From Paenibacillus tianmuensis (GTDB lineage: Bacteria > Bacillota > Bacilli > Paenibacillales > NBRC-103111), in the NCBI RefSeq assembly GCF_900100345.1, contig NZ_FMTT01000005.1, positions 64,184 to 128,183 of the forward strand: a stretch of DNA of 64,000 nucleotides, read 5' to 3'. The position numbers were made by a program, and so were the translations under genes. The stretch's first letter is position 1, and each line of letters begins with the position of its first letter. Below the pieces are notes generated by a model. The model saw only the letters and a list, made by a program, of their open reading frames with translations. It searched no databases and was not told where the DNA came from. Positions 1 to 64,000 of the stretch are shown piece by piece.

Positions 1-2930
1 TCGCGCGGCATGAGACGCTGCGCACCGGCTTTGAAATGGTGAACGGCGAAGCGGTGCAGCGGGTTTACCCGCAAGCGGACTTTGCCGTGGAGCATGTGAA
101 GGCGAGCGAAGAGGAAGCGGGAGAGGTTGTACGTCAATTCGTCCGCGCGTTCGATCTGTCGAAGCCGCCGCTGCTGCGGGTAGGTTTGATCGAGCTGGCG
201 GAAGAGCGTCATATCCTGATGTTCGACATGCATCACATCGTTTCCGACGGCGTCTCGATGGACGTTCTGGTGGAAGAGTTCAGCCGATTGTACGGCCGGG
301 AAGAGCTGGAGCCGCTGCGGATTCAGTACAAGGATTATGCGGCATGGCAGCAGTCCGAAGGGCAACAGGAGCTGCTGAAGCGGCAGGAAGCGTACTGGCT
401 GGATCAGTTCCAAGGGGAGCTGCCGGTGCTGGAAATGCCGACGGATTATGCGCGTCCGGCGATGCAGAGCTACGAAGGACATGCGCTTCAATTTTTCATA
501 GATGAGCAGAAGAGCGAAGGCCTGAAGCGGCTCGCGGCTGAAAGCGGATCGACGCTGTACATGGTGCTGCTTGCGGCGTATACGATCCTGCTGCACAAAT
601 ATACAGGTCAGCAGGACCTGATTGTAGGGACGCCGATTGCGGGAAGAAACCATGGCGATGTGCAGCCGCTGATCGGCATGTTCGTCAATACGCTGGTGAT
701 CCGCAGCTATCCTTCCGGGGAGAAGACGTTCCTGGATTATTTGAAAGAGGTCAAGGAAACGACCTTGGGCGCGTACGAGCACCAGAACTATCCGTTCGAA
801 GAGCTGGTGGACAAAGTACAGGTTGCCCGTGACTTAAGCCGCAACCCGCTCTTTGACACGATGTTTACTTTGCAAAACACGGAAAACAAGGAGATCCGAC
901 TCCCGGGACTTCAGTTAACTCCATATCCGAGTGAGGAAATCGTATCCCAATTTGACCTGAGCTTGGACGTGGCGGAAATCGGCGGCGGTCTGGCGTACAT
1001 CCTTGAGTATGCGACTGCCTTGTATAAAAGGGAGACGGTCGAACGGCTAGCGAAGCACTTCGAACAGCTGCTCGAAGCGATCGTGAACGATCCGGGCGCT
1101 AAGATTGCGGCGTTTGGCCTGCTGACCGCGGAAGAGAAGGAGCACATTCAGCATGCGTTCAATCCGGCGCTGCCTGAGCTGCCGCCGGAGGAGACGTTCC
1201 ACCGGTTGTTCGAAGAGCAGGCAGCGCGCACCCCGGAAGCGACGGCGGTCATGTATGAGGACAAGCAGCTGACGTACGGGGAGCTGAACGAGCGGGCGAA
1301 CCGGCTGGCTTGCACGCTGCGCGAGGGCGGCATCGGCAGAGAATCGATCGTCGGCATTTTGGCCGACCGTTCGGTGGACCTGCTGGTCGGCGTCATGGCG
1401 GTCTGGAAGGCGGGGGGCGCATATGTGCCGCTCGATCCGGAGTATCCGTCCGATCGCATCCGGTTCATGCTGGAGGACAGCGGGGCTACGGTGCTGCTGA
1501 CGCAAACCCATCTGCAGGACCGGGCCCAAACGTGGCTGGAAGAAGACTCAGCGCTGCAAAGCGTGCGCTGCCTGTGCCTTGATGACGAGCAGTCGTACAG
1601 CGGAGACGGAGCGAACGGGCCTGACACGAGCGAGCCGCACGATCTGGCGTACGTGATCTACACGTCAGGCACGACGGGACGGCCGAAAGGCGTCATGATC
1701 GAGCACCGCAGCCTAGTCAATACGGCAGCGGCCTATCGCCGGGAATACCGGCTGGATCAGTTCCCGGTGCGGCTGCTGCAATTGGCGAGCTTCTCCTTCG
1801 ACGTGTTCGTCGGGGATATCGCCCGGACGCTGTACAACGGCGGAACGATGGTCATTTGCCCGAAGGACGACCGCATCGACCCGACTCGTCTGTATGGCTG
1901 GATTCGCGATCGGCAGATTACGATCTTCGAATCGACGCCTGCGCTGATCGTGCCGTTCATGGAGTATGTAGCGGAGCAAGGCTTGGATATGAGCTGGATG
2001 GAGACGCTGATTACAAGCTCGGACAGCTGCGGCGTGACGGACTACCGGCTGCTGCAGGAGCGGTACGGCTCGCAGTTTAGAATCATCAACGCATACGGGG
2101 TAACGGAGGCGGCGATCGATTCAAGCTTCTACGACGAGCCGCTGAGCAAGCTGCCGGAGGCGGGGAACGTGCCGATCGGCAAGGCATGGCTGAACGCCCG
2201 GTTCTACATTGTGGATGCTCACTTGAACCTGGTACCGGTAGGAGTATTGGGCGAGCTGTGTATCGGCGGCGGCGGCGTAGCGCGGGGGTATTTGAACCGT
2301 CCGGAGCTGAACGAAGAGAAGTTTGTCGACAGCCCGTTCGTTCCCGGAGAGCGGCTGTACCGCACGGGCGACCTGGCGCGCTGGATGGAAGACGGCAACG
2401 TGGACTTCATCGGCCGGATCGATTGCCAGCGGAAGGAAGCGGTCGTCGTCATCCGGGAGGACGGCAACGGACAAAAGGCGCTGTGCGCATACTTCACGGC
2501 GGACGAGGAGCTGCAAGCAAGCGGGCTGCGAAGCGCGATGGCACAGGAGCTGCCGGGGTACATGATTCCGTCGTACTTCGTGCAGCTGGAGCGATTGCCG
2601 CTGACACCGAACGGGAAGATCGACCGCAAGGCGCTGCCAGCGCCGGAAGGTGGCGCAAGCGGGTCGGAGTACACCGCGCCACGCACACCGCTGGAAGCGA
2701 AGCTGGTCCGTATATGGCAGGAAGTGCTGGCAGTTACAACCGTCGGGGTGAAGGACAACTTTTTCGATCTCGGTGGACATTCGCTGCGCGCAACGACGCT
2801 TGTCAGCAAGGTGCACAAGGAGCTGAACGTCGATCTGCCGCTGCGGGACGTGTTCCGCTGCGCTACGATTGAAGAGATGGCCCAAGCGATTGCCCAGATG
2901 GAGCAACAGGAGCACGTATCCATTCCGCTG
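1..2930 (+). repeat. Dab-module repeat, copy 1 (C-A-T)
   Basis: The first base of the window aligns with base 11561, and similarity continues to about 2930 / 14560 apart from the 66-nt gap near 2430. Long runs are identical (for example 1-104 except one base). This is an intra-operon duplication of a whole C-A-T module. Confidence 0.85.
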
Positions 2931-4268
2931 CTTGAAGAACGCGATTATTACATGTTGTCCTCCGTACAAAGACGACTCTTCATCCAGCACCAGATGGAAG
3001 GTGCGGAGCTGAGCTACAACATGTCGGGAATGATGGTGCTTTCCGGGGCGTTGGACCGGAAACGGTTCGAAGAGGCGTTCCGTGGGCTGATTGCTCGCCA
3101 TGAAACGTTGCGTACCGGATTCGAAATGGTGAACGGCGAACCGATGCAGCGGGTCTACCCGGAAGTGGATTTTGCGTTGGAGTATATGCAAGCGAGCGAA
3201 GAGGAAGCGGAAAAGGTGGCCGGGCGATTCGTCCGCGTCTTTGATCTGGAGCATCCTCCGCTGCTGCGGGTCGGTCTGATCGAGGTGATACGGGAACGGC
3301 ACATTTTGATGTTTGATATCCACCACATCATTTCCGACGGCGTATCCACGGGCATTTTAATCGAAGAGCTGCTCCGTTTGTACAGCGGAGAGGAGCTGCC
3401 GCCTCTGCGCATTCAATATAAGGACTACGCCGCATGGCAGCAGTCCGAAGCGCGGGGTGAACGAATGAAGCGGCAAGAAGCCTATTGGTTGAACCTGTTG
3501 GATGGCGAGCTTCCTACGTTGGAGCTGCCAACCGATTTTGCCAGACCGGCCGTTCGCAGCTATGAGGGAGACGCGCTCGAATTCAGGATTGACAAGCAAA
3601 GAACCGAGGGGCTGCAGCGAATTGCAGAGGATACCGGATCGACGATCTATATGGTGCTGCTGGCGGTTTACTCGATCCTGCTGCATAAGTACTCGGGACA
3701 AGAAGACATCATCGTCGGCACGCCGATTTCAGGCAGAACCCACGCCGATATGGAACCGCTGATCGGGATGTTCGTCAACACGCTGGCGATCCGCAATTAT
3801 CCGGCCGGAGAGAAGCCGTTCCTGTCTTATCTGGAGGAAATGAAGGAAACATTGCTGGGAGCTTACGAAAACCAAGACTATCCGTTCGAGGAACTGGTGG
3901 AAAAAGTAAGGGGAACCCGGGACTTAAGCCGCCATCCGTTATTTGACACGATGTTTGTCATGGAAACCAAGGAAGAGCGGGTTAACCGCTTCGGCGAGCT
4001 AAGCATCGAGCCTTTTATTCAAACGGAGACGGTGGCCAAATTCGATTTGACTCTGGAGCTTACGTTGGAAGACGAAGACATTCAAGGTCGTTTTGAATAT
4101 TGCACCAAGCTGTTTGCCCGAAATATGATTGACAATTACGCCCAGGATTTACTGGAAATCATCTCCCGAATTTGCGAGCAGCCTTCTATCCTGCTGAAAG
4201 ACATTTCATTAAGCGGTCATTCGGAGCAAGGAGAGGACTTGGTAGAAGCAATCGATTTTGTATTCTGA
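1..4268 (+). CDS. NRPS subunit, 5'-partial: (C)-A(Dab)-T-C
   Basis: The reading frame is open from base 3, so the gene starts upstream. It begins inside a condensation domain (HHIVSDG at 231-251). An adenylation domain follows (YTSGTTGRPKG at 1659-1691; NGKIDRK with its lysine codon at 2616), then a carrier domain (GGHS, serine codon 2781), then a complete second condensation domain (HHIISDG at 3321-3341) that ends the protein. The specificity code read from the A domain is DVGEISAIDK, the 2,4-diaminobutyrate (Dab) code known from polymyxin synthetases. No epimerase follows, so the residue should stay L. By comparison with octapeptin this would be Dab3. The terminal C domain has no A domain after it and must serve the next subunit. 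The A domain lacks core A8 (separate entry), so activity is doubtful. The upstream modules and the fatty-acyl starter C domain are outside the window. Confidence 0.93.
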   Translation, partial: ARHETLRTGFEMVNGEAVQRVYPQADFAVEHVKASEEEAGEVVRQFVRAFDLSKPPLLRVGLIELAEERHILMFDMHHIVSDGVSMDVLVEEFSRLYGREELEPLRIQYKDYAAWQQSEGQQELLKRQEAYWLDQFQGELPVLEMPTDYARPAMQSYEGHALQFFIDEQKSEGLKRLAAESGSTLYMVLLAAYTILLHKYTGQQDLIVGTPIAGRNHGDVQPLIGMFVNTLVIRSYPSGEKTFLDYLKEVKETTLGAYEHQNYPFEELVDKVQVARDLSRNPLFDTMFTLQNTENKEIRLPGLQLTPYPSEEIVSQFDLSLDVAEIGGGLAYILEYATALYKRETVERLAKHFEQLLEAIVNDPGAKIAAFGLLTAEEKEHIQHAFNPALPELPPEETFHRLFEEQAARTPEATAVMYEDKQLTYGELNERANRLACTLREGGIGRESIVGILADRSVDLLVGVMAVWKAGGAYVPLDPEYPSDRIRFMLEDSGATVLLTQTHLQDRAQTWLEEDSALQSVRCLCLDDEQSYSGDGANGPDTSEPHDLAYVIYTSGTTGRPKGVMIEHRSLVNTAAAYRREYRLDQFPVRLLQLASFSFDVFVGDIARTLYNGGTMVICPKDDRIDPTRLYGWIRDRQITIFESTPALIVPFMEYVAEQGLDMSWMETLITSSDSCGVTDYRLLQERYGSQFRIINAYGVTEAAIDSSFYDEPLSKLPEAGNVPIGKAWLNARFYIVDAHLNLVPVGVLGELCIGGGGVARGYLNRPELNEEKFVDSPFVPGERLYRTGDLARWMEDGNVDFIGRIDCQRKEAVVVIREDGNGQKALCAYFTADEELQASGLRSAMAQELPGYMIPSYFVQLERLPLTPNGKIDRKALPAPEGGASGSEYTAPRTPLEAKLVRIWQEVLAVTTVGVKDNFFDLGGHSLRATTLVSKVHKELNVDLPLRDVFRCATIEEMAQAIAQMEQQEHVSIPLLEERDYYMLSSVQRRLFIQHQMEGAELSYNMSGMMVLSGALDRKRFEEAFRGLIARHETLRTGFEMVNGEPMQRVYPEVDFALEYMQASEEEAEKVAGRFVRVFDLEHPPLLRVGLIEVIRERHILMFDIHHIISDGVSTGILIEELLRLYSGEELPPLRIQYKDYAAWQQSEARGERMKRQEAYWLNLLDGELPTLELPTDFARPAVRSYEGDALEFRIDKQRTEGLQRIAEDTGSTIYMVLLAVYSILLHKYSGQEDIIVGTPISGRTHADMEPLIGMFVNTLAIRNYPAGEKPFLSYLEEMKETLLGAYENQDYPFEELVEKVRGTRDLSRHPLFDTMFVMETKEERVNRFGELSIEPFIQTETVAKFDLTLELTLEDEDIQGRFEYCTKLFARNMIDNYAQDLLEIISRICEQPSILLKDISLSGHSEQGEDLVEAIDFVF
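2421..2441 (+). other. 66-nt in-frame deletion removing A8 in the Dab adenylation domain
   Basis: Here the protein reads GRIDCQRKEAVVV. The sister Dab modules at 13981-14070 and 17107-17190 have 30 codons between the same GRID and KEAVVV anchors, including KIRGYRIELGEVE. Here only 8 codons remain, so 22 codons (66 nt) are missing and the frame is kept. The lost stretch is core motif A8, the hinge and loop used when an A domain rotates into its thiolation state. Either the domain is damaged or near-identical repeats were mis-assembled. Confidence 0.85.
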
Positions 4269-4279
4269 CACGGACCGGC

Positions 4280-4315
4280 CGGAGTGTAGGTTAGCAGTCC
4301 ATAGCATACACTCCG
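4280..4315 (+). promoter_or_regulatory. intercistronic hairpin between NRPS subunits 1 and 2
   Basis: Arms CGGAGTGTA (4280-4288) and TACACTCCG (4307-4315) are perfectly complementary around an 18-nt loop. No T-run follows, so it is not a typical terminator. The same GAGTGTA/TACACTC stem core recurs in the next subunit gap at 19072-19106, suggesting a shared role such as mRNA processing or stability. Confidence 0.6.
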
Positions 4316-4353
4316 CCGGACTCGCTTTTACCGAATAGAGAGGAGAGAAGCAG

Positions 4354-7300
4354 GTGGCTTTTGAAAAGGAATCCTTATTTTGGAACGAAACATTCGGGGG
4401 TGAAGATTATACGCTAACGCTGCTGCCTTATAGTAAAACCCCGATCCATTCTACGCCCGACATTCAGTCGGTTTCCGGCTCTTTGTCGGCTGACGTAGGG
4501 CAGCGAATCTTAAAGATGAGCAAGGGTACCCCTTTGGCCGCATACATGATTTTATTGGCAGGAGTCCAATCCTTGCTTTATAAATATACCAACGAAAAAA
4601 ATATATTGCTGGGCATGCCGGTCATCAAGAAACCGAATGAGTCGCGGCGGCCTATTAACCATGCGGTCGTTCTCAAGAATACGATCCATGCCGAGACTAC
4701 CTTTAAATCCCTGTTAAACGAATTGAAATCGTCGGTTACGGATGCGATCCAGCATCAGAATATACCGTTCCTCAAAATGACGGAAAAGCTCCAGCTGCAG
4801 TATGCGGACGGGGTTCCTATCGTGAACACGCTTGTTTCATTGAACGAGCTGCATACCGTGGATATCGGCCACAACGTGGCATACGATTGTTTATTTCAAT
4901 TCGGACTGGAAAACGATTCGATTCATTACCGATTGATCTATAACGAACATCTGTATAGCGCCGAGTTTATGAACCGGGCCGCCAACCATTTGGATCATTT
5001 GTTCTCCTCTTTGTTATCCCAGCCTGAGCTTGAGCTCTGGAAAGCGGACATGTTGACGGAGTCTGAGAAGCAGCAGCTTCATGCTTTCAACGATACGGAT
5101 GCGGACTATGAACGGGAGAAGACGATCCATCGGCTAATCGAAGAGCAGGTGGAGCGTACCCCGGATCATGTGGCCGTGGTGTTCGGAAACGAGCGGTTGA
5201 CGTACCGGGAATTGAACGAGCGGGCGAACCGGCTGGCGCGGACGCTTAGAGCCGAGGGCGTAGTGAAAGACAAGTTCGTCGGCATCATGACCGAGCGTTC
5301 GCTCGAAATGGTCGTAGGCATTTTCGGTACGTTAAAAGCCGGGGGCGCGTATTTGCCGATCGATCCGGAGTATCCGGAGGAGCGCATCAGCTATTTGCTG
5401 GAAGATTCGGGAGCGCAGCTGCTGTTGACGCAGCGCCGTTTGCAGGAGAAAGTGCCGTTTGCCGGGAAAGTGATCGCGCTGGATGACGAAGAAGCCTACA
5501 GCGAGGACGGCTCGAATCTGGAGCCGGTCACCGGGCCGAACGATCTCGCCTATGTGATCTACACGTCCGGAACGACGGGCAAGCCCAAAGGGGTTATGGT
5601 GGAGCATCACGGGCTGTGCAGTTTGAAGATGATGTTTAAGGAAACGCTGCAAATGACCGGGCAGGACAGAGTGATCCAATTCGCCAGTTTGTCATTCGAT
5701 GCGTCGTGCTGGGAAATGTTCCAGACGTTATTTTTCGGCGCAGCTTTATATATCCCGACGGCCGAGACGATTCTGGATCAACATTTGTTTGAAAGCTTTA
5801 TGAACGACCATGGCATTACGACGGCTACTTTGCCGCCGACGTATGCGGCCTACTTGACCCCGGAGCGTATGCCGAGCTTGAAAAGGCTGATCTCGGCCGG
5901 CTCCGCAGCCTCCTTGGAGCTTATTCAGCAGTGGAAAGACAAGGTGAAGTATTTCAACGCGTACGGTCCGACCGAGGATTCGATTTGCACGTCCATCTGG
6001 ACAGCTTCCAAGAACGATAACATCGCCTTGGTTTCCATCGGTCGTCCTATTCATAATCATAAGATCTATATTGTAGATTCGCATCATCAATTGCTGCCTG
6101 TGGGTGTAGCCGGAGAATTGTGCATCGGGGGCGTAGGATTGGCCCGAGGGTACTTGAACCGTCTCGAATTGACAGCGGAGAAATTCACGGACAATCCGTT
6201 CGTGCCGGGCGAGCGGATGTACAAGACAGGCGACTTGGCAAGATGGCTGCCGGACGGCAATATCGAATATTTGGGCCGCATCGACCATCAAGTGAAAATT
6301 CGCGGTTATCGGATCGAGATCGGCGAGATTGAAGAGCAGCTCTTGAAGCTCCCGTCCGTTCAGGAAGCGATCGTGGTGGCGCGTGAGGATGCCGCCGGAC
6401 AATATCAGCTGTGCGCGTACTTTGTGGCGGAGACGCCGCTGGCGGTCGGCGAGCTGAGGGGAGCCTTGTCGCAAAAGCTGCCGGGCTACATGATCCCGGC
6501 GCACTTCGTGCAGCTTCCGCGGATGCCGCTGACGCCGAATGGGAAGATCGACCGCAAGGCGCTGCCTGCGCCGGAAGGCCATGCGCTTGGAGGACGGGAA
6601 TATGTAGCGCCCCGCTCCGAGACGGAGAAAGCTCTTGCCGCCGTATGGCAGTCGGTGCTCAGTGCCGAGCGTGTCGGGGTGACGGATCATTTCTTCGAGC
6701 TTGGCGGCGATTCCATCAAGTCGATTCAGGTGTCGTCCCGGCTGCATCAAGCCGGATACAAGCTGGAAATCAAAGATTTATTTAAATATCCGACCATTGC
6801 ACAGCTCAGTCTGCACGTCCAGCCGATTGCCCGCACGGTGAATCAGGGCGAGGTGACCGGCGAGACCGTACTGACTCCGATCCAACGCTGGTTCTTCGAG
6901 CAGCAATTTGCCGACCCGCATCACTTCAATCAATCCGTCATGCTGTACCGGAAGCAAGGGTTCGACGAAGCGGCCATTCGCAAGGTGCTGCGGAAGATTA
7001 CGGAGCATCACGATGCGCTGCGGATGGTATTCCGCAAGGGAGAAAACGGTTATGCGGCATGGAACCGGGGAATCGGGGAAGGCGAGTTGTACAGCTTTGA
7101 GGTGATTGACTTCAAGGGCTTGTCGGCGTACGGCCAAGCGGTCGAAGCTAAAGCGAACGAGATCCAGAGCAGCATCGATCTGGAGAAGGGGCCTTTTGTG
7201 AAAGCGGGCTTGTTCCAATGTGCGGACGGCGATCATTTGCTCATCGCAGTTCACCATGGCGTTGTGGACGGGGTATCGTGGCGGATTTTGATGGAAGATA

Positions 7301-10300
7301 TTGCGCTCGGTTTCGAGCAAGCCGAGAAGGGAGAAGAGATTCGCTTTCCGGCGAAGACGGATGCTTACCGCACTTGGTCCGAACAGCTTGCTGCCTATGC
7401 GCAAGGTCCGGTCATGGAGAACGAGCGGGCCTATTGGCAGCGTATTACACAAACGCCGGTGCTGCCGCTGCCGAAAGATAGGCAGGCGGACGAATCCCTG
7501 CAGCTCGACAGCGAATTGATGATCGTACAGTTAAGCCGGGGGGAAACGGAGCAGTTATTGAAGCGGGTTCACCGGGCGTATAATACCGAGATGAACGACA
7601 TCCTGTTAACGGCGCTGGGGATGGCTGTGCAGAAATGGAGCGGCTACGACCGCGTGCTGGTGAATTTGGAAGGCCACGGACGGGAGTCCATCTTGACCGA
7701 TATCGACATCACGCGCACGGTGGGCTGGTTTACGAGCAAGTACCCGGTGGTGCTTGAGCCCGAGCGGGACAAAGATTTATCGTACCAAATCAAGAAGGTC
7801 AAAGAGAACCTGCGCCAAATCCCGAACAAGGGGATCGGATACAGCGTATGCCGGTATATGTCCGGGAATGCGGACGATTTCGATTGGGGCGCCGAACCGG
7901 AAATCAACTTTAACTATTTGGGGCAGTTTGATCAGGATTTGGAAAATAACGACATGGGCATATCGCCTTATCCGAGCGGCTTGCAGGCAAGCGACCGGCA
8001 AGCGCGCAGCTTCGTGTTGGACATGAACGGCATGGTGTTGGACGGCTCGCTGTCGCTTGAATTGAGCTACAGCCGGAAGGAATACCGCAGAGAGACGATG
8101 GAGCAATTGGCCTTATGGCTGCAGGAAAGTCTGCAGGAACTTATTGCTCATTGCGCGGCGAAAGAGCGGCCCGAATTGACGCCAAGTGACGTTCAGTACA
8201 AGGGATTAAGCGTGACCGATCTGGAGCAGATTGTGGAACAGACACGGCACAGCGGGGAGATCGAAAACATCTATACGCTCACGCCGATGCAGAAAGGGAT
8301 GTGGTTCCACAGCGCGATGGACCGGCAGGCGGGCGCGTATTTCGAACAAGCGCGGTTTATGCTGCTGGGGGCGCTCGATGTCGACTTATTTTCCAAAAGC
8401 TGGGCGGAGTTGGCTGCGCGTCACGTGGTATTGCGGACAAACTTCTACAGCGGCTGGAAGGGGGAACCGCTGCAGATCGTGTACCGGGACAAGCCGGTCG
8501 GATTCGAATATGAAGATTTGCGTCATCTGCCGATAGACGAGAAGGCGGCGTACACGGAGAAGAAGGCGAAAGAAGACAAGCTTCGGGGATTCGATTTGGA
8601 GCGGGATGCGCTGGTCCGGGTAACAGTAATGCGTACGGAAGACGAAAAGTACCGCGTGCTCTGGAGTTTCCAGCACATTTTGATGGACGGCTGGTGCTTG
8701 CCGCAGCTTATGCAAGAATTGTTCGGGACGTACGCCGCTTATGTCGGGAACAAGCACCCGGAACGGGCAGCGGTATCGGCCTACAGCCAATACATCGAGT
8801 GGCTGGATAAGCAGGACGATGATGCGGCGGCACGCTATTGGTCCGAGTACTTGTCAGGGTATGAAGGCCAGACGGCCCTGCCGCTAAGGAAGACGGACTT
8901 GCCAAACGGAGGGTATGTTCCGGACCATGTCGTTTGCGAATTGGGCAAGAGCTTGACCGAGCGGATGGACCGAGTGGCGAAACAGCATCAGGTGACGATG
9001 AACACCTTGCTGCAGGCGGCGTGGGGCGTTATTTTGCAGAAGTATAACGGAACCGGCGATGTCGTATTCGGCAGCGTCGTATCGGGAAGACCTGCGGAAA
9101 TTCCCGGAATCGAAGAAATGATTGGGTTGTTTATTAACACGATACCAGTTCGCGTCGCTTGCGAAGCGGGAACGGGCTTTGCCGACGTCATGGAAAGACT
9201 GCAGGAGCAGGCGCTGGAATCCGGCCGTTACGACTACTATCCGCTGTACGAGATTCAGGCCCGGAGCGCGCAGAAACAGGATCTGATCAACCACATTATC
9301 GCATTCGAGAACTACCCGATGGACGAGCAGATGGAGCAAGCGGGAGGCGCCGACAGCGGCGGTCTGGCGATCGCGGATGTGGACATGGCGGAACAAACGA
9401 ACTACGACTTCAACGTGACGGTCGTTCCCGGAGAAGAAATGGAGATTCGTTTCGACTATAATGCCAACGTGTTTGATCGGTCGACCATACAGCGGTTGAA
9501 GGGACATCTGGTTTATGTGCTCGAACAAATCGTGGCGAATCCCCGAATTGCGGTGGAAGACCTGGAGCTGACGACGGCCGAAGAAAGCACCGAGATCATC
9601 GAACGGTTCAATGACACGACGACCGAGTTTCCGCGGGAGAAGACGCTTCATCAGCTGTTCGAAGAACAAGCGGAACGGATTCCGGATGCGGTGGCGGTTG
9701 TGTTTGAGCACAGGCAATGGACCTACCGCGAGCTGAACGAAAGGGTGAACCGGCTGGCACGGACGCTGCGGGCAAGCGGAGTGGACAAGGAACGTGTGGT
9801 GGGCATTATGGCGGAGCGCTCCTTGGACATGATTGTGGGCATTATGGCGGTTCTAAAAGCCGGGGGAGCTTATGTGCCGATCGATGCGGAGTACCCGGAG
9901 GAGCGCATCCGGTACATGATCGAGGATTCCGAAGCGCAAGTGATGCTGGTACAGCGCCACATGCAAGAACGGGTCCCGGTTCAACGCCTTATGGTCATCT
10001 TGGATGACGAGGCGTCTTATCACGCCGACGGATCGAAAGTGGGGCGGAGCAACGGGGCGACCGATTTGGCGTGCGTCATTTACACATCGGGAACGACCGG
10101 CAAGCCGAAAGGGAATTTGGTGACGCACTGCAATATCGTCCGAATCGTGCGGAATACGAATTACATTGACATTACCGATCAGGACCGGGTATTGCAAATG
10201 TCCAGCTATTCGTTCGACGGGGCGGTCTTCGATATTTTCGGAGCGCTAACCAACGGAGCGAGGCTTGTCCTTATCCCGCGGGAGATGATGCTGGAAATCG

Positions 10301-13300
10301 GGAAGCTGGCGGAATTGATCGAACGGCAGCAAATTACGGTCGCGCTGATTACAACGGCTTTCTTCAACGTTCTCGTGGATGTCAATGTCGATTGTTTGCG
10401 TCACATGCGGGCCGTTTTATTCGGAGGAGAGCGCGTTTCGGTCAGCCATGTTCGGAGAGCTCTTCAGCATATCGGGCCGGGAAAAATCATCCATGCTTAT
10501 GGCCCGTCGGAGAGCACGGTCTATGCGACCTATTTCAACGTGAACGAACTGGCGGAGGATGCCGTCAACGTTCCGATCGGACGGCCGATCAGCAACACGG
10601 CGACCTATATCGTAAGCAGCAAAAACAAGCTGCAGCCGATCGGCGTGGCCGGGGAGCTTTGTGTCGCCGGCGAGGGATTGGTCCGAGGCTACTTAAACCG
10701 TCCGGAGCTGACGGCGGAGAAGTTTGTGGACAACCCTTTCGTGCCGGGGGAACGGATGTACCGGACAGGAGATTTGGCAAGATGGCTGCCGGATGGAACG
10801 ATCGAATATGTCGGGCGGATGGACGATCAGGTGAAAATCCGCGGCTTCCGGATCGAGCTTGGCGAAGTGGAAGCGCACCTGTTGAAGGTGGAGGTTATCC
10901 AAAAAGCGACGGTCGTTGTCCGGGAAACCGCCAGCGGCGAAAAGCAGCTGTGCGCTTACTTCGTCGCGGACAGAGAGCTTCAAGCGCATGAAGTGCGAAG
11001 CGCGCTTGCTCAAGAGCTGCCGGCCTACATGATTCCGTCGTACTTTGTCCAACTGGAGCAGATGCCGCTAACGAATAACGGAAAGGTTGACCGAAGAGCG
11101 CTGCCCGCGCCGGAGGAAAGCTTGCATACGGAAGCGGAACACACTGCGCCAAGAACGCCGTTGGAATCAGAGCTATCCGATATATGGAAAAGCGTTCTTG
11201 GGCTTGAAAAGGTTGGCGTGACGGATAATTTCTTCGATGTCGGGGGACATTCCTTGCGCGCAACGACGCTTGTCAGCAAGATGCACAAAGAGTTGAACGT
11301 CGATTTCCCGCTGCGCGACGTATTCCGCTACCCGACGATTGAAGAGATGGCACAGGAGATTGCCCGGATGGAGGAAGGAGCATTTTCAGCCATACCGGTG
11401 GCGGAGGAAAGAGAACATTACCCGCTGTCGTCCGCACAGAAGCGGCTCTTCATCCTGCATCAGCTGGAAGGAGCGGAACAAAGCTACAACATGCCGGGCG
11501 CGATGCTACTCGAAGGGGCGTTGGAACGCGAACGGTTCGAAGAGGTGTTCCGCGGGCTGATCGCGCGGCATGAGACGCTGCGCACCGGCTTTGAAATGGT
11601 GAACGGCGAAGCGGTGCAGCGGGTTTACCCGCAAGCGGACTTTGCCGTGGAGCATATGAAGGCGAGCGAAGAGGAAGCGGGAGAGGTTGTACGCCAATTC
11701 GTCCGCGCGTTCGATCTGTCGAAGCCGCCGCTGCTGCGGGTAGGTTTGGTCGAGCTGGCGGAAGAGCGTCATATCCTGATGTTCGACATGCATCACATCG
11801 TCTCCGACGGCGTTTCGATGGACGTCCTGGTGGAAGAGTTCGTCCGCTTGTATGACGGAGAGACGCTGGAGCCGCTGCGGATTCAGTACAAGGATTATGC
11901 GGCATGGCAGCAGTCCGAAGCGCAGCAGGAGCAGCTGAAGCGGCAGGAAGCGTACTGGCTGGATCAGTTCCAAGGAGAGCTGCCGGTGCTGGAAATGCCG
12001 ACGGATTATGCGCGTCCGGCGATGCAGAGCTATGAAGGACATTCGATTGAATTTTTCATAGATGATCAAACGAGCGAAGGTCTGAAACGGCTCGCGGCCG
12101 AAAGCGGAGCGACGCTGTATATGGTGCTGCTTGCGGCGTATACGATTCTGCTGCACAAGTATACGGGTCAGCAGGACGTAGTTGTAGGGACGCCGATTGC
12201 GGGAAGAAACCATGGCGATGTGCAGCCGTTGATCGGGATGTTCGTCAACACGCTGGCCATCCGCAGTTACCCGGCTGGCGAGAAGACGTTCCAGGACTAT
12301 TTGGAAGAGGTCAAGGAAACAACCTTGGGCGCATACGAGCACCAGAACTATCCGTTCGAAGAGCTGGTGGAGAAAGTGCAGGTTGCCCGCGATTTAAGCC
12401 GCAATCCGCTCTTTGACACGATGTTTTCATTGCAAAACATGGAAAATAAAGAGTTTCAGCTTGAGGGACTTCGGCTGGCGCCGTATCCGAGCGACTATGC
12501 CATGGCGAAATTCGACTTGAGCTTGGACATGTCGGAAGACGGCGGCGGTCTGGAGTGCAGCCTCGAATATGCGACTGCCTTGTACAAGAGGGAGACGGTC
12601 GAACGGCTGGCGAAGCACTTCGGGCAATTGCTTGAAGTGATCGTTCACGAGCCGGGGGCTACAATTGCAGCGCTGGATATGTTGACTGTGGCTGAAAAGG
12701 AACAAATTCAGCATGCGTTCAACCCGGCGATGCCTGAGCTGCCGCCGGAGAAGACGTTCCACCGGTTGTTCGAAGAGCAGGCGGCGCGCACTCCGGAAGC
12801 GATAGCGGTCGTGTACGAGGACACGCAGCTGATGTATGGGGAGCTGAACGAGCGGGCGAACCGGTTGGTTTGCACGCTGCGTGAGGGCGGCATCGGCAGA
12901 GAATCGATCGTCGGCATTTTGGCAGACCGTTCGGTGGACCTGCTGGTCGGCGTCATGGCGGTCTGGAAAGCGGGAGGCGCGTATGTGCCGCTCGATCCGG
13001 AGTATCCGTCCGATCGCATCCGGTTCATGCTGGAGGACAGCGGAGCCACGGTGCTGCTGACGCAAACCCATCTGCAGGAACGAGCCCAAGCGTGGCTGGC
13101 GGAAGATTCGGCGCTGCAAAGCGTGCGCTGCCTGTGCCTCGACGACGAGCAGTCGTACAGCGGAGACGGAGCGAACGGGCCTGACGCGAGCGAGCCGCAC
13201 GATCTGGCGTACGTGATCTACACGTCGGGCACGACGGGACGGCCGAAAGGCGTCATGATCGAGCACCGCAGCCTGGTCAATACGGCAGCGGCCTATCGCC

Positions 13301-16300
13301 GGGAATACCGGCTGGATCAGTTCCCGGTGCGGCTGCTGCAACTGGCAAGCTTCTCCTTCGACGTGTTCGTCGGGGATATCGCGCGGACGCTGTACAACGG
13401 CGGAACGATGGTCATTTGCCCGAAGGACGACCGCATCGATCCGACTCGTCTGTATGGCTGGATTCGCGATCGGCAGATTACGATCTTCGAATCGACGCCT
13501 GCGCTGATCGTGCCGTTCATGGAATATGTAGCGGAGCAAGGCTTGGATATGAGCTCAATGGAGCTGCTGATCACAAGCTCGGACAGCTGCAGCGTGACGG
13601 ACTACCGGCTGCTGCAGGAGCGCTACGGCTCGCAGTTTAGAATCATCAACGCGTACGGGGTCACGGAAGCGGCGATCGATTCGAGCTTCTACGACGAGCC
13701 GCTGAGCAAGCTGCCGGAGGCAGGGAACGTGCCGATCGGCAAGGCATGGCTGAACGCCCGGTTCTACATTGTGGATGCTCACCTTAATCCGGTACCGGTA
13801 GGAGTATTGGGCGAGCTGTGCATCGGAGGCGTCGGCGTAGCGCGGGGGTATTTGAACCGTCCGGAGCTGAACGAAGAGAAGTTTGTCGACAGCCCGTTCG
13901 TTCCCGGAGAGCGGTTGTACCGCACGGGGGACTTGGCGCGCTGGATGGAAGACGGCAACGTGGACTTCATCGGGCGGATCGACAACCAGGCGAAAATTCG
14001 GGGGTACCGGATCGAGCTCGGCGAGGTCGAAACGCAGCTGCTGAAAGCGGACGGCGTCAAGGAAGCGGTCGTCGTCATCCGGGAGGACGGGAACGGACAA
14101 AAGGCGCTGTGCGCGTACTTCACGGCGGATGAGGAGCTGCAAGCAAACGGGCTGCGAAGCGCGATGGCGCAGGAGCTGCCGGGCTACATGATTCCGTCGT
14201 ATTTCGTGCAGCTGGAGCGATTGCCGCTGACGCCGAACGGGAAGATCGACCGCAAGGCGCTGCCTGCGCCGGAAGGAGGCGCGAGCGGGTCGGAGTATAC
14301 CGCGCCACGCACACCGCTGGAAGCGAAGCTGGTCCGTATATGGCAGGAAGTGCTGGGAGTTGCAAGCGTCGGCGTGAAGGACAACTTCTTCGATCTCGGA
14401 GGACACTCGCTGCGCGCGACAACGCTTGTAAGCAAGGTGCACAAGGAGATGAACGTCGATCTGCCGCTGCGGGACGTGTTCCGCTACGCTACGATTGAGG
14501 AGATGGCTCAAGCGATTGCCCGGATGGAAGAAGGGGCGTTTTCAGCGATACCGGTGGCGGAGGAGAGGGAGTACTACCTGCTATCTTCCGCACAGAAGCG
14601 GCTTTTCATCCTGCACCAGCTGGAAGGAGCGGAACAAAGCTACAACATGCCGGGCGCGATGCTGCTCGAAGGGGCGTTGGAGCGCGAACGGTTCGAAGAG
14701 GCGTTCCGCGGGCTGATCGCGCGTCATGAAACGCTGCGCACCGGCTTTGAGATGGTGAACGGCGAAGCGGTACAGTGGATCTATCCGTCGGTGGATTTTG
14801 CCGTGGAGTATGTGCAAGCGAGCGAGGAAGCCGCCGGGAAAGTGGTAGAGGACTTCGTCCGCGCGTTCGATCTGGCGAAGCCGCCGCTGCTGCGGGTAGG
14901 TCTGGTTGAGCTGGCGGAAGAACGCTATATTCTGATGTTCGACATGCACCACATCGTCTCCGACGGTGTCTCGATGGACGTTCTAGTCGAAGAGTTCGTC
15001 CACTTGTACGACGGAGAAGAATTGGAGCCGCTGCGGATTCAGTACAAGGATTACGCGGCATGGCAGCAGTCCGAAGCGCAGCAGGAGCAGTTGAAGCGGC
15101 AGGAAGCGTATTGGCTGGAACAGTTCCAAGGGGAACTGCCGGTGCTGGAAATGCCAACGGATTTTGCGCGTCCGGCCATGCAGAGCTATGAAGGGCATAC
15201 GCTTCACTTCTTCATGGATGCGCAGAAGAGCGAAGGTCTGAAGCGGCTCGCGGCCGAAAGCGGAGCGACGCTGTATATGGTGCTGCTTGCGGCGTATACG
15301 ATTCTGCTGCATAAATATACGGGTCAGCAAGACGTGGTTGTAGGAACACCTATTGCGGGAAGGAACCATAGCGATGTGCAGCCGCTGATCGGGATGTTTA
15401 TCAACACGCTGGCGATCCGTAGTTATCCGGATGGCGAGAAGACGTTCCTAGCGTATCTGGAAGAAGTGAAGGAAACGATGTTCGGCGCTTACGAGCACCA
15501 GAACTATCCGTTTGAAGAGCTGGTGGACAAAGCGCAGGTTACCCGTGATTTAAGCCGCAATCCGCTCTTTGACACGATGTTTACCTTGCAGAACACGGAA
15601 AGCAAAGATTTTGAGCTTGAAGGGCTCCGGTTGGCTCCGTATCCGAGCGAATATGGGATGGCGAAATTTGATCTGAGCTTGGATGTGATCGAAGAAAACG
15701 ACGGTCTGGAGTACAGCCTTGAATATGCAACTGCTTTGTACAAAAGGGAGACGGTGGAACGGCTGGCGAAGCACTTCGAACAACTGCTCGAAGCGATCGT
15801 GAACGATCCGGGGGCGACAATTGCAGCGCTGGAACTGTTGTCTGCGGAAGAAAAGGAGCAGCTTCACGCATTCAACCCCGCGGTATCCGAGCTGCCGCCG
15901 GAGAAGACGTTCCGCCGGCTGTTCGAAGAGCAGGCGGCGCGCACGCCGGAAGCGACGGCAGTCGTGTACGAGGACAAGCAGTTGACGTACGGGGAGCTGA
16001 ACGAACAAGCGAACCGACTGGCTTGCACGCTGCGCGAGGGCGGCATCGGCAGAGAATCGATCGTTGGCATTCTAGCCGACCGTTCGGTGGACCTGCTGGT
16101 CGGCGTCATGGCGGTCTGGAAAGCAGGGGGCGCGTACGTGCCGCTCGATCCGGAATATCCGTCGGATCGCATCCGGTTCATGCTGGAGGATAGCGGGGCT
16201 ACGGTGCTGCTGACGCAAACCCATCTGCAGGACCACGCCCAAGCGTGGCTGGAAGAAGACTCAGCGCTGCAAAGCGTGCGCTGCCTGTGCCTCGACGACG

Positions 16301-16998
16301 AGAAGTCGTACAGCGGAGACGGAGCGAACGGGCCCGACGCGAGCGAGCCGCACGATCTGGCGTACGTGATCTACACGTCGGGGACGACGGGACGGCCGAA
16401 AGGCGTCATGATCGAGCACCGCAGCCTGGTTAATACGGCAGCGGCTTACCGCAGGGAGTACCGGCTGGATCAGTTCCCGGTGCGGCTGCTGCAATTGGCG
16501 AGCTTCTCCTTCGACGTGTTCGTCGGGGATATCGCCCGGACGCTGTACAACGGCGGAACGATGGTCATTTGCCCGAAGGACGACCGCATCGATCCGACTC
16601 GTCTGTATGGCTGGATACGCGACCGGCAGATTACGATCTTCGAATCGACGCCTGCGCTGATCGTGCCATTCATGGAATATGTAGCGGAGCAAGGCTTGGA
16701 TATGAGCTCGATGGAGCTGCTGATCACAAGCTCGGACAGCTGCAGCGTGACGGACTACCGGCTGCTGCAGGAGCGCTACGGCTCGCAGTTTAGAATCATC
16801 AACGCGTACGGGGTCACGGAGGCGGCGATCGATTCGAGCTTCTACGACGAGCCGCTGAGCAAGCTGCCGGAGGCAGGGAACGTGCCGATCGGCAAGGCAT
16901 GGCTGAACGCCCGGTTCTACATTGTGGATGCTCACCTGAACCCGGTACCGGTAGGTGTGCTGGGCGAGCTGTGCATCGGCGGCGTCGGTCGGAGCTGA
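4354..16998 (+). CDS. NRPS subunit 2: half-C, A(Phe)-T-E, C-A(Ile/Leu/Val)-T, C-A(Dab)-T, C-A(Dab, truncated by frameshift)
   Basis: GTG start with AGGAGAGAAG just upstream. Residues 1 to about 245 match only the C-terminal lobe of a condensation domain, with no HHxxxDG. Module 1: A domain (A3 motif near residue 403, code DAWTIAAICK, identical to the GrsA Phe code), carrier serine 787, epimerase with HHGVVDG near 967, so D-Phe. Module 2: DCL-type C domain (HILMDG near 1441), A domain code DGFLLGAVYK (branched chain, nearest to Ile codes), carrier serine 2300. Module 3: C (HHIVSDG near 2480), A code DVGEISAIDK (Dab), carrier serine 3352. Module 4: C (near 3532) and an A domain with the same Dab code (A3 motif near 4007) that stops at residue 4214 because of a 25-nt deletion. 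Without it the gene would run to 19031 and encode about 4900 residues. Confidence 0.92.
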   Translation: MAFEKESLFWNETFGGEDYTLTLLPYSKTPIHSTPDIQSVSGSLSADVGQRILKMSKGTPLAAYMILLAGVQSLLYKYTNEKNILLGMPVIKKPNESRRPINHAVVLKNTIHAETTFKSLLNELKSSVTDAIQHQNIPFLKMTEKLQLQYADGVPIVNTLVSLNELHTVDIGHNVAYDCLFQFGLENDSIHYRLIYNEHLYSAEFMNRAANHLDHLFSSLLSQPELELWKADMLTESEKQQLHAFNDTDADYEREKTIHRLIEEQVERTPDHVAVVFGNERLTYRELNERANRLARTLRAEGVVKDKFVGIMTERSLEMVVGIFGTLKAGGAYLPIDPEYPEERISYLLEDSGAQLLLTQRRLQEKVPFAGKVIALDDEEAYSEDGSNLEPVTGPNDLAYVIYTSGTTGKPKGVMVEHHGLCSLKMMFKETLQMTGQDRVIQFASLSFDASCWEMFQTLFFGAALYIPTAETILDQHLFESFMNDHGITTATLPPTYAAYLTPERMPSLKRLISAGSAASLELIQQWKDKVKYFNAYGPTEDSICTSIWTASKNDNIALVSIGRPIHNHKIYIVDSHHQLLPVGVAGELCIGGVGLARGYLNRLELTAEKFTDNPFVPGERMYKTGDLARWLPDGNIEYLGRIDHQVKIRGYRIEIGEIEEQLLKLPSVQEAIVVAREDAAGQYQLCAYFVAETPLAVGELRGALSQKLPGYMIPAHFVQLPRMPLTPNGKIDRKALPAPEGHALGGREYVAPRSETEKALAAVWQSVLSAERVGVTDHFFELGGDSIKSIQVSSRLHQAGYKLEIKDLFKYPTIAQLSLHVQPIARTVNQGEVTGETVLTPIQRWFFEQQFADPHHFNQSVMLYRKQGFDEAAIRKVLRKITEHHDALRMVFRKGENGYAAWNRGIGEGELYSFEVIDFKGLSAYGQAVEAKANEIQSSIDLEKGPFVKAGLFQCADGDHLLIAVHHGVVDGVSWRILMEDIALGFEQAEKGEEIRFPAKTDAYRTWSEQLAAYAQGPVMENERAYWQRITQTPVLPLPKDRQADESLQLDSELMIVQLSRGETEQLLKRVHRAYNTEMNDILLTALGMAVQKWSGYDRVLVNLEGHGRESILTDIDITRTVGWFTSKYPVVLEPERDKDLSYQIKKVKENLRQIPNKGIGYSVCRYMSGNADDFDWGAEPEINFNYLGQFDQDLENNDMGISPYPSGLQASDRQARSFVLDMNGMVLDGSLSLELSYSRKEYRRETMEQLALWLQESLQELIAHCAAKERPELTPSDVQYKGLSVTDLEQIVEQTRHSGEIENIYTLTPMQKGMWFHSAMDRQAGAYFEQARFMLLGALDVDLFSKSWAELAARHVVLRTNFYSGWKGEPLQIVYRDKPVGFEYEDLRHLPIDEKAAYTEKKAKEDKLRGFDLERDALVRVTVMRTEDEKYRVLWSFQHILMDGWCLPQLMQELFGTYAAYVGNKHPERAAVSAYSQYIEWLDKQDDDAAARYWSEYLSGYEGQTALPLRKTDLPNGGYVPDHVVCELGKSLTERMDRVAKQHQVTMNTLLQAAWGVILQKYNGTGDVVFGSVVSGRPAEIPGIEEMIGLFINTIPVRVACEAGTGFADVMERLQEQALESGRYDYYPLYEIQARSAQKQDLINHIIAFENYPMDEQMEQAGGADSGGLAIADVDMAEQTNYDFNVTVVPGEEMEIRFDYNANVFDRSTIQRLKGHLVYVLEQIVANPRIAVEDLELTTAEESTEIIERFNDTTTEFPREKTLHQLFEEQAERIPDAVAVVFEHRQWTYRELNERVNRLARTLRASGVDKERVVGIMAERSLDMIVGIMAVLKAGGAYVPIDAEYPEERIRYMIEDSEAQVMLVQRHMQERVPVQRLMVILDDEASYHADGSKVGRSNGATDLACVIYTSGTTGKPKGNLVTHCNIVRIVRNTNYIDITDQDRVLQMSSYSFDGAVFDIFGALTNGARLVLIPREMMLEIGKLAELIERQQITVALITTAFFNVLVDVNVDCLRHMRAVLFGGERVSVSHVRRALQHIGPGKIIHAYGPSESTVYATYFNVNELAEDAVNVPIGRPISNTATYIVSSKNKLQPIGVAGELCVAGEGLVRGYLNRPELTAEKFVDNPFVPGERMYRTGDLARWLPDGTIEYVGRMDDQVKIRGFRIELGEVEAHLLKVEVIQKATVVVRETASGEKQLCAYFVADRELQAHEVRSALAQELPAYMIPSYFVQLEQMPLTNNGKVDRRALPAPEESLHTEAEHTAPRTPLESELSDIWKSVLGLEKVGVTDNFFDVGGHSLRATTLVSKMHKELNVDFPLRDVFRYPTIEEMAQEIARMEEGAFSAIPVAEEREHYPLSSAQKRLFILHQLEGAEQSYNMPGAMLLEGALERERFEEVFRGLIARHETLRTGFEMVNGEAVQRVYPQADFAVEHMKASEEEAGEVVRQFVRAFDLSKPPLLRVGLVELAEERHILMFDMHHIVSDGVSMDVLVEEFVRLYDGETLEPLRIQYKDYAAWQQSEAQQEQLKRQEAYWLDQFQGELPVLEMPTDYARPAMQSYEGHSIEFFIDDQTSEGLKRLAAESGATLYMVLLAAYTILLHKYTGQQDVVVGTPIAGRNHGDVQPLIGMFVNTLAIRSYPAGEKTFQDYLEEVKETTLGAYEHQNYPFEELVEKVQVARDLSRNPLFDTMFSLQNMENKEFQLEGLRLAPYPSDYAMAKFDLSLDMSEDGGGLECSLEYATALYKRETVERLAKHFGQLLEVIVHEPGATIAALDMLTVAEKEQIQHAFNPAMPELPPEKTFHRLFEEQAARTPEAIAVVYEDTQLMYGELNERANRLVCTLREGGIGRESIVGILADRSVDLLVGVMAVWKAGGAYVPLDPEYPSDRIRFMLEDSGATVLLTQTHLQERAQAWLAEDSALQSVRCLCLDDEQSYSGDGANGPDASEPHDLAYVIYTSGTTGRPKGVMIEHRSLVNTAAAYRREYRLDQFPVRLLQLASFSFDVFVGDIARTLYNGGTMVICPKDDRIDPTRLYGWIRDRQITIFESTPALIVPFMEYVAEQGLDMSSMELLITSSDSCSVTDYRLLQERYGSQFRIINAYGVTEAAIDSSFYDEPLSKLPEAGNVPIGKAWLNARFYIVDAHLNPVPVGVLGELCIGGVGVARGYLNRPELNEEKFVDSPFVPGERLYRTGDLARWMEDGNVDFIGRIDNQAKIRGYRIELGEVETQLLKADGVKEAVVVIREDGNGQKALCAYFTADEELQANGLRSAMAQELPGYMIPSYFVQLERLPLTPNGKIDRKALPAPEGGASGSEYTAPRTPLEAKLVRIWQEVLGVASVGVKDNFFDLGGHSLRATTLVSKVHKEMNVDLPLRDVFRYATIEEMAQAIARMEEGAFSAIPVAEEREYYLLSSAQKRLFILHQLEGAEQSYNMPGAMLLEGALERERFEEAFRGLIARHETLRTGFEMVNGEAVQWIYPSVDFAVEYVQASEEAAGKVVEDFVRAFDLAKPPLLRVGLVELAEERYILMFDMHHIVSDGVSMDVLVEEFVHLYDGEELEPLRIQYKDYAAWQQSEAQQEQLKRQEAYWLEQFQGELPVLEMPTDFARPAMQSYEGHTLHFFMDAQKSEGLKRLAAESGATLYMVLLAAYTILLHKYTGQQDVVVGTPIAGRNHSDVQPLIGMFINTLAIRSYPDGEKTFLAYLEEVKETMFGAYEHQNYPFEELVDKAQVTRDLSRNPLFDTMFTLQNTESKDFELEGLRLAPYPSEYGMAKFDLSLDVIEENDGLEYSLEYATALYKRETVERLAKHFEQLLEAIVNDPGATIAALELLSAEEKEQLHAFNPAVSELPPEKTFRRLFEEQAARTPEATAVVYEDKQLTYGELNEQANRLACTLREGGIGRESIVGILADRSVDLLVGVMAVWKAGGAYVPLDPEYPSDRIRFMLEDSGATVLLTQTHLQDHAQAWLEEDSALQSVRCLCLDDEKSYSGDGANGPDASEPHDLAYVIYTSGTTGRPKGVMIEHRSLVNTAAAYRREYRLDQFPVRLLQLASFSFDVFVGDIARTLYNGGTMVICPKDDRIDPTRLYGWIRDRQITIFESTPALIVPFMEYVAEQGLDMSSMELLITSSDSCSVTDYRLLQERYGSQFRIINAYGVTEAAIDSSFYDEPLSKLPEAGNVPIGKAWLNARFYIVDAHLNPVPVGVLGELCIGGVGRS
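11561..14560 (+). repeat. Dab-module repeat, copy 2 (C-A-T)
   Basis: This is the intact reference copy: C, A with the Dab code, and T, including full A7 and A8 motifs. It is nearly identical at base level to 1-2930 and highly similar to 14717-17690. Confidence 0.85.
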
Positions 16999-17690
16999 AC
17001 GAAGAGAAGTTTGTCGACAGCCCGTTCGTTCCCGGAGAGCGGCTGTACCGCACGGGCGACTTGGCGCGCTGGATGGAAGACGGCAACGTGGACTTCATCG
17101 GGCGGATCGACAACCAGGCGAAAATTCGGGGGTACCGGATCGAGCTCGGCGAGGTCGAAACGCAGCTGCTGAAAGCGGACGGCGTCAAGGAAGCGGTCGT
17201 CGTCATCCGGGAGGACGGCAACGGACAAAAGGCGCTGTGCGCGTACTTCACGGCGGACGAGGAGCTGCAAGCAAGCGGGCTGCGAAGCGCGATGGCACAG
17301 GAGCTGCCGGGCTACATGATTCCGTCGTACTTCGTGCAGCTGGAGCGATTGCCGCTGACACCGAACGGGAAGATCGACCGCAAGGCGCTGCCGGCGCCGG
17401 AAGGAGGCGCGAGCGGGTCGGAGTATACCGCGCCACGCACACCGCTGGAAGCGAAGCTGGTCCGTATTTGGCAAGAAGTGCTGGGAGCTGTAACTGTCGG
17501 CGTGAAGGACAACTTCTTCGATCTCGGCGGACACTCGCTGCGCGCAACGACGCTTGTCAGCAAGGTGCACAAGGAGTTGCACGTCGATCTGCCGCTGCGG
17601 GACGTGTTCCGCTACGCTACGGTGGAAGAGATGGCCCAGGCGATTGCCCGGATGGAAGAGGGGGCGTTTTCAGCGATACCGGTGGCGGAG
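14717..17690 (+). repeat. Dab-module repeat, copy 3 (C-A-T)
   Basis: Tandem to copy 2 and highly similar to it. The condensation part is somewhat more diverged, and the adenylation part is near-identical except for a 25-nt gap near 16988. Confidence 0.83.
16981..16998 (+). other. 25-nt deletion causing a frameshift in the fourth A domain
   Basis: Copy 2 reads GGCGTCGG, 24 bases encoding part of VARGYLNR, then TCCGGAGCTG (13829-13870). Here GGCGTCGG runs straight into TCGGAGCTG, 25 nt shorter. Frame 1 then hits TGA at 16996-16998, while homology resumes in frame 3 from 16989. Restoring 25 nt gives one frame from 4354 to 19031, exactly 4901 codons with the stop. Confidence 0.85.
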
Positions 17691-19031
17691 GAGAGGGTGT
17701 ATTACCCGTTATCTTCCGCGCAGAAGCGGCTCTTCATCCAGCATCAGCTGGAAGGGGCGGATCAGCTGTACAACATGCCGGAAATTATGCGGCTGGAAGG
17801 GCCGGTGGATCTCGACCGCTTCCAAGAAGCTTTCTGGAAGCTGATCGCGCGTCATGAGACGCTGCGTACCAGCTTTGCGATGGTGCATGGCGAGCCTGTC
17901 CAGCAGGTGCACGACGAAGTCGAATTTGCCGTGGAGTACAGCAAGGCCGCTCAAGAAGAGGCCGCGGACATCGTTCGCCGTTTCGTCCGCGCGTTTGATT
18001 TGAAGACAGCGCCTTTGATTCGCGTAGAATTAGTTGAATTGGAGCAGGGCGTTCACATTCTGATGTTCGACATGCATCACATTGTCTCTGACGGCGTTTC
18101 GATGGCCATTTTGGTGGAAGAGTTTACCGAGCTCTATGCAGGCGAGGAGCTGCCGCCTCTGCGGATTCAGTACAAGGATTATGCCGTATGGCAGCAATCC
18201 GAAGCGTACAGGGAGCGGACAAGTCGGCAGGAGGCGTATTGGCTGCAGAAGCTGGAAGGCGACCTTCCTACGGTGGATTTGCCTACCGACTACGAGCGTC
18301 CCGCGACCCGGAGCTTCGACGGAGCGCACATCGAGTTCGAGGTCGACGCCGCTCTTACGAAGCAGTTGAACGAGCTGGCGGCCAAGCACGACAGCACGCT
18401 GTACATGGTTCTGTTGTCGGCCTATACCGTGCTGCTTTCCAAGTACAGCGGGCAAGAAGACATCATTGTCGGAATGCCGGTTGCTGGAAGAACGCATGCT
18501 GACTTAGAGCCGATCCTTGGGATGTTTGTCAATACGCTCGCGATCCGCAACAATCCGGCAGGAGACAAAACGTTCCTCTCCTACTTGGCGGAAGTCAAAG
18601 AGTCGGCTTTGGGGGCGTTTGAGCATCAAGACTATCCTTTCGAAGAACTCGTAGAACGGTTGAATGTCAAGCGGGACCCAAGCCGCAATCCGATATTCGA
18701 CACGATGTTCGACTTGCAAAATATTGAGGAGCGCGAACCCGGTTTCGAAGCGTTGAAGCTGACTCCGTACGATCTTGACGAGGCGGAAGAAGCGAAATTC
18801 GATCTCACCTTGTTCATGTCCGAAGACAACGGAGTGCTCAACGGAGGCTTCCATTATTGCGCCAAATTGTTCAAAGCGGCGATGATCCAGACCATGGCTC
18901 AAGATTTACTGCTGGTGCTGGCTCAAATTTGCGAAGATCCCCACATCCAATTGAGCGGGGTCCAATTAAATAAACAAGCGGCAAGCCATAAGAACAAGAG
19001 CTCGATCGACAGCATTGAATTTGCATTCTAG
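16989..19031 (+). pseudogene. NRPS subunit 2, 3' fragment after the frameshift: A(Dab) C-terminal part-T-C
   Basis: This frame continues the Dab adenylation domain from SELNEEKF. It has an intact A8 (KIRGYRIELGEVE) and A10 (lysine codon at 17370), a carrier domain (GGHS, serine codon 17535) and a full condensation domain (HHIVSDG from 18075) that closes the subunit. The tail SIEFAF resembles the end of subunit 1 (AIDFVF). There is no ribosome site or plausible start near 16989, so it would not be translated alone unless the deletion is a sequence error. The terminal C domain is needed to join the chain to the last residue on subunit 3. Confidence 0.85.
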
Positions 19032-19058
19032 ACAAAGCTCTGCAAGGAACAGCTTGTT

Positions 19059-19114
19059 CATGCCTGAAAAAGAGTGTATGTCCGAATTCGTTCGCGACAT
19101 ACACTCCGGGCATG
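19059..19114 (+). promoter_or_regulatory. intercistronic hairpin between NRPS subunits 2 and 3
   Basis: Perfect 11-bp arms GAGTGTATGTC (19072-19082) and GACATACACTC (19096-19106) enclose a 13-nt loop. An outer 6-bp stem CATGCC (19059-19064) / GGCATG (19109-19114) extends it past a bulge. No T-run follows. It shares its stem core with the hairpin at 4280-4315 and lies 30 nt before the start of subunit 3. Confidence 0.65.
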
Positions 19115-19144
19115 TTGTCATCACATCTTAGGGGAGGGGTACGA

Positions 19145-22100
19145 ATGAAATCCTTGTTTGCAAAGGAAGAAATGTATTGGAACGAAAAGTTCGATGTCGA
19201 AGACAGCATGAGCTTCCTGCCCTACAGCAGCTCCTCCATGAAAATCAGCAGTGCGGATCTTTCGACAGCGCCCAACGTGATTCAGCGTACGCTGCCGAAG
19301 GAGCTGTCCGATCGCATCGGACGCCTCGCCAATGGATCGGATATGGCCGTTTTTATGATCGTATTGGCAGGGGTCAGCGCTCTGCTCTATGCCTATACCA
19401 AGAAAGAGAACGTGCTGGTAGGCATCCCCGCATCGGCGCTGAACGACGAGAATCCGCCGATTCAAGATGTTCTGCTTATTAAAAATAACATCCGCCGCGA
19501 AAGCACGTTTAAATCGCTGCTGGGCCAAATTAAAATGTCGGTCGGCGAAGCTTTGGAACATCAGCATATTCCGTTCAGAAAAATGGTTCATTCCATGAAT
19601 TTCGAATATACTCCCGATGGTGTGCCTGTCGTGAACACATTGGTTTCCTTTAAAAAAATACACGGGTCTGATTTTGCAAAAGCCGTATCGGCCGATACCG
19701 TATTTGATTTTGATGCGGACCATGATTCCATCCGGTTGAGCGTAAGTTTTGACGGCAACCGATACGATCAACATTTCATGGCCGCGGCGGTCGATCATCT
19801 TGTGCGGCTGCTGTCCGTCGTCTTGTTTCAACCGGAGCTTGAGCTCGGCGCCGTGGACATGTTGTCGGAGTCCGAAAAGCATCAGCTGCTGTATGGGTTC
19901 AACGATACCGAGACGGAATACTCGCGGGATAAAACGATCCATCAACTGATTGAGGAGCAGGCGGAACGGGTTCCGGACGCGGTGGCGGTTGTTTTTGAGC
20001 AGGAGCGGCTCACCTACTCCGAGCTGAACGAGCGGGCGAACCGGCTGGCCCGGACACTGCGGGCTGATGGCGTGCAGCCGGATCAATTGGTAGGCCTGAT
20101 GGTCGGGCGTTCGCTGGAGATCGTCGTCGGCATTCTGGGAATCTTGAAAGCCGGAGGCGCGTACGTGCCGATTGATCCGGAATATCCGGAGGAACGCATC
20201 CGCTATTTGCTGGAAGATTCGGGAGCGCGGCTGCTCTTGACGCAGCGGCACTTGCTGGAGCACGTATCGTTTGCCGGGAAAGCGATCGCGTTGGACGACG
20301 AGGCGGCCTACAGTGAGAATGGCTCGAATCTGGAGCCGGTCACCGGGCCGAATAATCTGGCTTATGTGATCTACACGTCGGGAACGACGGGTAAGCCCAA
20401 AGGGGTATTGGTAGAGCACCGTGGGCTGTGCAGCTTGAAAATGATGTTTGGGGAAACGCTGCAAATAAGCGAGCGGGACAGCGTGGTCCAATTCGCCAGC
20501 TTGTCGTTCGATGCGTCGTGCTGGGAAATTTTCAAAGCGCTATTCTTTGGCGCGGCTTTATATATTCCGACGGCCGAGACGATTCTGGACTATCGATTGT
20601 TCGAGAACTTCATGAACGAGAACGGGATTACGGCAACGATCCTGCCGCCGACGTATGCGGCCTATTTGAACCCCGATCGGATGCCGAGCCTCCAAAAGCT
20701 GATTACCGGAGGCTCTGCCGTTTCGGTCGAATTCGTTCAGCAGTGGAAAGACAAAGTGCAGTATTTTAACGCCTACGGTCCGACGGAAGCTTCGATCGTG
20801 ACTTCGGTTTGGACGGCTTCAACGGGGGCTGTCGACCGGAAGTCGATTCCGATCGGCCGTCCGATTCAGAATCACCGGATTCATATCGTAGATTCGCATC
20901 AACAGTTGCTGCCGGTCGGTGTGCCGGGGGAGCTGTGCATCGCCGGGGTAGGATTGGCTCGCGGCTATTTGAACCGTCCGGAGCTGACCGCAGAGAAGTT
21001 TGTGGACAATCCGTTCGCGTCGGGCGAGCGGATGTACCGGACCGGCGACTTGGCAAGATGGCTGCCGGACGGCAACATCGAATATATGGGCCGCATCGAT
21101 CATCAAGTGAAAATCCGCGGCTACCGGATCGAAATTGGCGAGGTCGAAGAGCAGCTTTTGAAGATCGCGTCCGTTCGAGAAGCGATCGTTATCGCGCGTG
21201 AAGACGCAAACGGACAAAATCAGCTGTGCGCCTACTTCGTGGCGCAGGCGAAGCTGAAGGCGACTGAATTGAAGGAAGCCATGGCGAGAGAGCTGCCGGG
21301 GTACATGATTCCGTCGCACCTTGTGCAGCTGGAGCGGATGCCGTTAACGCCGAATGGTAAAATCGACCGCAAGGCGCTGCCGGCTCCGGAAGCAAGTCAT
21401 TACGAAACGGAATACGTTGCGCCGCGTACGCTGCTTGAAATGAAGCTGGTCCAAATTTGGCAGGAAGTGCTCGGTTTAGATAAGATAGGAATAAAGGACG
21501 ATTTCTTCGAGCTCGGCGGAAACTCGATCAGCCTGATGCGGTTGATTCAACGAATCTACGACGAAACGGGAAGAGAAATTCCGCTGCATAAAGGATACCA
21601 GGATGTAACCGTCGAAGCGATGACGCTTGAGAATTGGGAATCCGGCTTTGAACAGGACGGCCATCATTTCATGCAGCTGAATAAGCATGGGGCGACAAAC
21701 GTGTTCTGCTTTCCTCCGGGAAGCGGATTCGGCATAGGCTATCGCGGGTTAGCGGACAAGCTGGAGAACCGGTACGCGGTGTACGGGATTGATTTCATTG
21801 ACGATTCCGATCGCTACGAGGACATGCTGAATCGTTATGTGGACGAGGTCATCCGCATTCAGGGTGAGGGGCCTTATGTGTTCCTCGGGTACTGCTTCGG
21901 CGGGAATTTGATGTTCGAAGTAGCCAAAACGATGGAAAAGAGAGGATACGAAGTATCGGATCTGATCATGGTAGATTCTTGGATTAAGGAAACCCTGACA
22001 CCGACGGATACGACGGAAAACGAGCTGCAAGAAACAATGGAGGATTTGTCGGAAACGGAAAAAGAACTGCTGGACAACCCCTTGATTCGAGAGCGTGTCC

Positions 22101-22396
22101 AGCAAAAGGTGCGTGCGACCTTGACATACGAAGCGCAATTGATCAACACAGGCGCCGTTCAGGCGAACATTCACGAGTTAATCGCGGAAGACAGCGATGC
22201 TTTCCGAATGGAGCACCAGCTGCCGTTATGGCGCGGAGCCGCGGGGCAAGCTTACGCGGAATATAAGCTCGCAGGCGCTCACGAAAAATTGCTGGAACCC
22301 GAATGCATTGATGGAACGTCGCTTGTCATTCATCGCATCCTCGATCAAATCATGGAACAGAACGACGCATCCCGAAAGGTGCTGCATGGAGGCTGA
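19145..22396 (+). CDS. NRPS terminal subunit: half-C, A(Leu)-T-TE
   Basis: The ATG at 19145 follows GGGGAGGGG and is preferred over an in-frame ATG at 19112 that has no ribosome site. The protein has 1083 residues. Residues 1 to about 245 again match only a C-terminal condensation lobe. The A domain (A3 motif near 410) gives code DAWIIGAIVK, close to the polymyxin-type Leu code. The carrier motif is FFELGGNS with serine 794. The C-terminal alpha/beta-hydrolase thioesterase carries GYCFGG, with cysteine 917 where type I thioesterases usually have serine, and AGAHEKLLE as the likely histidine motif. It should release, and probably cyclise, the peptide. A C-terminal Leu agrees with octapeptin Leu8; polymyxin would need Thr. 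Confidence 0.92.
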   Translation: MKSLFAKEEMYWNEKFDVEDSMSFLPYSSSSMKISSADLSTAPNVIQRTLPKELSDRIGRLANGSDMAVFMIVLAGVSALLYAYTKKENVLVGIPASALNDENPPIQDVLLIKNNIRRESTFKSLLGQIKMSVGEALEHQHIPFRKMVHSMNFEYTPDGVPVVNTLVSFKKIHGSDFAKAVSADTVFDFDADHDSIRLSVSFDGNRYDQHFMAAAVDHLVRLLSVVLFQPELELGAVDMLSESEKHQLLYGFNDTETEYSRDKTIHQLIEEQAERVPDAVAVVFEQERLTYSELNERANRLARTLRADGVQPDQLVGLMVGRSLEIVVGILGILKAGGAYVPIDPEYPEERIRYLLEDSGARLLLTQRHLLEHVSFAGKAIALDDEAAYSENGSNLEPVTGPNNLAYVIYTSGTTGKPKGVLVEHRGLCSLKMMFGETLQISERDSVVQFASLSFDASCWEIFKALFFGAALYIPTAETILDYRLFENFMNENGITATILPPTYAAYLNPDRMPSLQKLITGGSAVSVEFVQQWKDKVQYFNAYGPTEASIVTSVWTASTGAVDRKSIPIGRPIQNHRIHIVDSHQQLLPVGVPGELCIAGVGLARGYLNRPELTAEKFVDNPFASGERMYRTGDLARWLPDGNIEYMGRIDHQVKIRGYRIEIGEVEEQLLKIASVREAIVIAREDANGQNQLCAYFVAQAKLKATELKEAMARELPGYMIPSHLVQLERMPLTPNGKIDRKALPAPEASHYETEYVAPRTLLEMKLVQIWQEVLGLDKIGIKDDFFELGGNSISLMRLIQRIYDETGREIPLHKGYQDVTVEAMTLENWESGFEQDGHHFMQLNKHGATNVFCFPPGSGFGIGYRGLADKLENRYAVYGIDFIDDSDRYEDMLNRYVDEVIRIQGEGPYVFLGYCFGGNLMFEVAKTMEKRGYEVSDLIMVDSWIKETLTPTDTTENELQETMEDLSETEKELLDNPLIRERVQQKVRATLTYEAQLINTGAVQANIHELIAEDSDAFRMEHQLPLWRGAAGQAYAEYKLAGAHEKLLEPECIDGTSLVIHRILDQIMEQNDASRKVLHGG

Positions 22397-22430
22397 GCGG
22401 CGCCCGCATGCTTTGAAGGGGGATAACACG

Positions 22431-24212
22431 GTGGCGCAAAAAGGAAATCAGGTATTCGCTCTATGGACAGCATTCCGTTGGTTATTATCATTTGTAAACA
22501 ATCACAGGGGCTGGATGATCGTTGGAATCGCCTCTGCCATGGCCGCGGCCGTGATCGAGGTGTGGACGGGCAGCTTGATCGAGCAATTGACAACCCACGC
22601 CGAGAGTGGGGCGGGGGCGATCGTCACGAAAATCCTCTATACCGTTTTTTTCGTCATTTTGATCGGGGTGCCCGCCAAATTTTTTATGGTTTACGGTGTG
22701 GAGCGGAGCAGCGCCTTCGCTGTAAGAGATATTCGCAACCATGTGATGAGCCATGTAGGGAAGCTACCTATTCATTACATTGAAAAACAACATTCTGGCG
22801 ACGTGCTTTCGCGGTTAAGCAATGACATTCAGCTCATCCATCAATTCATGATCCGGGATTTGGCGCAATGGTTTTATCATCCGCTGCTGTTTATCGGCTG
22901 TTTCATTTATTTAATATGGATTCAATGGGAGCTTATGCTGTACAGCTTGCTGCTGTTTCCCCTTTCTTTGCTGGTTTCGCAATGGATCGGGAAGCAGCTG
23001 CAGCAGCTGACGGAAGAAGCTCAGGCGAATATGGGACGGATGAACGTCAATTTGCAGGATACGCTCGGGGGAATGCCGATCGTTAAGAGCTATTTATTGT
23101 CGGGAATGATGTTCCGCTCTTATCAAAGGCTGCTGCAATTGACGGCGCAAAAAAAGCTGGCCGTGAAAAAGAGGGAGGCTTGGGTAAACCCTCTCTTGTC
23201 TACGCTGATGCTTAGCCCGATCATCTTTGCCGTAAGCTACGGAAGCTATTTGATTTCCAAAGGCTTGCTCGGTACGGGGGAATTAATCGCTTTCCTTTAT
23301 TTGTTGAATTTATGTTTGGAGCCGCTTGATCACATTCCCGAGATGATTACGCATACGTTTGAAATGACCGGCGCTTTAAAACGGGTCTCGGCGATTCTGG
23401 AGCAGCCTGTCGAGAACCAAGAAGGGCATTCCATTCCGCTGACAAGCGCCCCGCCCATTGCGTTCGATAACGTTTCTTTTGCTTACGAAGGCAGTCCCCC
23501 CATTCTGCGGAACCTAATCTTTACGGTGCCGGAAGGGGCAACGATCGCTTTAGTCGGAGCAAGCGGCGGAGGAAAGAGCACGGTTTTTAAGCTGTTATGC
23601 GGCTTTTACCCTTTGGCTGCGGAGCAAGGGACGATAAAAGTATTCGGTCAATCGATCAACGGCTGCAATCCGGACAGACTGCGCTCCCATTTGTCCGTCG
23701 TTACCCAAGATTCGTATTTGTTCAGCGGCACCGTAGCCGAGAATATCTCCTACGGCTGGGAGCATGCGTCGATGGATGAGGTGATCGAGGCGGCAAAAGC
23801 GGCTCATGCGCATCCATTTATTATGGAGCTTCCCGAAGGATACCAAACGCACGTCGGGGAGCGGGGCGGATTTCTTTCCGGGGGACAGCGTCAGCGGATT
23901 GCCATTGCGCGCGCCCTGCTTAAGAACGCCCCGATTCTGCTGTTGGACGAGCCCACATCCGCATTGGACCCCGAGTCTGAAGGCTCTGTTCAGGAGGCGC
24001 TGACCGTGCTCATGAAACAAAGAACGACCATCGTTATCGCTCACCGGTTGTCGACCGTCCAGAACGCGGATGAAATCTGGGTCATGGAGCAGGGGGAAAT
24101 TGTTGAGGCGGGCAGCCATGCCGAGTTATTGGAAAAGAAGGGATTATACGCTCAATCGTACTACCAGGAGTTTACCGATCTTGCGAAGCGCAAGGAGGCG
24201 GTTTATACGTGA
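22431..24212 (+). CDS. ABC exporter, fused TMD-NBD, first of pair
   Basis: A type I exporter half-transporter of 593 residues from the GTG at 22431, which has GAAGGGGG upstream; an in-frame ATG at 22386 overlapping the previous stop is possible. An N-terminal membrane domain of about six helices is followed by an ATPase with Walker A (GASGGGKST), signature LSGGQRQRIAIARA, Walker B (ILLLDEPTSALD) and H-loop (IAHRLST). It directly follows the thioesterase subunit and overlaps the second transporter, like the PmxC/PmxD pair beside polymyxin synthetases. The likely role is lipopeptide export and self-protection. Confidence 0.9.
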   Translation: MAQKGNQVFALWTAFRWLLSFVNNHRGWMIVGIASAMAAAVIEVWTGSLIEQLTTHAESGAGAIVTKILYTVFFVILIGVPAKFFMVYGVERSSAFAVRDIRNHVMSHVGKLPIHYIEKQHSGDVLSRLSNDIQLIHQFMIRDLAQWFYHPLLFIGCFIYLIWIQWELMLYSLLLFPLSLLVSQWIGKQLQQLTEEAQANMGRMNVNLQDTLGGMPIVKSYLLSGMMFRSYQRLLQLTAQKKLAVKKREAWVNPLLSTLMLSPIIFAVSYGSYLISKGLLGTGELIAFLYLLNLCLEPLDHIPEMITHTFEMTGALKRVSAILEQPVENQEGHSIPLTSAPPIAFDNVSFAYEGSPPILRNLIFTVPEGATIALVGASGGGKSTVFKLLCGFYPLAAEQGTIKVFGQSINGCNPDRLRSHLSVVTQDSYLFSGTVAENISYGWEHASMDEVIEAAKAAHAHPFIMELPEGYQTHVGERGGFLSGGQRQRIAIARALLKNAPILLLDEPTSALDPESEGSVQEALTVLMKQRTTIVIAHRLSTVQNADEIWVMEQGEIVEAGSHAELLEKKGLYAQSYYQEFTDLAKRKEAVYT

Positions 24213-25942
24213 AGACAGGCGGATTAATCTCATATGTTAAAGAGCTCGTGTACTTGATGAGGTTCATGAACCGAAGACGCAAAACGAAATACTACATCGG
24301 TCTGAGCGTAACGGCGATCACCCAATCGTTATTTCTCGTATCTTTTAGTTTTGTCGTCGAAAGTCTGGTTACTTTTGCCGAGTCCCGGGATACTTCGCTT
24401 CTGTTCAAAGCCTTTTATATTTTGGGCGGCGCCTTGCTGCTGGAAAACGTCGTTTCTCCTTGGTTTACTTACATGTATCAACGAAGCGTAGAGTTTACGG
24501 TACTTGAAATCCGGGAGAGGCTTTATCATAAGGTTTGCCGGCTTCGGGCGAAATATTTGGAGCAGACGCATAATGGTGATTTGCTCTCGCGGGTCAATAA
24601 TGATGTAACTACCGTAGAGACGACGTACTCCACCATTTATTTCGTGATGCTGACGCAAATCATTTTCAGCATCGGCTCCATCGTGGCGATGCTGTCCGTT
24701 CATTGGCAGTTTGCCTGCGCCTCGCTAACGATCCTGCTGCTGTCCTTTTCGATCAGCATCCGGTTTGTCCGGCAAATTCGGAAGCTGTACGAACAATCGC
24801 TGCAAGGGCTGGCTAACATGACGGGAAAGTTTCTGGACTTTATCGGTGGCATTCAACTGGTCAAATTGTTCCAAATCCGTCCGATCTACGCTCAATATCG
24901 AGGCCTGAATGAGCAAGTGGCGCAGATTGCGGCGCAAACGGCCAAAAAAAGCGGGATGCTGGCTGCTGTGAACCATTTTGTCAGCTACGTTACGTTTTGC
25001 GGGATTATCGTCGTCGGCAGCTTGTTATATGCCTATGGCCTGATTGGAATGGGAAGCGTTGCGGCGCTAGCTGTGCTGCAAATCAACTTGACCCATGCCA
25101 TCATGAATTTCGGTACCGTGCTGTCGCTCGCACAAAATTCGTTGGCCGGCGCGCACCGGGTTCAAGAAATATTAGAGGAAGAAGAAGAGCCGGAGCGGCT
25201 CGGCTCTCCGGTGAGCGAACTCGTTTCGGAGGCGATGGTGGAATTCCGGGACGTGGAGTTTTCTTATCAGGCGGATAAGCGGGTTCTGCACAAGCTTTCC
25301 CTCCAGGTTTATAAGGGCCAAGTCGCGGCAATCGTCGGGGCGAGCGGTAGCGGCAAGAGCACCTTGATCAAATTGCTGCTGGGCTTTTATCCGATCGACC
25401 GCGGAGAGATTTTGCTGCAAGGCAAGCCGTTCGGGCACTATACGCTGGAAGAGATCCGCGGCCAAATCGCCTATGTGCCGCAAGACGCCTTTCTATTCAG
25501 CGGAACGATCGAAGACAACATTCGTTACGGGAATCCGCAGGCGACAACGGAAGAAGTTATGGAGGCTGCCAAAGCTGCTTATGCCCATCATTTTATTCAG
25601 GAGCTGCCCGAGCGGTACAACACCCAAGTAGGGGAGCGGGGAGCATCGTTATCGGGCGGGCAAAGACAGCGTATTGCGATTGCCAGGGCGATCCTGAAAA
25701 ATGCGCCGATCCTGCTGCTGGACGAGGCAACGTCGGCGCTCGATAACGAGTCGGAATATTGGGTGCAGCGAGCCCTGAACGAGTTGATGAAAGGACGTAC
25801 GACCATTCTGATTGCCCATCGCCTGAGCACCGTGGAGAAAGCGGATTTCATTACGGTCATGAATCAAGGGACGATCGTGGAGCAGGGCACGCATCAGAAT
25901 TTGCTTGAGCGCGAAGGCCACTACGCGAGGTTATACGGATAG
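24209..25942 (+). CDS. ABC exporter, fused TMD-NBD, second of pair
   Basis: 577 residues. The GTG start at 24209 overlaps the stop of the first transporter in GTGA and has AAGGAGG at 24193-24199, so the two should be translationally coupled. The membrane domain is followed by an ATPase with GASGSGKST, LSGGQRQRIAIARAI, LLLDEATSALD and IAHRLSTVE. Both NBDs of the pair look catalytically complete, so hetero- or homodimers are possible. It is the last gene of the synthetase operon before a strong terminator. Confidence 0.9.
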   Translation: MKTGGLISYVKELVYLMRFMNRRRKTKYYIGLSVTAITQSLFLVSFSFVVESLVTFAESRDTSLLFKAFYILGGALLLENVVSPWFTYMYQRSVEFTVLEIRERLYHKVCRLRAKYLEQTHNGDLLSRVNNDVTTVETTYSTIYFVMLTQIIFSIGSIVAMLSVHWQFACASLTILLLSFSISIRFVRQIRKLYEQSLQGLANMTGKFLDFIGGIQLVKLFQIRPIYAQYRGLNEQVAQIAAQTAKKSGMLAAVNHFVSYVTFCGIIVVGSLLYAYGLIGMGSVAALAVLQINLTHAIMNFGTVLSLAQNSLAGAHRVQEILEEEEEPERLGSPVSELVSEAMVEFRDVEFSYQADKRVLHKLSLQVYKGQVAAIVGASGSGKSTLIKLLLGFYPIDRGEILLQGKPFGHYTLEEIRGQIAYVPQDAFLFSGTIEDNIRYGNPQATTEEVMEAAKAAYAHHFIQELPERYNTQVGERGASLSGGQRQRIAIARAILKNAPILLLDEATSALDNESEYWVQRALNELMKGRTTILIAHRLSTVEKADFITVMNQGTIVEQGTHQNLLEREGHYARLYG

Positions 25943-25990
25943 CTGGCGGGGATAGGCACCGGTCAATTCCCGGCAACCAGCCGAAATGCA

Positions 25991-26032
25991 AAAACAGGCA
26001 GAAAGCCGCTAACGGCTGCTGCCTGTTTTTTT
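25991..26032. terminator. bidirectional Rho-independent terminator
   Basis: CAGGCAG (25995-26001) pairs with CTGCCTG (26019-26025), and AGCCG (26004-26008) with CGGCT (26013-26017). T7 follows at 26026-26032 and an A-run precedes at 25990-25994. It can end both the NRPS/exporter operon and the leftward importer operon. Confidence 0.9.
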
Positions 26033-26056
26033 ATGCGCTGATGCGCGGCTTACGTT

Positions 26057-27118
26057 TTATTTACCCTGCTTCACTTCGTTCAAGAGCGAGAGGTCGAGGA
26101 ATTTGCTCAGGTCCAGCGCCTCTTTCTTCACGTCCTTGATATAGCCGGCCTCGATGGAGACGCGGGCCATTTCTTCGATCGCTTCCTTGCTGACGTCCGT
26201 CGTCAGATTCAGGTGGGAAATCGCCGCTTTAATCAAAGCGAGATCCATTCCTTTTCCGCTGAGCGTTTTCAACTGGTTGTTGATCAGTTCATATGCTTTG
26301 TCCGGATTTTTCTTGATAAAGTCGATCGCGTCTGTATTGGCTTGAATGGCTCCCTTCGCCAGCTCGCGGTTGTCTTTCAGGAACTTGTCGCCGGCAACGA
26401 GAATCGTGAGCGGATAATTGCCGTTATTCGGTGGAATTTGATCCCACGGCGCGATTACTTTGCCGATGCCTTCTTGTTCCATCTGCGTGCCCCACGGCTC
26501 CGGAATGAGCGTCGCGTCGATTTCTTTTTGGCGCATCGCCACGAGCGTATCGGCCGGGGCGCGGGCGATGATCTGTACGCCGCTCTTGTCGGTCGTTACG
26601 TTCAGATTGTTCTGCTTCAGCAGCAGGCGGAGCGAAATTTCGTTCGTGCTGCCTTTCGTCGGGATGGCGACGGTTTTGCCGACCAAATCCTTGACGCCGT
26701 TGATGCCGGAATCTTTGCCGGCTACAAGCACGGCGCCTCCGTTATTCGAACCGGAAATGACGCGGAAGTTTTTGCTTTTCAGGAACTGGTTCGTCGAAGG
26801 TCCGGGACCGACGAAGCCCAGGTCGATCTGATCGGTAGCCAGCGCAGTGGAGAAGTCGGATCCGTTGTCGAACGGCGTCACCTCGATCTTGACGTTCTCG
26901 CCCCAATATTTCTTGAACAAGCCCTGCTCCAGAGCGACATAGCCCGGCGCGTGGGTAACGTTCTTGAAGATGCCGAGCCGTACCGTTTTGGCTGCGGCCG
27001 GTTTGTTCGCTCCCGTGCCCCCGGCTCCGTCTTTCGGCGCTTCCGTTTTGCTTCCGCAGGCGGAAAGCGCAAGCGATGCGGTCAGAACGACCGCCAATAA
27101 TGCAGACCACTTTTTCAT
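26057..27118 (-). CDS. ssuA: sulfonate-type ABC transporter substrate-binding lipoprotein
   Basis: 353 residues. The signal peptide ends in a lipobox, LALSAC-G, so it is a membrane-anchored binding protein. The mature part matches the SsuA/TauA/NrtA family (VRLGIFKNVTHAPGYVALEQGLF, QIDLGFVGPGPS, GSNNGGAVLVA). AAAGGAGAG lies 10 nt before the ATG. It is the last gene of an ATPase-permease-binding protein operon. The ligand is probably an alkanesulfonate or similar sulfur source. Nitrate, taurine or thiamine-precursor binding cannot be excluded from sequence alone, and no monooxygenase gene is adjacent. Confidence 0.8.
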   Translation of the reverse strand: MKKWSALLAVVLTASLALSACGSKTEAPKDGAGGTGANKPAAAKTVRLGIFKNVTHAPGYVALEQGLFKKYWGENVKIEVTPFDNGSDFSTALATDQIDLGFVGPGPSTNQFLKSKNFRVISGSNNGGAVLVAGKDSGINGVKDLVGKTVAIPTKGSTNEISLRLLLKQNNLNVTTDKSGVQIIARAPADTLVAMRQKEIDATLIPEPWGTQMEQEGIGKVIAPWDQIPPNNGNYPLTILVAGDKFLKDNRELAKGAIQANTDAIDFIKKNPDKAYELINNQLKTLSGKGMDLALIKAAISHLNLTTDVSKEAIEEMARVSIEAGYIKDVKKEALDLSKFLDLSLLNEVKQGK

Positions 27119-27176
27119 CGTGCCGTTTCTCTCCTTTGTTTAGCACCGACCGTTTGGCCGTGCTGCCCCCGATTGA

Positions 27177-27941
27177 TTATTTTTTGCCGCTGATCAGGCC
27201 GTAGCGCAGCAATAGTTTATCCTCAAGCCGCTTGAAGCAAAAATGGTCGGACATCGTGCCGAGCACGGCGATGATGATCACGATGCAGAGCATGAGCGCC
27301 GTATCCGCGAGATTGCGGCCGTCCTGCAGCAGCTGTCCGAGGCCGACGCCTTTGGCGATCAGCTCGCCCGCGACAAGCGCCCGCCACGCAAAAGCCCAGG
27401 CGACACGAACGCCGGTAATCAAATGAGGGAACGCCGCGGGGACCATAATTTGATAAAACATGCGCATGCCGTCGCCGGTTCCCATCGTTTGCGCGGCCTT
27501 GATATAAATGGAAGGGATGTTTTTGATCCCGGTCCGGCTGGCCATCGCCATCGTCCATGTGGCGCCTAGCGTGGTGATGAATATAACCGAGAAATCGTTC
27601 ATGCCGAACCAGATGATGGCAAAAGGCAGCCAAGCAATACTCGGAATCGTCTGCAGCGCCACAACCAGAAAGCCGATCGTGTCGTCGATCAGGCGGTACC
27701 GGGCGAACAGGAAGCCGAGCACCGTGCCGATCAGGATCGAGACGGCGAACGCGAGCAGCAGCCGTTTCAGGCTTTGAAACGTCGCTTCAAGCAGTTGGCC
27801 GTGAACGAAGCCGTCGTAGAACGCTTGAACCGTCTGGGTGACGGAAGGGAACTTCCAGCCCCAGTCGAATATTCTAAATCCCGCTTCCCACGCTATCAAG
27901 AGCAGAACCAGGAAGAGGCCTCTTCTTAATGCTGTACTCAT
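27177..27941 (-). CDS. ssuC: sulfonate-type ABC transporter permease
   Basis: 254 residues, about six membrane segments, with the permease EAA-type region near MASRTGIKNIPSIYIKAAQTMG. The ATG at 27941 is preceded by AAAGGAGGAG with good spacing and lies 68 nt inside the end of the ATPase gene, so translation is likely coupled. It belongs to the BPD_transp_1/SsuC family and delivers substrate for the neighbouring ATPase and lipoprotein. Confidence 0.85.
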   Translation of the reverse strand: MSTALRRGLFLVLLLIAWEAGFRIFDWGWKFPSVTQTVQAFYDGFVHGQLLEATFQSLKRLLLAFAVSILIGTVLGFLFARYRLIDDTIGFLVVALQTIPSIAWLPFAIIWFGMNDFSVIFITTLGATWTMAMASRTGIKNIPSIYIKAAQTMGTGDGMRMFYQIMVPAAFPHLITGVRVAWAFAWRALVAGELIAKGVGLGQLLQDGRNLADTALMLCIVIIIAVLGTMSDHFCFKRLEDKLLLRYGLISGKK

Positions 27942-28722
27942 CGCCCATCTCCTCCTTTACCACTTTTTCCAGCTCGTCGGCCAGCGCATCCATAATGCTG
28001 GCTTCCACGTGATGCAGGACGGAGTCGGCGTAATCGCGCGGACGCGCCGCTTGAACGGCGAATTCCTTCTTGATCTTCCCGGGGCGGGTCGACATGACCA
28101 GCACGCGGTCCGACAAGATGACGGCTTCGCGGATGTTATGCGTAATGAACAGGATCGTTTTGCGCGTCCTCATCCAAATTTCTTCAAGCTCCTTGTGCAA
28201 AATGAGCCGCGTCTGTTCATCCAGTGCCGCAAAAGGCTCATCCATCAGCAAAATTTCCGGGTCCATCGCGAGCGCGCGGGCAATGGCCGCCCGCTGTTTC
28301 ATGCCGCCCGACAGCTCGTGAGGATAGCGGTCCGCGAATTTGCTCAAATGCACCGCTTTGATCTGCTCCATCGCCAGCGCTTCGCGTTCCTTTTTGCCGA
28401 TGCCCTTTTGCTTAAGTCCGAACGCGACGTTATCCAGTACCGTCAGCCACGGGAACAAGGCATGTTCCTGAAAGACGACGACGCGGTCGGACCCTGGCGC
28501 ATTGCAGGGTTTGCCGTTCACCGTAATGGTTCCCTGTTCCGCTTGCTCCAGGCCGGCGACCAGATTGAGCAGCGTAGATTTACCGCATCCCGACGGGCCG
28601 AGCAGCGAGACGAATTCGCCCTTGCGGATCGTCAGGGAAGCGTTGTCAATGGCGGTAAAGCTGCCGCCGGTACGCTGATGGAACGTCTTGCTGACGTCTT
28701 TGATTTCAATCAATGGGTTCAC
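27874..28722 (-). CDS. ssuB: sulfonate-type ABC transporter ATP-binding protein
   Basis: 282 residues. Walker A GPSGCGKST, signature LSGGMKQRAAIARAL, Walker B ILLMDEPFAALD. This is the SsuB/NrtD-type ATPase family. The start is uncertain: the GTG at 28722 sits almost on top of GAGGAG, while the TTG three codons later has better spacing. The C-terminus runs 68 nt into the permease gene. It is the first gene of the importer operon, with a sigma-A-like promoter upstream. Confidence 0.85.
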   Translation of the reverse strand: MNPLIEIKDVSKTFHQRTGGSFTAIDNASLTIRKGEFVSLLGPSGCGKSTLLNLVAGLEQAEQGTITVNGKPCNAPGSDRVVVFQEHALFPWLTVLDNVAFGLKQKGIGKKEREALAMEQIKAVHLSKFADRYPHELSGGMKQRAAIARALAMDPEILLMDEPFAALDEQTRLILHKELEEIWMRTRKTILFITHNIREAVILSDRVLVMSTRPGKIKKEFAVQAARPRDYADSVLHHVEASIMDALADELEKVVKEEMGDEYSIKKRPLPGSALDSVGSGI

Positions 28723-28769
28723 TCTCCTCGAAGAGACATGAGAAAACGCATAATCAACTATACCAACTT

Positions 28770-28797
28770 ATTTTATAGGAATTAGGTGTATTGTCAA
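28770..28797 (-). promoter_or_regulatory. sigma-A-type promoter of the importer operon
   Basis: On the minus strand TTGACA (28792-28797), a 16-nt spacer and TAAAAT (28770-28775), about 50 nt before the ATPase start. No SAM riboswitch precedes this operon. Confidence 0.6.
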
Positions 28798-28886
28798 CTA
28801 TAAATTTTGCAGGATTTTGCGGTCTTTTGTCGAATGGTAGAAGCAGACCACATTTTTCCTATTTTATAGAAAGGTATGGGTGTGAG

Positions 28887-29810
28887 ATGAAGCGAATGAA
28901 GCGAGTCATGGTGCTTGCCGCGGTCATTAGCGGAGCGTTCGCCGCCGGCGTTTACGCCGAGGACGTTTTGCAGCGGGTAGACGCTTACCTGCGTCCCGAT
29001 TTCAACCTCGTGCTGGACGGGGAGTCCGTCAAGCTGTCGGAATCGCCGCTGGTGTACAAGGACAAGAGCTACCTGCCGCTGGCCGATTTGACCCGGCTGC
29101 TTGGCGCCAACCTGCTCTGGCGGGAAGATACGAAGACGATTTACATCAACAGCCGGATCAATCCCGAGCAGAAGACGGAGGATTCAAATCAGGAATACGA
29201 ATCGATCGAACTGTCCGACCCGTACTCGATCCGACTCAAATATCTTGGGGCCGAGTACCCGATGCTGCTCACGTACAACAAGAAGAACTTGTCCGCCTAT
29301 GTCCCGTATTACCGGGAAGTCGACGTCAAACGGATGGGCATCGAGATGAGCGGCTTGAAGAAAGCGCGCGAGCGCCTGACCGGTGTGGTATACATCAGTG
29401 AGCAGGAGCTGAAGAAGCGCTGGCGGCAAAACCCGGAGCAAGTGTACGCCACCAATGGCGACAATTACATCATCAACGGGGAAGTCAGTCCGAAAAAGAT
29501 CGAAACGCTGCGGACGTACATCAAAAATTCGCAGATGCTCAAGTATGGGGAAATGGTGTTCTATCAAAAAGCGGTGATCCTCGACAAGCGCGGGGAAGAG
29601 GACGAATACGACTATTTGTACCACGAAACCGTGCAGATCCCTATCGCTCCGAACAGCACTCCGCCCCCGAATGGAGGCATGGTCAAGCGGTTTATGCTGG
29701 GTCGTCTGAAGCTGACGAGAGACATCGCTTCCTCCGAGCTCAGGTACACGGTCAACATGGGCGACCGCATCGATTTGCAGGAGGAAGCTAATAAACGGGG
29801 CATTCGTTAG
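28887..29810 (+). CDS. secreted protein with copper amine oxidase N-terminal-like domain
   Basis: 307 residues from the ATG at 28887 (MKRMKRVMVLAAVISGAF), which starts a typical signal peptide (cleavage near VYA-ED); an upstream in-frame ATG would put about 30 polar residues before it. Residues about 30-90 carry the pattern of the copper-amine-oxidase N-terminal (stalk) domain, for example KSYLPLADLTRLLGANLLW and TKTIYIN. This domain is common on secreted Paenibacillus proteins and does not itself imply oxidase activity. The remaining 200 residues are not recognised. Its 3' end overlaps the convergent response-regulator gene by 4 nt. Confidence 0.75.
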   Translation: MKRMKRVMVLAAVISGAFAAGVYAEDVLQRVDAYLRPDFNLVLDGESVKLSESPLVYKDKSYLPLADLTRLLGANLLWREDTKTIYINSRINPEQKTEDSNQEYESIELSDPYSIRLKYLGAEYPMLLTYNKKNLSAYVPYYREVDVKRMGIEMSGLKKARERLTGVVYISEQELKKRWRQNPEQVYATNGDNYIINGEVSPKKIETLRTYIKNSQMLKYGEMVFYQKAVILDKRGEEDEYDYLYHETVQIPIAPNSTPPPNGGMVKRFMLGRLKLTRDIASSELRYTVNMGDRIDLQEEANKRGIR

Positions 29811-30496
29811 TCTTGTTGTTTCCAATAGAGAATGGCAATTTGCGTCCGGTCCCTCAGGCCGAGCTTGCTCAAAATCTCCGATATGTAATTTTTGATCGTC
29901 CCTTCGCTCAGGAACAATTCCTGGGCGATTTCTTTATTGGATAGTCCTTCTGCGATTTTCTCGACCACTTGCTTCTCCGTAGGGGTCAGGCCGTACGATT
30001 CGAACCTCGCGAAAGGGTCCTTACGGCTCTGCGTCACTTGTTCTAAAGCCGCCCCCGCTTGCGCGGAAGACTGGGGATGAATCCAGCTCGTCAGCTTGCG
30101 GGCAATATCCGGGTGGATGAGCCAGTTGCCTTGGTGGACCGTTTTAATGCCATGCACGATCCCATCCGGCGAAATATTTTTGAGCAGGTAGCCGCTTGCG
30201 CCATTGCGCAGCGCCTCGATAATATATTCGTCGTCGTCGAAGGTCGTCAAAATGAGCACGCGGGTATCGGGCGACGCCCGCTTGATGTTCAGCGTGCCTT
30301 CAACCCCGGAGCCGTTAGGCATGCGGATATCCATCAGCACGACATCGGCGGTTTGTCCGTCGGTAAAAAAGCGGTGGGCTTCGTTTCCGTCTCCGCACGC
30401 TCCCACAACGCGTAATTCCGGATCCAACTCCAAAATCATTTTCATGCTTTCGCGGATAAACGGGTCGTCGTCAACAATCAATACTCGAATCATCAT
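29807..30496 (-). CDS. NarL/LuxR-family response regulator
   Basis: 229 residues from MMIRVLIVDDD; GAGGAGG lies upstream, and a longer start at 30517 has no good ribosome site. Receiver domain with VVLMDIRMP (phospho-acceptor Asp), then a LuxR-type helix-turn-helix (LTPTEKQVVEKIAEGLSNKEIAQ). It forms a pair with the histidine kinase upstream (about 45 nt gap). The divergent ABC-2 operon and the inverted repeat between them suggest that it controls that exporter, like LnrK of Bacillus subtilis. Confidence 0.9.
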   Translation of the reverse strand: MMIRVLIVDDDPFIRESMKMILELDPELRVVGACGDGNEAHRFFTDGQTADVVLMDIRMPNGSGVEGTLNIKRASPDTRVLILTTFDDDEYIIEALRNGASGYLLKNISPDGIVHGIKTVHQGNWLIHPDIARKLTSWIHPQSSAQAGAALEQVTQSRKDPFARFESYGLTPTEKQVVEKIAEGLSNKEIAQELFLSEGTIKNYISEILSKLGLRDRTQIAILYWKQQD

Positions 30497-30541
30497 CAGG
30501 TTTACCCGCCTCCTCATGGTTAAATCTTTGGTCGGTGTCCC

Positions 30542-31669
30542 TTACGAGCTGGGCGTCGGCACGCGGGTCGTGACGGCGAACCGGCCGTCGGTTTCGATGC
30601 GCAGCTCTCCGCCTACCAGTTGCGTCCGTTCCTCCATGCCGCTGAGACCGATTCCTTTGGTCATACTGGTCAAATCCGGCAGCGTCCCGTTATTGGAAAC
30701 AGTCATGGAGACGTTGGACGCAGCGAAGCTCAGCTCGATGAGCACCTCGGTAGCCTGTCCGTGACGAAGGGCGTTGGTCACGGCTTCTTGAGCATTCCGG
30801 TAAAGCACGATTTCAAGACTCGGATAGAGCGGGCGCGGCATGCCGGCGATTTCGTAGCGAATTTGAAGCTGCGGATCGGCTGCGAAGTCCTCGATCAGCC
30901 GGGTTAGCGAGAAGCTCTGCTCCTCCTCCGCCGGCGGCTTCATCCGCCGGACTGTCCGCCTTAGCGTATCCATCGCTTCCGTCAGTTGATCCCGGACGAT
31001 CCGGGCCATCTCCATGCCTTTCTCCGGCTGCCCGGGCGAAATCCGGATGATCGCTTCCAGCATCATTTTCAGCCGGATCAGCTTATGTCCGAGATCGTCG
31101 TGAATTTCGTGCGAGATGCGGGTCCGCTCCTCCGTCTGGGCCAACTGTTCCACCTTGCCGGCGTATTCGACAAGTCTTCTGCGGGCGGCATCGAGCTCAT
31201 AGGCTTTGCTTCGCAATTCGTCGTACACCTGCTCCAGCTCCCGCTTCCGGTCGCCGGTTTCCGACCAACCGTACAGCAGCAGCGCTCCGGTGGCAAGCAG
31301 CAGATTGGCCGTGAGCTTCAGCTCCATGTTGGGATGCTCGGTCAGCGCAACATTTAAAAGAAGAGCCTGCAGCGCAAGCAGAAACCAACGCAGTCCCGAG
31401 CGCTCCTTCAGCATATAAGCCGTCAATGTGGAGTAGTGGCAAGCGAACATCATTCCTTCCATTTGCAGACTGAGCCAAGTGACGAACAGCATTTCGGCCG
31501 CAGCCGCCAAGTTCTGTGCCCGCCCCGGCAGCCACGAGCGGCTTATTTCCGCAACGGCAAGCAGGACCAGCGTATAGAAAGCGAGCTGTCCGCTTTGTTC
31601 GAGCGGCAGCATGTATGCCGTGCTGACGGCGGGAAAAAGAATCAGTATGTATCGGAGCAGTAACAGCAT
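30542..31669 (-). CDS. NarL-type sensor histidine kinase
   Basis: 375 residues. The N-terminal half is hydrophobic with several membrane segments and no obvious extracellular sensor domain. It is followed by a coiled-coil-like stretch, a HisKA_3 box (RTRISHEIHDDLGH) and a C-terminal ATPase region (NAQEAVTNALRHG, GIGLSGMEER). GGAGG lies 11 nt before the ATG. Intramembrane-sensing kinases of this type often detect membrane-active compounds. In context it resembles LnrJ, the linearmycin-sensing kinase. Confidence 0.88.
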   Translation of the reverse strand: MLLLLRYILILFPAVSTAYMLPLEQSGQLAFYTLVLLAVAEISRSWLPGRAQNLAAAAEMLFVTWLSLQMEGMMFACHYSTLTAYMLKERSGLRWFLLALQALLLNVALTEHPNMELKLTANLLLATGALLLYGWSETGDRKRELEQVYDELRSKAYELDAARRRLVEYAGKVEQLAQTEERTRISHEIHDDLGHKLIRLKMMLEAIIRISPGQPEKGMEMARIVRDQLTEAMDTLRRTVRRMKPPAEEEQSFSLTRLIEDFAADPQLQIRYEIAGMPRPLYPSLEIVLYRNAQEAVTNALRHGQATEVLIELSFAASNVSMTVSNNGTLPDLTSMTKGIGLSGMEERTQLVGGELRIETDGRFAVTTRVPTPSS

Positions 31670-31691
31670 CCCTTATGCGCCTCCATATGCG

Positions 31692-31697
31692 ATTATA
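31692..31697 (-). promoter_or_regulatory. -10 box for the kinase/regulator operon
   Basis: TATAAT on the minus strand 23 nt before the kinase start. No convincing -35 box lies at 17 nt. Confidence 0.4.
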
Positions 31698-31718
31698 ACA
31701 TAAGGTGGACCTTCATGA

Positions 31719-31747
31719 CTTTCGTCATTTCCAACAAATGACGAAAG
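31719..31747. promoter_or_regulatory. 12-bp inverted repeat, likely response-regulator operator
   Basis: CTTTCGTCATTT (31719-31730), spacer CCAAC, AAATGACGAAAG (31736-31747): perfect arms. The centre is about 50 nt upstream of the plus-strand -10 box, a usual position for a NarL-family activator. A smaller ATGAC-TTTC-GTCAT repeat (31715-31728) is nested on its left. Confidence 0.65.
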
Positions 31748-31780
31748 CGACCTGTTTTCGCACCTTGAAGGGCGGTACAA

Positions 31781-31786
31781 TATAAT
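31781..31786 (+). promoter_or_regulatory. -10 box for the ABC-2 exporter operon
   Basis: A perfect TATAAT 34 nt before the ATPase start, with no recognisable -35 hexamer at normal spacing. This fits a promoter that needs an activator bound at 31719-31747. Confidence 0.5.
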
Positions 31787-31819
31787 CAAAGCATATCACC
31801 TTACAAGGAGCGTACGACC

Positions 31820-32755
31820 GTGTCATTTATCGAGATCAAAGATGTCGTCAAACGGTATGGCGGCAACATTTCCGTGGATCATTTGAGTTTAAGCATCCGG
31901 CAGGGGGAAATATTCGGTCTGCTCGGACCGAACGGCGCCGGGAAAAGCACCACAATCAAAATGCTCTGCGGGCTGCTCAAAATCGATCAAGGGGTAATGC
32001 GGATCGATGGTATTTCCGTTGCTGCCAATCCGCTGGAGATCAAGCGAAGGATCGGACTCGTGCCGCAGGAGCTCGCGATCTACGAAAACTTGACGGCGCG
32101 GGAAAACGTCACGTTTTTCGGCAAGCTGTACGGTCTGCGGGGGGAGCTGCTGCGCGAGCGGGTGCAGGAAGCGCTGGAATTCGTAGGACTATCGGACCGT
32201 CAGGGCGAGAAGTCCGGCGCTTACTCGGGAGGGATGAAACGGCGGCTAAACATCGCGTGTGCGATCATGCACCGGCCGAAGCTCATCATCATGGACGAGC
32301 CGACGGTCGGGATCGACCCGCAATCCCGCAATCATATTCTCGATTCGGTCCGCAAGCTGAATCAGATGGGCTCGACCGTCATTTATACGAGCCATCATAT
32401 GGAAGAGGTTGCCGCGATCAGCACGCGGGTCGGGATTATCGATCACGGCCACTTGATCGCCTGCGGCACACAGGAGGATTTGCGGGCGCTCGTCTCCTCG
32501 GATGAGAAGCTGATCGTCAAAGTCGCGGAGGTCAAGGATGAGGCCGTGGCCGAGCTGCAGGCGCACCCGCGCATCCGGCAAGTGGCGAGGGACGACCGGA
32601 CGCTCGAAATCTATCTGCCTTCCTCACCCAATTCGCTGCAGGACATTTTGTTTATTTTATCGAAGCATCAGGTCGTTATTCAATCGCTAACCCGCTTGGA
32701 ACCGGACCTGGAGGCGCTGTTCCTGTGCTTGACCGGACGGACGCTTCGGGACTAG
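31820..32755 (+). CDS. ABC-2 exporter ATPase (LnrL-like)
   Basis: 311 residues, GTG start with AAGGAG at 31805. Walker A GPNGAGKST, signature YSGGMKRRLNIACA, Walker B LIIMDEPTVGID. A C-terminal extension of about 90 residues is typical of drug-exporter ATPases. It is the first gene of a tight three-gene operon with two ABC-2 permeases. Length and gene order match LnrLMN (YfiLMN), which protects B. subtilis from linearmycins. The substrate here is unknown; self-resistance to the neighbouring lipopeptide is possible but not shown. Confidence 0.88.
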   Translation: MSFIEIKDVVKRYGGNISVDHLSLSIRQGEIFGLLGPNGAGKSTTIKMLCGLLKIDQGVMRIDGISVAANPLEIKRRIGLVPQELAIYENLTARENVTFFGKLYGLRGELLRERVQEALEFVGLSDRQGEKSGAYSGGMKRRLNIACAIMHRPKLIIMDEPTVGIDPQSRNHILDSVRKLNQMGSTVIYTSHHMEEVAAISTRVGIIDHGHLIACGTQEDLRALVSSDEKLIVKVAEVKDEAVAELQAHPRIRQVARDDRTLEIYLPSSPNSLQDILFILSKHQVVIQSLTRLEPDLEALFLCLTGRTLRD

Positions 32756-32766
32756 GGGGAGAGGAT

Positions 32767-33945
32767 ATGCGCATTTTATGGACCGTAGCCGGTTACCAGC
32801 TTCTGCAGTTTAGCCGCACCAAAGGGGTAATACTCGTTTTGTTTCTGCTGCCGCTGTTGCTCATCTTCATTCTGGGCACAGCGCTATCGGAGGAGATTAA
32901 AACGGGGGATGTTAAGCTGAGCCTCGTGAAGGTCGCCATGGTGAATCAGGGTCAGAGCCTGTGGAACGAGCGGCTCAAAGCCTATTTGGACTATCCGAAA
33001 ACCAGGGAAATCCTCCAGGTGCAGGAATTGCCCAGCCGCGAAGAAGCGGTGCGCGCGCTTCAAGAGGGAAGAGCCGAATACGGGCTGATCGTGCCCGCGG
33101 GGTTCGGGGAAGCTTTGCTGCACGGACAACCCGCTTCATGGGAGCTTATTGCGGGGAAAGACCTGGGGAAGAACCTGATCGCCGAAACGGCGCTGGAAAG
33201 CTATCTTGCCTATGCGAACAGCGTGCAGGCCGCTGTCCTGACTTTGGGGCCGCAGGCCGCAAAGGCTATGCTGGCGGATGCATCCGGCTATGCCGGCGCT
33301 TCGGAATCGTTCGTCGCGACGGGCAAGCTGGGAAACAAGGGCAAGGAGTACACGGCGCTTCAGTATTATGCCGTATCGATGCTGGTCATGTTCATGATGT
33401 ATGCCGGGATGATGGCACCCATCAGTCTGGTGAGCGAGCGCGAAGACCATACGATGCTCAGACTCCGGTCCATGCCTGTGACGATGAACCAGATCGTGTT
33501 CGGCAAAATGCTGGGGAACGGCCTGCTGACCCTAATGCAGGCGCTTGTCATTGTCGGGGTGACGCACTACGTCTACGGCGTCTACTGGGGAGACCGCCCG
33601 GTGATTATTCTGGCGATATGTCTGGCCGTCACGCTGGTTTCGATGGCGCTGGCGATGCTGGCCTCATTGTTCTACCGCAATGTAAAGTCGGTGTCGATGG
33701 CTTTGCAAATCGTCATTTTTCTCATGACCATTCTAAGCGGAGGATTCGACCTGGATGTGGACGGAGAGCTGGTACAGATCGCGAAATTCACCGTGAACCA
33801 TTGGGCAAACCGAGGTCTGCTGGAATTGATGCTGGATGGAGATGTGCAGCTTGTCCTGCATTACGTAAAGGTTTTGGCTGCGATCGCAGCCGCGTTGGCA
33901 GCCGTTGCTTTCATGGCGTACCGGAAGGTGGGGTACCATGAATAG
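32767..33945 (+). CDS. ABC-2 type permease (LnrM-like)
   Basis: 392 residues from the ATG at 32767, which has AGGGGGAGAGG just upstream; an in-frame ATG at 32725 lies inside the ATPase gene. One N-terminal membrane helix (GVILVLFLLPLLLIFILG), a long extracytoplasmic region, then about five helices in the C-terminal half (YYAVSMLVMFMMYAG and following), the standard ABC2_membrane layout. It overlaps the next permease by 8 nt, implying coupled translation. Confidence 0.85.
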   Translation: MRILWTVAGYQLLQFSRTKGVILVLFLLPLLLIFILGTALSEEIKTGDVKLSLVKVAMVNQGQSLWNERLKAYLDYPKTREILQVQELPSREEAVRALQEGRAEYGLIVPAGFGEALLHGQPASWELIAGKDLGKNLIAETALESYLAYANSVQAAVLTLGPQAAKAMLADASGYAGASESFVATGKLGNKGKEYTALQYYAVSMLVMFMMYAGMMAPISLVSEREDHTMLRLRSMPVTMNQIVFGKMLGNGLLTLMQALVIVGVTHYVYGVYWGDRPVIILAICLAVTLVSMALAMLASLFYRNVKSVSMALQIVIFLMTILSGGFDLDVDGELVQIAKFTVNHWANRGLLELMLDGDVQLVLHYVKVLAAIAAALAAVAFMAYRKVGYHE

Positions 33946-35077
33946 TTTGTTCATTGCCGTGAATTTAATCAAAAGGACGATCGGAAACTGGAGAGGTTTT
34001 CTGTTGTTTATTGTTGCTCCGACTCTGCTTGTTTCGCTCATTATCGGAACCGCGGAGCATCAAGACAAGCAGGTGGCTGTTAGCTATCTAAACTTGGACG
34101 AAGGTCCCGTCGGAGGGCATGTGGTGCGGGAGCTTGAGCTTACAGGCAGGTACCGGTTATCGGCGGCGGCCTCTCCCGAGTCGCTGAAGAAGGCGGTCAC
34201 CGAACGCAAAGCGGTTGCTGCCTTTATTATTCCGGAAGGTTTCTCCCAGAGTTTAATGGAAGGCCGGACTGTTCGTGCGGAGCAGTTGGAGCTGGCGATG
34301 AGCGAAGCGTCCTTCACGCTGCGGATGAGCTTGGACCACACGATTCAGCGGGTGAAGAACGCGACCCAAATGCTGAAAGTTTCCGGTCAACCCGGCGATC
34401 GATTAGGTCAAATGCTGGAGCAGGCGGAGAAGCATCAGGTGCGTGCCATCCGTACCGATTTCGGCTCGTATGCCAGCCCGGCGCTTGGATTGGCCACGGG
34501 TATCCTGCTCATTTTTCTCATGGGGTTGGTAAACAATTCCGTTTCTTTTATGGTCGAAGACCGGAAACAAAAAACGATGACCCGAATCTTTACGGCTCCC
34601 GTCCGCGCCTACGAAATCATGCTCGGCAACTTCCTCGGCAGCTTCGCGGTTGGCACGCTGCAAATTGTGCTTGTACTGGGGTTTACCCGGTATGCGATGA
34701 ACTTTTCGTTTGGGCTGCCTTCCATACCCCATCTGCTAGTGATGGAGTGCTTTCTGCTCGCAGTGATGGGTATCGGCAGCGCGGTGGCCGGATTGGTCCG
34801 CAACAGTGAAAATATCGGCGCCGTCAACGCGATGGTAACTACGCCGACCTGCATGCTGGGCGGCTGCTTCTGGCCGGTATGGATCATGCCCGAGTTCATG
34901 CAGAAGCTGGCCAATTTCGTGCCACAAACCTGGGCGATCGAGGCCATTCGCCGGCTCGGCTCGGGTCAAGGGCTGGGGGATGTCGCCATGCATCTGGGCG
35001 TGCTGGGACTCTTCGCTGTGGTGCTGCTCGGTATCGGCTCCGTCGTGATGAAGCCGGGCGAAACGGAAGCCGGCTAG
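33938..35077 (+). CDS. ABC-2 type permease (LnrN-like)
   Basis: 379 residues from the ATG at 33938 (MNSLFIAVNLIKRTIGNW), with GGAAGGTGGGG before it. Same topology as the preceding permease: N-terminal helix (FLLFIVAPTLLVSLIIG), long external loop, five C-terminal helices (LATGILLIFLMGLV onward). The two permeases probably form a heterodimer driven by the ATPase at 31820. Confidence 0.85.
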   Translation: MNSLFIAVNLIKRTIGNWRGFLLFIVAPTLLVSLIIGTAEHQDKQVAVSYLNLDEGPVGGHVVRELELTGRYRLSAAASPESLKKAVTERKAVAAFIIPEGFSQSLMEGRTVRAEQLELAMSEASFTLRMSLDHTIQRVKNATQMLKVSGQPGDRLGQMLEQAEKHQVRAIRTDFGSYASPALGLATGILLIFLMGLVNNSVSFMVEDRKQKTMTRIFTAPVRAYEIMLGNFLGSFAVGTLQIVLVLGFTRYAMNFSFGLPSIPHLLVMECFLLAVMGIGSAVAGLVRNSENIGAVNAMVTTPTCMLGGCFWPVWIMPEFMQKLANFVPQTWAIEAIRRLGSGQGLGDVAMHLGVLGLFAVVLLGIGSVVMKPGETEAG

Positions 35078-35106
35078 CGGCGAGGGGCAATCGAAATTTA
35101 CGTTAT

Positions 35107-35144
35107 AACGTCTTCGCCTTGGAGCGAAGGCGTTGTTTCGTTTC
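35107..35144 (+). terminator. terminator of the ABC-2 exporter operon
   Basis: AACGTCTTCGC (35107-35117) pairs with GCGAAGGCGTT (35124-35134), one G-U pair, followed by a T-rich GTTTCGTTTC. Confidence 0.65.
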
Positions 35145-35386
35145 GGAGGCAGCGTGGCCACAAAAAAATAGGTTTAAAAAACGTTAAAAAAATCAATAAT
35201 CCAAGTTGCTAAATCATATGATTCATAATAAGATAGAACTAAGAAACAGAATAGTCAGAAAATTCTATCAAAGAAATAATCATGTTTGACTAGCGTTCAC
35301 GCCAATACACACGCCGGCAGCAGCATGGACCGAACCAGAAGTCGTCGCTGTTCATTAAGCAAGCTATCATCAAGGAGGGGATTGCC
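35145..35386. other. intergenic region, AT-rich left half
   Basis: Together with the terminator this forms a gap of just over 300 bases. 35160-35290 is very AT-rich (unlike its surroundings) and may hold the promoter of the next gene; TTGACT occurs near 35286 but without a clear -10 box. The rest is ordinary sequence ending in AAGGAGGGG at 35372-35380. I see no gene. Confidence 0.5.
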
Positions 35387-35983
35387 GTGAGCAAGAGTCA
35401 TGAGGTGGAATATTGCAACCTTGAGTTACGGTTTGACCGTCGGCTAATCCGTAACTTCATCAAAACGCTCATTCAAGAAGGCTATTCGCTCTATTGGAAC
35501 GAGAGCGACCAACAGTTTATCGTCTCGATCCGGACCGGCCGCAAGCTGGTAAAGCTGCGGTTTCAGCGCATCGGCGAGCGATATAAAATTGTGGGCAATT
35601 ATTCCTTCAAAGACGAGAAGCTGGCGGAGCTGATGGAGAAGATGATCGGCGATACCCGCGGACACGCGGTAGTAAAGCGCTTTAAAGACCGGCAGATTCT
35701 GATTGAAAACATCATGTTCGGCGAAATCATCCGTATGGTTGAAATTTCGGGGGTGGAACATAAGGTGTTATTCCAAAAGGAACCAGTGGTCACGATGGAG
35801 GAAATGATGCAGGCGTTCCGGTCCAGACGTCCGGACGAACGGATTCCGGTGCTGCGGATGGAGCTGGACTACGAATTGGCTACGCTGCATGAGGCGATTC
35901 AGGAGGAAGACCGGGAAGCGGTCGAACGATGTAAAGAGAGGTTGATGGAACTCCGGCATGAGATGCTACTGCTCGAAATGTAA
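35387..35983 (+). CDS. hypothetical protein, 198 aa
   Basis: GTG start with AAGGAGGGG six bases upstream. It is soluble with no signal peptide or membrane segment. The N-terminal two thirds is mixed alpha/beta with many Arg/Lys residues (RFDRRLIRNFIKTLIQEGY, KLVKLRFQRIGERYKIVGNY). The C-terminal about 50 residues are highly charged and probably one or two long helices or a coiled coil (from MELDYELATLHEAI to the end). I do not recognise the family. It stands alone between two terminators. Confidence 0.7.
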   Translation: MSKSHEVEYCNLELRFDRRLIRNFIKTLIQEGYSLYWNESDQQFIVSIRTGRKLVKLRFQRIGERYKIVGNYSFKDEKLAELMEKMIGDTRGHAVVKRFKDRQILIENIMFGEIIRMVEISGVEHKVLFQKEPVVTMEEMMQAFRSRRPDERIPVLRMELDYELATLHEAIQEEDREAVERCKERLMELRHEMLLLEM

Positions 35984-36043
35984 AATACTACGGCTGCGGA
36001 AAGGCGTTGGCGGAACATACCGCAGCGCAGCGAACAGCCGCTG

Positions 36044-36078
36044 ACGGCCTGTGCGGGATGGGGAGCATAGGCCGTTTT
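36044..36078 (+). terminator. terminator after the hypothetical gene
   Basis: ACGGCCTGTGC (36044-36054) pairs with GCATAGGCCGT (36065-36075), one G-U pair, followed by TTTT. Confidence 0.7.
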
Positions 36079-36178
36079 GACGTGTTCACAAAAAGTCCGG
36101 TTTTGTGCTGAATATGCGCAAGAAAACGGCATTGTTAACGTGTGCATTTCTATGTTATCATGAATGGGAGGTGGTCCC

Positions 36179-37180
36179 ATGAGCAGTGTTACGATCAAAG
36201 ACATCGCCAAACTGGCCGGCGTGTCGCATACGACCGTTTCCCGGGCATTAAACGATAGCCCGCTGATCAACCCGGAAACGAAAGAGCGCATCAAAGCGAT
36301 TGCGGGAAGCGTGAACTACACTCCGAATTACAGCGCGCGAAGCTTGGTGCTGGATCGATCATACAATTTAGGGCTGTTTTTTACAACCCTGCATACCGGC
36401 ACCTCCGCCGGATTTTTATACGAAGCCATCAAAGGCGTGAACGACGTCATTAAAGACGGCTATAACTTGATTGTCCGGGGGATTGACGATTACAAGAGCT
36501 TTCATAAGATGAACCGCAAAAATTTCGATGGCATCATCGTCATGAGCCAAAGCGATAGCGATCAGTCGTTCATCGAATATGCTTCGGACAAGGAGATTCC
36601 GCTTGTAGTGCTGAACCGGCCCGTCGAAAGTGTCCAAGTGATGAACTTCGTCCCGGACGACCAGAGCGGCGCTTACCGGCTAACGGAATACTTGGTGCAG
36701 CAGGGACACCGCCATATTGCCATCATCGAGGGGAAACAGGGGTTCAAATCGACGCAAGCCCGTCGCGACGGGTATCGCGAGGCGCTCCGCAAGCATGGGA
36801 TCTCCGTGCCGGAAGCGTACTACGTAAGCGGCAATTACGATCTGGAAAGCGGCCACGCGGCCATGAGCAAGCTGCTGGAGCTGCCTGACCGGCCGACGGC
36901 CGTCTTTTGCTGCAACGACGATATGGCGCTCGGCGCGGTGAAAGCCGTGACGGAGCGGGGCTTGTCGGTGCCGGAAGACATCTCGGTGGCAGGCTTCGAC
37001 GACAACCTGTTCTCGGCTTTCATGTCGCCTGCGTTGACCACGGTTCGCAGACCGATCGAAGAGCTGAGCCGGGCCGGGGCGGAGAAGCTTCTGAAGTTCA
37101 TCGAGACGAAGCATTCGGAACAATCGCTCGTACTTTTCCATACGGAGCTGGTCATTCGCGATTCCGTCAAATCCATCTAA
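36179..37180 (+). CDS. LacI-family transcriptional regulator of the sugar-acid operon
   Basis: 333 residues from MSSVTIKDIAKLAG (36179), six bases after GGGAGGTGG; an in-frame start at 36164 would include the ribosome site. N-terminal LacI helix-turn-helix (VSHTTVSRALNDSPLI), hinge near YSARSL, then a periplasmic-binding-protein-like effector domain (AVFCCNDDMALGAVKA, SVAGFDDN). Just 22 nt upstream of the LarA-like gene, so it probably regulates the operon in response to a sugar acid. This is unlike B. subtilis gnt, which uses a GntR repressor. Confidence 0.88.
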   Translation: MSSVTIKDIAKLAGVSHTTVSRALNDSPLINPETKERIKAIAGSVNYTPNYSARSLVLDRSYNLGLFFTTLHTGTSAGFLYEAIKGVNDVIKDGYNLIVRGIDDYKSFHKMNRKNFDGIIVMSQSDSDQSFIEYASDKEIPLVVLNRPVESVQVMNFVPDDQSGAYRLTEYLVQQGHRHIAIIEGKQGFKSTQARRDGYREALRKHGISVPEAYYVSGNYDLESGHAAMSKLLELPDRPTAVFCCNDDMALGAVKAVTERGLSVPEDISVAGFDDNLFSAFMSPALTTVRRPIEELSRAGAEKLLKFIETKHSEQSLVLFHTELVIRDSVKSI

Positions 37181-37202
37181 TTCGTTTGGGGAGGCAACTA
37201 AC

Positions 37203-38471
37203 ATGAGCGTACTCAGAACGCTTCTGCAAGACATCCCGATTCCGCAAATGGTTCGTATCCGTCAAAAATTCGACGGAACCCGGCTGGAGCGCCCGACCGA
37301 GGATTTGGAGCGCGAGCTGGCGAAGCCCGGCGCCATCGACCGGATCAAGCCGGGCCAGCAGGTGGCCGTGGCGGTAGGCAGCCGCGGCGTGGCGAACATC
37401 GCCGCCTTCACGCGGACGACGATCGATGCGATCAAACGGGCGGGCGCCCATCCGTTCATTGTCCCCTGCATGGGCAGCCACGGTGGCGCGACCGCCGAAG
37501 GACAGAAGGAAGTGCTTCATCATCTTGGCGTAACGGAGGAAGCGATGGGGGTACTGATCCGTTCGACGATGGAGGTCGTGCAGATCGGCCAGCTGCCGAA
37601 CGGACTTCCGGTATACGTAGACAAATACGCATACGAGGCCGACGCCATCGTCGTCATCAACCGGGTGAAGCCGCACACCGCCTTCCGCGGCAAAATCGAA
37701 AGCGGCATCATGAAAATGATTTCCATCGGGCTCGGCAAGCAAAAAGGGGCGGAAGCGTGCCACCAGCTCGGCTTCAAATATATGGCTGAAAACGTGCCGG
37801 CCATGGCGCGGATTATGCTCGAAAAGCTGCCGATCCTGTTCGGCGTGGCATTGGTGGAAAATGCATACGACGAAACGTGCATCGTCGAAGTGCTGCCCGC
37901 AGCTCAGATGGAGGAACGCGAGAGGGTGCTGCTTGAGATCGCCAAGTCCCGGCTGCCGAAAATTTTGTTCGATCAAATCGACGTGCTGGTCATCGATTAC
38001 ATCGGCAAAAACATCAGCGGCGACGGCATGGACCCGAACATTACCGGCCGTTATCCGACGCCGTACGCGCATGGCGGCCCCGACGTGTCCAAGATGGTCG
38101 TGCTCGACACGACGCCGGAAACGAAAGGCAACGCCAACGGCGTCGGCACGGCCGATTTCACGACGCAGCGGCTGGTCGACAAGATGGATCTGGCCGCGAC
38201 CTACGCCAACGGGCTGACTTCCACGGTATGCGCGCCGACCAAAATCGCAACGACACTCGAAAACGACCTGTACGCCATCAAAGCCGCGGTCAAAACCTGC
38301 AATATTTTGGATTATACCCAATGCCGGCTTGTGCGTATACGGGATACGCTGCATTTGGGCGAAATCGAGATTTCGGTCAACTTGCTTGAGGAAGCCAAGC
38401 GTCATCCGGACATCGAGATTTTGTCCGAACCGTATAATCTGCCATTCAACAGCGAAGGGAACTTGGTATAA
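37203..38471 (+). CDS. LarA-family (DUF2088) nickel-dependent racemase/epimerase homologue
   Basis: 422 residues, ATG after GGGGAGG. Visible residues fit the LarA active-site pattern: His93 (GSHGG), His158 (KPHTAF), Lys171 (GIMKM) and His187 (ACHQLG). The spacings His-Lys +13 and Lys-His +16 compare with +10 and +16 in Lactobacillus LarA (H174, K184, H200), where the lysine and last histidine hold the nickel-pincer nucleotide. LarA relatives include lactate, malate and other hydroxyacid racemases and a D-gluconate 2-epimerase. Placed between a LacI regulator and a gluconokinase, a hexonate C2-epimerase (mannonate/gluconate) is the best inference. Cofactor genes larB, larC and larE are not in the window. 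Confidence 0.75.
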   Translation: MSVLRTLLQDIPIPQMVRIRQKFDGTRLERPTEDLERELAKPGAIDRIKPGQQVAVAVGSRGVANIAAFTRTTIDAIKRAGAHPFIVPCMGSHGGATAEGQKEVLHHLGVTEEAMGVLIRSTMEVVQIGQLPNGLPVYVDKYAYEADAIVVINRVKPHTAFRGKIESGIMKMISIGLGKQKGAEACHQLGFKYMAENVPAMARIMLEKLPILFGVALVENAYDETCIVEVLPAAQMEERERVLLEIAKSRLPKILFDQIDVLVIDYIGKNISGDGMDPNITGRYPTPYAHGGPDVSKMVVLDTTPETKGNANGVGTADFTTQRLVDKMDLAATYANGLTSTVCAPTKIATTLENDLYAIKAAVKTCNILDYTQCRLVRIRDTLHLGEIEISVNLLEEAKRHPDIEILSEPYNLPFNSEGNLV

Positions 38472-40031
38472 ATGAGCGGTTTGTCTGTACCCAAGCCATA
38501 CATCATCGCCGCGGATATCGGCACGACGAGCACCAAGACGCTGGTGATCGACCGAAGCGGCCGCGTGCTTGCCTCCCATGCGGTGGAGTATCCGCTTTAC
38601 ACACCCAAACCGGATATGGCCGAGCAGGACCCGGAAGAAATTTATCAAGCGGTGCTTACCGCCATTCGCGAAGTCGTCGGTAAAGCGGCCATTCTGCCCG
38701 GACAAGTGCTGTGCGTCTCGTTCAGCTCGGCGATGCACAGCCTGATTGCGGTGGACCGCGATTTGACTCCGCTGACGCGCTGCATCACGTGGGCGGACAA
38801 CCGCAGCGTAGGCTACGTCAAAGTGCTGAAGGAAGAGCGGAACGGCCATGACATTTACCGGAACACGGGCACTCCGATTCATCCGATGTCGCCTCTGCTG
38901 AAGCTGATGTGGTTCCGGGACAATCGGCCGGACCTGTTCGAGCAGGCGTATAAGTTTATCGGCATCAAAGAATACGTATTCGGCAAGCTGTTCGGCAAGC
39001 TGGTGATCGACTATTCGCTGGCAAGCTGCACCGGTCTGTTCAACCTGCGGGAGCTGGCGTGGGATAAGCAGGCGCTCGAAGCCTGCGGCGTCCGGCCCGA
39101 GCAGTTGTCGGAGCCTGTATCGACCACGCATGTGCTGCAAGGGCTGACCGCCGGGGATGCGGCCTCGATGGGGCTCTCGGCGGATACGCCTTTTGTCGTG
39201 GGCGCGTCCGACGGCGTGCTGGCCAATCTCGGCGTCGGCGCTTTCGAGCCGGGCGTTTACACGGTGACGATCGGGACCAGCGGCGCAGTGCGCGGCGTCG
39301 TGCGCGAGCCAATGACCGATCCGAAGGGCCGGCTGTTCTGTTATGCGCTCAAGGAAGATTTCTGGGTCGTCGGAGGCGCGATCAACAACGGCGGCATCAT
39401 GTTCCGTTGGGTTCGCGATCAGCTTGCCACGGCGGAAGCGGAAGAAGGACGCCGCAGAGACATGGACCCGTACGACTATTTGATGTCTCTGGCGCGTGAG
39501 GTGGCTCCCGGTTCGGACGGGCTCATTTTTCTGCCGCTGCTTGCCGGCGAGCGGGCGCCGTACTGGAACGCGAATGCGCGCGGCGTATTTTTCGGACTAT
39601 CGCTCTATCATCAGAAGAAACATATGATCCGGGCGGTGCTGGAGGGCGTCATGTACCGGATTCATTCGGTCGTTTCCGCGCTGGAGGAGCTCAGCGGCCC
39701 GACCCGGGAGGTACGCGCCTCCGGCGGCTTTGCCCGTTCTTCGTTCTGGCTCCAGATGATGGCCGACGTGCTGAATGCGAACGTCGCCGTGCCAAGTACG
39801 ATCGAAAGCTCCGGCCTCGGGGCGGCGCAGCTCGGTATGCTGGCGCTCGGCGAGATCAAGGATTTCTCCAGCGTTCACGATTGGATGCAGGTGGAGCAGT
39901 CGCTTCGCGCAAGCGAGCCGAACCATGAAGTATATCAACAGTTGACAAAAATTTATAATCGTGTGTACCATCAGTTGAAGGATGAGTTTGATGCCATCGC
40001 CGCCTTTCAACAGATTCACACGAAATCTTAG
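38472..40031 (+). CDS. gntK: gluconokinase, FGGY family
   Basis: 519 residues. The ATG follows the previous stop directly (TAAATG), so translation is coupled. FGGY kinase: DIGTTSTKTLVI phosphate loop, CITWADNRS and TGTPIHPMSPLLKLMW typical of Bacillus-type GntK, TIGTSGAVRG, and ASGGFARSSFWLQMMADVL near the C-terminus. It phosphorylates gluconate to 6-phosphogluconate, the substrate of the dehydrogenase at 41036. Related kinases for xylulose or other sugars exist, but the GntK-like motifs and the neighbours favour gluconate. Confidence 0.88.
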   Translation: MSGLSVPKPYIIAADIGTTSTKTLVIDRSGRVLASHAVEYPLYTPKPDMAEQDPEEIYQAVLTAIREVVGKAAILPGQVLCVSFSSAMHSLIAVDRDLTPLTRCITWADNRSVGYVKVLKEERNGHDIYRNTGTPIHPMSPLLKLMWFRDNRPDLFEQAYKFIGIKEYVFGKLFGKLVIDYSLASCTGLFNLRELAWDKQALEACGVRPEQLSEPVSTTHVLQGLTAGDAASMGLSADTPFVVGASDGVLANLGVGAFEPGVYTVTIGTSGAVRGVVREPMTDPKGRLFCYALKEDFWVVGGAINNGGIMFRWVRDQLATAEAEEGRRRDMDPYDYLMSLAREVAPGSDGLIFLPLLAGERAPYWNANARGVFFGLSLYHQKKHMIRAVLEGVMYRIHSVVSALEELSGPTREVRASGGFARSSFWLQMMADVLNANVAVPSTIESSGLGAAQLGMLALGEIKDFSSVHDWMQVEQSLRASEPNHEVYQQLTKIYNRVYHQLKDEFDAIAAFQQIHTKS

Positions 40032-40044
40032 GGGGCGTCGGGCT

Positions 40045-40812
40045 ATGAACTTATTCGATTTATCGGGAAAAACGGCAGTGATTATCGGAGGCAGCAGCAC
40101 CTTAGGCGGAACGATGGGAGTTGCGCTTGGCGGACATGGGGCCGATGTCGCGGTGGTCGGGCGCAATATGGACAAATCCGAAGAAGTCGCAAAGCGGATC
40201 GAGGCGTCCGGCGGACGGGCCAAGTGCTTTTCGGCAGATGCGACGAAAGCCGAGGACTTGAAGCGGGTGCTGTCCGAGGTGCTTGCGTGGACGGGACGCT
40301 GCGATATTTTGATGAACTGTCCGGGCAAAAACAGCGCGACGCCGTTTTTTGACATCACGATGGACGAATGGGATTCGATTATGGAAGTGAATCTCAAGAG
40401 CGTCGTGTTGGCGTGTCAAATTTTTGGGAAGCATATGGTGGACAAGGGCGAAGGAGGCAGCATCATTAACATTTCCTCCGTATCTTCGGACCCGCCGCTG
40501 TCCAAAGTGTTCACGTACTCCGCTTCCAAAGCGGCGGTGAACAATGTCACCCAATTTCTGGCGAGCGAATTCGCTCCAGCGCGCGTGCGTGTCAATGCCA
40601 TCATTCCGGGCTTCTTCCCGGCCGAGCAAAACCGCAAAATTTTGTCTCCCGAGCGTGTCGAATCGATTATGCGTCATACGCCGATGAACCGTTTCGGCGA
40701 AGCGGAAGAGCTTCAGGGCGCAGCCGTGTATCTGGCTTCGGAGAAAGCTTCGAGTTTCGTCACCGGCACGGTGCTGCGGGTGGACGGGGGCTTCGGAGCG
40801 ATGACGATTTAA
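40045..40812 (+). CDS. SDR oxidoreductase, mannonate/gluconate type
   Basis: 255 residues from the ATG at 40045, which has TAGGGGG upstream; an earlier in-frame start lies inside gntK. Short-chain dehydrogenase fold: GGSSTLGGTMG cofactor loop, catalytic Ser in NISSVSS and YSASK (Tyr/Lys). The C-terminal pattern PGFFPAEQNR, HTPMNRFGEAEEL and FVTGTVLRVDGGF resembles the SDR D-mannonate oxidoreductase and gluconate 5-dehydrogenase group. Likely NAD(P)-dependent reduction of a ketohexonate such as fructuronate or 5-keto-gluconate. It ends the operon before a strong hairpin. Confidence 0.8.
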   Translation: MNLFDLSGKTAVIIGGSSTLGGTMGVALGGHGADVAVVGRNMDKSEEVAKRIEASGGRAKCFSADATKAEDLKRVLSEVLAWTGRCDILMNCPGKNSATPFFDITMDEWDSIMEVNLKSVVLACQIFGKHMVDKGEGGSIINISSVSSDPPLSKVFTYSASKAAVNNVTQFLASEFAPARVRVNAIIPGFFPAEQNRKILSPERVESIMRHTPMNRFGEAEELQGAAVYLASEKASSFVTGTVLRVDGGFGAMTI

Positions 40813-40850
40813 GCGGGCAGGGCCAGCTCCCAAACCGACTCCGGTGCAGC

Positions 40851-40953
40851 AATATCCATCTCCGGTCGCTCTTGAAAATGGATTCCTTGAACTTACCTGT
40901 TAGGTAAGAATCCATTTTTTCAAAGGCGACACGCAAGCTCTCCGATGGATATT
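40851..40953. repeat. about 100-nt inverted repeat enclosing a terminator
   Basis: Outer arms AATATCCATC (40851-40860) and GATGGATATT (40944-40953) are perfect complements and flank the terminator at 40874-40920. It lies between the sugar-acid operon and the 6-phosphogluconate dehydrogenase gene. Confidence 0.6.
40874..40920 (+). terminator. strong terminator after the SDR gene
   Basis: AAAATGGATT pairs with AATCCATTTT, and an inner stem CTTACCT (40892-40898) pairs with AGGTAAG (40902-40908), with a terminal T6 run at 40915-40920. It may act as a leader terminator for the next gene or simply close the operon. Confidence 0.85.
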
Positions 40954-41035
40954 CTGACCTCCTTCTCTTGGGAGAAGTTCCAAACCCTTAAACCGTCAAA
41001 ATCTAAATAGACAAAAGGAAGGAAGAGAAACCACA

Positions 41036-42448
41036 ATGTCCAAACAACAAGTCGGCGTTATCGGCCTTGCGGTCATGGGGAAAAACCTGGCTCTGAACAT
41101 CGAAAGCAGAGGCTTCACCGTATCCGTCTTCAACCGTTCGCGGGAGAAAACGGATGCGCTGTTGGCCGAAGCGCAAGGCAAGAAGCTGGTCGGTACATAT
41201 AGCATCGAGGAATTCGTAGCTTCGCTCGAAACGCCTCGCAAAATTTTAATCATGGTGCAAGCGGGCCATGCGACAGACGATACGATCAATCAGCTGAATC
41301 CGCATCTGGATAAAGGCGATATTATTATCGACGGCGGCAACGCATTTTTCCCGGACACTCAGCGCCGCAACAAAGAGCTAGAAGCGCACGGCCTCCGCTT
41401 TATCGGTACGGGCGTATCCGGCGGCGAGGAAGGCGCGCTGAAGGGCCCCGCGATTATGCCGGGCGGGCAAAAGGACGCCTACGAGCTGGTCGCTCCGATC
41501 CTGACGGCCATTTCGGCCAAAGTGAACGGCGACCCTTGCTGCACCTACATCGGACCGGACGGCGCCGGCCATTACGTCAAGATGGTGCATAACGGCATCG
41601 AGTACGGCGACATGCAGCTCATCTGCGAGGCGTACCACCTGCTCAAAGACGTGCTTGGCGTTAGCACGCAGGAGCTTCATGAGATTTTCGCCGATTGGAA
41701 CAAGGGCGAGCTGGACAGCTACCTGATCGAAATCACAACCGACATTTTCACCAAATACGATCCGGAAACGGGCAAGCCGATGGTCGATGTCATCCTCGAT
41801 TCCGCCGGCCAGAAGGGTACGGGGAAATGGACAAGCCAAAGCGCGCTCGATCTCGGCGTTCCGTTGTCCATCATTACCGAATCCGTTTTCTCCCGCTTCA
41901 TCTCGGCCATGAAAGAAGAGCGCGTTGCTGCCAGCAAAGTGCTGAATGGACCGAAGCAAGCGGCGTTCGACGGCGACCGCGCAGCGTTTATCGAAGCGGT
42001 GCGGAAGGCGCTGTATGCGAGCAAAATTTGCTCTTACGCGCAGGGCTTCGCCCAAATGAGAGCAGCAAGCGAGGAATACAACTGGAGCTTGGACTACGGC
42101 AGCATTGCGATGATTTTCCGCGGCGGCTGCATTATCCGCGCCCGTTTCCTGCAAAATATCAAGGATGCGTACGACCGCAACCCGGAGCTGAAAAACCTGC
42201 TGCTTGACGAATACTTCAAAGGTATCGTAGAGCAGTACCAAGACGCTTGGAGAAACGTCGTCGCAACGGCAATCACCCGCGGCGTGCCGGTTCCGGCCTT
42301 CGCCTCCGCGCTGGCTTACTACGACAGCTACCGGACGGAGCGTTTGCCTGCCAACCTGCTGCAAGCGCAGCGCGATTATTTCGGCGCGCATACCTTCAAG
42401 CGGGTCGACAAAGAAGGCGCCTTCCACTTCCACTGGATGGAAAACTAA
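41036..42448 (+). CDS. gndA: 6-phosphogluconate dehydrogenase, decarboxylating
   Basis: 470 residues, full length for the family. ATG after AAGGAAGGAAG. NADP-binding [15 protein letters not shown], substrate and catalytic motifs [33 protein letters not shown] (catalytic Lys) and, near the C-terminus, [20 protein letters not shown]. Converts 6-phosphogluconate to ribulose 5-phosphate with CO2 and NADPH. It follows the gluconokinase operon after a terminator, so it may be expressed both with it and separately for the oxidative pentose phosphate pathway. Confidence 0.96.
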
Positions 42449-42452
42449 GCGG

Positions 42453-42794
42453 CTACAGGTGCCTTTTGATGCGGTCCGGCTTGACCGGATGCAGACCGAA
42501 GGACGCCTCGTACAGCCAGCTCTTGAGCCGGTCGGCTTCCATATCGTGGCCGCTCCGACGCTGAATGAGCATCAAAGCGATTTCGGCGAAATATCTAAAG
42601 TTTTTAAGCAGCCGTGGCTGGGAAAGATCCGTCAAGTTCGGGTCTTCCTCGGCCACCTTTTTTTTAATATACTCCAGCATCCAGACGATTTCCTCTCGGC
42701 ATAAGGGCCTTGTGGGATCCATGATTTGTTCCAGCTTGAGCTCGGTCCAGTCCGGACCGGCCGCACGGGTTTGGGATAGAGCGCTTTGCGTCAT
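42453..42794 (-). CDS. hypothetical protein, 113 aa
   Basis: Start chosen at MTQSALSQTRAAG (42794), which has GGGAG upstream; the longer start at 42836 has none. Soluble and mostly helical, with a central EEIVWMLEYIKKKVAEEDPN and a C-terminal RSGHDMEADRLKSWLYEASF. I do not recognise the family, though such small conserved proteins are common in Paenibacillus. It converges on gndA with only 4 nt between the stops. Confidence 0.65.
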   Translation of the reverse strand: MTQSALSQTRAAGPDWTELKLEQIMDPTRPLCREEIVWMLEYIKKKVAEEDPNLTDLSQPRLLKNFRYFAEIALMLIQRRSGHDMEADRLKSWLYEASFGLHPVKPDRIKRHL

Positions 42795-42959
42795 ATGACC
42801 GTGTTCTCCCTTCGGGAAATATGCATTAAACATCATGACTGATCTGGCTGGAATTTATTCACAATCATCTTATGATTTTGCCAACCTTTCTATTCACATG
42901 GTGTCGGCTATGATATGATAGGGTCAGTTGAATGATACGAAAGTCAGAGGTGCAGGAGA

Positions 42960-43469
42960 GTGGAATACCGTAACATCGTGTTGGTCGGTATGATGGGAAC
43001 CGGAAAATCCTCCGTCGGACAAGCACTCGCTTCGAGGCTGAACTGGGTGTACGAGGATACGGACGCTTCCATTGAGCGGGCGCAGGGAATGAACATTACC
43101 CGAATGTTTGCGGAGCTCGGAGAGCTCTTCTTCCGCAAAGCCGAAAGCGAGACGATCGAACGGACGCTGCAAGGTCGGCATCAAGTGGTAGCGACCGGAG
43201 GCGGGGCCGTTCTTGCAGAGCAAAACCGGATTTTCATGAAACGCAGCGGCCTGGTTGTTGCGCTGAAAGCGTCCGCCGAAACGATCATCGAGCGGGTCCG
43301 GTCCGATCAGAGCCGTCCTTTGCTGCAAGGCGGAGTTGAAGACCGCGTACGCCACATCATGGAGAGCCGCAAGCACGCGTACGATTTTGCGGATCTCCAT
43401 GTGGATACGGACGGCAAGACCGTCGGGCAGATCGTCGATGAGATTTACAGCCGTTTGGAGCGGGCTTAA
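42960..43469 (+). CDS. aroK: shikimate kinase
   Basis: 169 residues, GTG start with AGAGG nine bases upstream. Walker A GMMGTGKSSVG, shikimate-binding DTDASIE, GGGAV and the lid-region R-S-RPLLQGG, all typical of AroK/AroL. Phosphorylates shikimate to shikimate 3-phosphate, the substrate of the EPSP synthase encoded at 44684. Its stop overlaps the convergent rhodanese gene by 4 nt. Confidence 0.95.
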   Translation: MEYRNIVLVGMMGTGKSSVGQALASRLNWVYEDTDASIERAQGMNITRMFAELGELFFRKAESETIERTLQGRHQVVATGGGAVLAEQNRIFMKRSGLVVALKASAETIIERVRSDQSRPLLQGGVEDRVRHIMESRKHAYDFADLHVDTDGKTVGQIVDEIYSRLERA

Positions 43470-43759
43470 AGCTGCTCCCACTCCAGCATACCGCCGGTCA
43501 TGTTGACAAGCCCGGTGAAGCCTTGGGCTTCCAAGTATTCAAACGCCCGTCCGCTGCGATTGCCGCTGCGGCAGACGAGAATCGTTTCGCTGTGCTGCGG
43601 GATTTCGCCAAGGCGCTGAGGGATTTCCATCAAAGGAATATGCTTGGCGCCCGGAATCATGCCGAGCGCGACTTCTTCGGGTTCGCGCACGTCGATGATG
43701 GTAAGCTTTTCGCCGTTTTCAAGCCGTTGCTTGACTTCTTGCGGGGTAATCGTATGCAT
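43466..43759 (-). CDS. rhodanese-like sulfurtransferase
   Basis: 97 residues, single rhodanese domain. The ATG at 43759 has GAAGGAGG upstream. Active-site loop CRSGNRS with the catalytic Cys, plus IIDVREPEE and GGMLEWE. Probably carries persulfide sulfur; a small cytoplasmic protein of the GlpE/YtwF type. Confidence 0.9.
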   Translation of the reverse strand: MHTITPQEVKQRLENGEKLTIIDVREPEEVALGMIPGAKHIPLMEIPQRLGEIPQHSETILVCRSGNRSGRAFEYLEAQGFTGLVNMTGGMLEWEQL

Positions 43760-43887
43760 CAATATAGCCTCCTTCTCGTTCGGCTTGCGGCCGACTTGCC
43801 TTCATCATAAAAAGAAAACGGCAGCGTGTCAAACAAAGCGGAACGGCTGTCGTTGATAACGCTAATTTCGAATGGGGACGAAATCGG

Positions 43888-44280
43888 ATGACCGTACTTT
43901 ATATAGGTCTGGCGGGAATCGCCGGAGCGCTGGCACGGTACGGATTGTCTGTCGTGATGAATCCGCAGCAGGTCGCCTCGCTGCCGTGGGGAACGCTGTT
44001 ATGTAACCTTGCCGGCTGCCTGGTGCTTGGCTTTTTAGCCTATTTGCCCGGTTTGAAGCGATATCCGGACCTTCGCGCCGCGCTGACAACCGGATTCATC
44101 GGAGCGTTTACGACCTTCTCGACATTAAGCTGGGAGCTCGTATCCATGCTCCAGCAGCAGCTTTGGACGATCGCGGCGCTCTATTTTATCGTTAGCCTGT
44201 GGGGCGGAATCGGCTGCATTCGTCTCGGACGCCGGTTCAGCTTAAATTTGACGGCGGTAAAAAGGGGTTCTGAGGAATGA
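43888..44280 (+). CDS. crcB: fluoride channel FluC/CrcB, first subunit
   Basis: 130 residues, four membrane segments. Family motifs GALARYGLS, TLLCNLAGC and GFIGAFTTFSTLSWE (the Phe/Thr/Ser-rich fluoride pore). It overlaps the second channel gene by 4 nt (ATGA), so the two likely form a heterodimer. No fluoride riboswitch is visible in the 125 nt upstream. Confidence 0.93.
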   Translation: MTVLYIGLAGIAGALARYGLSVVMNPQQVASLPWGTLLCNLAGCLVLGFLAYLPGLKRYPDLRAALTTGFIGAFTTFSTLSWELVSMLQQQLWTIAALYFIVSLWGGIGCIRLGRRFSLNLTAVKRGSEE

Positions 44281-44660
44281 TGTCGAATACGTTAGGAACG
44301 TTGCTGCTCGTAAGCGCAGGAGGCTTTGCCGGCGCCGTGGCAAGGTATTGGATCGGCAGCCGGATCGCGGAACGGCTTAGAACTTCTCTGCCATACGGAA
44401 CGCTGACGGTCAATCTGGCCGGTTCGTTCTTGTTGGGCGTCCTGTGGGGAGGAGGGGCGGACGGCCGATGGATGGCGCTCCTTGGCAGCGGATTTATGGG
44501 AGCATTCACGACCTTTTCGACGCTAAAGCTGGAAAGCGAAGCACTGCTTCGCCAAGGCGAAAGCCGGACGGCCTGGCTGTATATGGGGCTGTCGTATACA
44601 CTCGGTTTGCTGCTTGCTTACGCAGGCTATATCCTTTCACTTACATATATAAAGCTCTGA
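44277..44660 (+). CDS. crcB: fluoride channel FluC/CrcB, second subunit
   Basis: 127 residues, four membrane segments, with GAVARYWIG, GTLTVNLAGSF and GSGFMGAFTTFSTLKLE. Paired Fluc genes are usual in Bacillales. Translationally coupled to the first, and followed after 23 nt by aroA. Confidence 0.93.
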   Translation: MMSNTLGTLLLVSAGGFAGAVARYWIGSRIAERLRTSLPYGTLTVNLAGSFLLGVLWGGGADGRWMALLGSGFMGAFTTFSTLKLESEALLRQGESRTAWLYMGLSYTLGLLLAYAGYILSLTYIKL

Positions 44661-44683
44661 CGGACAAGGAGAGATACTTTACG

Positions 44684-45979
44684 ATGAAAGCCATTGTCAA
44701 ACCGACCCCGCGTCTGGGCGGGACGATTAACGCGCTGTCTTCCAAAAACTACACGACCCGCTATTTGCTCATCGCCGCGCTTGCGGACGGGACGAGCACG
44801 ATTTACTATCCGGCTCACAGTGAGGATAGTGACGCGATGCGTCGCTGCATCCGGGACTTGGGCGCCGACCTGGAAGAGGACGACGAAAAGATGACGATCC
44901 GCGGCTTTGGCCGTCATCCGAAGCATGTGAGTGAGCTGAATGTCGGCAATGCGGGAGCGGTGCTCCGCTTCTTGATGTCGGTCGCCGCTTTTTGCCCGGA
45001 GGTGACGTTTATTAACGCTTACCCGGACTCCCTCGGCAAACGGCCCCATGACGATCTGATCGACGCCCTGAAGCAGATGGGAGTCGAGGTCGAGCACCGT
45101 GAAGGAAAGCTGCCGCTTACGATTCGGGGCGGTCATCCGCGGGGCGGCAAAATTACCGTTTCCGGGAACGTTAGCTCGCAATTTTTAAGCTCTTTGCTGT
45201 TCGTTGCTCCTCTGCTGGACGAGGATAGCGAAATTACGGTACTGCACGATCTGAAATCGAAAATTATCGTCGGCCAGACGTTGGAAGTCATTGCCCAAGC
45301 AGGCGTGAAAATCGAAGCGTCCGACGATTTGATGCATTATAAAATTCCCGGCAAACAGGAATACAAGCCCCAAAACTATACGGTTCAGGGCGATTATCCG
45401 GGCTCTGCCGCCATCCTGGCTGCTGCGGCCGTGACGCATTCGGACGTCACGGTGCTTCATCTGGCGGAGCAAAGCAAGCAGGGCGAGCGGGCCGTCGTCG
45501 ATGTGCTCCGCGCGATGGGCGTCGATCTTACCCACGAGAACGATGCCGTTCGGATTCGCGGCAATCAGAAGCTGACCGCGGGCGAATTTGACGGGGATCA
45601 TTTCACCGACGCTGTGCTGGCGATGGTTGCTGCGGCGGTGTTCGCGGAAGGCACGTCCCGCTTCTACAATGTAGAAAACCTGCGGTACAAGGAATGCGAC
45701 AGGATTACGGATTTTGTCAACGAGCTGCGCAAAGCCGGGGCGGATGTGGAAGAACGACAAAGCGAGATTATCGTCCACGGGCGTCCGCAGGGCGTAACGG
45801 GCGGCGTCGAAATTAACGCGCACTACGACCACCGCGTCATCATGGCGCTTACCATCGTTGGCCTCCGCTCCGAGCAAGGCTTGATTATTAACGACGCGCA
45901 CCATGTGGCCAAGTCTTACCCGCATTACTTCGAGCATTTGCTGTCGCTCGGGGCGCAGATCGATCTGGTTCAAGAGTAA
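44684..45979 (+). CDS. aroA: EPSP synthase (3-phosphoshikimate 1-carboxyvinyltransferase)
   Basis: 431 residues from the ATG at 44684, with AAGGAGAG eleven bases upstream. The longer open frame starting at 44444 runs antiparallel in sense to no known domain and overlaps crcB. Motifs: LSSKNYTTRYLL (substrate lysine region), SGNVSSQFLSSLL, GDYPGSAAILAAAA, NLRYKECDRI and HHVAKSYPHYF. Adds PEP to shikimate 3-phosphate. The glyphosate-contact loop reads GNAGAVLRFL (residues 88-97), with Ala92 and Phe96 in place of the Thr97 and Pro101 of E. coli AroA. It belongs to a divergent EPSPS branch. Confidence 0.92.
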   Translation: MKAIVKPTPRLGGTINALSSKNYTTRYLLIAALADGTSTIYYPAHSEDSDAMRRCIRDLGADLEEDDEKMTIRGFGRHPKHVSELNVGNAGAVLRFLMSVAAFCPEVTFINAYPDSLGKRPHDDLIDALKQMGVEVEHREGKLPLTIRGGHPRGGKITVSGNVSSQFLSSLLFVAPLLDEDSEITVLHDLKSKIIVGQTLEVIAQAGVKIEASDDLMHYKIPGKQEYKPQNYTVQGDYPGSAAILAAAAVTHSDVTVLHLAEQSKQGERAVVDVLRAMGVDLTHENDAVRIRGNQKLTAGEFDGDHFTDAVLAMVAAAVFAEGTSRFYNVENLRYKECDRITDFVNELRKAGADVEERQSEIIVHGRPQGVTGGVEINAHYDHRVIMALTIVGLRSEQGLIINDAHHVAKSYPHYFEHLLSLGAQIDLVQE

Positions 45980-46042
45980 GGCGCCGCACGTCGGCGTTGC
46001 TTAACCCATCATCATGATCGGCATGCTGATCGTAACAAGGCG

Positions 46043-46873
46043 GTGAAGGACGTGACCGTATTATGGAAAGGAATTCAGGTCACGCTTGCTTTATTTCTCA
46101 TCACAGGGCTACTTTTTGCCAGCGGTGTATTTGGCGTACTGCTTTACGCTAAACTAACGGGACAGACATGGTACCGGGACCCGGCCGTCGCCTACGCGGA
46201 GCAAGAAGCTGCCGCAGCTAAGGCAGCCGCAACCGCTGCACCGCCTGCGGCGAAGCCTGTCGAGCGGCCGAAGAGCGTATTGCTGGAAGCGCCGCATATT
46301 CGGCAGCGGCCCGAGCTTCCTTCCGGATGCGAGGTGACGAGTCTTGCGATGCTGCTGCAATTTTACGGCGTAAACAAATCCAAGATGGATTTGGTCCCCG
46401 AGATGAAAAAAGATCCGACGCCGATCCGTTATAATAAAAACGGCTCAATCGCTTATTGGGGCAACCCGAACACCGGATTCGTCGGGGAAGTGACGGGTGC
46501 TGCCAAAGGATTCGGGATCTATCATACCGCATTGTTCGAGCTGCTTAAGGACTATGTTCCGACGGCGAAAGATCTGACCAAGGAGCCGTTCTCGAAGCTT
46601 GAAGACCAATTGATTCAGGGGATTCCGTCCGTCGTTTGGACGACGATCGATTATAAGGTTCCGGACAAATGGGTCGTGTGGGATACGCCGATCGGTCCGA
46701 TCGAGACGACCTTTATGGAGCATGCGGTGCTGCTGGTTGGCTTTGACGAACAGTACGTATATGTCAACGACCCGCTTGCCGGTCAAAGCAACAAAAAAAT
46801 CGACAAAGAAGCGTTTATCGCAACATGGGATGCCATGGGACGCCAAGCGCTAAGCTATACGAAGGCGAAATAA
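46043..46873 (+). CDS. membrane-anchored C39-like peptidase
   Basis: 276 residues. N-terminal membrane segment (about residues 10-35), an Ala-rich linker, then a papain-like C39_2 domain: catalytic Cys in LPSGCEVTSLAMLLQFYG and His in MEHAVLLVGFD, followed by YVYVNDPLAG. Probably faces outside and acts on peptide or wall-associated substrates. The GTG at 46043 has a weak AAGG ribosome site close by. Confidence 0.83.
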   Translation: MKDVTVLWKGIQVTLALFLITGLLFASGVFGVLLYAKLTGQTWYRDPAVAYAEQEAAAAKAAATAAPPAAKPVERPKSVLLEAPHIRQRPELPSGCEVTSLAMLLQFYGVNKSKMDLVPEMKKDPTPIRYNKNGSIAYWGNPNTGFVGEVTGAAKGFGIYHTALFELLKDYVPTAKDLTKEPFSKLEDQLIQGIPSVVWTTIDYKVPDKWVVWDTPIGPIETTFMEHAVLLVGFDEQYVYVNDPLAGQSNKKIDKEAFIATWDAMGRQALSYTKAK

Positions 46874-46898
46874 TTCATGAAGCGAGGAGCGAAGCATC

Positions 46899-47327
46899 GT
46901 GGCTTTTGAAAATCCGCCCCGCGAACGAATCAAAGAACTATTGGCAGGAGCCGGCAACGTAGCGGTCGTCGGTCTGTCCGACAATCCCGATCGCATATCT
47001 TACATGGTTGCGGAGGCCATGCAAAAGAAAGGCTACCGCATTATTCCGGTCAATCCAACCGTAAGCGGAGCGATTTTGGGGGAAACTTGCTACGCTTCGC
47101 TCGTCGATATTCCCGAACCGGTCGATATCGTGAACGTCTTCCGCCGCAGCGAAACGGTCGTTCCCGTAGCCGAGGAAGCGGTGCGGATCGGGGCCAAGGT
47201 GTTCTGGCTACAGCAGGGCATCTTTAACGATGAAGCGGCGGATATTGCCCTCGCCGGCGGTCTTGAAGTGATCATGGACCGCTGCATCAAAGTAGAAGAT
47301 TCGATTTTGCTGCCCGGAGGGAAATAA
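46899..47327 (+). CDS. CoA-binding (Rossmann) protein, YccU type
   Basis: 142 residues, GTG start with GCGAGGAG upstream. CoA_binding family: NVAVVGLSDNPDRISYMVA, YRIIPVNPT, DIVNVFRRSE and VFWLQQGIFN. Biochemical role unknown across the family. It ends one base before thiE, with GGAGGG inside its 3' end. Confidence 0.88.
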   Translation: MAFENPPRERIKELLAGAGNVAVVGLSDNPDRISYMVAEAMQKKGYRIIPVNPTVSGAILGETCYASLVDIPEPVDIVNVFRRSETVVPVAEEAVRIGAKVFWLQQGIFNDEAADIALAGGLEVIMDRCIKVEDSILLPGGK

Positions 47328-47328
47328 T

Positions 47329-47973
47329 TTGTTCCAGCCAGACGTACGTCATTATTTATCGGTTTATTTGGTTATGGATCTTTCGGGCCACGAAGGGCGG
47401 TCGGCGCTTGATATTGCCCGGGCCGCACTGGACGGCGGCGTTACGATGATCCAACTTCGCGAAAAACAAGCGACTTTGTCCCGCGTCATCGAGAAGGGCA
47501 GAGCGCTGCGGGAGCTTTGTCGGGAATATGGCGTCCCGTTTCTGGTGAACGACCGGGTCGATGTGGCGCTTGCGCTGGACGCCGACGGCGTGCATGTCGG
47601 CCAAGACGATCTGCCCGGCTCGGAAGCCCGCAAGCTGCTTGGCGAGGATAAGATTATCGGCATCTCCTGCAGCACGATGGCTGAGGCGGAGTGGGCTATG
47701 GCTCAAGGCGCAGATTATTTGGGTGTGGGCGCCGTCTATTCCACCCTTACGAAAGGGGATGCCGGAGCGCCGATAGGCACCGGGTTGATTTCGGAGATCA
47801 AGCAGCGCTGGCCGCATATCAGCATGGTCGGGATCGGAGGCATTGACGTTTCCAATGCGACGCCCGTCATTCAGGCCGGCGCAGACGGAGTAGCCGTCGT
47901 ATCGGCCATCGTTCGGCAAAGCGATCCTTGCTTGGCCGCCCGGCAGTTAAAGCAGGAAGTTTGTCCCGAATAA
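47329..47973 (+). CDS. thiE: thiamine-phosphate synthase
   Basis: 214 residues, TTG start with GGAGGG seven bases upstream. TIM-barrel ThiE motifs: MIQLREKQ, FLVNDRVDVALALDADGVHVGQ, GADYLGVGAVYST, and GIGGID with the phosphate-binding AVVSAI. Joins the pyrimidine and thiazole moieties to make thiamine phosphate. No TPP riboswitch or other thi genes are adjacent. Confidence 0.94.
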   Translation: MFQPDVRHYLSVYLVMDLSGHEGRSALDIARAALDGGVTMIQLREKQATLSRVIEKGRALRELCREYGVPFLVNDRVDVALALDADGVHVGQDDLPGSEARKLLGEDKIIGISCSTMAEAEWAMAQGADYLGVGAVYSTLTKGDAGAPIGTGLISEIKQRWPHISMVGIGGIDVSNATPVIQAGADGVAVVSAIVRQSDPCLAARQLKQEVCPE

Positions 47974-48108
47974 TCCTAAAAAAAATAAGCGGCAAGTAAT
48001 AAAATAAATCCTCCTTGAAGACAATAAGAAAGGCTTCTGGAATGGAACGGAACAACGACCCAGCACCGGAAGACTTCCTATAATAAACTTCGAGGAGGAT
48101 TTTGTCGC

Positions 48109-48789
48109 ATGTACCAACAAGGCTACCAAAGCAGCTTTCACAACCCATCGGGTACGGCCGGTCTTGCAAGCTCCCAATACACGAAATACCAGCCGGTCGG
48201 TTATGTACAATCCCAATACAACCAGTCCTTGAATCCATCCGGAATCGGCCAGCAATACGGAGCGGGACAGCAGTATTCCCAATTCCAAAACCCGCAATCG
48301 TACCATATGGCTAACTACCGCGGCAGCCAACAAGGCCATGACGCTTATCTTCGTTCCGATTCCACGCAGCCGGCTCAAAGCCAATTCGGCATCGGCGCAG
48401 CCCAATACGGTGTATCTTCCTTCGGCGCCGCACAACAGTACTCGCAGTATCAAAGCCCGCAATCGTACCATACGGCGAACTACCGCGGGGACCAGCAAGG
48501 CCATGACGCTTACCTGCGTTCCGATTCCACGCAGCCGGCGCAAAGCCAATATGGCATCGGTGCAGCTCAATACGGCGCGGCAAGCTTTGCAGGCCAAGCC
48601 CAATTTAGCCAGCCTTATGGTATTTCCGGGCAATCGTATTCCCAATTCCAAAGCCCGCAATCGTACCATACGGCCCACTACCGCGGCAATCAACAAGGCC
48701 ATGACGCTTATCTTCGTTCCGACTCCAGCCAACCGGCTCAAAGCCAATTCGGCATCGGCGCAAGCGGCATGGGCTTTAGCAGATTCTAA
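48109..48789 (+). CDS. Gln/Tyr/Ser-rich protein with three tandem repeats
   Basis: 226 residues, ATG with GAGGAGG eleven bases upstream. Low complexity, rich in Q, Y, S and G, with no signal peptide, no Cys and no membrane segment. Three copies of a unit with core QSPQSYHTANYRGNQQGHDA and YLRSDSTQPAQSQFGIGA start at residues 56, 111 and 177. The family is not recognised. The prion-like composition and repeats could suit a spore coat or self-assembling structural protein, which is an inference only. A TATAAT box at 48079-48084 may be its -10. Confidence 0.8.
   Translation: MYQQGYQSSFHNPSGTAGLASSQYTKYQPVGYVQSQYNQSLNPSGIGQQYGAGQQYSQFQNPQSYHMANYRGSQQGHDAYLRSDSTQPAQSQFGIGAAQYGVSSFGAAQQYSQYQSPQSYHTANYRGDQQGHDAYLRSDSTQPAQSQYGIGAAQYGAASFAGQAQFSQPYGISGQSYSQFQSPQSYHTAHYRGNQQGHDAYLRSDSSQPAQSQFGIGASGMGFSRF
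48274..48762 (+). repeat. three tandem coding repeats
   Basis: Units at 48274-48411, 48439-48576 and 48637-48762. The block encoding NYRG..QQGHDAYLRSDS is nearly identical at base level in all three, so duplication is recent or homogenised. Confidence 0.85.
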
Positions 48790-48816
48790 TTTTAATCGGC
48801 AAGCAGCCTCGAACAG

Positions 48817-48848
48817 GCGGGCCCGAGCGGCCCGTCTTCTTTGCGTTT
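48817..48848 (+). terminator. terminator after the repeat-protein gene
   Basis: CGGGCC (48818-48823) and GGCCCG (48829-48834) stem followed by a T-rich tail to 48849. Confidence 0.55.
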
Positions 48849-48864
48849 TCCCTGAACTTACGGT

Positions 48865-48893
48865 TTGACAAAAAACGGTTATGAGCGTACCAT
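48865..48893 (+). promoter_or_regulatory. promoter of the PTS genes
   Basis: TTGACA (48865-48870), a 17-nt spacer, TACCAT (48888-48893), 30 nt before the IICBA start. Confidence 0.6.
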
Positions 48894-48922
48894 CGTTAGT
48901 ATGAAAGGGGGAACGGACCGAT

Positions 48923-50827
48923 TTGAATTGGATGGGAAACTTGCAGCAGCTTGGCCGGTCGCTCATGCTGCCGACCATCACCCTTCCCGTTGCCGCTATC
49001 TTGCTGCGCCTGGGTACCTTGCCTTGGGATCAGATTCATATGCCCCGCGTCGGGGAAATTTTATTGCTATGCGGCACAACGATCTTTACGTATTTGCCGC
49101 TTATTTTTGCGGTTGGCGTCGCTCTCGGGTTGACGGAAAGCGCAGGAATCGCAGGCATGTCGGCGCTTATCGGGCATTACATGTTCAGCGAAGCGACGCA
49201 GCGTTACCTCGGCGATTCGTTTCAGCTCGGCGTTCCCGGTGGCATCCTGATCGGTTTGCTGGCCGCCGTCATTTATCATAGGGTAAAGCATATTCAGCTT
49301 CCCGAATCGATTCAATTTTTCGGCGGTCCCCGCCTGGTGCCGCTGCTGATGGGGCTTGCCATCTTTTTATTGATTTTACTGATGATCCAATTCGGCCCTG
49401 CGCTCGAAACCGGGATGGAGAAGCTCACGAATTTTATATTGGGGCTCGGCGGCTTCGGCGCATTTTTATACGGCATCATTCACCGACTCCTGGTCCCATC
49501 CGGACTGCATCACGTGTTTAACAACTTTTTTTGGTTTCAGCTCGGCGCGTACAACGATGCGCAAGGACAACCGGTATTCGGCGACTTGCCACGTTACTTC
49601 GCCGGAGACCCGACGGCGGGACTGTATATGGCCGGCTTGTATCCGATCATGATGTTCGCGCTGCCCGCCATTGCCTTGGCGATTATTCAGGAAGCGCGCG
49701 AGGATTTAAAGCCGAAAATTCGCACGACGTTCCTGACGGCGGCTTTTGCCTGCTTCTTGACCGGGGTGACCGAGCCGATTGAGTTTGCGTTTTTGTTCGT
49801 GGCGCCATATTTGTTTTTCGTTCATGCCATTCTTTCGGGATTGGCGATGTGGATCGCTTACATGCTCGACATTCACCACGGCTTCTCCTACTCGGCGGGA
49901 GCGATCGATTATTTGATCAATCTGCATTTGTCGACCCGCGGCCTGCTGCTGATTCCGATCGGGCTTGCTTACGGCTTCGTCTACTATGTGATGTTCCGCT
50001 GGGCGATCCGCCGCTTCCGCATCCCGACGCCCGGCCGCGAGGAGGGTTCGCAGCTCGAAGAATGGGCCGGGGACATTCCGTATCGTTCGCCATTGATTTT
50101 GCAGGCGCTTGGCGGCAAGGAAAACATCAACAACATCGAAGCGTGTATTACCCGCCTGCGGCTCACGCTAGTCAACGACCGGCAGATGGATGTGTCGGCG
50201 CTGCGGCTGCTCGGCGCGGCCGGCGTCATCCGTTTGGGCGGCGGCAACGTTCAGGTTGTGTTCGGAACGTATTCGGAATTGATCCGCGAAGAGATGATCA
50301 AGTCGATGCGCAAAGATATTCAGCAGGTGCTGTTCAGCTCGCCTATGCAGGGACGGATGATTCCGCTGGAGGAAGTGCCGGACAAAATTTTTGCCGGCAA
50401 GCTGGTGGGCAACGGCGTCGCCTTTTTCCCCGATAAAGGGGAGCTGGTGTCGCCGGTAACGGGTAAAATCATTCACGTGTATCCGACGCTTCACGCCCTC
50501 GGGATCGAAACGGAGCAGGGACTTCAAGTGCTCCTCCATATCGGAATCGATACGGCCGGCCTGCAGGGCAAATATTTTACCGCCTACGTGAAAGAAGGAG
50601 ACCTGGTCGAACCCGGCCAGCTGCTCGTCAAGTTCAATCTGCAGAAGGTGAAGAAAAACTGCAAGTCGCTCGCGACGCCTATGCTCATCACGAACGTCGA
50701 TATGGTGAGATCATGGAGCTTCGCGCCGTATAAAGCCGTGAAGAAAGGACAGGCGTCGGTCATGTCCGTCATGCTGAAAAATACCGCTACAACAGGAGTT
50801 ACAGGGGGAGGGAACGCTTATGGTTGA
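48923..50827 (+). CDS. PTS EIICBA, glucose/N-acetylglucosamine family
   Basis: 634 residues, TTG start with AAAGGGGG upstream; an ATG three codons later is an alternative. EIIC membrane domain about 1-375 (GLTEPIEFAF-like sequence GVTEPIEFAF is the family motif). EIIB about 395-470 with phospho-Cys in NIEACITRLRL. EIIA about 490-625 with phospho-His in VLLHIGID. Transports and phosphorylates an (amino)sugar. The sequence is closest in layout to NagP/GlcNAc IICBA proteins, but the sugar cannot be fixed from sequence. It overlaps the enzyme I gene by 8 nt; no HPr gene is nearby. Confidence 0.9.
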   Translation: MNWMGNLQQLGRSLMLPTITLPVAAILLRLGTLPWDQIHMPRVGEILLLCGTTIFTYLPLIFAVGVALGLTESAGIAGMSALIGHYMFSEATQRYLGDSFQLGVPGGILIGLLAAVIYHRVKHIQLPESIQFFGGPRLVPLLMGLAIFLLILLMIQFGPALETGMEKLTNFILGLGGFGAFLYGIIHRLLVPSGLHHVFNNFFWFQLGAYNDAQGQPVFGDLPRYFAGDPTAGLYMAGLYPIMMFALPAIALAIIQEAREDLKPKIRTTFLTAAFACFLTGVTEPIEFAFLFVAPYLFFVHAILSGLAMWIAYMLDIHHGFSYSAGAIDYLINLHLSTRGLLLIPIGLAYGFVYYVMFRWAIRRFRIPTPGREEGSQLEEWAGDIPYRSPLILQALGGKENINNIEACITRLRLTLVNDRQMDVSALRLLGAAGVIRLGGGNVQVVFGTYSELIREEMIKSMRKDIQQVLFSSPMQGRMIPLEEVPDKIFAGKLVGNGVAFFPDKGELVSPVTGKIIHVYPTLHALGIETEQGLQVLLHIGIDTAGLQGKYFTAYVKEGDLVEPGQLLVKFNLQKVKKNCKSLATPMLITNVDMVRSWSFAPYKAVKKGQASVMSVMLKNTATTGVTGGGNAYG

Positions 50828-52586
50828 GGGGATCGGAGCTTCGTCGGGGATTGCGATGGGAAAAGCTTTCGTTATTCCAACCTGGGAATGGGACTTTCCC
50901 GAGAAGCTGATCGACGTCACGGACTTGGCGTACGAATTCGAAAGGTTATATGACGGAATCCGCCATTCCAGGGATGAGATCGAACTGATCAAACAGGAAT
51001 TCGTCAGCGTGCTGGGCGAGGAGCAGACGCAAATTTTCGATGCGCATCTGGCCATCTTGGAAGACCCGATATTCATGAACGAAGTGCAGGGGATCATGCA
51101 GCGGCAGTACAAAGCGGCCGAGGTCGCCGTCAAAGAAGCGATCGACAAGTTCGTAGGCATGTTCGATCTGCTTGACGATGGCTATATGAAGGAGCGCGCG
51201 CTCGATATTAAAGACGTCGGCAACCGGCTGCTCAAGCATCTGCTGGGAGCGCTCGAAGAGACGCTGCCGCCCAAGGATCAGCCTTATATTCTCGTAGCCA
51301 AAGAGCTGATTCCGTCCCAAATGGTGCATCTGGACGTGAATCTGGCGTTAGGGCTGGTCACGATGCTGGGCGGCAAAACGTCGCATGTGGCGATCATGGC
51401 CCGCGCGATGAGCGTTCCGTACGTTCTTGGGCTTGAGGGCAAGCTGCAAACGCCGATTCAAAACGGCGACTATCTGATTATCGACGGCGACGAGGGCGTC
51501 GTCTATGTAAATCCGGCCGACGATGTGATCGAGAAGTACAAGGCGCGCAAGGAAACGTGGAAAGCTGTTCAGGAGCAGCTGCAAAAGCTGGCCTATTTGC
51601 CTACCCGGACGGAGGACGGAAGGCAGATGCATTTGGCGGCCAACATCAGCTCGGTGAAGGAGCTGGAGCTGGTCATGAAGAACGGCGCTTCCGGCGTCGG
51701 CTTGTTCCGGACGGAATTTTTGTACATGGACCGCAGCAGTTTCCCCGAAGAAGAGGAGCAGTTTGCCGTATACCGCGAGGTGGCCGAGCGGATGGACGGC
51801 AAGCCGGTTGTCATTCGGACGCTGGACGTCGGAGGGGATAAGCATCTCGATTACCTGGCCTTGCCGGAGGAAGAGAATCCGTCGCTCGGCTATCGCGCGA
51901 TCCGGATCATGCTGGACCGGACCGACTTGTTCAAAACGCAGCTTCGCGCTATACTGCGGGCCAGTCATTACGGCAGCGTGAAAATCATGTACCCGATGAT
52001 TTCCTCGCTAGACGAGCTGCGCCGAGCCAATGAGGTGCTGGAGGACGCGAAACAGGAGCTTGCCGCGGAAGGTACCCCGTTCCGCTCCGACATTGAGGTC
52101 GGCATTATGATCGAGCTTCCGGCGGCGGTCATGATCTCCGATCTGCTGGCGCAAAAGGTCGACTTTTTCAGCATCGGAACGAACGATCTGGTCCAATACG
52201 TGCTGGCTGTCGACCGGATGAACGAGACGGTGGCGCATTTGTACGACCCGTTTCATCCGTCGGTGCTCCGCATGCTGAAGATTACGGCGGATCATGCCCA
52301 CAAGCACGGGACGCATATCAGCGTGTGCGGCGAGCTGGCAGGGGATGTCCGCGCTTTGCCGATTTGGATTGCGCTCGGCATTACCGACCTGAGCATGTCG
52401 GTGCAATCGATATTGAAGGTAAAAAACAGCCTGCTCCAAAGCAGACACAGTGACGGCGAGAAGATTTGGGAGGAGTTGGCCGGCTGTGCCAGCAGCGCCG
52501 AAGTGATGACCATCCTTGCCAAATATTTGGAAACGGATATCACCGATCAGTCGGGCCGCACGCGACCCGCTTGCGGTTTCTCTTAA
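50820..52586 (+). CDS. ptsI: PTS enzyme I (phosphoenolpyruvate-protein phosphotransferase)
   Basis: 588 residues, ATG inside the end of the EIICBA gene. Starts MVEGIGASSGIAMGKAF. Phospho-His in GGKTSHVAIMAR. PEP-binding barrel with GLFRTEFLYMDR, GYRAIRIMLDR and IGTNDLVQYVLAVDR, and active-site Cys in CGELAGD. Transfers phosphate from PEP to HPr. Unusual in being coupled to a sugar-specific EII rather than to ptsH. Confidence 0.94.
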   Translation: MVEGIGASSGIAMGKAFVIPTWEWDFPEKLIDVTDLAYEFERLYDGIRHSRDEIELIKQEFVSVLGEEQTQIFDAHLAILEDPIFMNEVQGIMQRQYKAAEVAVKEAIDKFVGMFDLLDDGYMKERALDIKDVGNRLLKHLLGALEETLPPKDQPYILVAKELIPSQMVHLDVNLALGLVTMLGGKTSHVAIMARAMSVPYVLGLEGKLQTPIQNGDYLIIDGDEGVVYVNPADDVIEKYKARKETWKAVQEQLQKLAYLPTRTEDGRQMHLAANISSVKELELVMKNGASGVGLFRTEFLYMDRSSFPEEEEQFAVYREVAERMDGKPVVIRTLDVGGDKHLDYLALPEEENPSLGYRAIRIMLDRTDLFKTQLRAILRASHYGSVKIMYPMISSLDELRRANEVLEDAKQELAAEGTPFRSDIEVGIMIELPAAVMISDLLAQKVDFFSIGTNDLVQYVLAVDRMNETVAHLYDPFHPSVLRMLKITADHAHKHGTHISVCGELAGDVRALPIWIALGITDLSMSVQSILKVKNSLLQSRHSDGEKIWEELAGCASSAEVMTILAKYLETDITDQSGRTRPACGFS

Positions 52587-52631
52587 GCGCTGTTTATTTT
52601 ATGATATGAACCATAGTTGGGAGAGAATAGG

Positions 52632-53165
52632 ATGAATCTTTCGGGACATCGAGTGCTTGCGTTTGTCGACGAAGAGTTTGAAGATTTGGAGATGTGGTAC
52701 CCGGTGCTGCGGCTGCGGGAATCCGGGCTTGACGTACATTTGGCCGGCCCTAAGGCGGGTACCGTCTATCACGGAAAATACGGCGTTCCTCTGACGACCG
52801 AATATGCCTTGGACGAAGTGAAGTCCGAAGACTATATCGGTCTTTACGTGCCGGGCGGCTGGGCGCCGGACAAACTGCGCCGCTATGCTTCGGTGCTGCG
52901 TCTGACCCGTGAATTTCACGAAGCGGAAAAACCGATTGCACACATTTGTCATGCCGGCTGGGTACTCGTATCGGCGAAAATATGTCAGGGCTACACCATG
53001 ACTTCCACACCCGGCATTAAGGACGATCTTGAAAATGCGGGCGCGATTTGGGTCGATCAGGAAGTGGTCGTCGACCGGCACATAGTGTCCGGACGCAGAC
53101 CTCCGGATCTTCCGGCGTTTACCAAAGCGTTCGTAGACCGTTTGGCGCAATATGCGGCTAACTAA
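52632..53165 (+). CDS. DJ-1/PfpI family protein
   Basis: 177 residues from the ATG at 52632, with GGGAGAG upstream. Class I glutamine-amidotransferase-like fold with the PfpI nucleophile elbow ICHAGW (Cys) and YVPGGWAPDKLR. The family includes YraA/PfpI-type stress proteins described as proteases or deglycases. Likely cytoplasmic protein or metabolite repair. Confidence 0.88.
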   Translation: MNLSGHRVLAFVDEEFEDLEMWYPVLRLRESGLDVHLAGPKAGTVYHGKYGVPLTTEYALDEVKSEDYIGLYVPGGWAPDKLRRYASVLRLTREFHEAEKPIAHICHAGWVLVSAKICQGYTMTSTPGIKDDLENAGAIWVDQEVVVDRHIVSGRRPPDLPAFTKAFVDRLAQYAAN

Positions 53166-53192
53166 AGTTTGTGCAAACAAGGAGCATATGGG

Positions 53193-53603
53193 ATGAACAT
53201 GATCGTCAGGTGGCTGCCTTCCGTCCTGTGGATGGCGGTCATTTTTTATTCGTCCTCGCGAACCGGCGACGATCTTGGGGGATGGCTGTCTGAAATCCGC
53301 CGGATTATCCCTGCGATGGAAGGGTTCGATTGGGGCCATTTCGTTTCGTACTTTATATTGGCTTGGACTTATTTATGGGCACTCCGTCCCAAGCGGCTGA
53401 CCTTCCTGCCGAAGCTTACGGTCGTGCTGCTGTGCGTGCTTTACGGGGTGACAGACGAGTTTCACCAATCGTTCGTACCCGGGCGCACGCCGGATGTTAT
53501 GGACTTGCGCAACGATGCGATTGGAGCTGCCTTGGCGATGCTTACACTGTCGCTGCCTTTTGTCCGACGCGCTTATGAGCGCCTGTGTGCTAAATATTAC
53601 TAA
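53193..53603 (+). CDS. VanZ-like membrane protein
   Basis: 136 residues from MNMIVRWLPSVLWMAVIF (53193), eight bases after CAAGGAG; an earlier in-frame start lacks a ribosome site. About four membrane helices and the VanZ signature DEFHQSFVPGRTPDVMDLRND. The physiological role of these proteins outside glycopeptide-resistance clusters is unknown; no van genes are near. Confidence 0.87.
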   Translation: MNMIVRWLPSVLWMAVIFYSSSRTGDDLGGWLSEIRRIIPAMEGFDWGHFVSYFILAWTYLWALRPKRLTFLPKLTVVLLCVLYGVTDEFHQSFVPGRTPDVMDLRNDAIGAALAMLTLSLPFVRRAYERLCAKYY

Positions 53604-53770
53604 CCCCGCAGTGGCAGGAGTTTGTTCGCCAAGGTAGAATATTTGTACATAAGCAGGATAAACGAATGCGCCGTCCCAGATGACGGCTGCGCGTTTGTCG
53701 GGAACCTTCAGATATCATGGATTCTGATCGTTTTAGAAAGGTTTGGCGTTGCTGCCAAAAGGAGTGGTAG

Positions 53771-54190
53771 TTGTTGCATAAGCCGTGCAAGTGCGGAAAG
53801 GCTATGAGCATTCGTCTTCGTACCGTCATTTATCAGAACAAAGTCGAGATCGGGAACGTCCCGATTTTCTCGTGCGACACCTGCAACCGCAGCGAGGTGT
53901 TTGCGGAAGTGAAACCGGAATTGACCGGATTCATCAGCAAGATTGGCAGCAAACCGGAGAAGCAATCGCTTCAGTTTGACGATGTATGCGAAATCGCTCA
54001 TTTGATGGTCAAAGTAACGGAGAAAAAAAGGGCAGCCGACCCTGTAGAGACAATCATCCAAGAAAGAATCAACGAACTGCTTGATCTGCTGCTGTTGGCC
54101 CAGTCGCTCGACGATGAAGTATGGATTGACGACGTCCGTAAAAGACTGTCGCAAATCGCCAAGCATTCGGTAACGGTACACGATTTTTGA
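53771..54190 (+). CDS. zinc-ribbon protein (YgiT-like), function unknown
   Basis: 139 residues, TTG start (tandem TTG at 53771 and 53774) after AAAAGGAG. CKCG near the N-terminus and CDTC near residue 35 form a likely zinc ribbon. The rest is helical and charged. No antitoxin helix-turn-helix is visible, so the YgiT resemblance is limited to the ribbon. Followed by a clear terminator. Confidence 0.7.
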   Translation: MLHKPCKCGKAMSIRLRTVIYQNKVEIGNVPIFSCDTCNRSEVFAEVKPELTGFISKIGSKPEKQSLQFDDVCEIAHLMVKVTEKKRAADPVETIIQERINELLDLLLLAQSLDDEVWIDDVRKRLSQIAKHSVTVHDF

Positions 54191-54219
54191 AAGCCGCTGC
54201 TCCGCAGTTGGCTTTTTTT
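54191..54219 (+). terminator. terminator after the zinc-ribbon gene
   Basis: AAGCC-CTGC / GCAG-GGCTT stem with T7 at 54213-54219. Confidence 0.85.
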
Positions 54220-54261
54220 GTGTCTTTTTGATACTATATTCATAGGACTATGACCAATTCG

Positions 54262-54290
54262 TTGCGAAAACAAGCATTTTGTCGTATGAT
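54262..54290 (+). promoter_or_regulatory. ccpA promoter
   Basis: TTGCGA (54262-54267), a 17-nt spacer, TATGAT (54285-54290), 55 nt before the chosen start. Confidence 0.6.
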
Positions 54291-54344
54291 AAGGCTAAAT
54301 GACATGATCGCATTATACTTTTTAAAACAATGGAGAGAATGGCC

Positions 54345-55358
54345 GTGACTGTGACAATTTATGATGTAGCCAGAGAAGCAGGCGTTTCCATGGCGACCGT
54401 TTCCAGGGTTGTCAACAATAACCCTAACGTGAAGCCGCAAACGCGCAAGAAGGTGTTTGAGGCGATCGAGCGTTTAGGCTATCGTCCCAATGCCGTGGCA
54501 AGAGGCTTAGCCAGCAAGAAAACGACAACGGTCGGCGTGGTCATTCCCGATATTTCCAACTCGATCTTTTCCGAGGTCGCACGCGGCATCGAAGATATCG
54601 CGAATATGTACCACTACAATATTATTTTATCCAATGCGGACAAGAAGAAGGAAAAAGAAATCCGCGTGATTAACACCTTGCTGGAGAAGCAAGTGGACGG
54701 ACTGCTCTTCATGGGCGGGGCGATTACCGAGGAACACATTCAGGCGTTCAATACGTCTTCTGTACCGGTGGTGCTGTGTGCGACGGCGGATGAACAGCGG
54801 ACGATTCCTTCGGTCGATATCGACCATGAGAAGGCAGCGTTCGACGCCGTGAACGTGCTGCTGGAAAACGGACACCGCGATATCGCCATGATTTCCGGCA
54901 CTTTGCAGGACCCGGCCAACGGTTTCGCCCGTTACCAAGGATACAAGAAAGCGCTCGAAGCCGCGAACATTCCGCTGCGCGAAGAGCTGGTCCGCATCGG
55001 GAATTACCGCTATGAATCGGGCCTTGAAGTGACGAAGTACTTTCTGGAGCTGGACAACCGTCCTACGGCGATCTTTGCGGCAACGGACGAGATGGCGATC
55101 GGAGCGATTCACACGCTGCAGGATAGCGGCTTGAAGGTTCCGGAAGACATGTCTGTCATCAGCGTGGACAACATTCGGATGGCTTCGATGGTTCGTCCGC
55201 TGCTGACAACGGTTGCTCAACCGATGTACGACATCGGTGCCGTGGCGATGCGGCTGCTGACCAAGCTGATGAATAAAGAAACGAAGGATGCTTCGGAGCT
55301 GTCGCAGGTTATTTTGCCGCATGAAGTGCTTTATAGAAATTCGGTGGCTCATCGCTAA
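54345..55358 (+). CDS. ccpA: catabolite control protein A
   Basis: 337 residues. The GTG at 54345 is chosen because GGAGAG lies seven bases upstream and the product then starts [20 protein letters not shown], as in known CcpA proteins; ATGs at 54330 and 54339 overlap the ribosome site. LacI helix-turn-helix with [19 protein letters not shown], hinge [12 protein letters not shown], and an effector domain with the HPr-Ser46-P interface family pattern. Global carbon regulator binding cre sites; a cre-like site occurs here at 59584. Confidence 0.93.
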
Positions 55359-55377
55359 TATGAGCCACTTTCTTTTG
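55344..55377 (+). terminator. ccpA terminator
   Basis: GTGGCTCAT (55344-55352) and ATGAGCCAC (55360-55368) perfect stem followed by TTTCTTTTG. The ccpA stop codon lies in the loop. Confidence 0.8.
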
Positions 55378-55396
55378 TAAAAAGGGGGATTCTGGA

Positions 55397-56098
55397 TTGA
55401 CGTACGGTAAACTAGGCGTCATCGGCGCGATGAAGGAAGAAATCGAGCTGTTCCACGAGCATATGGAGCAGGTGCGGGAATCCGCGAAGGCGGGGATTAC
55501 ATTCTACGAAGGCGTTTTCCACGGTAAAAGCATCGTTCTGTGCAAATCGGGCGTAGGCAAGGTGAATGCTGCCGTAACGACGCAGATTTTGATCGATACA
55601 TACGGCGTAGAAGCCGTGATCTTCACCGGAGTGGCAGGGGCAGTCGACCCGTCGCTGAACGTCGGCGATATCGTGGTGTCGACGGAGTGCCTTCAGCACG
55701 ATATGGATGTAACGGCCCTTGGATTTCCGCGGGGGACGATTCCTTACGAGGCGACGTCGGTTTTTGCTGCCGATACGGGACTGCGCAGCGCAGCGGCCGG
55801 AGCGAGTCGGGAGCTGTTCGGGGCGGTTAAGAAAGGACGGGTGCTTTCGGGCGACCAGTTTATCGCCAGCCGGGAGACGGTCCAAATGCTGCATCAGGAG
55901 CTTCAAGGCGCATGCGTCGAGATGGAGGGCGCGGCGGTCGCACAGGCTTGCTCCATGAACGGCATCCCGTTCGTCATCATTCGTTCCATGTCCGACAAGG
56001 CGGACGGATCGGCGCACGTCAATTTTGCGGAATTCACCGTGCAGGCTTCCGAGAACTCATACCGTATCGTGGATCAGATTGTCAAGCGTCTGACATAG
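55397..56098 (+). CDS. mtnN: 5'-methylthioadenosine/S-adenosylhomocysteine nucleosidase
   Basis: 233 residues, TTG start eight bases after AAAGGGGG. PNP_UDP_1 family motifs GVIGAMKEEIE, TGVAGAVDPSLNVGDIVVS, SGDQFIAS, VEMEGAAVAQ (ribose-binding Glu) and RSMSDKADG (catalytic Asp). Hydrolyses MTA and SAH to adenine plus the thioribose or ribosyl-homocysteine product. Confidence 0.95.
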   Translation: MTYGKLGVIGAMKEEIELFHEHMEQVRESAKAGITFYEGVFHGKSIVLCKSGVGKVNAAVTTQILIDTYGVEAVIFTGVAGAVDPSLNVGDIVVSTECLQHDMDVTALGFPRGTIPYEATSVFAADTGLRSAAAGASRELFGAVKKGRVLSGDQFIASRETVQMLHQELQGACVEMEGAAVAQACSMNGIPFVIIRSMSDKADGSAHVNFAEFTVQASENSYRIVDQIVKRLT

Positions 56099-56155
56099 GT
56101 CTGACGGACAATGGAAGGGGTCCAAACCAGAGAAATAGAAGGAGAGAATATAACG

Positions 56156-57541
56156 ATGTCATCCGTATCGATGGAACAATTGGTCGCTTTGGCCAAGCAC
56201 AGAGGCTTTATTTTCCCGGGCTCCGAAATTTACGGCGGTCTTGCCAATACATGGGACTACGGTCCGCTCGGCGTTGAGCTGAAGAATAACATTAAGCGCG
56301 CCTGGTGGAAAAAGTTCATTCAGGAATCTCCGTACAATGTCGGTATTGACGCGGCTATTCTGATGAACCCTCAAGCTTGGGTCGCATCCGGCCATGTGGG
56401 CAACTTCAACGACCCGATGATCGACTGCAAGCAGTGCAAAGTGCGTCACCGCGCCGACAAATTGATTGAGAACGCCTTGGCGGAAAAAGGCATCGAAATG
56501 ATCGTCGACGGTCTGTCGTTTGCCGAGATGGAGAAGCTGATTGCCGAGCATAAGATCGTTTGCCCGGACTGCGGAGCGTTGGATTACACCGAAATCCGCC
56601 AGTTTAACCTGATGTTCAAAACGTTCCAGGGCGTGACCGAATCGAGTACGAATGTCGTTTACATGCGTCCGGAGACGGCGCAGGGCATTTTCGTCAATTT
56701 CAAAAACGTACAGCGCACCATGCGCAAAAAGCTGCCGTTCGGTATCGGTCAAGTCGGCAAGAGCTTCCGGAACGAGATTACGCCGGGGAACTTCACCTTC
56801 CGTACGCGTGAGTTCGAACAGATGGAACTCGAATTTTTCTGCAAGCCGGGCGAAGACCTGCAATGGTTCGAGTACTGGCGTTCGTTCTGCCGCGATTGGC
56901 TCTTGGGCCTCGGCATCACGGAAGGAAACATCCGACTGCGCGATCATTCGGACGACGAGCTGTCCCACTATTCCAATGCGACGACGGACATCGAATACAA
57001 ATTCCCGTTCGGCTGGGGCGAGCTGTGGGGCATCGCCGACCGCACGGATTACGATTTGAAGCAGCATATGACGCATTCCGGCGAAGATTTCAACTATATT
57101 GAGCAAGAAACGAACGAGCGGTATATTCCATACTGTATCGAGCCATCGCTCGGTGCGGATCGGGTAACGCTGGCGTTCCTGATTGACGCGTTCGAAGAGC
57201 AGAAGCTGGAAGGCGACGACAGCCGGACGGTATTGCATCTGCATCCGGCGCTGGCGCCTTACAAAGCGGCGATTTTCCCGCTGTCGAAGAAGCTTTCCGA
57301 GGGAGCGAACCAAGTATTTGCCGATTTGGCGAAGCACTTCTTGGTTGACTATGACGAAGCCGGTTCGATCGGCAAGCGTTACCGCCGTCATGACGAGATC
57401 GGTACGCCGTTCTGCATTACGTACGACTTCGAGTCGGAGCAGGATGGTCAAGTGACTGTTCGCGACCGCGATACGATGGAGCAAACGCGGATGCCGATCA
57501 GCGAGCTTAAAGCGTTTATCGAGTCGAAAGTGCAGTTCTAA
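56156..57541 (+). CDS. glyS: glycyl-tRNA synthetase, single-chain type
   Basis: 461 residues from the ATG at 56156, with GAAGGAGAG upstream; the in-frame ATG at 56111 is less well placed. Class II synthetase: [38 protein letters not shown] with a zinc-type CKQC and CPDC pair, motif 2 [17 protein letters not shown], motif 3 [10 protein letters not shown], and a C-terminal anticodon-binding domain. Charges tRNA-Gly. This is the alpha2 type found in Firmicutes rather than the GlyQ/GlyS pair. No T-box is seen in the short leader. Confidence 0.95.
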
Positions 57542-57558
57542 TCTCCAAAACACGAAAC

Positions 57559-57590
57559 AGCCCGCGCCAATATGGCCGCGGGCTATTTTG
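57559..57590 (+). terminator. glyS terminator
   Basis: AGCCCGCG (57559-57566) pairs with CGCGGGCT (57577-57584) followed by ATTTTG. Confidence 0.75.
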
Positions 57591-57661
57591 TATCTTCATA
57601 GAACGAACCTAGGTACTTGTACGGCAGTTATGCCGCAAAAATTGCGCCTCAAGCCAAAGGA

Positions 57662-58840
57662 TTAGGCTAAATAAAGCGAGGCAATTTCTTTGGTGTGCCG
57701 GTTTTTCTCGGTTATTTCCTGTCGCCTCGGAATCGGAACCCAGGTGTGCGCCGCGTCCAGCCACGTAGTTGGAAGCGCTTCATCGAAATGCGGCTGCCAA
57801 TTTGCTACCCAGTCGACCGGCAGGGCCATCTCCGGGTTCTGCTCCAGCTGTTGGAGCAAGGGATGCTCGCTCATCTCCAGCCACAGGAGGCTCCAGGCCC
57901 TCGGGACGACACGCCAAATATCGTAGCCTCCGCCGCCGAGCGCCACCCACCGGCCATGGCAGTGCTCATGTGCCAGTTGGTGGATGATGCGCGGCATCAC
58001 CCGATAAATTTCCATGCTGCAGTGAATATGAGCCAGCGGATCGTAGGCATGGGCATCACAGCCGTGCTGGGAAATGATAAGATCCGGTTTAAACTGCGCC
58101 GCCGTCTTGACAAGCACCTCCTCGAAGCATTCCAGCCACGATTCATCCTCGGTAAAGGGCTCCATCGGCACGTTGATCGTCGTTCCGAAGCCCGTCCCGT
58201 CGCCGCGCTCGTTCACCGCTCCCGTACCGGGAAACAAATATTTGCCCGTTTCATGAATCGAGAACGTACAGGTGTCCGGATCGGTGTAGAAGCTCCATTG
58301 AACGCCATCGCCGTGATGTACGTCGGTATCGATGTACAGGACGCGCACGCCATACTTGCTCTTGGCATGCGCGATGGCTACGGATGCATCGTTGTAGACG
58401 CAAAAGCCCGCTCCTTTACTCGGCATGGCATGGTGCAGCCCGCCTCCCAAATGCAGCGCGTGCCCGGCTTCTCCGCCGAGCACGGCATCGACCGCCCGAA
58501 TCGAGCCTCCGACCACAAAGGACGTGGCCTGGTGCATTCCCGGGAAAAAGGGCGTATCTTCCGTATCCAGCCCGTACTTTCCTGCCAAATGCAGCCACTC
58601 TTCCGCCGGCTGGTCAGCGCTTAATGCCTTGACGGCATTGACATATTCCTGCGAATGCACCGAGCAAAGCTGCGTTTCGTCGGCCGGCATCGGCCGGATC
58701 AGTCTGTCGCCGGGCAGCGCTTTCGCCTTGCGCAACAGATCGACCGTTAGCACCAGTCTTTGCTGATTAAACGGGTGACTGTCGTTGAACTTGTAGGCGA
58801 CTTCATTCTCGTCGTAAACAAACAATGCTTTTGCACTCAT
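57662..58840 (-). CDS. acuC: AcuC protein deacetylase
   Basis: 392 residues, ATG after GGGAGCG. Class I/II-like histone deacetylase fold: GGGLHHAMPSKGAGFCVYND, IDTDVHHGDGVQ (zinc Asp and His), ISQHGCDAHAYDPLAH and LGGGGYDI. In B. subtilis AcuC removes the acetyl group that AcuA puts on acetyl-CoA synthetase. Here it lies 16 nt after acuA; the acuB gene found between them in B. subtilis is missing. Confidence 0.93.
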   Translation of the reverse strand: MSAKALFVYDENEVAYKFNDSHPFNQQRLVLTVDLLRKAKALPGDRLIRPMPADETQLCSVHSQEYVNAVKALSADQPAEEWLHLAGKYGLDTEDTPFFPGMHQATSFVVGGSIRAVDAVLGGEAGHALHLGGGLHHAMPSKGAGFCVYNDASVAIAHAKSKYGVRVLYIDTDVHHGDGVQWSFYTDPDTCTFSIHETGKYLFPGTGAVNERGDGTGFGTTINVPMEPFTEDESWLECFEEVLVKTAAQFKPDLIISQHGCDAHAYDPLAHIHCSMEIYRVMPRIIHQLAHEHCHGRWVALGGGGYDIWRVVPRAWSLLWLEMSEHPLLQQLEQNPEMALPVDWVANWQPHFDEALPTTWLDAAHTWVPIPRRQEITEKNRHTKEIASLYLA

Positions 58841-58856
58841 GCTATTCGCGCTCCCA

Positions 58857-59489
58857 TCAGTACATAAACCGCTGCCGGAATCGGACCCGGTCGAATTGCT
58901 CCACGGAAGACAGCGGCACGTTTTTGCCGATGCGCACCATCAGGCAGTTGGCCGGATGAGAGCAGATTTCCGGATCGTCGGTAGCATACCAGACCATATC
59001 GACGCTTTTCATCAACTTCTCCATCATATCCCGGTACTGCCAAACGTTAAGCCCGCTTTTTTCCAGGTCCCAATGCCAGTAATATTCGGTCGTAAACGTG
59101 ATGACATTCTCAAGCTGCTCATCCTCAAAGGCCAAACGGATCAGCTTCTTGCCAAGGCCAAGCCCCCGATAGTCGTCCGCTACCTCGATCGCGCCAAGCT
59201 CGATCAAATCCTCCATATTTCCTTCCGACCAGCGTTCCATCTCGTCGGGATAATGGAATGTGACGTAGCCGACAATTTGCATCGAAATCCTCGCCAGAAC
59301 GATTCGTCCCTCCGGCAGCCCGGCAATTTCGACAAGCGCCTCGAACTGCTCCTTGGGCCTTCGGAACGCATCCAGATCCGGATGCATCGTATAGTTGCGG
59401 AGCTGCTCGGGCGGCACGGGGCCTTCCAGGATGATTTCGCCGTCCTGATACGGAATAACCCGGGAATGATACAATTTAACATGCTCCAT
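58857..59489 (-). CDS. acuA: AcuA GNAT acetyltransferase
   Basis: 210 residues with a GNAT core (IVLARISMQIVGYVTFHYP, IEVADDYRGLGLGKKLI acetyl-CoA loop). Divergent from acsA, as in Bacillus. Acetylates the catalytic-loop lysine of AcsA and switches it off. The ATG has only a distant GAAGGGAG, so the start is less certain. Confidence 0.9.
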   Translation of the reverse strand: MEHVKLYHSRVIPYQDGEIILEGPVPPEQLRNYTMHPDLDAFRRPKEQFEALVEIAGLPEGRIVLARISMQIVGYVTFHYPDEMERWSEGNMEDLIELGAIEVADDYRGLGLGKKLIRLAFEDEQLENVITFTTEYYWHWDLEKSGLNVWQYRDMMEKLMKSVDMVWYATDDPEICSHPANCLMVRIGKNVPLSSVEQFDRVRFRQRFMY

Positions 59490-59563
59490 CTGCGGCGATT
59501 CACTCCCTTCCAGAACTTCACTTTAAGAATAACAAAAAAATAGTCGGATAAAAAGTGTTGTGG

Positions 59564-59569
59564 TATAAT
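59564..59569 (+). promoter_or_regulatory. acsA -10 box
   Basis: TATAAT about 65 nt before the acsA start, with a poor -35. The cre-like site follows at roughly +8 to +22. Confidence 0.5.
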
Positions 59570-59583
59570 ATGTTTTAGTGCGT

Positions 59584-59598
59584 ATGAAAGCGTTTCAT
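59584..59598. promoter_or_regulatory. cre-like CcpA site in the acuA-acsA region
   Basis: ATGAAA-GCG-TTTCAT, with perfect 6-base arms, is one base shorter than the ideal cre palindrome TGAAARCGYTTTCA. Its position just after the likely acsA transcription start suits carbon catabolite repression, as known for B. subtilis acsA. Confidence 0.6.
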
Positions 59599-59634
59599 CA
59601 AAGTAAAAAAGAGAGCTTTGGGGAGGAAATGGTC

Positions 59635-61359
59635 ATGGATCATACGAATGTCGAAATCATTGCACCCGTAGCAACATCGCCCAACATGAAAAACTACGAG
59701 GAAGAACGAGCCCAATTTCAATGGGCGGATATCGAGAAGGCATTCACATGGTCCCAAACCGGCAAGGTGAACGTCGCTTATGAAGCGATTGACCGTCATG
59801 CCGATTCGCAGCTCGGAGATAAAATCGCTCTGTACTACAGCGATGACCGCCGAGACGAAAAGTACACATTTAAGGACATGAAAGCCCAGTCCAATCGATT
59901 CGGCAACATTCTGCGCAAGCTTGGCGTAGGGAAGGGCGACCGGGTCTTCATCTTCATGCCGCGCTCGCCGGAGCTTTACTTTGCCTTGTTCGGCACGATC
60001 AAAGTCGGAGCCGTGGTCGGACCGTTGTTCGAAGCATTTATGGAGACGGCCGTCAAGGATCGGCTGGAGGACAGCGAGGCGGTGGCGATCATTACGACGC
60101 CTTCGCAGCTTTCGCGTGTGCCCGCTCAAGACCTCCCGCATTTGAAGCATGTAATCTTGGTTGGAGAAGATCTGTCTTTATCCGAAGGCCAAGTCGATTT
60201 TTATAAAGAAATGGCTGCCGCTTCCGAAGAGTTCGAGATCGAGTGGGTGGACCGTGAAGACGGATTGATTATTCACTATACATCCGGCTCTACCGGCAAG
60301 CCGAAAGGCGTATTCCACGTCCATAACGCCATGCTGCAGCATTATTATACCGGGCGTGTCGTGCTGGATCTTCAGGAGCAGGACATTTATTGGTGTACGG
60401 CGGACCCGGGTTGGGTCACCGGCACGTCTTACGGTATTTTTGCGCCATGGCTTAACGGTGCAACCAACGTCATCCGCGGAGGCCGTTTCTCTCCGCAGAA
60501 CTGGTACGGCACGATCGAGAAATATAAGGTCACGGTATGGTATAGCGCCCCGACGGCTTTCCGCATGCTGATGGGCGCCGGCGACGATACGGTGAAGCAG
60601 TTTGATTTGAGCTCCCTTCGTCACGTGCTCAGCGTAGGCGAACCGCTGAACCCGGAAGTCGTCCGCTGGGGACTGAAGGTGTACAATCAGCGTATTCATG
60701 ACACATGGTGGATGACGGAAACAGGCGGACATCTTATCTGTAACTACCCGAGCATGGCGATCCGTCCGGGCTCGATGGGCAAGCCGATTCCAGGCGTCGA
60801 AGCAGCGATTATCGACGATGCAGGCAACGTGCTGCCGCCATACCGCATGGGCAATCTGGCGATCAAGACGCCTTGGCCGTCAATGATGCGCAAAATTTGG
60901 AACAATCCGGCGAAATATGAAGAGTATTTCCGGATTACGGGCTGGTACATTTCGGGTGATTCCGCCTATATGGACGAGGAAGGCTACTTCTGGTTCCAAG
61001 GCCGCGTCGATGACGTCATCAATACGGCCGGGGAGCGTGTAGGCCCGTTCGAGGTGGAGAGCAAGCTGGTCGAACATCCGGCGGTTGCCGAAGCGGGGGT
61101 TATCGGCAAACCGGACCCGATGCGCGGCGAGATCATCAAAGCGTTCATTGCTCTGCGTGAAGGCTATGCGCCGTCCGAAGAGCTTAAAACGGATATTTCC
61201 AAGTTCGTCAAAGAAGGCTTGTCCGCCCACGCCGCGCCGCGTGAAATCGAATTCAAAGACAAGCTGCCGAAAACCCGCAGCGGCAAAATTATGCGCCGCG
61301 TGCTGAAAGCATGGGAGCTTAATTTGCCGACAGGCGACTTGTCGACCATCGAGGACTAG
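59635..61359 (+). CDS. acsA: acetyl-CoA synthetase
   Basis: 574 residues from the ATG at 59635, eight bases after GGGGAGG; the ATG at 59629 is too close. ANL enzyme: IIHYTSGSTGKPKGV (P-loop), WCTADPGWVTGTSYG, DTWWMTETGG, WYISGDSAYMDEEGYFWFQGR hinge region and PKTRSGKIMRR, whose lysine is the expected AcuA target. Makes acetyl-CoA from acetate, ATP and CoA. Confidence 0.95.
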   Translation: MDHTNVEIIAPVATSPNMKNYEEERAQFQWADIEKAFTWSQTGKVNVAYEAIDRHADSQLGDKIALYYSDDRRDEKYTFKDMKAQSNRFGNILRKLGVGKGDRVFIFMPRSPELYFALFGTIKVGAVVGPLFEAFMETAVKDRLEDSEAVAIITTPSQLSRVPAQDLPHLKHVILVGEDLSLSEGQVDFYKEMAAASEEFEIEWVDREDGLIIHYTSGSTGKPKGVFHVHNAMLQHYYTGRVVLDLQEQDIYWCTADPGWVTGTSYGIFAPWLNGATNVIRGGRFSPQNWYGTIEKYKVTVWYSAPTAFRMLMGAGDDTVKQFDLSSLRHVLSVGEPLNPEVVRWGLKVYNQRIHDTWWMTETGGHLICNYPSMAIRPGSMGKPIPGVEAAIIDDAGNVLPPYRMGNLAIKTPWPSMMRKIWNNPAKYEEYFRITGWYISGDSAYMDEEGYFWFQGRVDDVINTAGERVGPFEVESKLVEHPAVAEAGVIGKPDPMRGEIIKAFIALREGYAPSEELKTDISKFVKEGLSAHAAPREIEFKDKLPKTRSGKIMRRVLKAWELNLPTGDLSTIED

Positions 61360-61398
61360 GAAGCTCGTCCGGTATTGGCTTTATATCGTTCAACAATG

Positions 61399-61448
61399 GA
61401 AAGGGAGGATTTCCGCTGCTTCAAGTGGCGGAGTTCCTCTCTTTTATT
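61399..61448 (+). terminator. acsA terminator
   Basis: AAAGGGAGGA... pairs with TTCCTCTCTTT (one mismatch) enclosing TCCGC/GCGGA, followed by TTTTATTAT. Confidence 0.65.
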
Positions 61449-61452
61449 ATCC

Positions 61453-61495
61453 AAAAAAGGATACGAACCGCGTAAGCGGTCCGCATCCCTTTTTT
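61453..61495. terminator. bidirectional terminator between acsA and the PBP gene
   Basis: A-run and GGATACG / CGCATCC plus ACCGC / GCGGT stem with T6 on one side and A6 on the other, just after the PBP stop on the minus strand. Confidence 0.75.
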
Positions 61496-61503
61496 CAGTG
61501 CTG

Positions 61504-63999
61504 TTATTTCTTGAACTTCACTGCCGCCGAAGGCTTGGATTCGCCGATTTCATTTGTGGCGGAAATTTTGTAATAGCCGTCGTAGGAGACGGCATAGTAT
61601 TTGAATTGCGTTGCATTCGCGACCGTACCAATTTTCTCGAACTTGCCGTTTTCTTTTTCGCTGTAGTATACCGTGTATTCCTTAACTTTTTCTTTGCTGG
61701 CATTATCCTTCCAGTTCAGCTCGACGCCTCCGCCGGTGGACTTGGCCGTCAATCCTGTAGGCGCAGCCGGAGGCGTCTTGACGGCCTTCTGATCACCATG
61801 GTCGGTGGAGCCGCTGCCGGCGCCTTGCTCCTTTTTCGGTTCAGAGCCGTTGCTGGTCTCCGAACCGCCTGCACCTTCGTTATTTTTTCCATCGCTCGGT
61901 TTGCTCTCCGGAGCGGTCTTCTGACCTCCATCCGGGGGGAGTGACGATAGATCGACGGACGTCCCGTCCGTGTAAGCCGCTTTGCTTGGTACGGATTCGT
62001 TACCGGCTACATCGACAGCGGTCACGTAATAACCGTACAGGTTTCCTCCGTTGACGGAATCCGTAAATTTAGCCTCGTCCCCGGCCATCACGACTTTGCT
62101 TATCCGCTGGTACGGTCCGTTATTGACGGAACGGTACAAACGGTAACCGACAGCATCGGCACTTGAGCTCGCTTGGAACGTGATGACGCTGGTGCTGCCT
62201 GTCTGGGTCGCTACGACCGTCGTAGGCGCTGCCGGCGGATTTCCGTCGTCCTTCCGCGGATCGGTCTCGGCAGGCGCATCGTCCTGGTAATCTTTCGGAC
62301 GATAAAAATCTAAACTGCGGCGGCGGTCCGCTTTGACTCTGTTCATGGCGCTTGCCAGCTCTCTAAACAAAGGTCCGAGCGGTTTTTCCCGCTTGATCAC
62401 GCTCTTCTGCTGAACAAATTCGCTTGGCGTTCCGTCTTGTGCGATATAATTGATTCCGTTATACGCAATAATCGGCAAGCTTACCATCACGTTATCTACT
62501 TCCGTCGGAATGAATTTTTTATTGAATACATCCGTGACGAGCTTGCCCGCCCTCGAAGCCGCTCCGCTGGGCAGCTTTCCGGAAAGGCTGGACACGGTCG
62601 CCGTGACGATATTGTCTGGCCGCTCGAACTCTTTTGTCGGGAACAGCTCAGGTTTTTTATTAATGGCATCATCCAGAACGAGCGCAAAAATATTTTTGGC
62701 CCGGTTTGTCCCACCGCTTTTCTTGGTCAGCTTATGAATCGGCTGGTCATATCCGGCCCAGACGCCCAGCGTAATATCCGGCGTGTAGCCCACAAACCAA
62801 GCGTCGGCGTCGTCCTGGGTCGAACCGGTTTTGCCGACGATCGGCATTTTGCCGTAGTGCTTGAAATTTTTCATCAGGTCGGTTGCCGTACCAGACGTAA
62901 TGACGGTACGCATCATATCGGTCATCAAATAAGCCGTTTGCTCGGAAAAGGCGGTTGACGGGTTAAGCTGATGCTCGAAGACGACTTTTCCTTGGGAGTC
63001 CGTAATCTTGCGGATGAGGAACGTTTCGTTGAACACGCCTTTGTTGCCGATCGTCGCGTAGGCATTCGTCAACTCTTTGACCGTTACTCCGTTTTTCAAA
63101 CCGCCGATAACGCCCGTCTGGGCGTGATAGTCGTCCTTGGTAATGGAGACGATCCCCATCTTTTTGGCAAATTCCCAGGCTTCTTTAATGCCGACGTCTT
63201 CAATGAAAAGCTTGATCGCCGGAATGTTGTACGACTGGTTTAACGCCCGTCTGACCGTGATGAGTCCATGGTAACTGTTGTCCCAGTTTTCCGGAATGTG
63301 AAAGCCTCTTCCGCCATCCTTGAGAATGATCGGAACATCGTCGATGACCGAGGCTGGCTGAATGGCGCCTATCTCCATGGCGGGCAAAAAAGCGGCAATC
63401 GGCTTCATGGCCGATCCGGGCTGGCGGAGCGCCTGTGTCGCGTGATTCAACTGCTCCTTGAAAAAGTCGCGGCCTTCCATCATGCCGAGAATGGCTCCGG
63501 TTTTGCTGTCCATTATGACGGCGCCGATTTGCTCAATTCCTTTGACTTTATCCTCAGGAGTAAAGTTATTATCATTCTGTGCGATGTTGCGCATCGACTC
63601 ATAGATGTCTTTGTCGATCGTCGTATACACGTGATAGCCGCCCCGGGACAATTGGGCTTGTACGCTTTTCAGCGCCTCGCTGTACAACTCCGGATTGTCC
63701 TGCGGGTCCAGCTTCGGCTGTTGGACCGATAGCAGCGCCTTAGCCGCTTCCTTCTCCACCTCGATCATCAGGAAAGGGTAGGTGGAGTATGCTTTTTTGA
63801 CTCGCTCGGCTAGCGAGCCCTTCAAGTCGAACTGCAGCGCCTCCTGGTACTGCTGCTCGTTGATTTTGCCTTCCTCCAGCATCCGCTTCAGCACGAGCTG
63901 CTGGCGCTGAACCGCGCGCTTGAAAGCCGCGCCGTCGATCTCGCCTTTGCCGGTGAAGGCCGAGAAATTGCTCGGCTGCTGAGGCACACCAGCCAGGTA
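61504..63999 (-). CDS. class A penicillin-binding protein, N-terminus outside window
   Basis: The frame is open to the right edge (reads YLAGVPQQPSNF, the end of a GT51 glycosyltransferase domain), so the start lies beyond 64000. About 830 residues are visible: transpeptidase with SAMK in RQPGSAMKPI (catalytic Ser), SYN in NQSYNIP and KTG in GKTGST. Two fibronectin type III-like domains follow (PPAAPTTVVATQTG and PPAAPTGLTAKSTG), separated by a Gly/Ser/Lys-rich linker. Polymerises and cross-links peptidoglycan outside the membrane; PBP1A/PonA type. Confidence 0.93.
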   Translation of the reverse strand, partial: YLAGVPQQPSNFSAFTGKGEIDGAAFKRAVQRQQLVLKRMLEEGKINEQQYQEALQFDLKGSLAERVKKAYSTYPFLMIEVEKEAAKALLSVQQPKLDPQDNPELYSEALKSVQAQLSRGGYHVYTTIDKDIYESMRNIAQNDNNFTPEDKVKGIEQIGAVIMDSKTGAILGMMEGRDFFKEQLNHATQALRQPGSAMKPIAAFLPAMEIGAIQPASVIDDVPIILKDGGRGFHIPENWDNSYHGLITVRRALNQSYNIPAIKLFIEDVGIKEAWEFAKKMGIVSITKDDYHAQTGVIGGLKNGVTVKELTNAYATIGNKGVFNETFLIRKITDSQGKVVFEHQLNPSTAFSEQTAYLMTDMMRTVITSGTATDLMKNFKHYGKMPIVGKTGSTQDDADAWFVGYTPDITLGVWAGYDQPIHKLTKKSGGTNRAKNIFALVLDDAINKKPELFPTKEFERPDNIVTATVSSLSGKLPSGAASRAGKLVTDVFNKKFIPTEVDNVMVSLPIIAYNGINYIAQDGTPSEFVQQKSVIKREKPLGPLFRELASAMNRVKADRRRSLDFYRPKDYQDDAPAETDPRKDDGNPPAAPTTVVATQTGSTSVITFQASSSADAVGYRLYRSVNNGPYQRISKVVMAGDEAKFTDSVNGGNLYGYYVTAVDVAGNESVPSKAAYTDGTSVDLSSLPPDGGQKTAPESKPSDGKNNEGAGGSETSNGSEPKKEQGAGSGSTDHGDQKAVKTPPAAPTGLTAKSTGGGVELNWKDNASKEKVKEYTVYYSEKENGKFEKIGTVANATQFKYYAVSYDGYYKISATNEIGESKPSAAVKFKK

Positions 64000-64000
64000 G

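Follow-up and report, generated by a model that had tools for sequence, protein, structure and literature searches.

Octapeptins have been studied for their activity on Gram-negative bacteria (PMC12473245) and are of interest against polymyxin-resistant bacteria (PMC5786788), and the available text of one review names producers from only two species (PMC12473245). Octapeptin C is tabulated as D-Dab, four L-Dab, two L-Leu and D-Phe (PMC12206863), and octapeptins are described with Phe4 and an exocyclic D-residue (PMC12473245). The polymyxin synthetase PmxE–PmxA–PmxB, which resembles the locus described here in its Dab codes and A–T–C modules, differs from it in having ten modules with Thr at positions 2 and 10; its last subunit is an A–T–TE protein of 1102 amino acids (PMC3708778), and the two polymyxin transport genes pmxC and pmxD (PMC4397504) are comparable to the two exporters found here. 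For strain PKB1, the codes tabulated for its polymyxin synthetase include DVGEISAI (L-Dab) and DGFLLGLV (L-Leu) (PMC3708778, Table 2). Closer to the present locus, contig 49 of P. tyrfis, a relative of P. tianmuensis, was returned by antiSMASH as 'Octapeptin C4, 64%' (PMC10847853, Table 3).

The window, that is, the whole 64,000-nucleotide stretch of P. tianmuensis DNA that was analysed, together with the 8 kb upstream of it contains an NRPS of three genes and eight modules with a TE at its end. The module order, the codes, the E, DCL and TE domains, the neighbouring genes, the half-C domains and the tails are read directly from the sequence, and the parts are located as follows.

C30:56219-63418, upstream of the window: OctA-like, 5' part (Cstarter-A1-T-E-DCL-A2)
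1..4268, plus strand: OctA-like, 3' part, with C3 (3-1136), A3 Dab (1179-2618), T3 (2664-2882) and subunit-terminal C4 (2943-4226)
End of 1..4268, plus strand: OctA-like tail, ...EAIDFVF
4354..16998, plus strand: OctB-like, first part, with half-C, A4 Phe, T, E, DCL, A5 Leu-type, T, C6, A6 Dab, T, C7 and A7 Dab to the frameshift
4354..5079, plus strand: half-C domain 1, the C-terminal lobe of a condensation domain, without HHxxxDG
16983..19031, plus strand: OctB-like, rest, in the other frame, with the end of A7, T7 (17418-17636), subunit-terminal C8 (17700-18980) and the tail ...DSIEFAF
19145..22396, plus strand: OctC-like, with half-C, A8 Leu (19907-21361), T (21407-21625) and thioesterase (21662-22393)
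19145..19891, plus strand: half-C domain 2, of the same architecture as half-C domain 1
22197..24212, plus strand: ABC exporter 1, longest frame
24209..25942, plus strand: ABC exporter 2
26057..32755, strand not assigned: downstream flank (NMT1-like binding protein, permease, response regulator, histidine kinase, DrrA-like ATPase)

The OctC-like start at 19145 is common to P. oleatilyticus and P. tyrfis, with an alternative start at 19112. The true start of exporter 1 probably lies later than that of its longest frame, because 200 bp of this frame lie within octC and its membrane domain does not start before residue 107.

The modules are ordered Cstarter–Dab–E / Dab / Dab / Phe–E / Leu-type / Dab / Dab / Leu–TE. 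By alignment, the A-domain codes are DVGEISAID(K) in A3, DAWTIAAICK in A4 (followed by E), DGFLLGAVYK in A5, DVGEISAIDK in A6, DVGEISAID(K) in A7 and DAWIIGAIVK in A8, behind which the TE ends at 22393; the six A domains and their codes, as well as the E after A4 and the TE after A8, are thus all in place as the original prediction had stated. We take the A4 code to be the Phe code of gramicidin S synthetase and the A8 code to be a Leu code. The same prediction had expected modules 1 and 2 upstream, and exactly two modules were found there, both with Dab codes (that of A2 read at nine of its ten positions) and with an E domain in module 1, so that neither a surplus upstream module nor a non-Dab code was encountered. 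Only modules 1 and 4 contain an E domain, and in both a DCL-type C domain comes next, in a line that was read on either side of the gap after A2. In a C-domain tree, read without support values, the domains sort by type (starter, E, DCL and LCL) together with their polymyxin- and pelgipeptin-type counterparts; the C domain behind the epimerase of module 4 groups with other post-E domains, in agreement with the DCL type claimed for it, and the C domain that opens the line clusters with those that open polymyxin- and pelgipeptin-type synthetases, from which N-terminal fatty acylation is expected. A sequence search of solved structures did not discriminate for this first C domain.

The predicted residues are therefore Dab at positions 1, 2, 3, 6 and 7, Phe at position 4 and Leu at positions 5 and 8, which is the composition of the octapeptin C type, and the predicted D residues, at positions 1 and 4 only, match this type as well. 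Leu5 is the weakest of these assignments, because a single residue separates the A5 code from the PKB1 Leu code DGFLLGLV (PMC3708778). The A5 code does not separate Leu, Ile and Val with certainty. The eight-module order and the predicted stereochemistry support the earlier proposal that Dab-D-Phe-Leu/Ile-Dab-Dab-Leu represents residues 3–8 of an octapeptin-C-like product, and we place the probability that the cluster is a three-gene NRPS for an octapeptin-C-type cyclic lipopeptide, working by the full mechanism proposed below, at roughly 0.87. With its D-Dab1-Dab-Dab-D-Phe4-Leu-Dab-Dab-Leu8 order predicted here, followed by TE, the locus matches the eight-module octapeptin C4 synthetase by order and composition, and differs from it in the lesions that the P. 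tianmuensis copy carries in the assembly.

The A4 code DAWTIAAICK, presumably for Phe, together with the E domain gives D-Phe at position 4, as in the C type, and this argues against a product of another octapeptin subgroup (A, B or a mixture), for which A4 and A5 would accept Leu, Ile, Val or Phe. Such a product is unlikely, even though the acyl chain and residues 1, 4 and 5 vary among octapeptins (PMC12473245) and the A5 code departs from the published one. A polymyxin or pelgipeptin synthetase would have the Dab codes, half-C junctions and exporters in common with this locus, and the pelgipeptin type does occupy the same locus in sister species; however, the eight modules end in Leu, rather than forming a line of ten ending in Thr or of nine ending in Ser, and the TE is 64–65% identical to polymyxin-type and 47–55% identical to pelgipeptin-type TEs. 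Module count and codes thus leave these two identities practically no room. In the polymyxin-type loci, the line ends in Dab-Dab-Thr-TE (L039 and L041) or, as far as it is in view, in Dab-Thr-TE (L040), and the last subunit opens with a half-C in all three (L039–L041). The pelgipeptin/polypeptin type shares the slot, the transaminase, the hydrolase, the PPTase, the downstream genes and two half-C interfaces, and its C, E, half-C and TE domains are 47–77% identical where covered, whereas its nine modules are ordered Dab-Val/Ile-Dab-D-Phe-Leu-Dab-D-Val-Leu-Ser, which we take to be the order of pelgipeptin/polypeptin. By comparison, the TE is 88–90% identical to those of three named relatives and 71–74% identical to those of three more distant ones, P. 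tyrfis contig 49 being among these relatives, and in P. oleatilyticus (L072 and L073) the same module order as in P. tianmuensis is intact from E1 to TE.

The assembled copy itself is damaged. A gap of 765 N (C30:63419-64183), inside A2, directly precedes the window; A3 lacks 66 bp in frame near 2430, with the loss of its A8 core motif; and a 25-bp loss in A7 produces a frameshift at about 16,989. As a result, K517, the final code residue, is cut off on a piece of its own in both A3 and A7. In P. oleatilyticus the A2–C3 junction spans about 0.8 kb, which leaves no room for a further module in the gap if its size is right, and an extra module hidden there is accordingly unlikely. If the A3 deletion and the A7 frameshift were real, as they stand in the assembly, the cluster would be a decayed remnant making no octapeptin, or the product would be absent or shorter. 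Yet the damage affects three of five Dab A domains and in each sits toward the 3' half, a region in which A3, A6 and A7 are 93–100% identical by block, and damage in near-identical regions is the pattern given by short-read assembly of repeats. Three distant octapeptin-type clusters, from other assemblies, look broken in their Dab A domains too (N runs in L036, an A domain absent at a short N run in L037, A domains in two separate hits in L038). Comparison with the P. oleatilyticus copy indicates purifying selection (dN/dS 0.10–0.33 in 13 of 13 scored segments), which also speaks against decay, while being silent on very recent loss. The lesions are thus likely, if unproven, assembly errors, and decay is improbable, slightly more so than another octapeptin subgroup.

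At both subunit hand-overs, the upstream side is a complete C domain plus a tail that ends in Phe, and the downstream side is a half-C without the catalytic motif. Across 37 genomes, 94 of 94 tails of this kind end in Phe, a count from which a half-C label at L155 (C38), a 5-bit fragment match, was left out. Against P. oleatilyticus, the two half-C domains have dN/dS values of 0.19 and 0.33, which rank in the top three of the 13 segments; as they are still below 1, we rejected the view that the half-C is junk. The half-C has a predicted fold with a mean pLDDT of 71.6 and a pTM of 0.76, and this model superposes on the C-terminal C-domain lobe (best Z 19.7, 179 aligned, rmsd 2.6). The distance correlation between tail and half-C is 0.55, which is matched by that between tail and C domain (also 0.55), and the partial correlation given the C domain is a weak 0.16 (3 of 2000 permutations as high), so that the co-variation mostly reflects shared descent and was rejected as proof of docking. 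We infer that the half-C probably docks the upstream Phe-ending tail. COM and other NRPS docking domains similarly pair a short C-terminal peptide upstream with an N-terminal partner downstream (PMC11546977, which also cites COM-region deletions in bacillomycin D synthetase), whereas in the present junctions the subunit break follows a C domain, with an entire lobe of such a domain as the partner. For ThdA, a C* has been mentioned that is truncated and 'probably inactive' (PMC7253712), and the half-C/tail junction is not described in the available parts of PMC11546977, PMC11751314, PMC3039948 and PMC8949500.

Among the neighbouring genes, the upstream Dab transaminase scores above the cut-offs of three NCBIfam models (best 617.5 bits versus 438) and the upstream PPTase above its Pfam cut-off. 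In the proposed biosynthesis, of which the substrates, chemistry, ring closure, docking and production are predicted, the adjacent transaminase would supply Dab and the adjacent PPTase would prime the carrier domains; the starter C domain would acylate Dab1, which E1 would convert to the D form, and the first subunit would then add Dab2 and Dab3. The second subunit would add Phe4 (made D by E4), Leu5, Dab6 and Dab7, and the third Leu8, after which the TE would free the chain, presumably closing the ring onto the Dab2 side chain, and the two ABC proteins would export the product. Each hand-over would occur after a C domain: the upstream subunit would end in a catalytic C domain and the Phe-ending tail, and the downstream subunit would open with the half-C lobe, which probably docks the tail and holds the A domain.

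In sister species, a pelgipeptin-type synthetase lies between the flanks that also enclose the octapeptin locus, and the identity between the two types falls off abruptly at two places, the PPTase end and the interior of exporter 2, where the breakpoint against a pelgipeptin-type sister is near 25,400; DNA identity with the distant octapeptin-type clusters stops at 25938 in two of three and at 25893 in the third. The downstream flank, common to octapeptin- and pelgipeptin-type genomes, lies outside the cassette. By parsimony on a nine-species core tree, the cluster type changes three times. Between P. tianmuensis and P. oleatilyticus, DNA identity is about 92% in the cassette, 93.7–94.0% in the flank genes and 95.2% in core regions; as cassette identity does not exceed that of flank or core, the exchanges are old or came from unsampled lineages, and no sign was seen of the octapeptin cassette having moved recently among the species sampled. 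We consider it reasonably probable that the locus is an antibiotic slot, in which a block of about 33 kb (synthetase and exporters) is exchanged by homologous recombination between the constant upstream side (Dab transaminase, hydrolase and PPTase) and the conserved ATPase end of exporter 2. Sister species would thereby switch between octapeptin and pelgipeptin type while keeping precursor supply and neighbours, and the docking code conserved at the 94 junctions (Phe-ending tails on terminal C domains, plus half-C) would help to keep the lines in order.

In conclusion, the octapeptin-type cluster is of a known kind, to which P. tianmuensis adds a further genome, and P. oleatilyticus would, judged by its genes, give a nearly complete reference cluster for this type. 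At the junctions, NRPS subunits are divided by the bacteria themselves, and the downstream subunit begins at the acceptor lobe of the C domain, a natural cut site near the split point chosen in XUC engineering (PMC11546977). The swap of the cassette indicates that a producer could exchange one antibiotic for another in a single step, with its precursor supply left as it is.

The draft genome of Paenibacillus tianmuensis (G000; 6.03 Mb in 113 contigs; the window is C30:64184–128183, with a GC content of 53–58%) encodes the octapeptin-type synthetase in three genes, the first of which starts upstream of the window at position 56219 of contig C30 and is interrupted directly before the window by 765 N. 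The modules were read with domain models built from the sequences of the locus itself, and the code positions were placed by alignment.

Subunits of the synthetase from domain models and alignment (A1–A8, adenylation domains with specificity codes in parentheses; Cs, starter C domain; DCL and LCL, C-domain types; half-C, C-terminal lobe of a C domain)
Subunit 1, + strand: Cs-A1(DVGEISAIDK)-T-E-DCL-A2(DVGEISAID)-gap-LCL-A3(DVGEISAID)-T-LCL
Subunit 2, + strand: half-C-A4(DAWTIAAICK)-T-E-DCL-A5(DGFLLGAVYK)-T-LCL-A6(DVGEISAIDK)-T-LCL-A7(DVGEISAID)-T-LCL
Subunit 3, + strand: half-C-A8(DAWIIGAIVK)-T-TE

The original prediction had read six of these codes by eye and placed two modules upstream; its codes, recomputed by alignment, and its coordinates are correct, and the upstream result that would have refuted it, more than two modules or non-Dab codes, did not arise: two modules were found there, both for Dab. 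The carrier domain of module 2 would lie inside the 765-N gap. The A4 code, DAWTIAAICK, is the one by which gramicidin S synthetase selects Phe. The C domains of octapeptin-, polymyxin- and pelgipeptin-type clusters, with those of one more cluster, were placed in a tree (support values not printed); it separates starter, E, DCL and LCL types, and each domain of this synthetase sits where its position demands. From the sequence, only residues 1 and 4 should be in the D form. A table in PMC12206863 gives the composition of octapeptin C as D-Dab, four L-Dab, two L-Leu and D-Phe, and a passage of PMC12473245 places Phe at position 4 and a D residue in the exocyclic part. In Table 2 of PMC3708778, DVGEISAI stands for L-Dab and DGFLLGLV, one residue away from the A5 code, for L-Leu. 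Three named relatives, Paenibacillus sp. A3, P. oleatilyticus and P. tyrfis, have a TE 88–90% identical to this one; the P. oleatilyticus cluster (L072 and L073), on a contig that begins within E1, has an identical module order and is intact from E1 to the TE, and the P. tyrfis cluster (L035) is the record of contig 49 of strain YSS-72.2.G2, which an antiSMASH table in PMC10847853 assigns to octapeptin C4 at 64%. The synthetase is preceded by genes for a Dab transaminase resembling EctB, which scores above the cut-offs of three NCBIfam models, for an alpha/beta hydrolase-like protein and for a PPTase, and is followed by two ABC exporters. DNA identity to two distant clusters of the octapeptin type, L036 and L038, stops at 25938, where the second exporter ends, and that to a third, L037, at 25893. 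As one more octapeptin C locus, of an ordinary kind, the cluster is well supported.

Three adenylation domains of the assembled copy carry lesions: A2 runs into the gap, A3 is without 66 bp carrying the A8 motif, and A7 is without 25 bp, with a resulting frame shift. All three fall toward the 3' end of a Dab A domain, where A3, A6 and A7 are 93–100% identical by block. The P. oleatilyticus cluster is free of all of these lesions, and dN/dS against it is 0.10–0.33 in all 13 scored segments. All three distant octapeptin-type clusters likewise look broken in Dab A domains: L036 has N runs, L037 misses an A domain at a short N run, and L038 has its A domains in two separate hits. Assembly error is the likelier origin of the lesions.

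Both downstream subunits open with a half-C of around 245 residues without HHxxxDG, the folded model of which appears, by structure match, to resemble the C-terminal lobe of known C domains, and both upstream subunits finish with a full-length C domain followed by a short tail (...EAIDFVF and ...DSIEFAF). Half-Cs were found in at least 26 of 104 genomes of the family (E ≤ 1e-50) and in at least 12 of 398 of the class, G000 among them (E ≤ 1e-45; two rows without a locus left out), these being lower bounds with up to 26 and 6 candidates, respectively, scored per genome. Of 104 half-C rows, 98 stand after an LCL-type C domain, five have no upstream domain in view and one is a broken fragment. 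Removal of four exact duplicates left 94 tails, many of which are close relatives, from 37 genomes, and all 94 end in Phe; 91 fit [IVLFMAT][DEHQTK][FILVM]xF-end, a pattern written after the tails were seen. HHxxxDG occurs in none of the 94 half-Cs, and HHxxxD in 53 of the 54 upstream C domains available at full length. As a control, only one of 21 NRPS frames not preceding a half-C ends in Phe, and that one follows an E domain, compared with all 11 of the frames that precede a half-C in the same listing, which overlap with the 94; control frames stop within 60 residues of the last domain, include some fragments, omit longer or open ends and were counted by hand. In the C-domain tree, subunit-terminal C domains cluster by interface across octapeptin- and pelgipeptin-type clusters, and those of the last junction of polymyxin-type clusters join the group of that junction. 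These sequence patterns suggest that the tail may dock on the half-C; the partial correlation between tail and half-C is weak. The arrangement (window 4226–5079 and 18980–19891; loci L084–L152 and L173–L201) is seen in several families of the class, and its carriers presumably include iturin-like synthetases, judged by frame lengths. G000 itself is NRPS-rich, as are many of the genus, with 63 condensation-domain matches on ten contigs (C24, C30, C32, C38, C41, C42, C44, C46, C52 and C69), of which at least C42 and C69 end within NRPS modules; C69 (L080), cut through NRPS at both ends, holds another synthetase with a half-C junction and codes for Thr, Ser and Dab.

Within the genus, the Dab transaminase was found at 96–100% identity in ten of 25 genomes, all of which also have the downstream flank gene at 96–100%. 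Four of them (G000, G010, G014 and G023) count as octapeptin type on a TE identity of 89–100%, and in the other six (G004, G005, G016, G019, G021 and G022) the TE is only 48–56% identical. Throughout G022, and in G021 and G016 minus the starter end, the modules read Dab-Val/Ile-Dab-D-Phe-Leu-Dab-D-Val-Leu-Ser, which we take to be the pelgipeptin/polypeptin order; G004, G005 and G019 were typed from TE, half-C and flank identities. In sister species, the two types of synthetase share one slot between the same flanking genes, bounded by sharp breaks in identity (window −8045 to around 25400; loci L082, L083, L210, L076–L079, L204 and L207 of G016, G021 and G022). Between G000 and the six pelgipeptin-type genomes, upstream proteins are 86–99% and downstream proteins 92–98% identical, whereas the starter C domain is 52–55%, the TE 47–55% and the exporters, found in four of the six, 74–77% identical; the stretches fetched from G004 and G019 (L213 and L216) showed no relative of this pair. 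In G019 the TE almost adjoins the NMT1-like gene. Against the sister G016, the upstream break falls at around −8045, where the PPTase gene has its 3' end, with 94.4% DNA identity before and around 70% after it (neighbouring 250-bp blocks drop from 98% to 68%), and identity recovers from 74% to 95% near 25,400, within the second exporter. The breaks of G021 and G022 coincide with these, recovery downstream being more gradual; P. oleatilyticus remains 90–99% identical to G000 throughout the downstream junction. Synthetase and both flanks share one contig in G000, G016, G019, G021 and G022; only G000 among the octapeptin carriers shows both junctions, because the upstream flank of the others is on another contig, as it is in G004 and G005. 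The synthetase with its exporters is probably a swappable cassette at a fixed locus. Further downstream (29807–35077), a two-component system (HisKA_3 kinase and LuxR-type regulator) stands beside other frames and a DrrA-like ABC ATPase; found with both cassette types, this region might act as a unit for sensing or resistance. The kinase and DrrA of G005 were not found in the stretch fetched.

In a core tree of nine ingroup species (rpoB and gyrB regions, around 9.9 kb; G019, without rpoB, left out), octapeptin-type G000 is the partner of pelgipeptin-type G016 (support 100), and G014, of the octapeptin type, that of pelgipeptin-type G022 (support 99). G000 and G016 are also paired in the flank-gene trees (0.96 for NMT1 and 0.51 for the Dab transaminase). 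By parsimony the cassette type changes three times, a working estimate because the core tree has two regions and weak deeper nodes (45–59); in 2000 label shuffles, three changes arose in 917, four in 752 and fewer in 331. A single clade of octapeptin genomes was rejected (AU p ~1e-12). More than one change of type already follows from the two mixed pairs, both of which are well supported. Both this exchange at a fixed locus and the uniformity of the half-C junctions might be new to a specialist.
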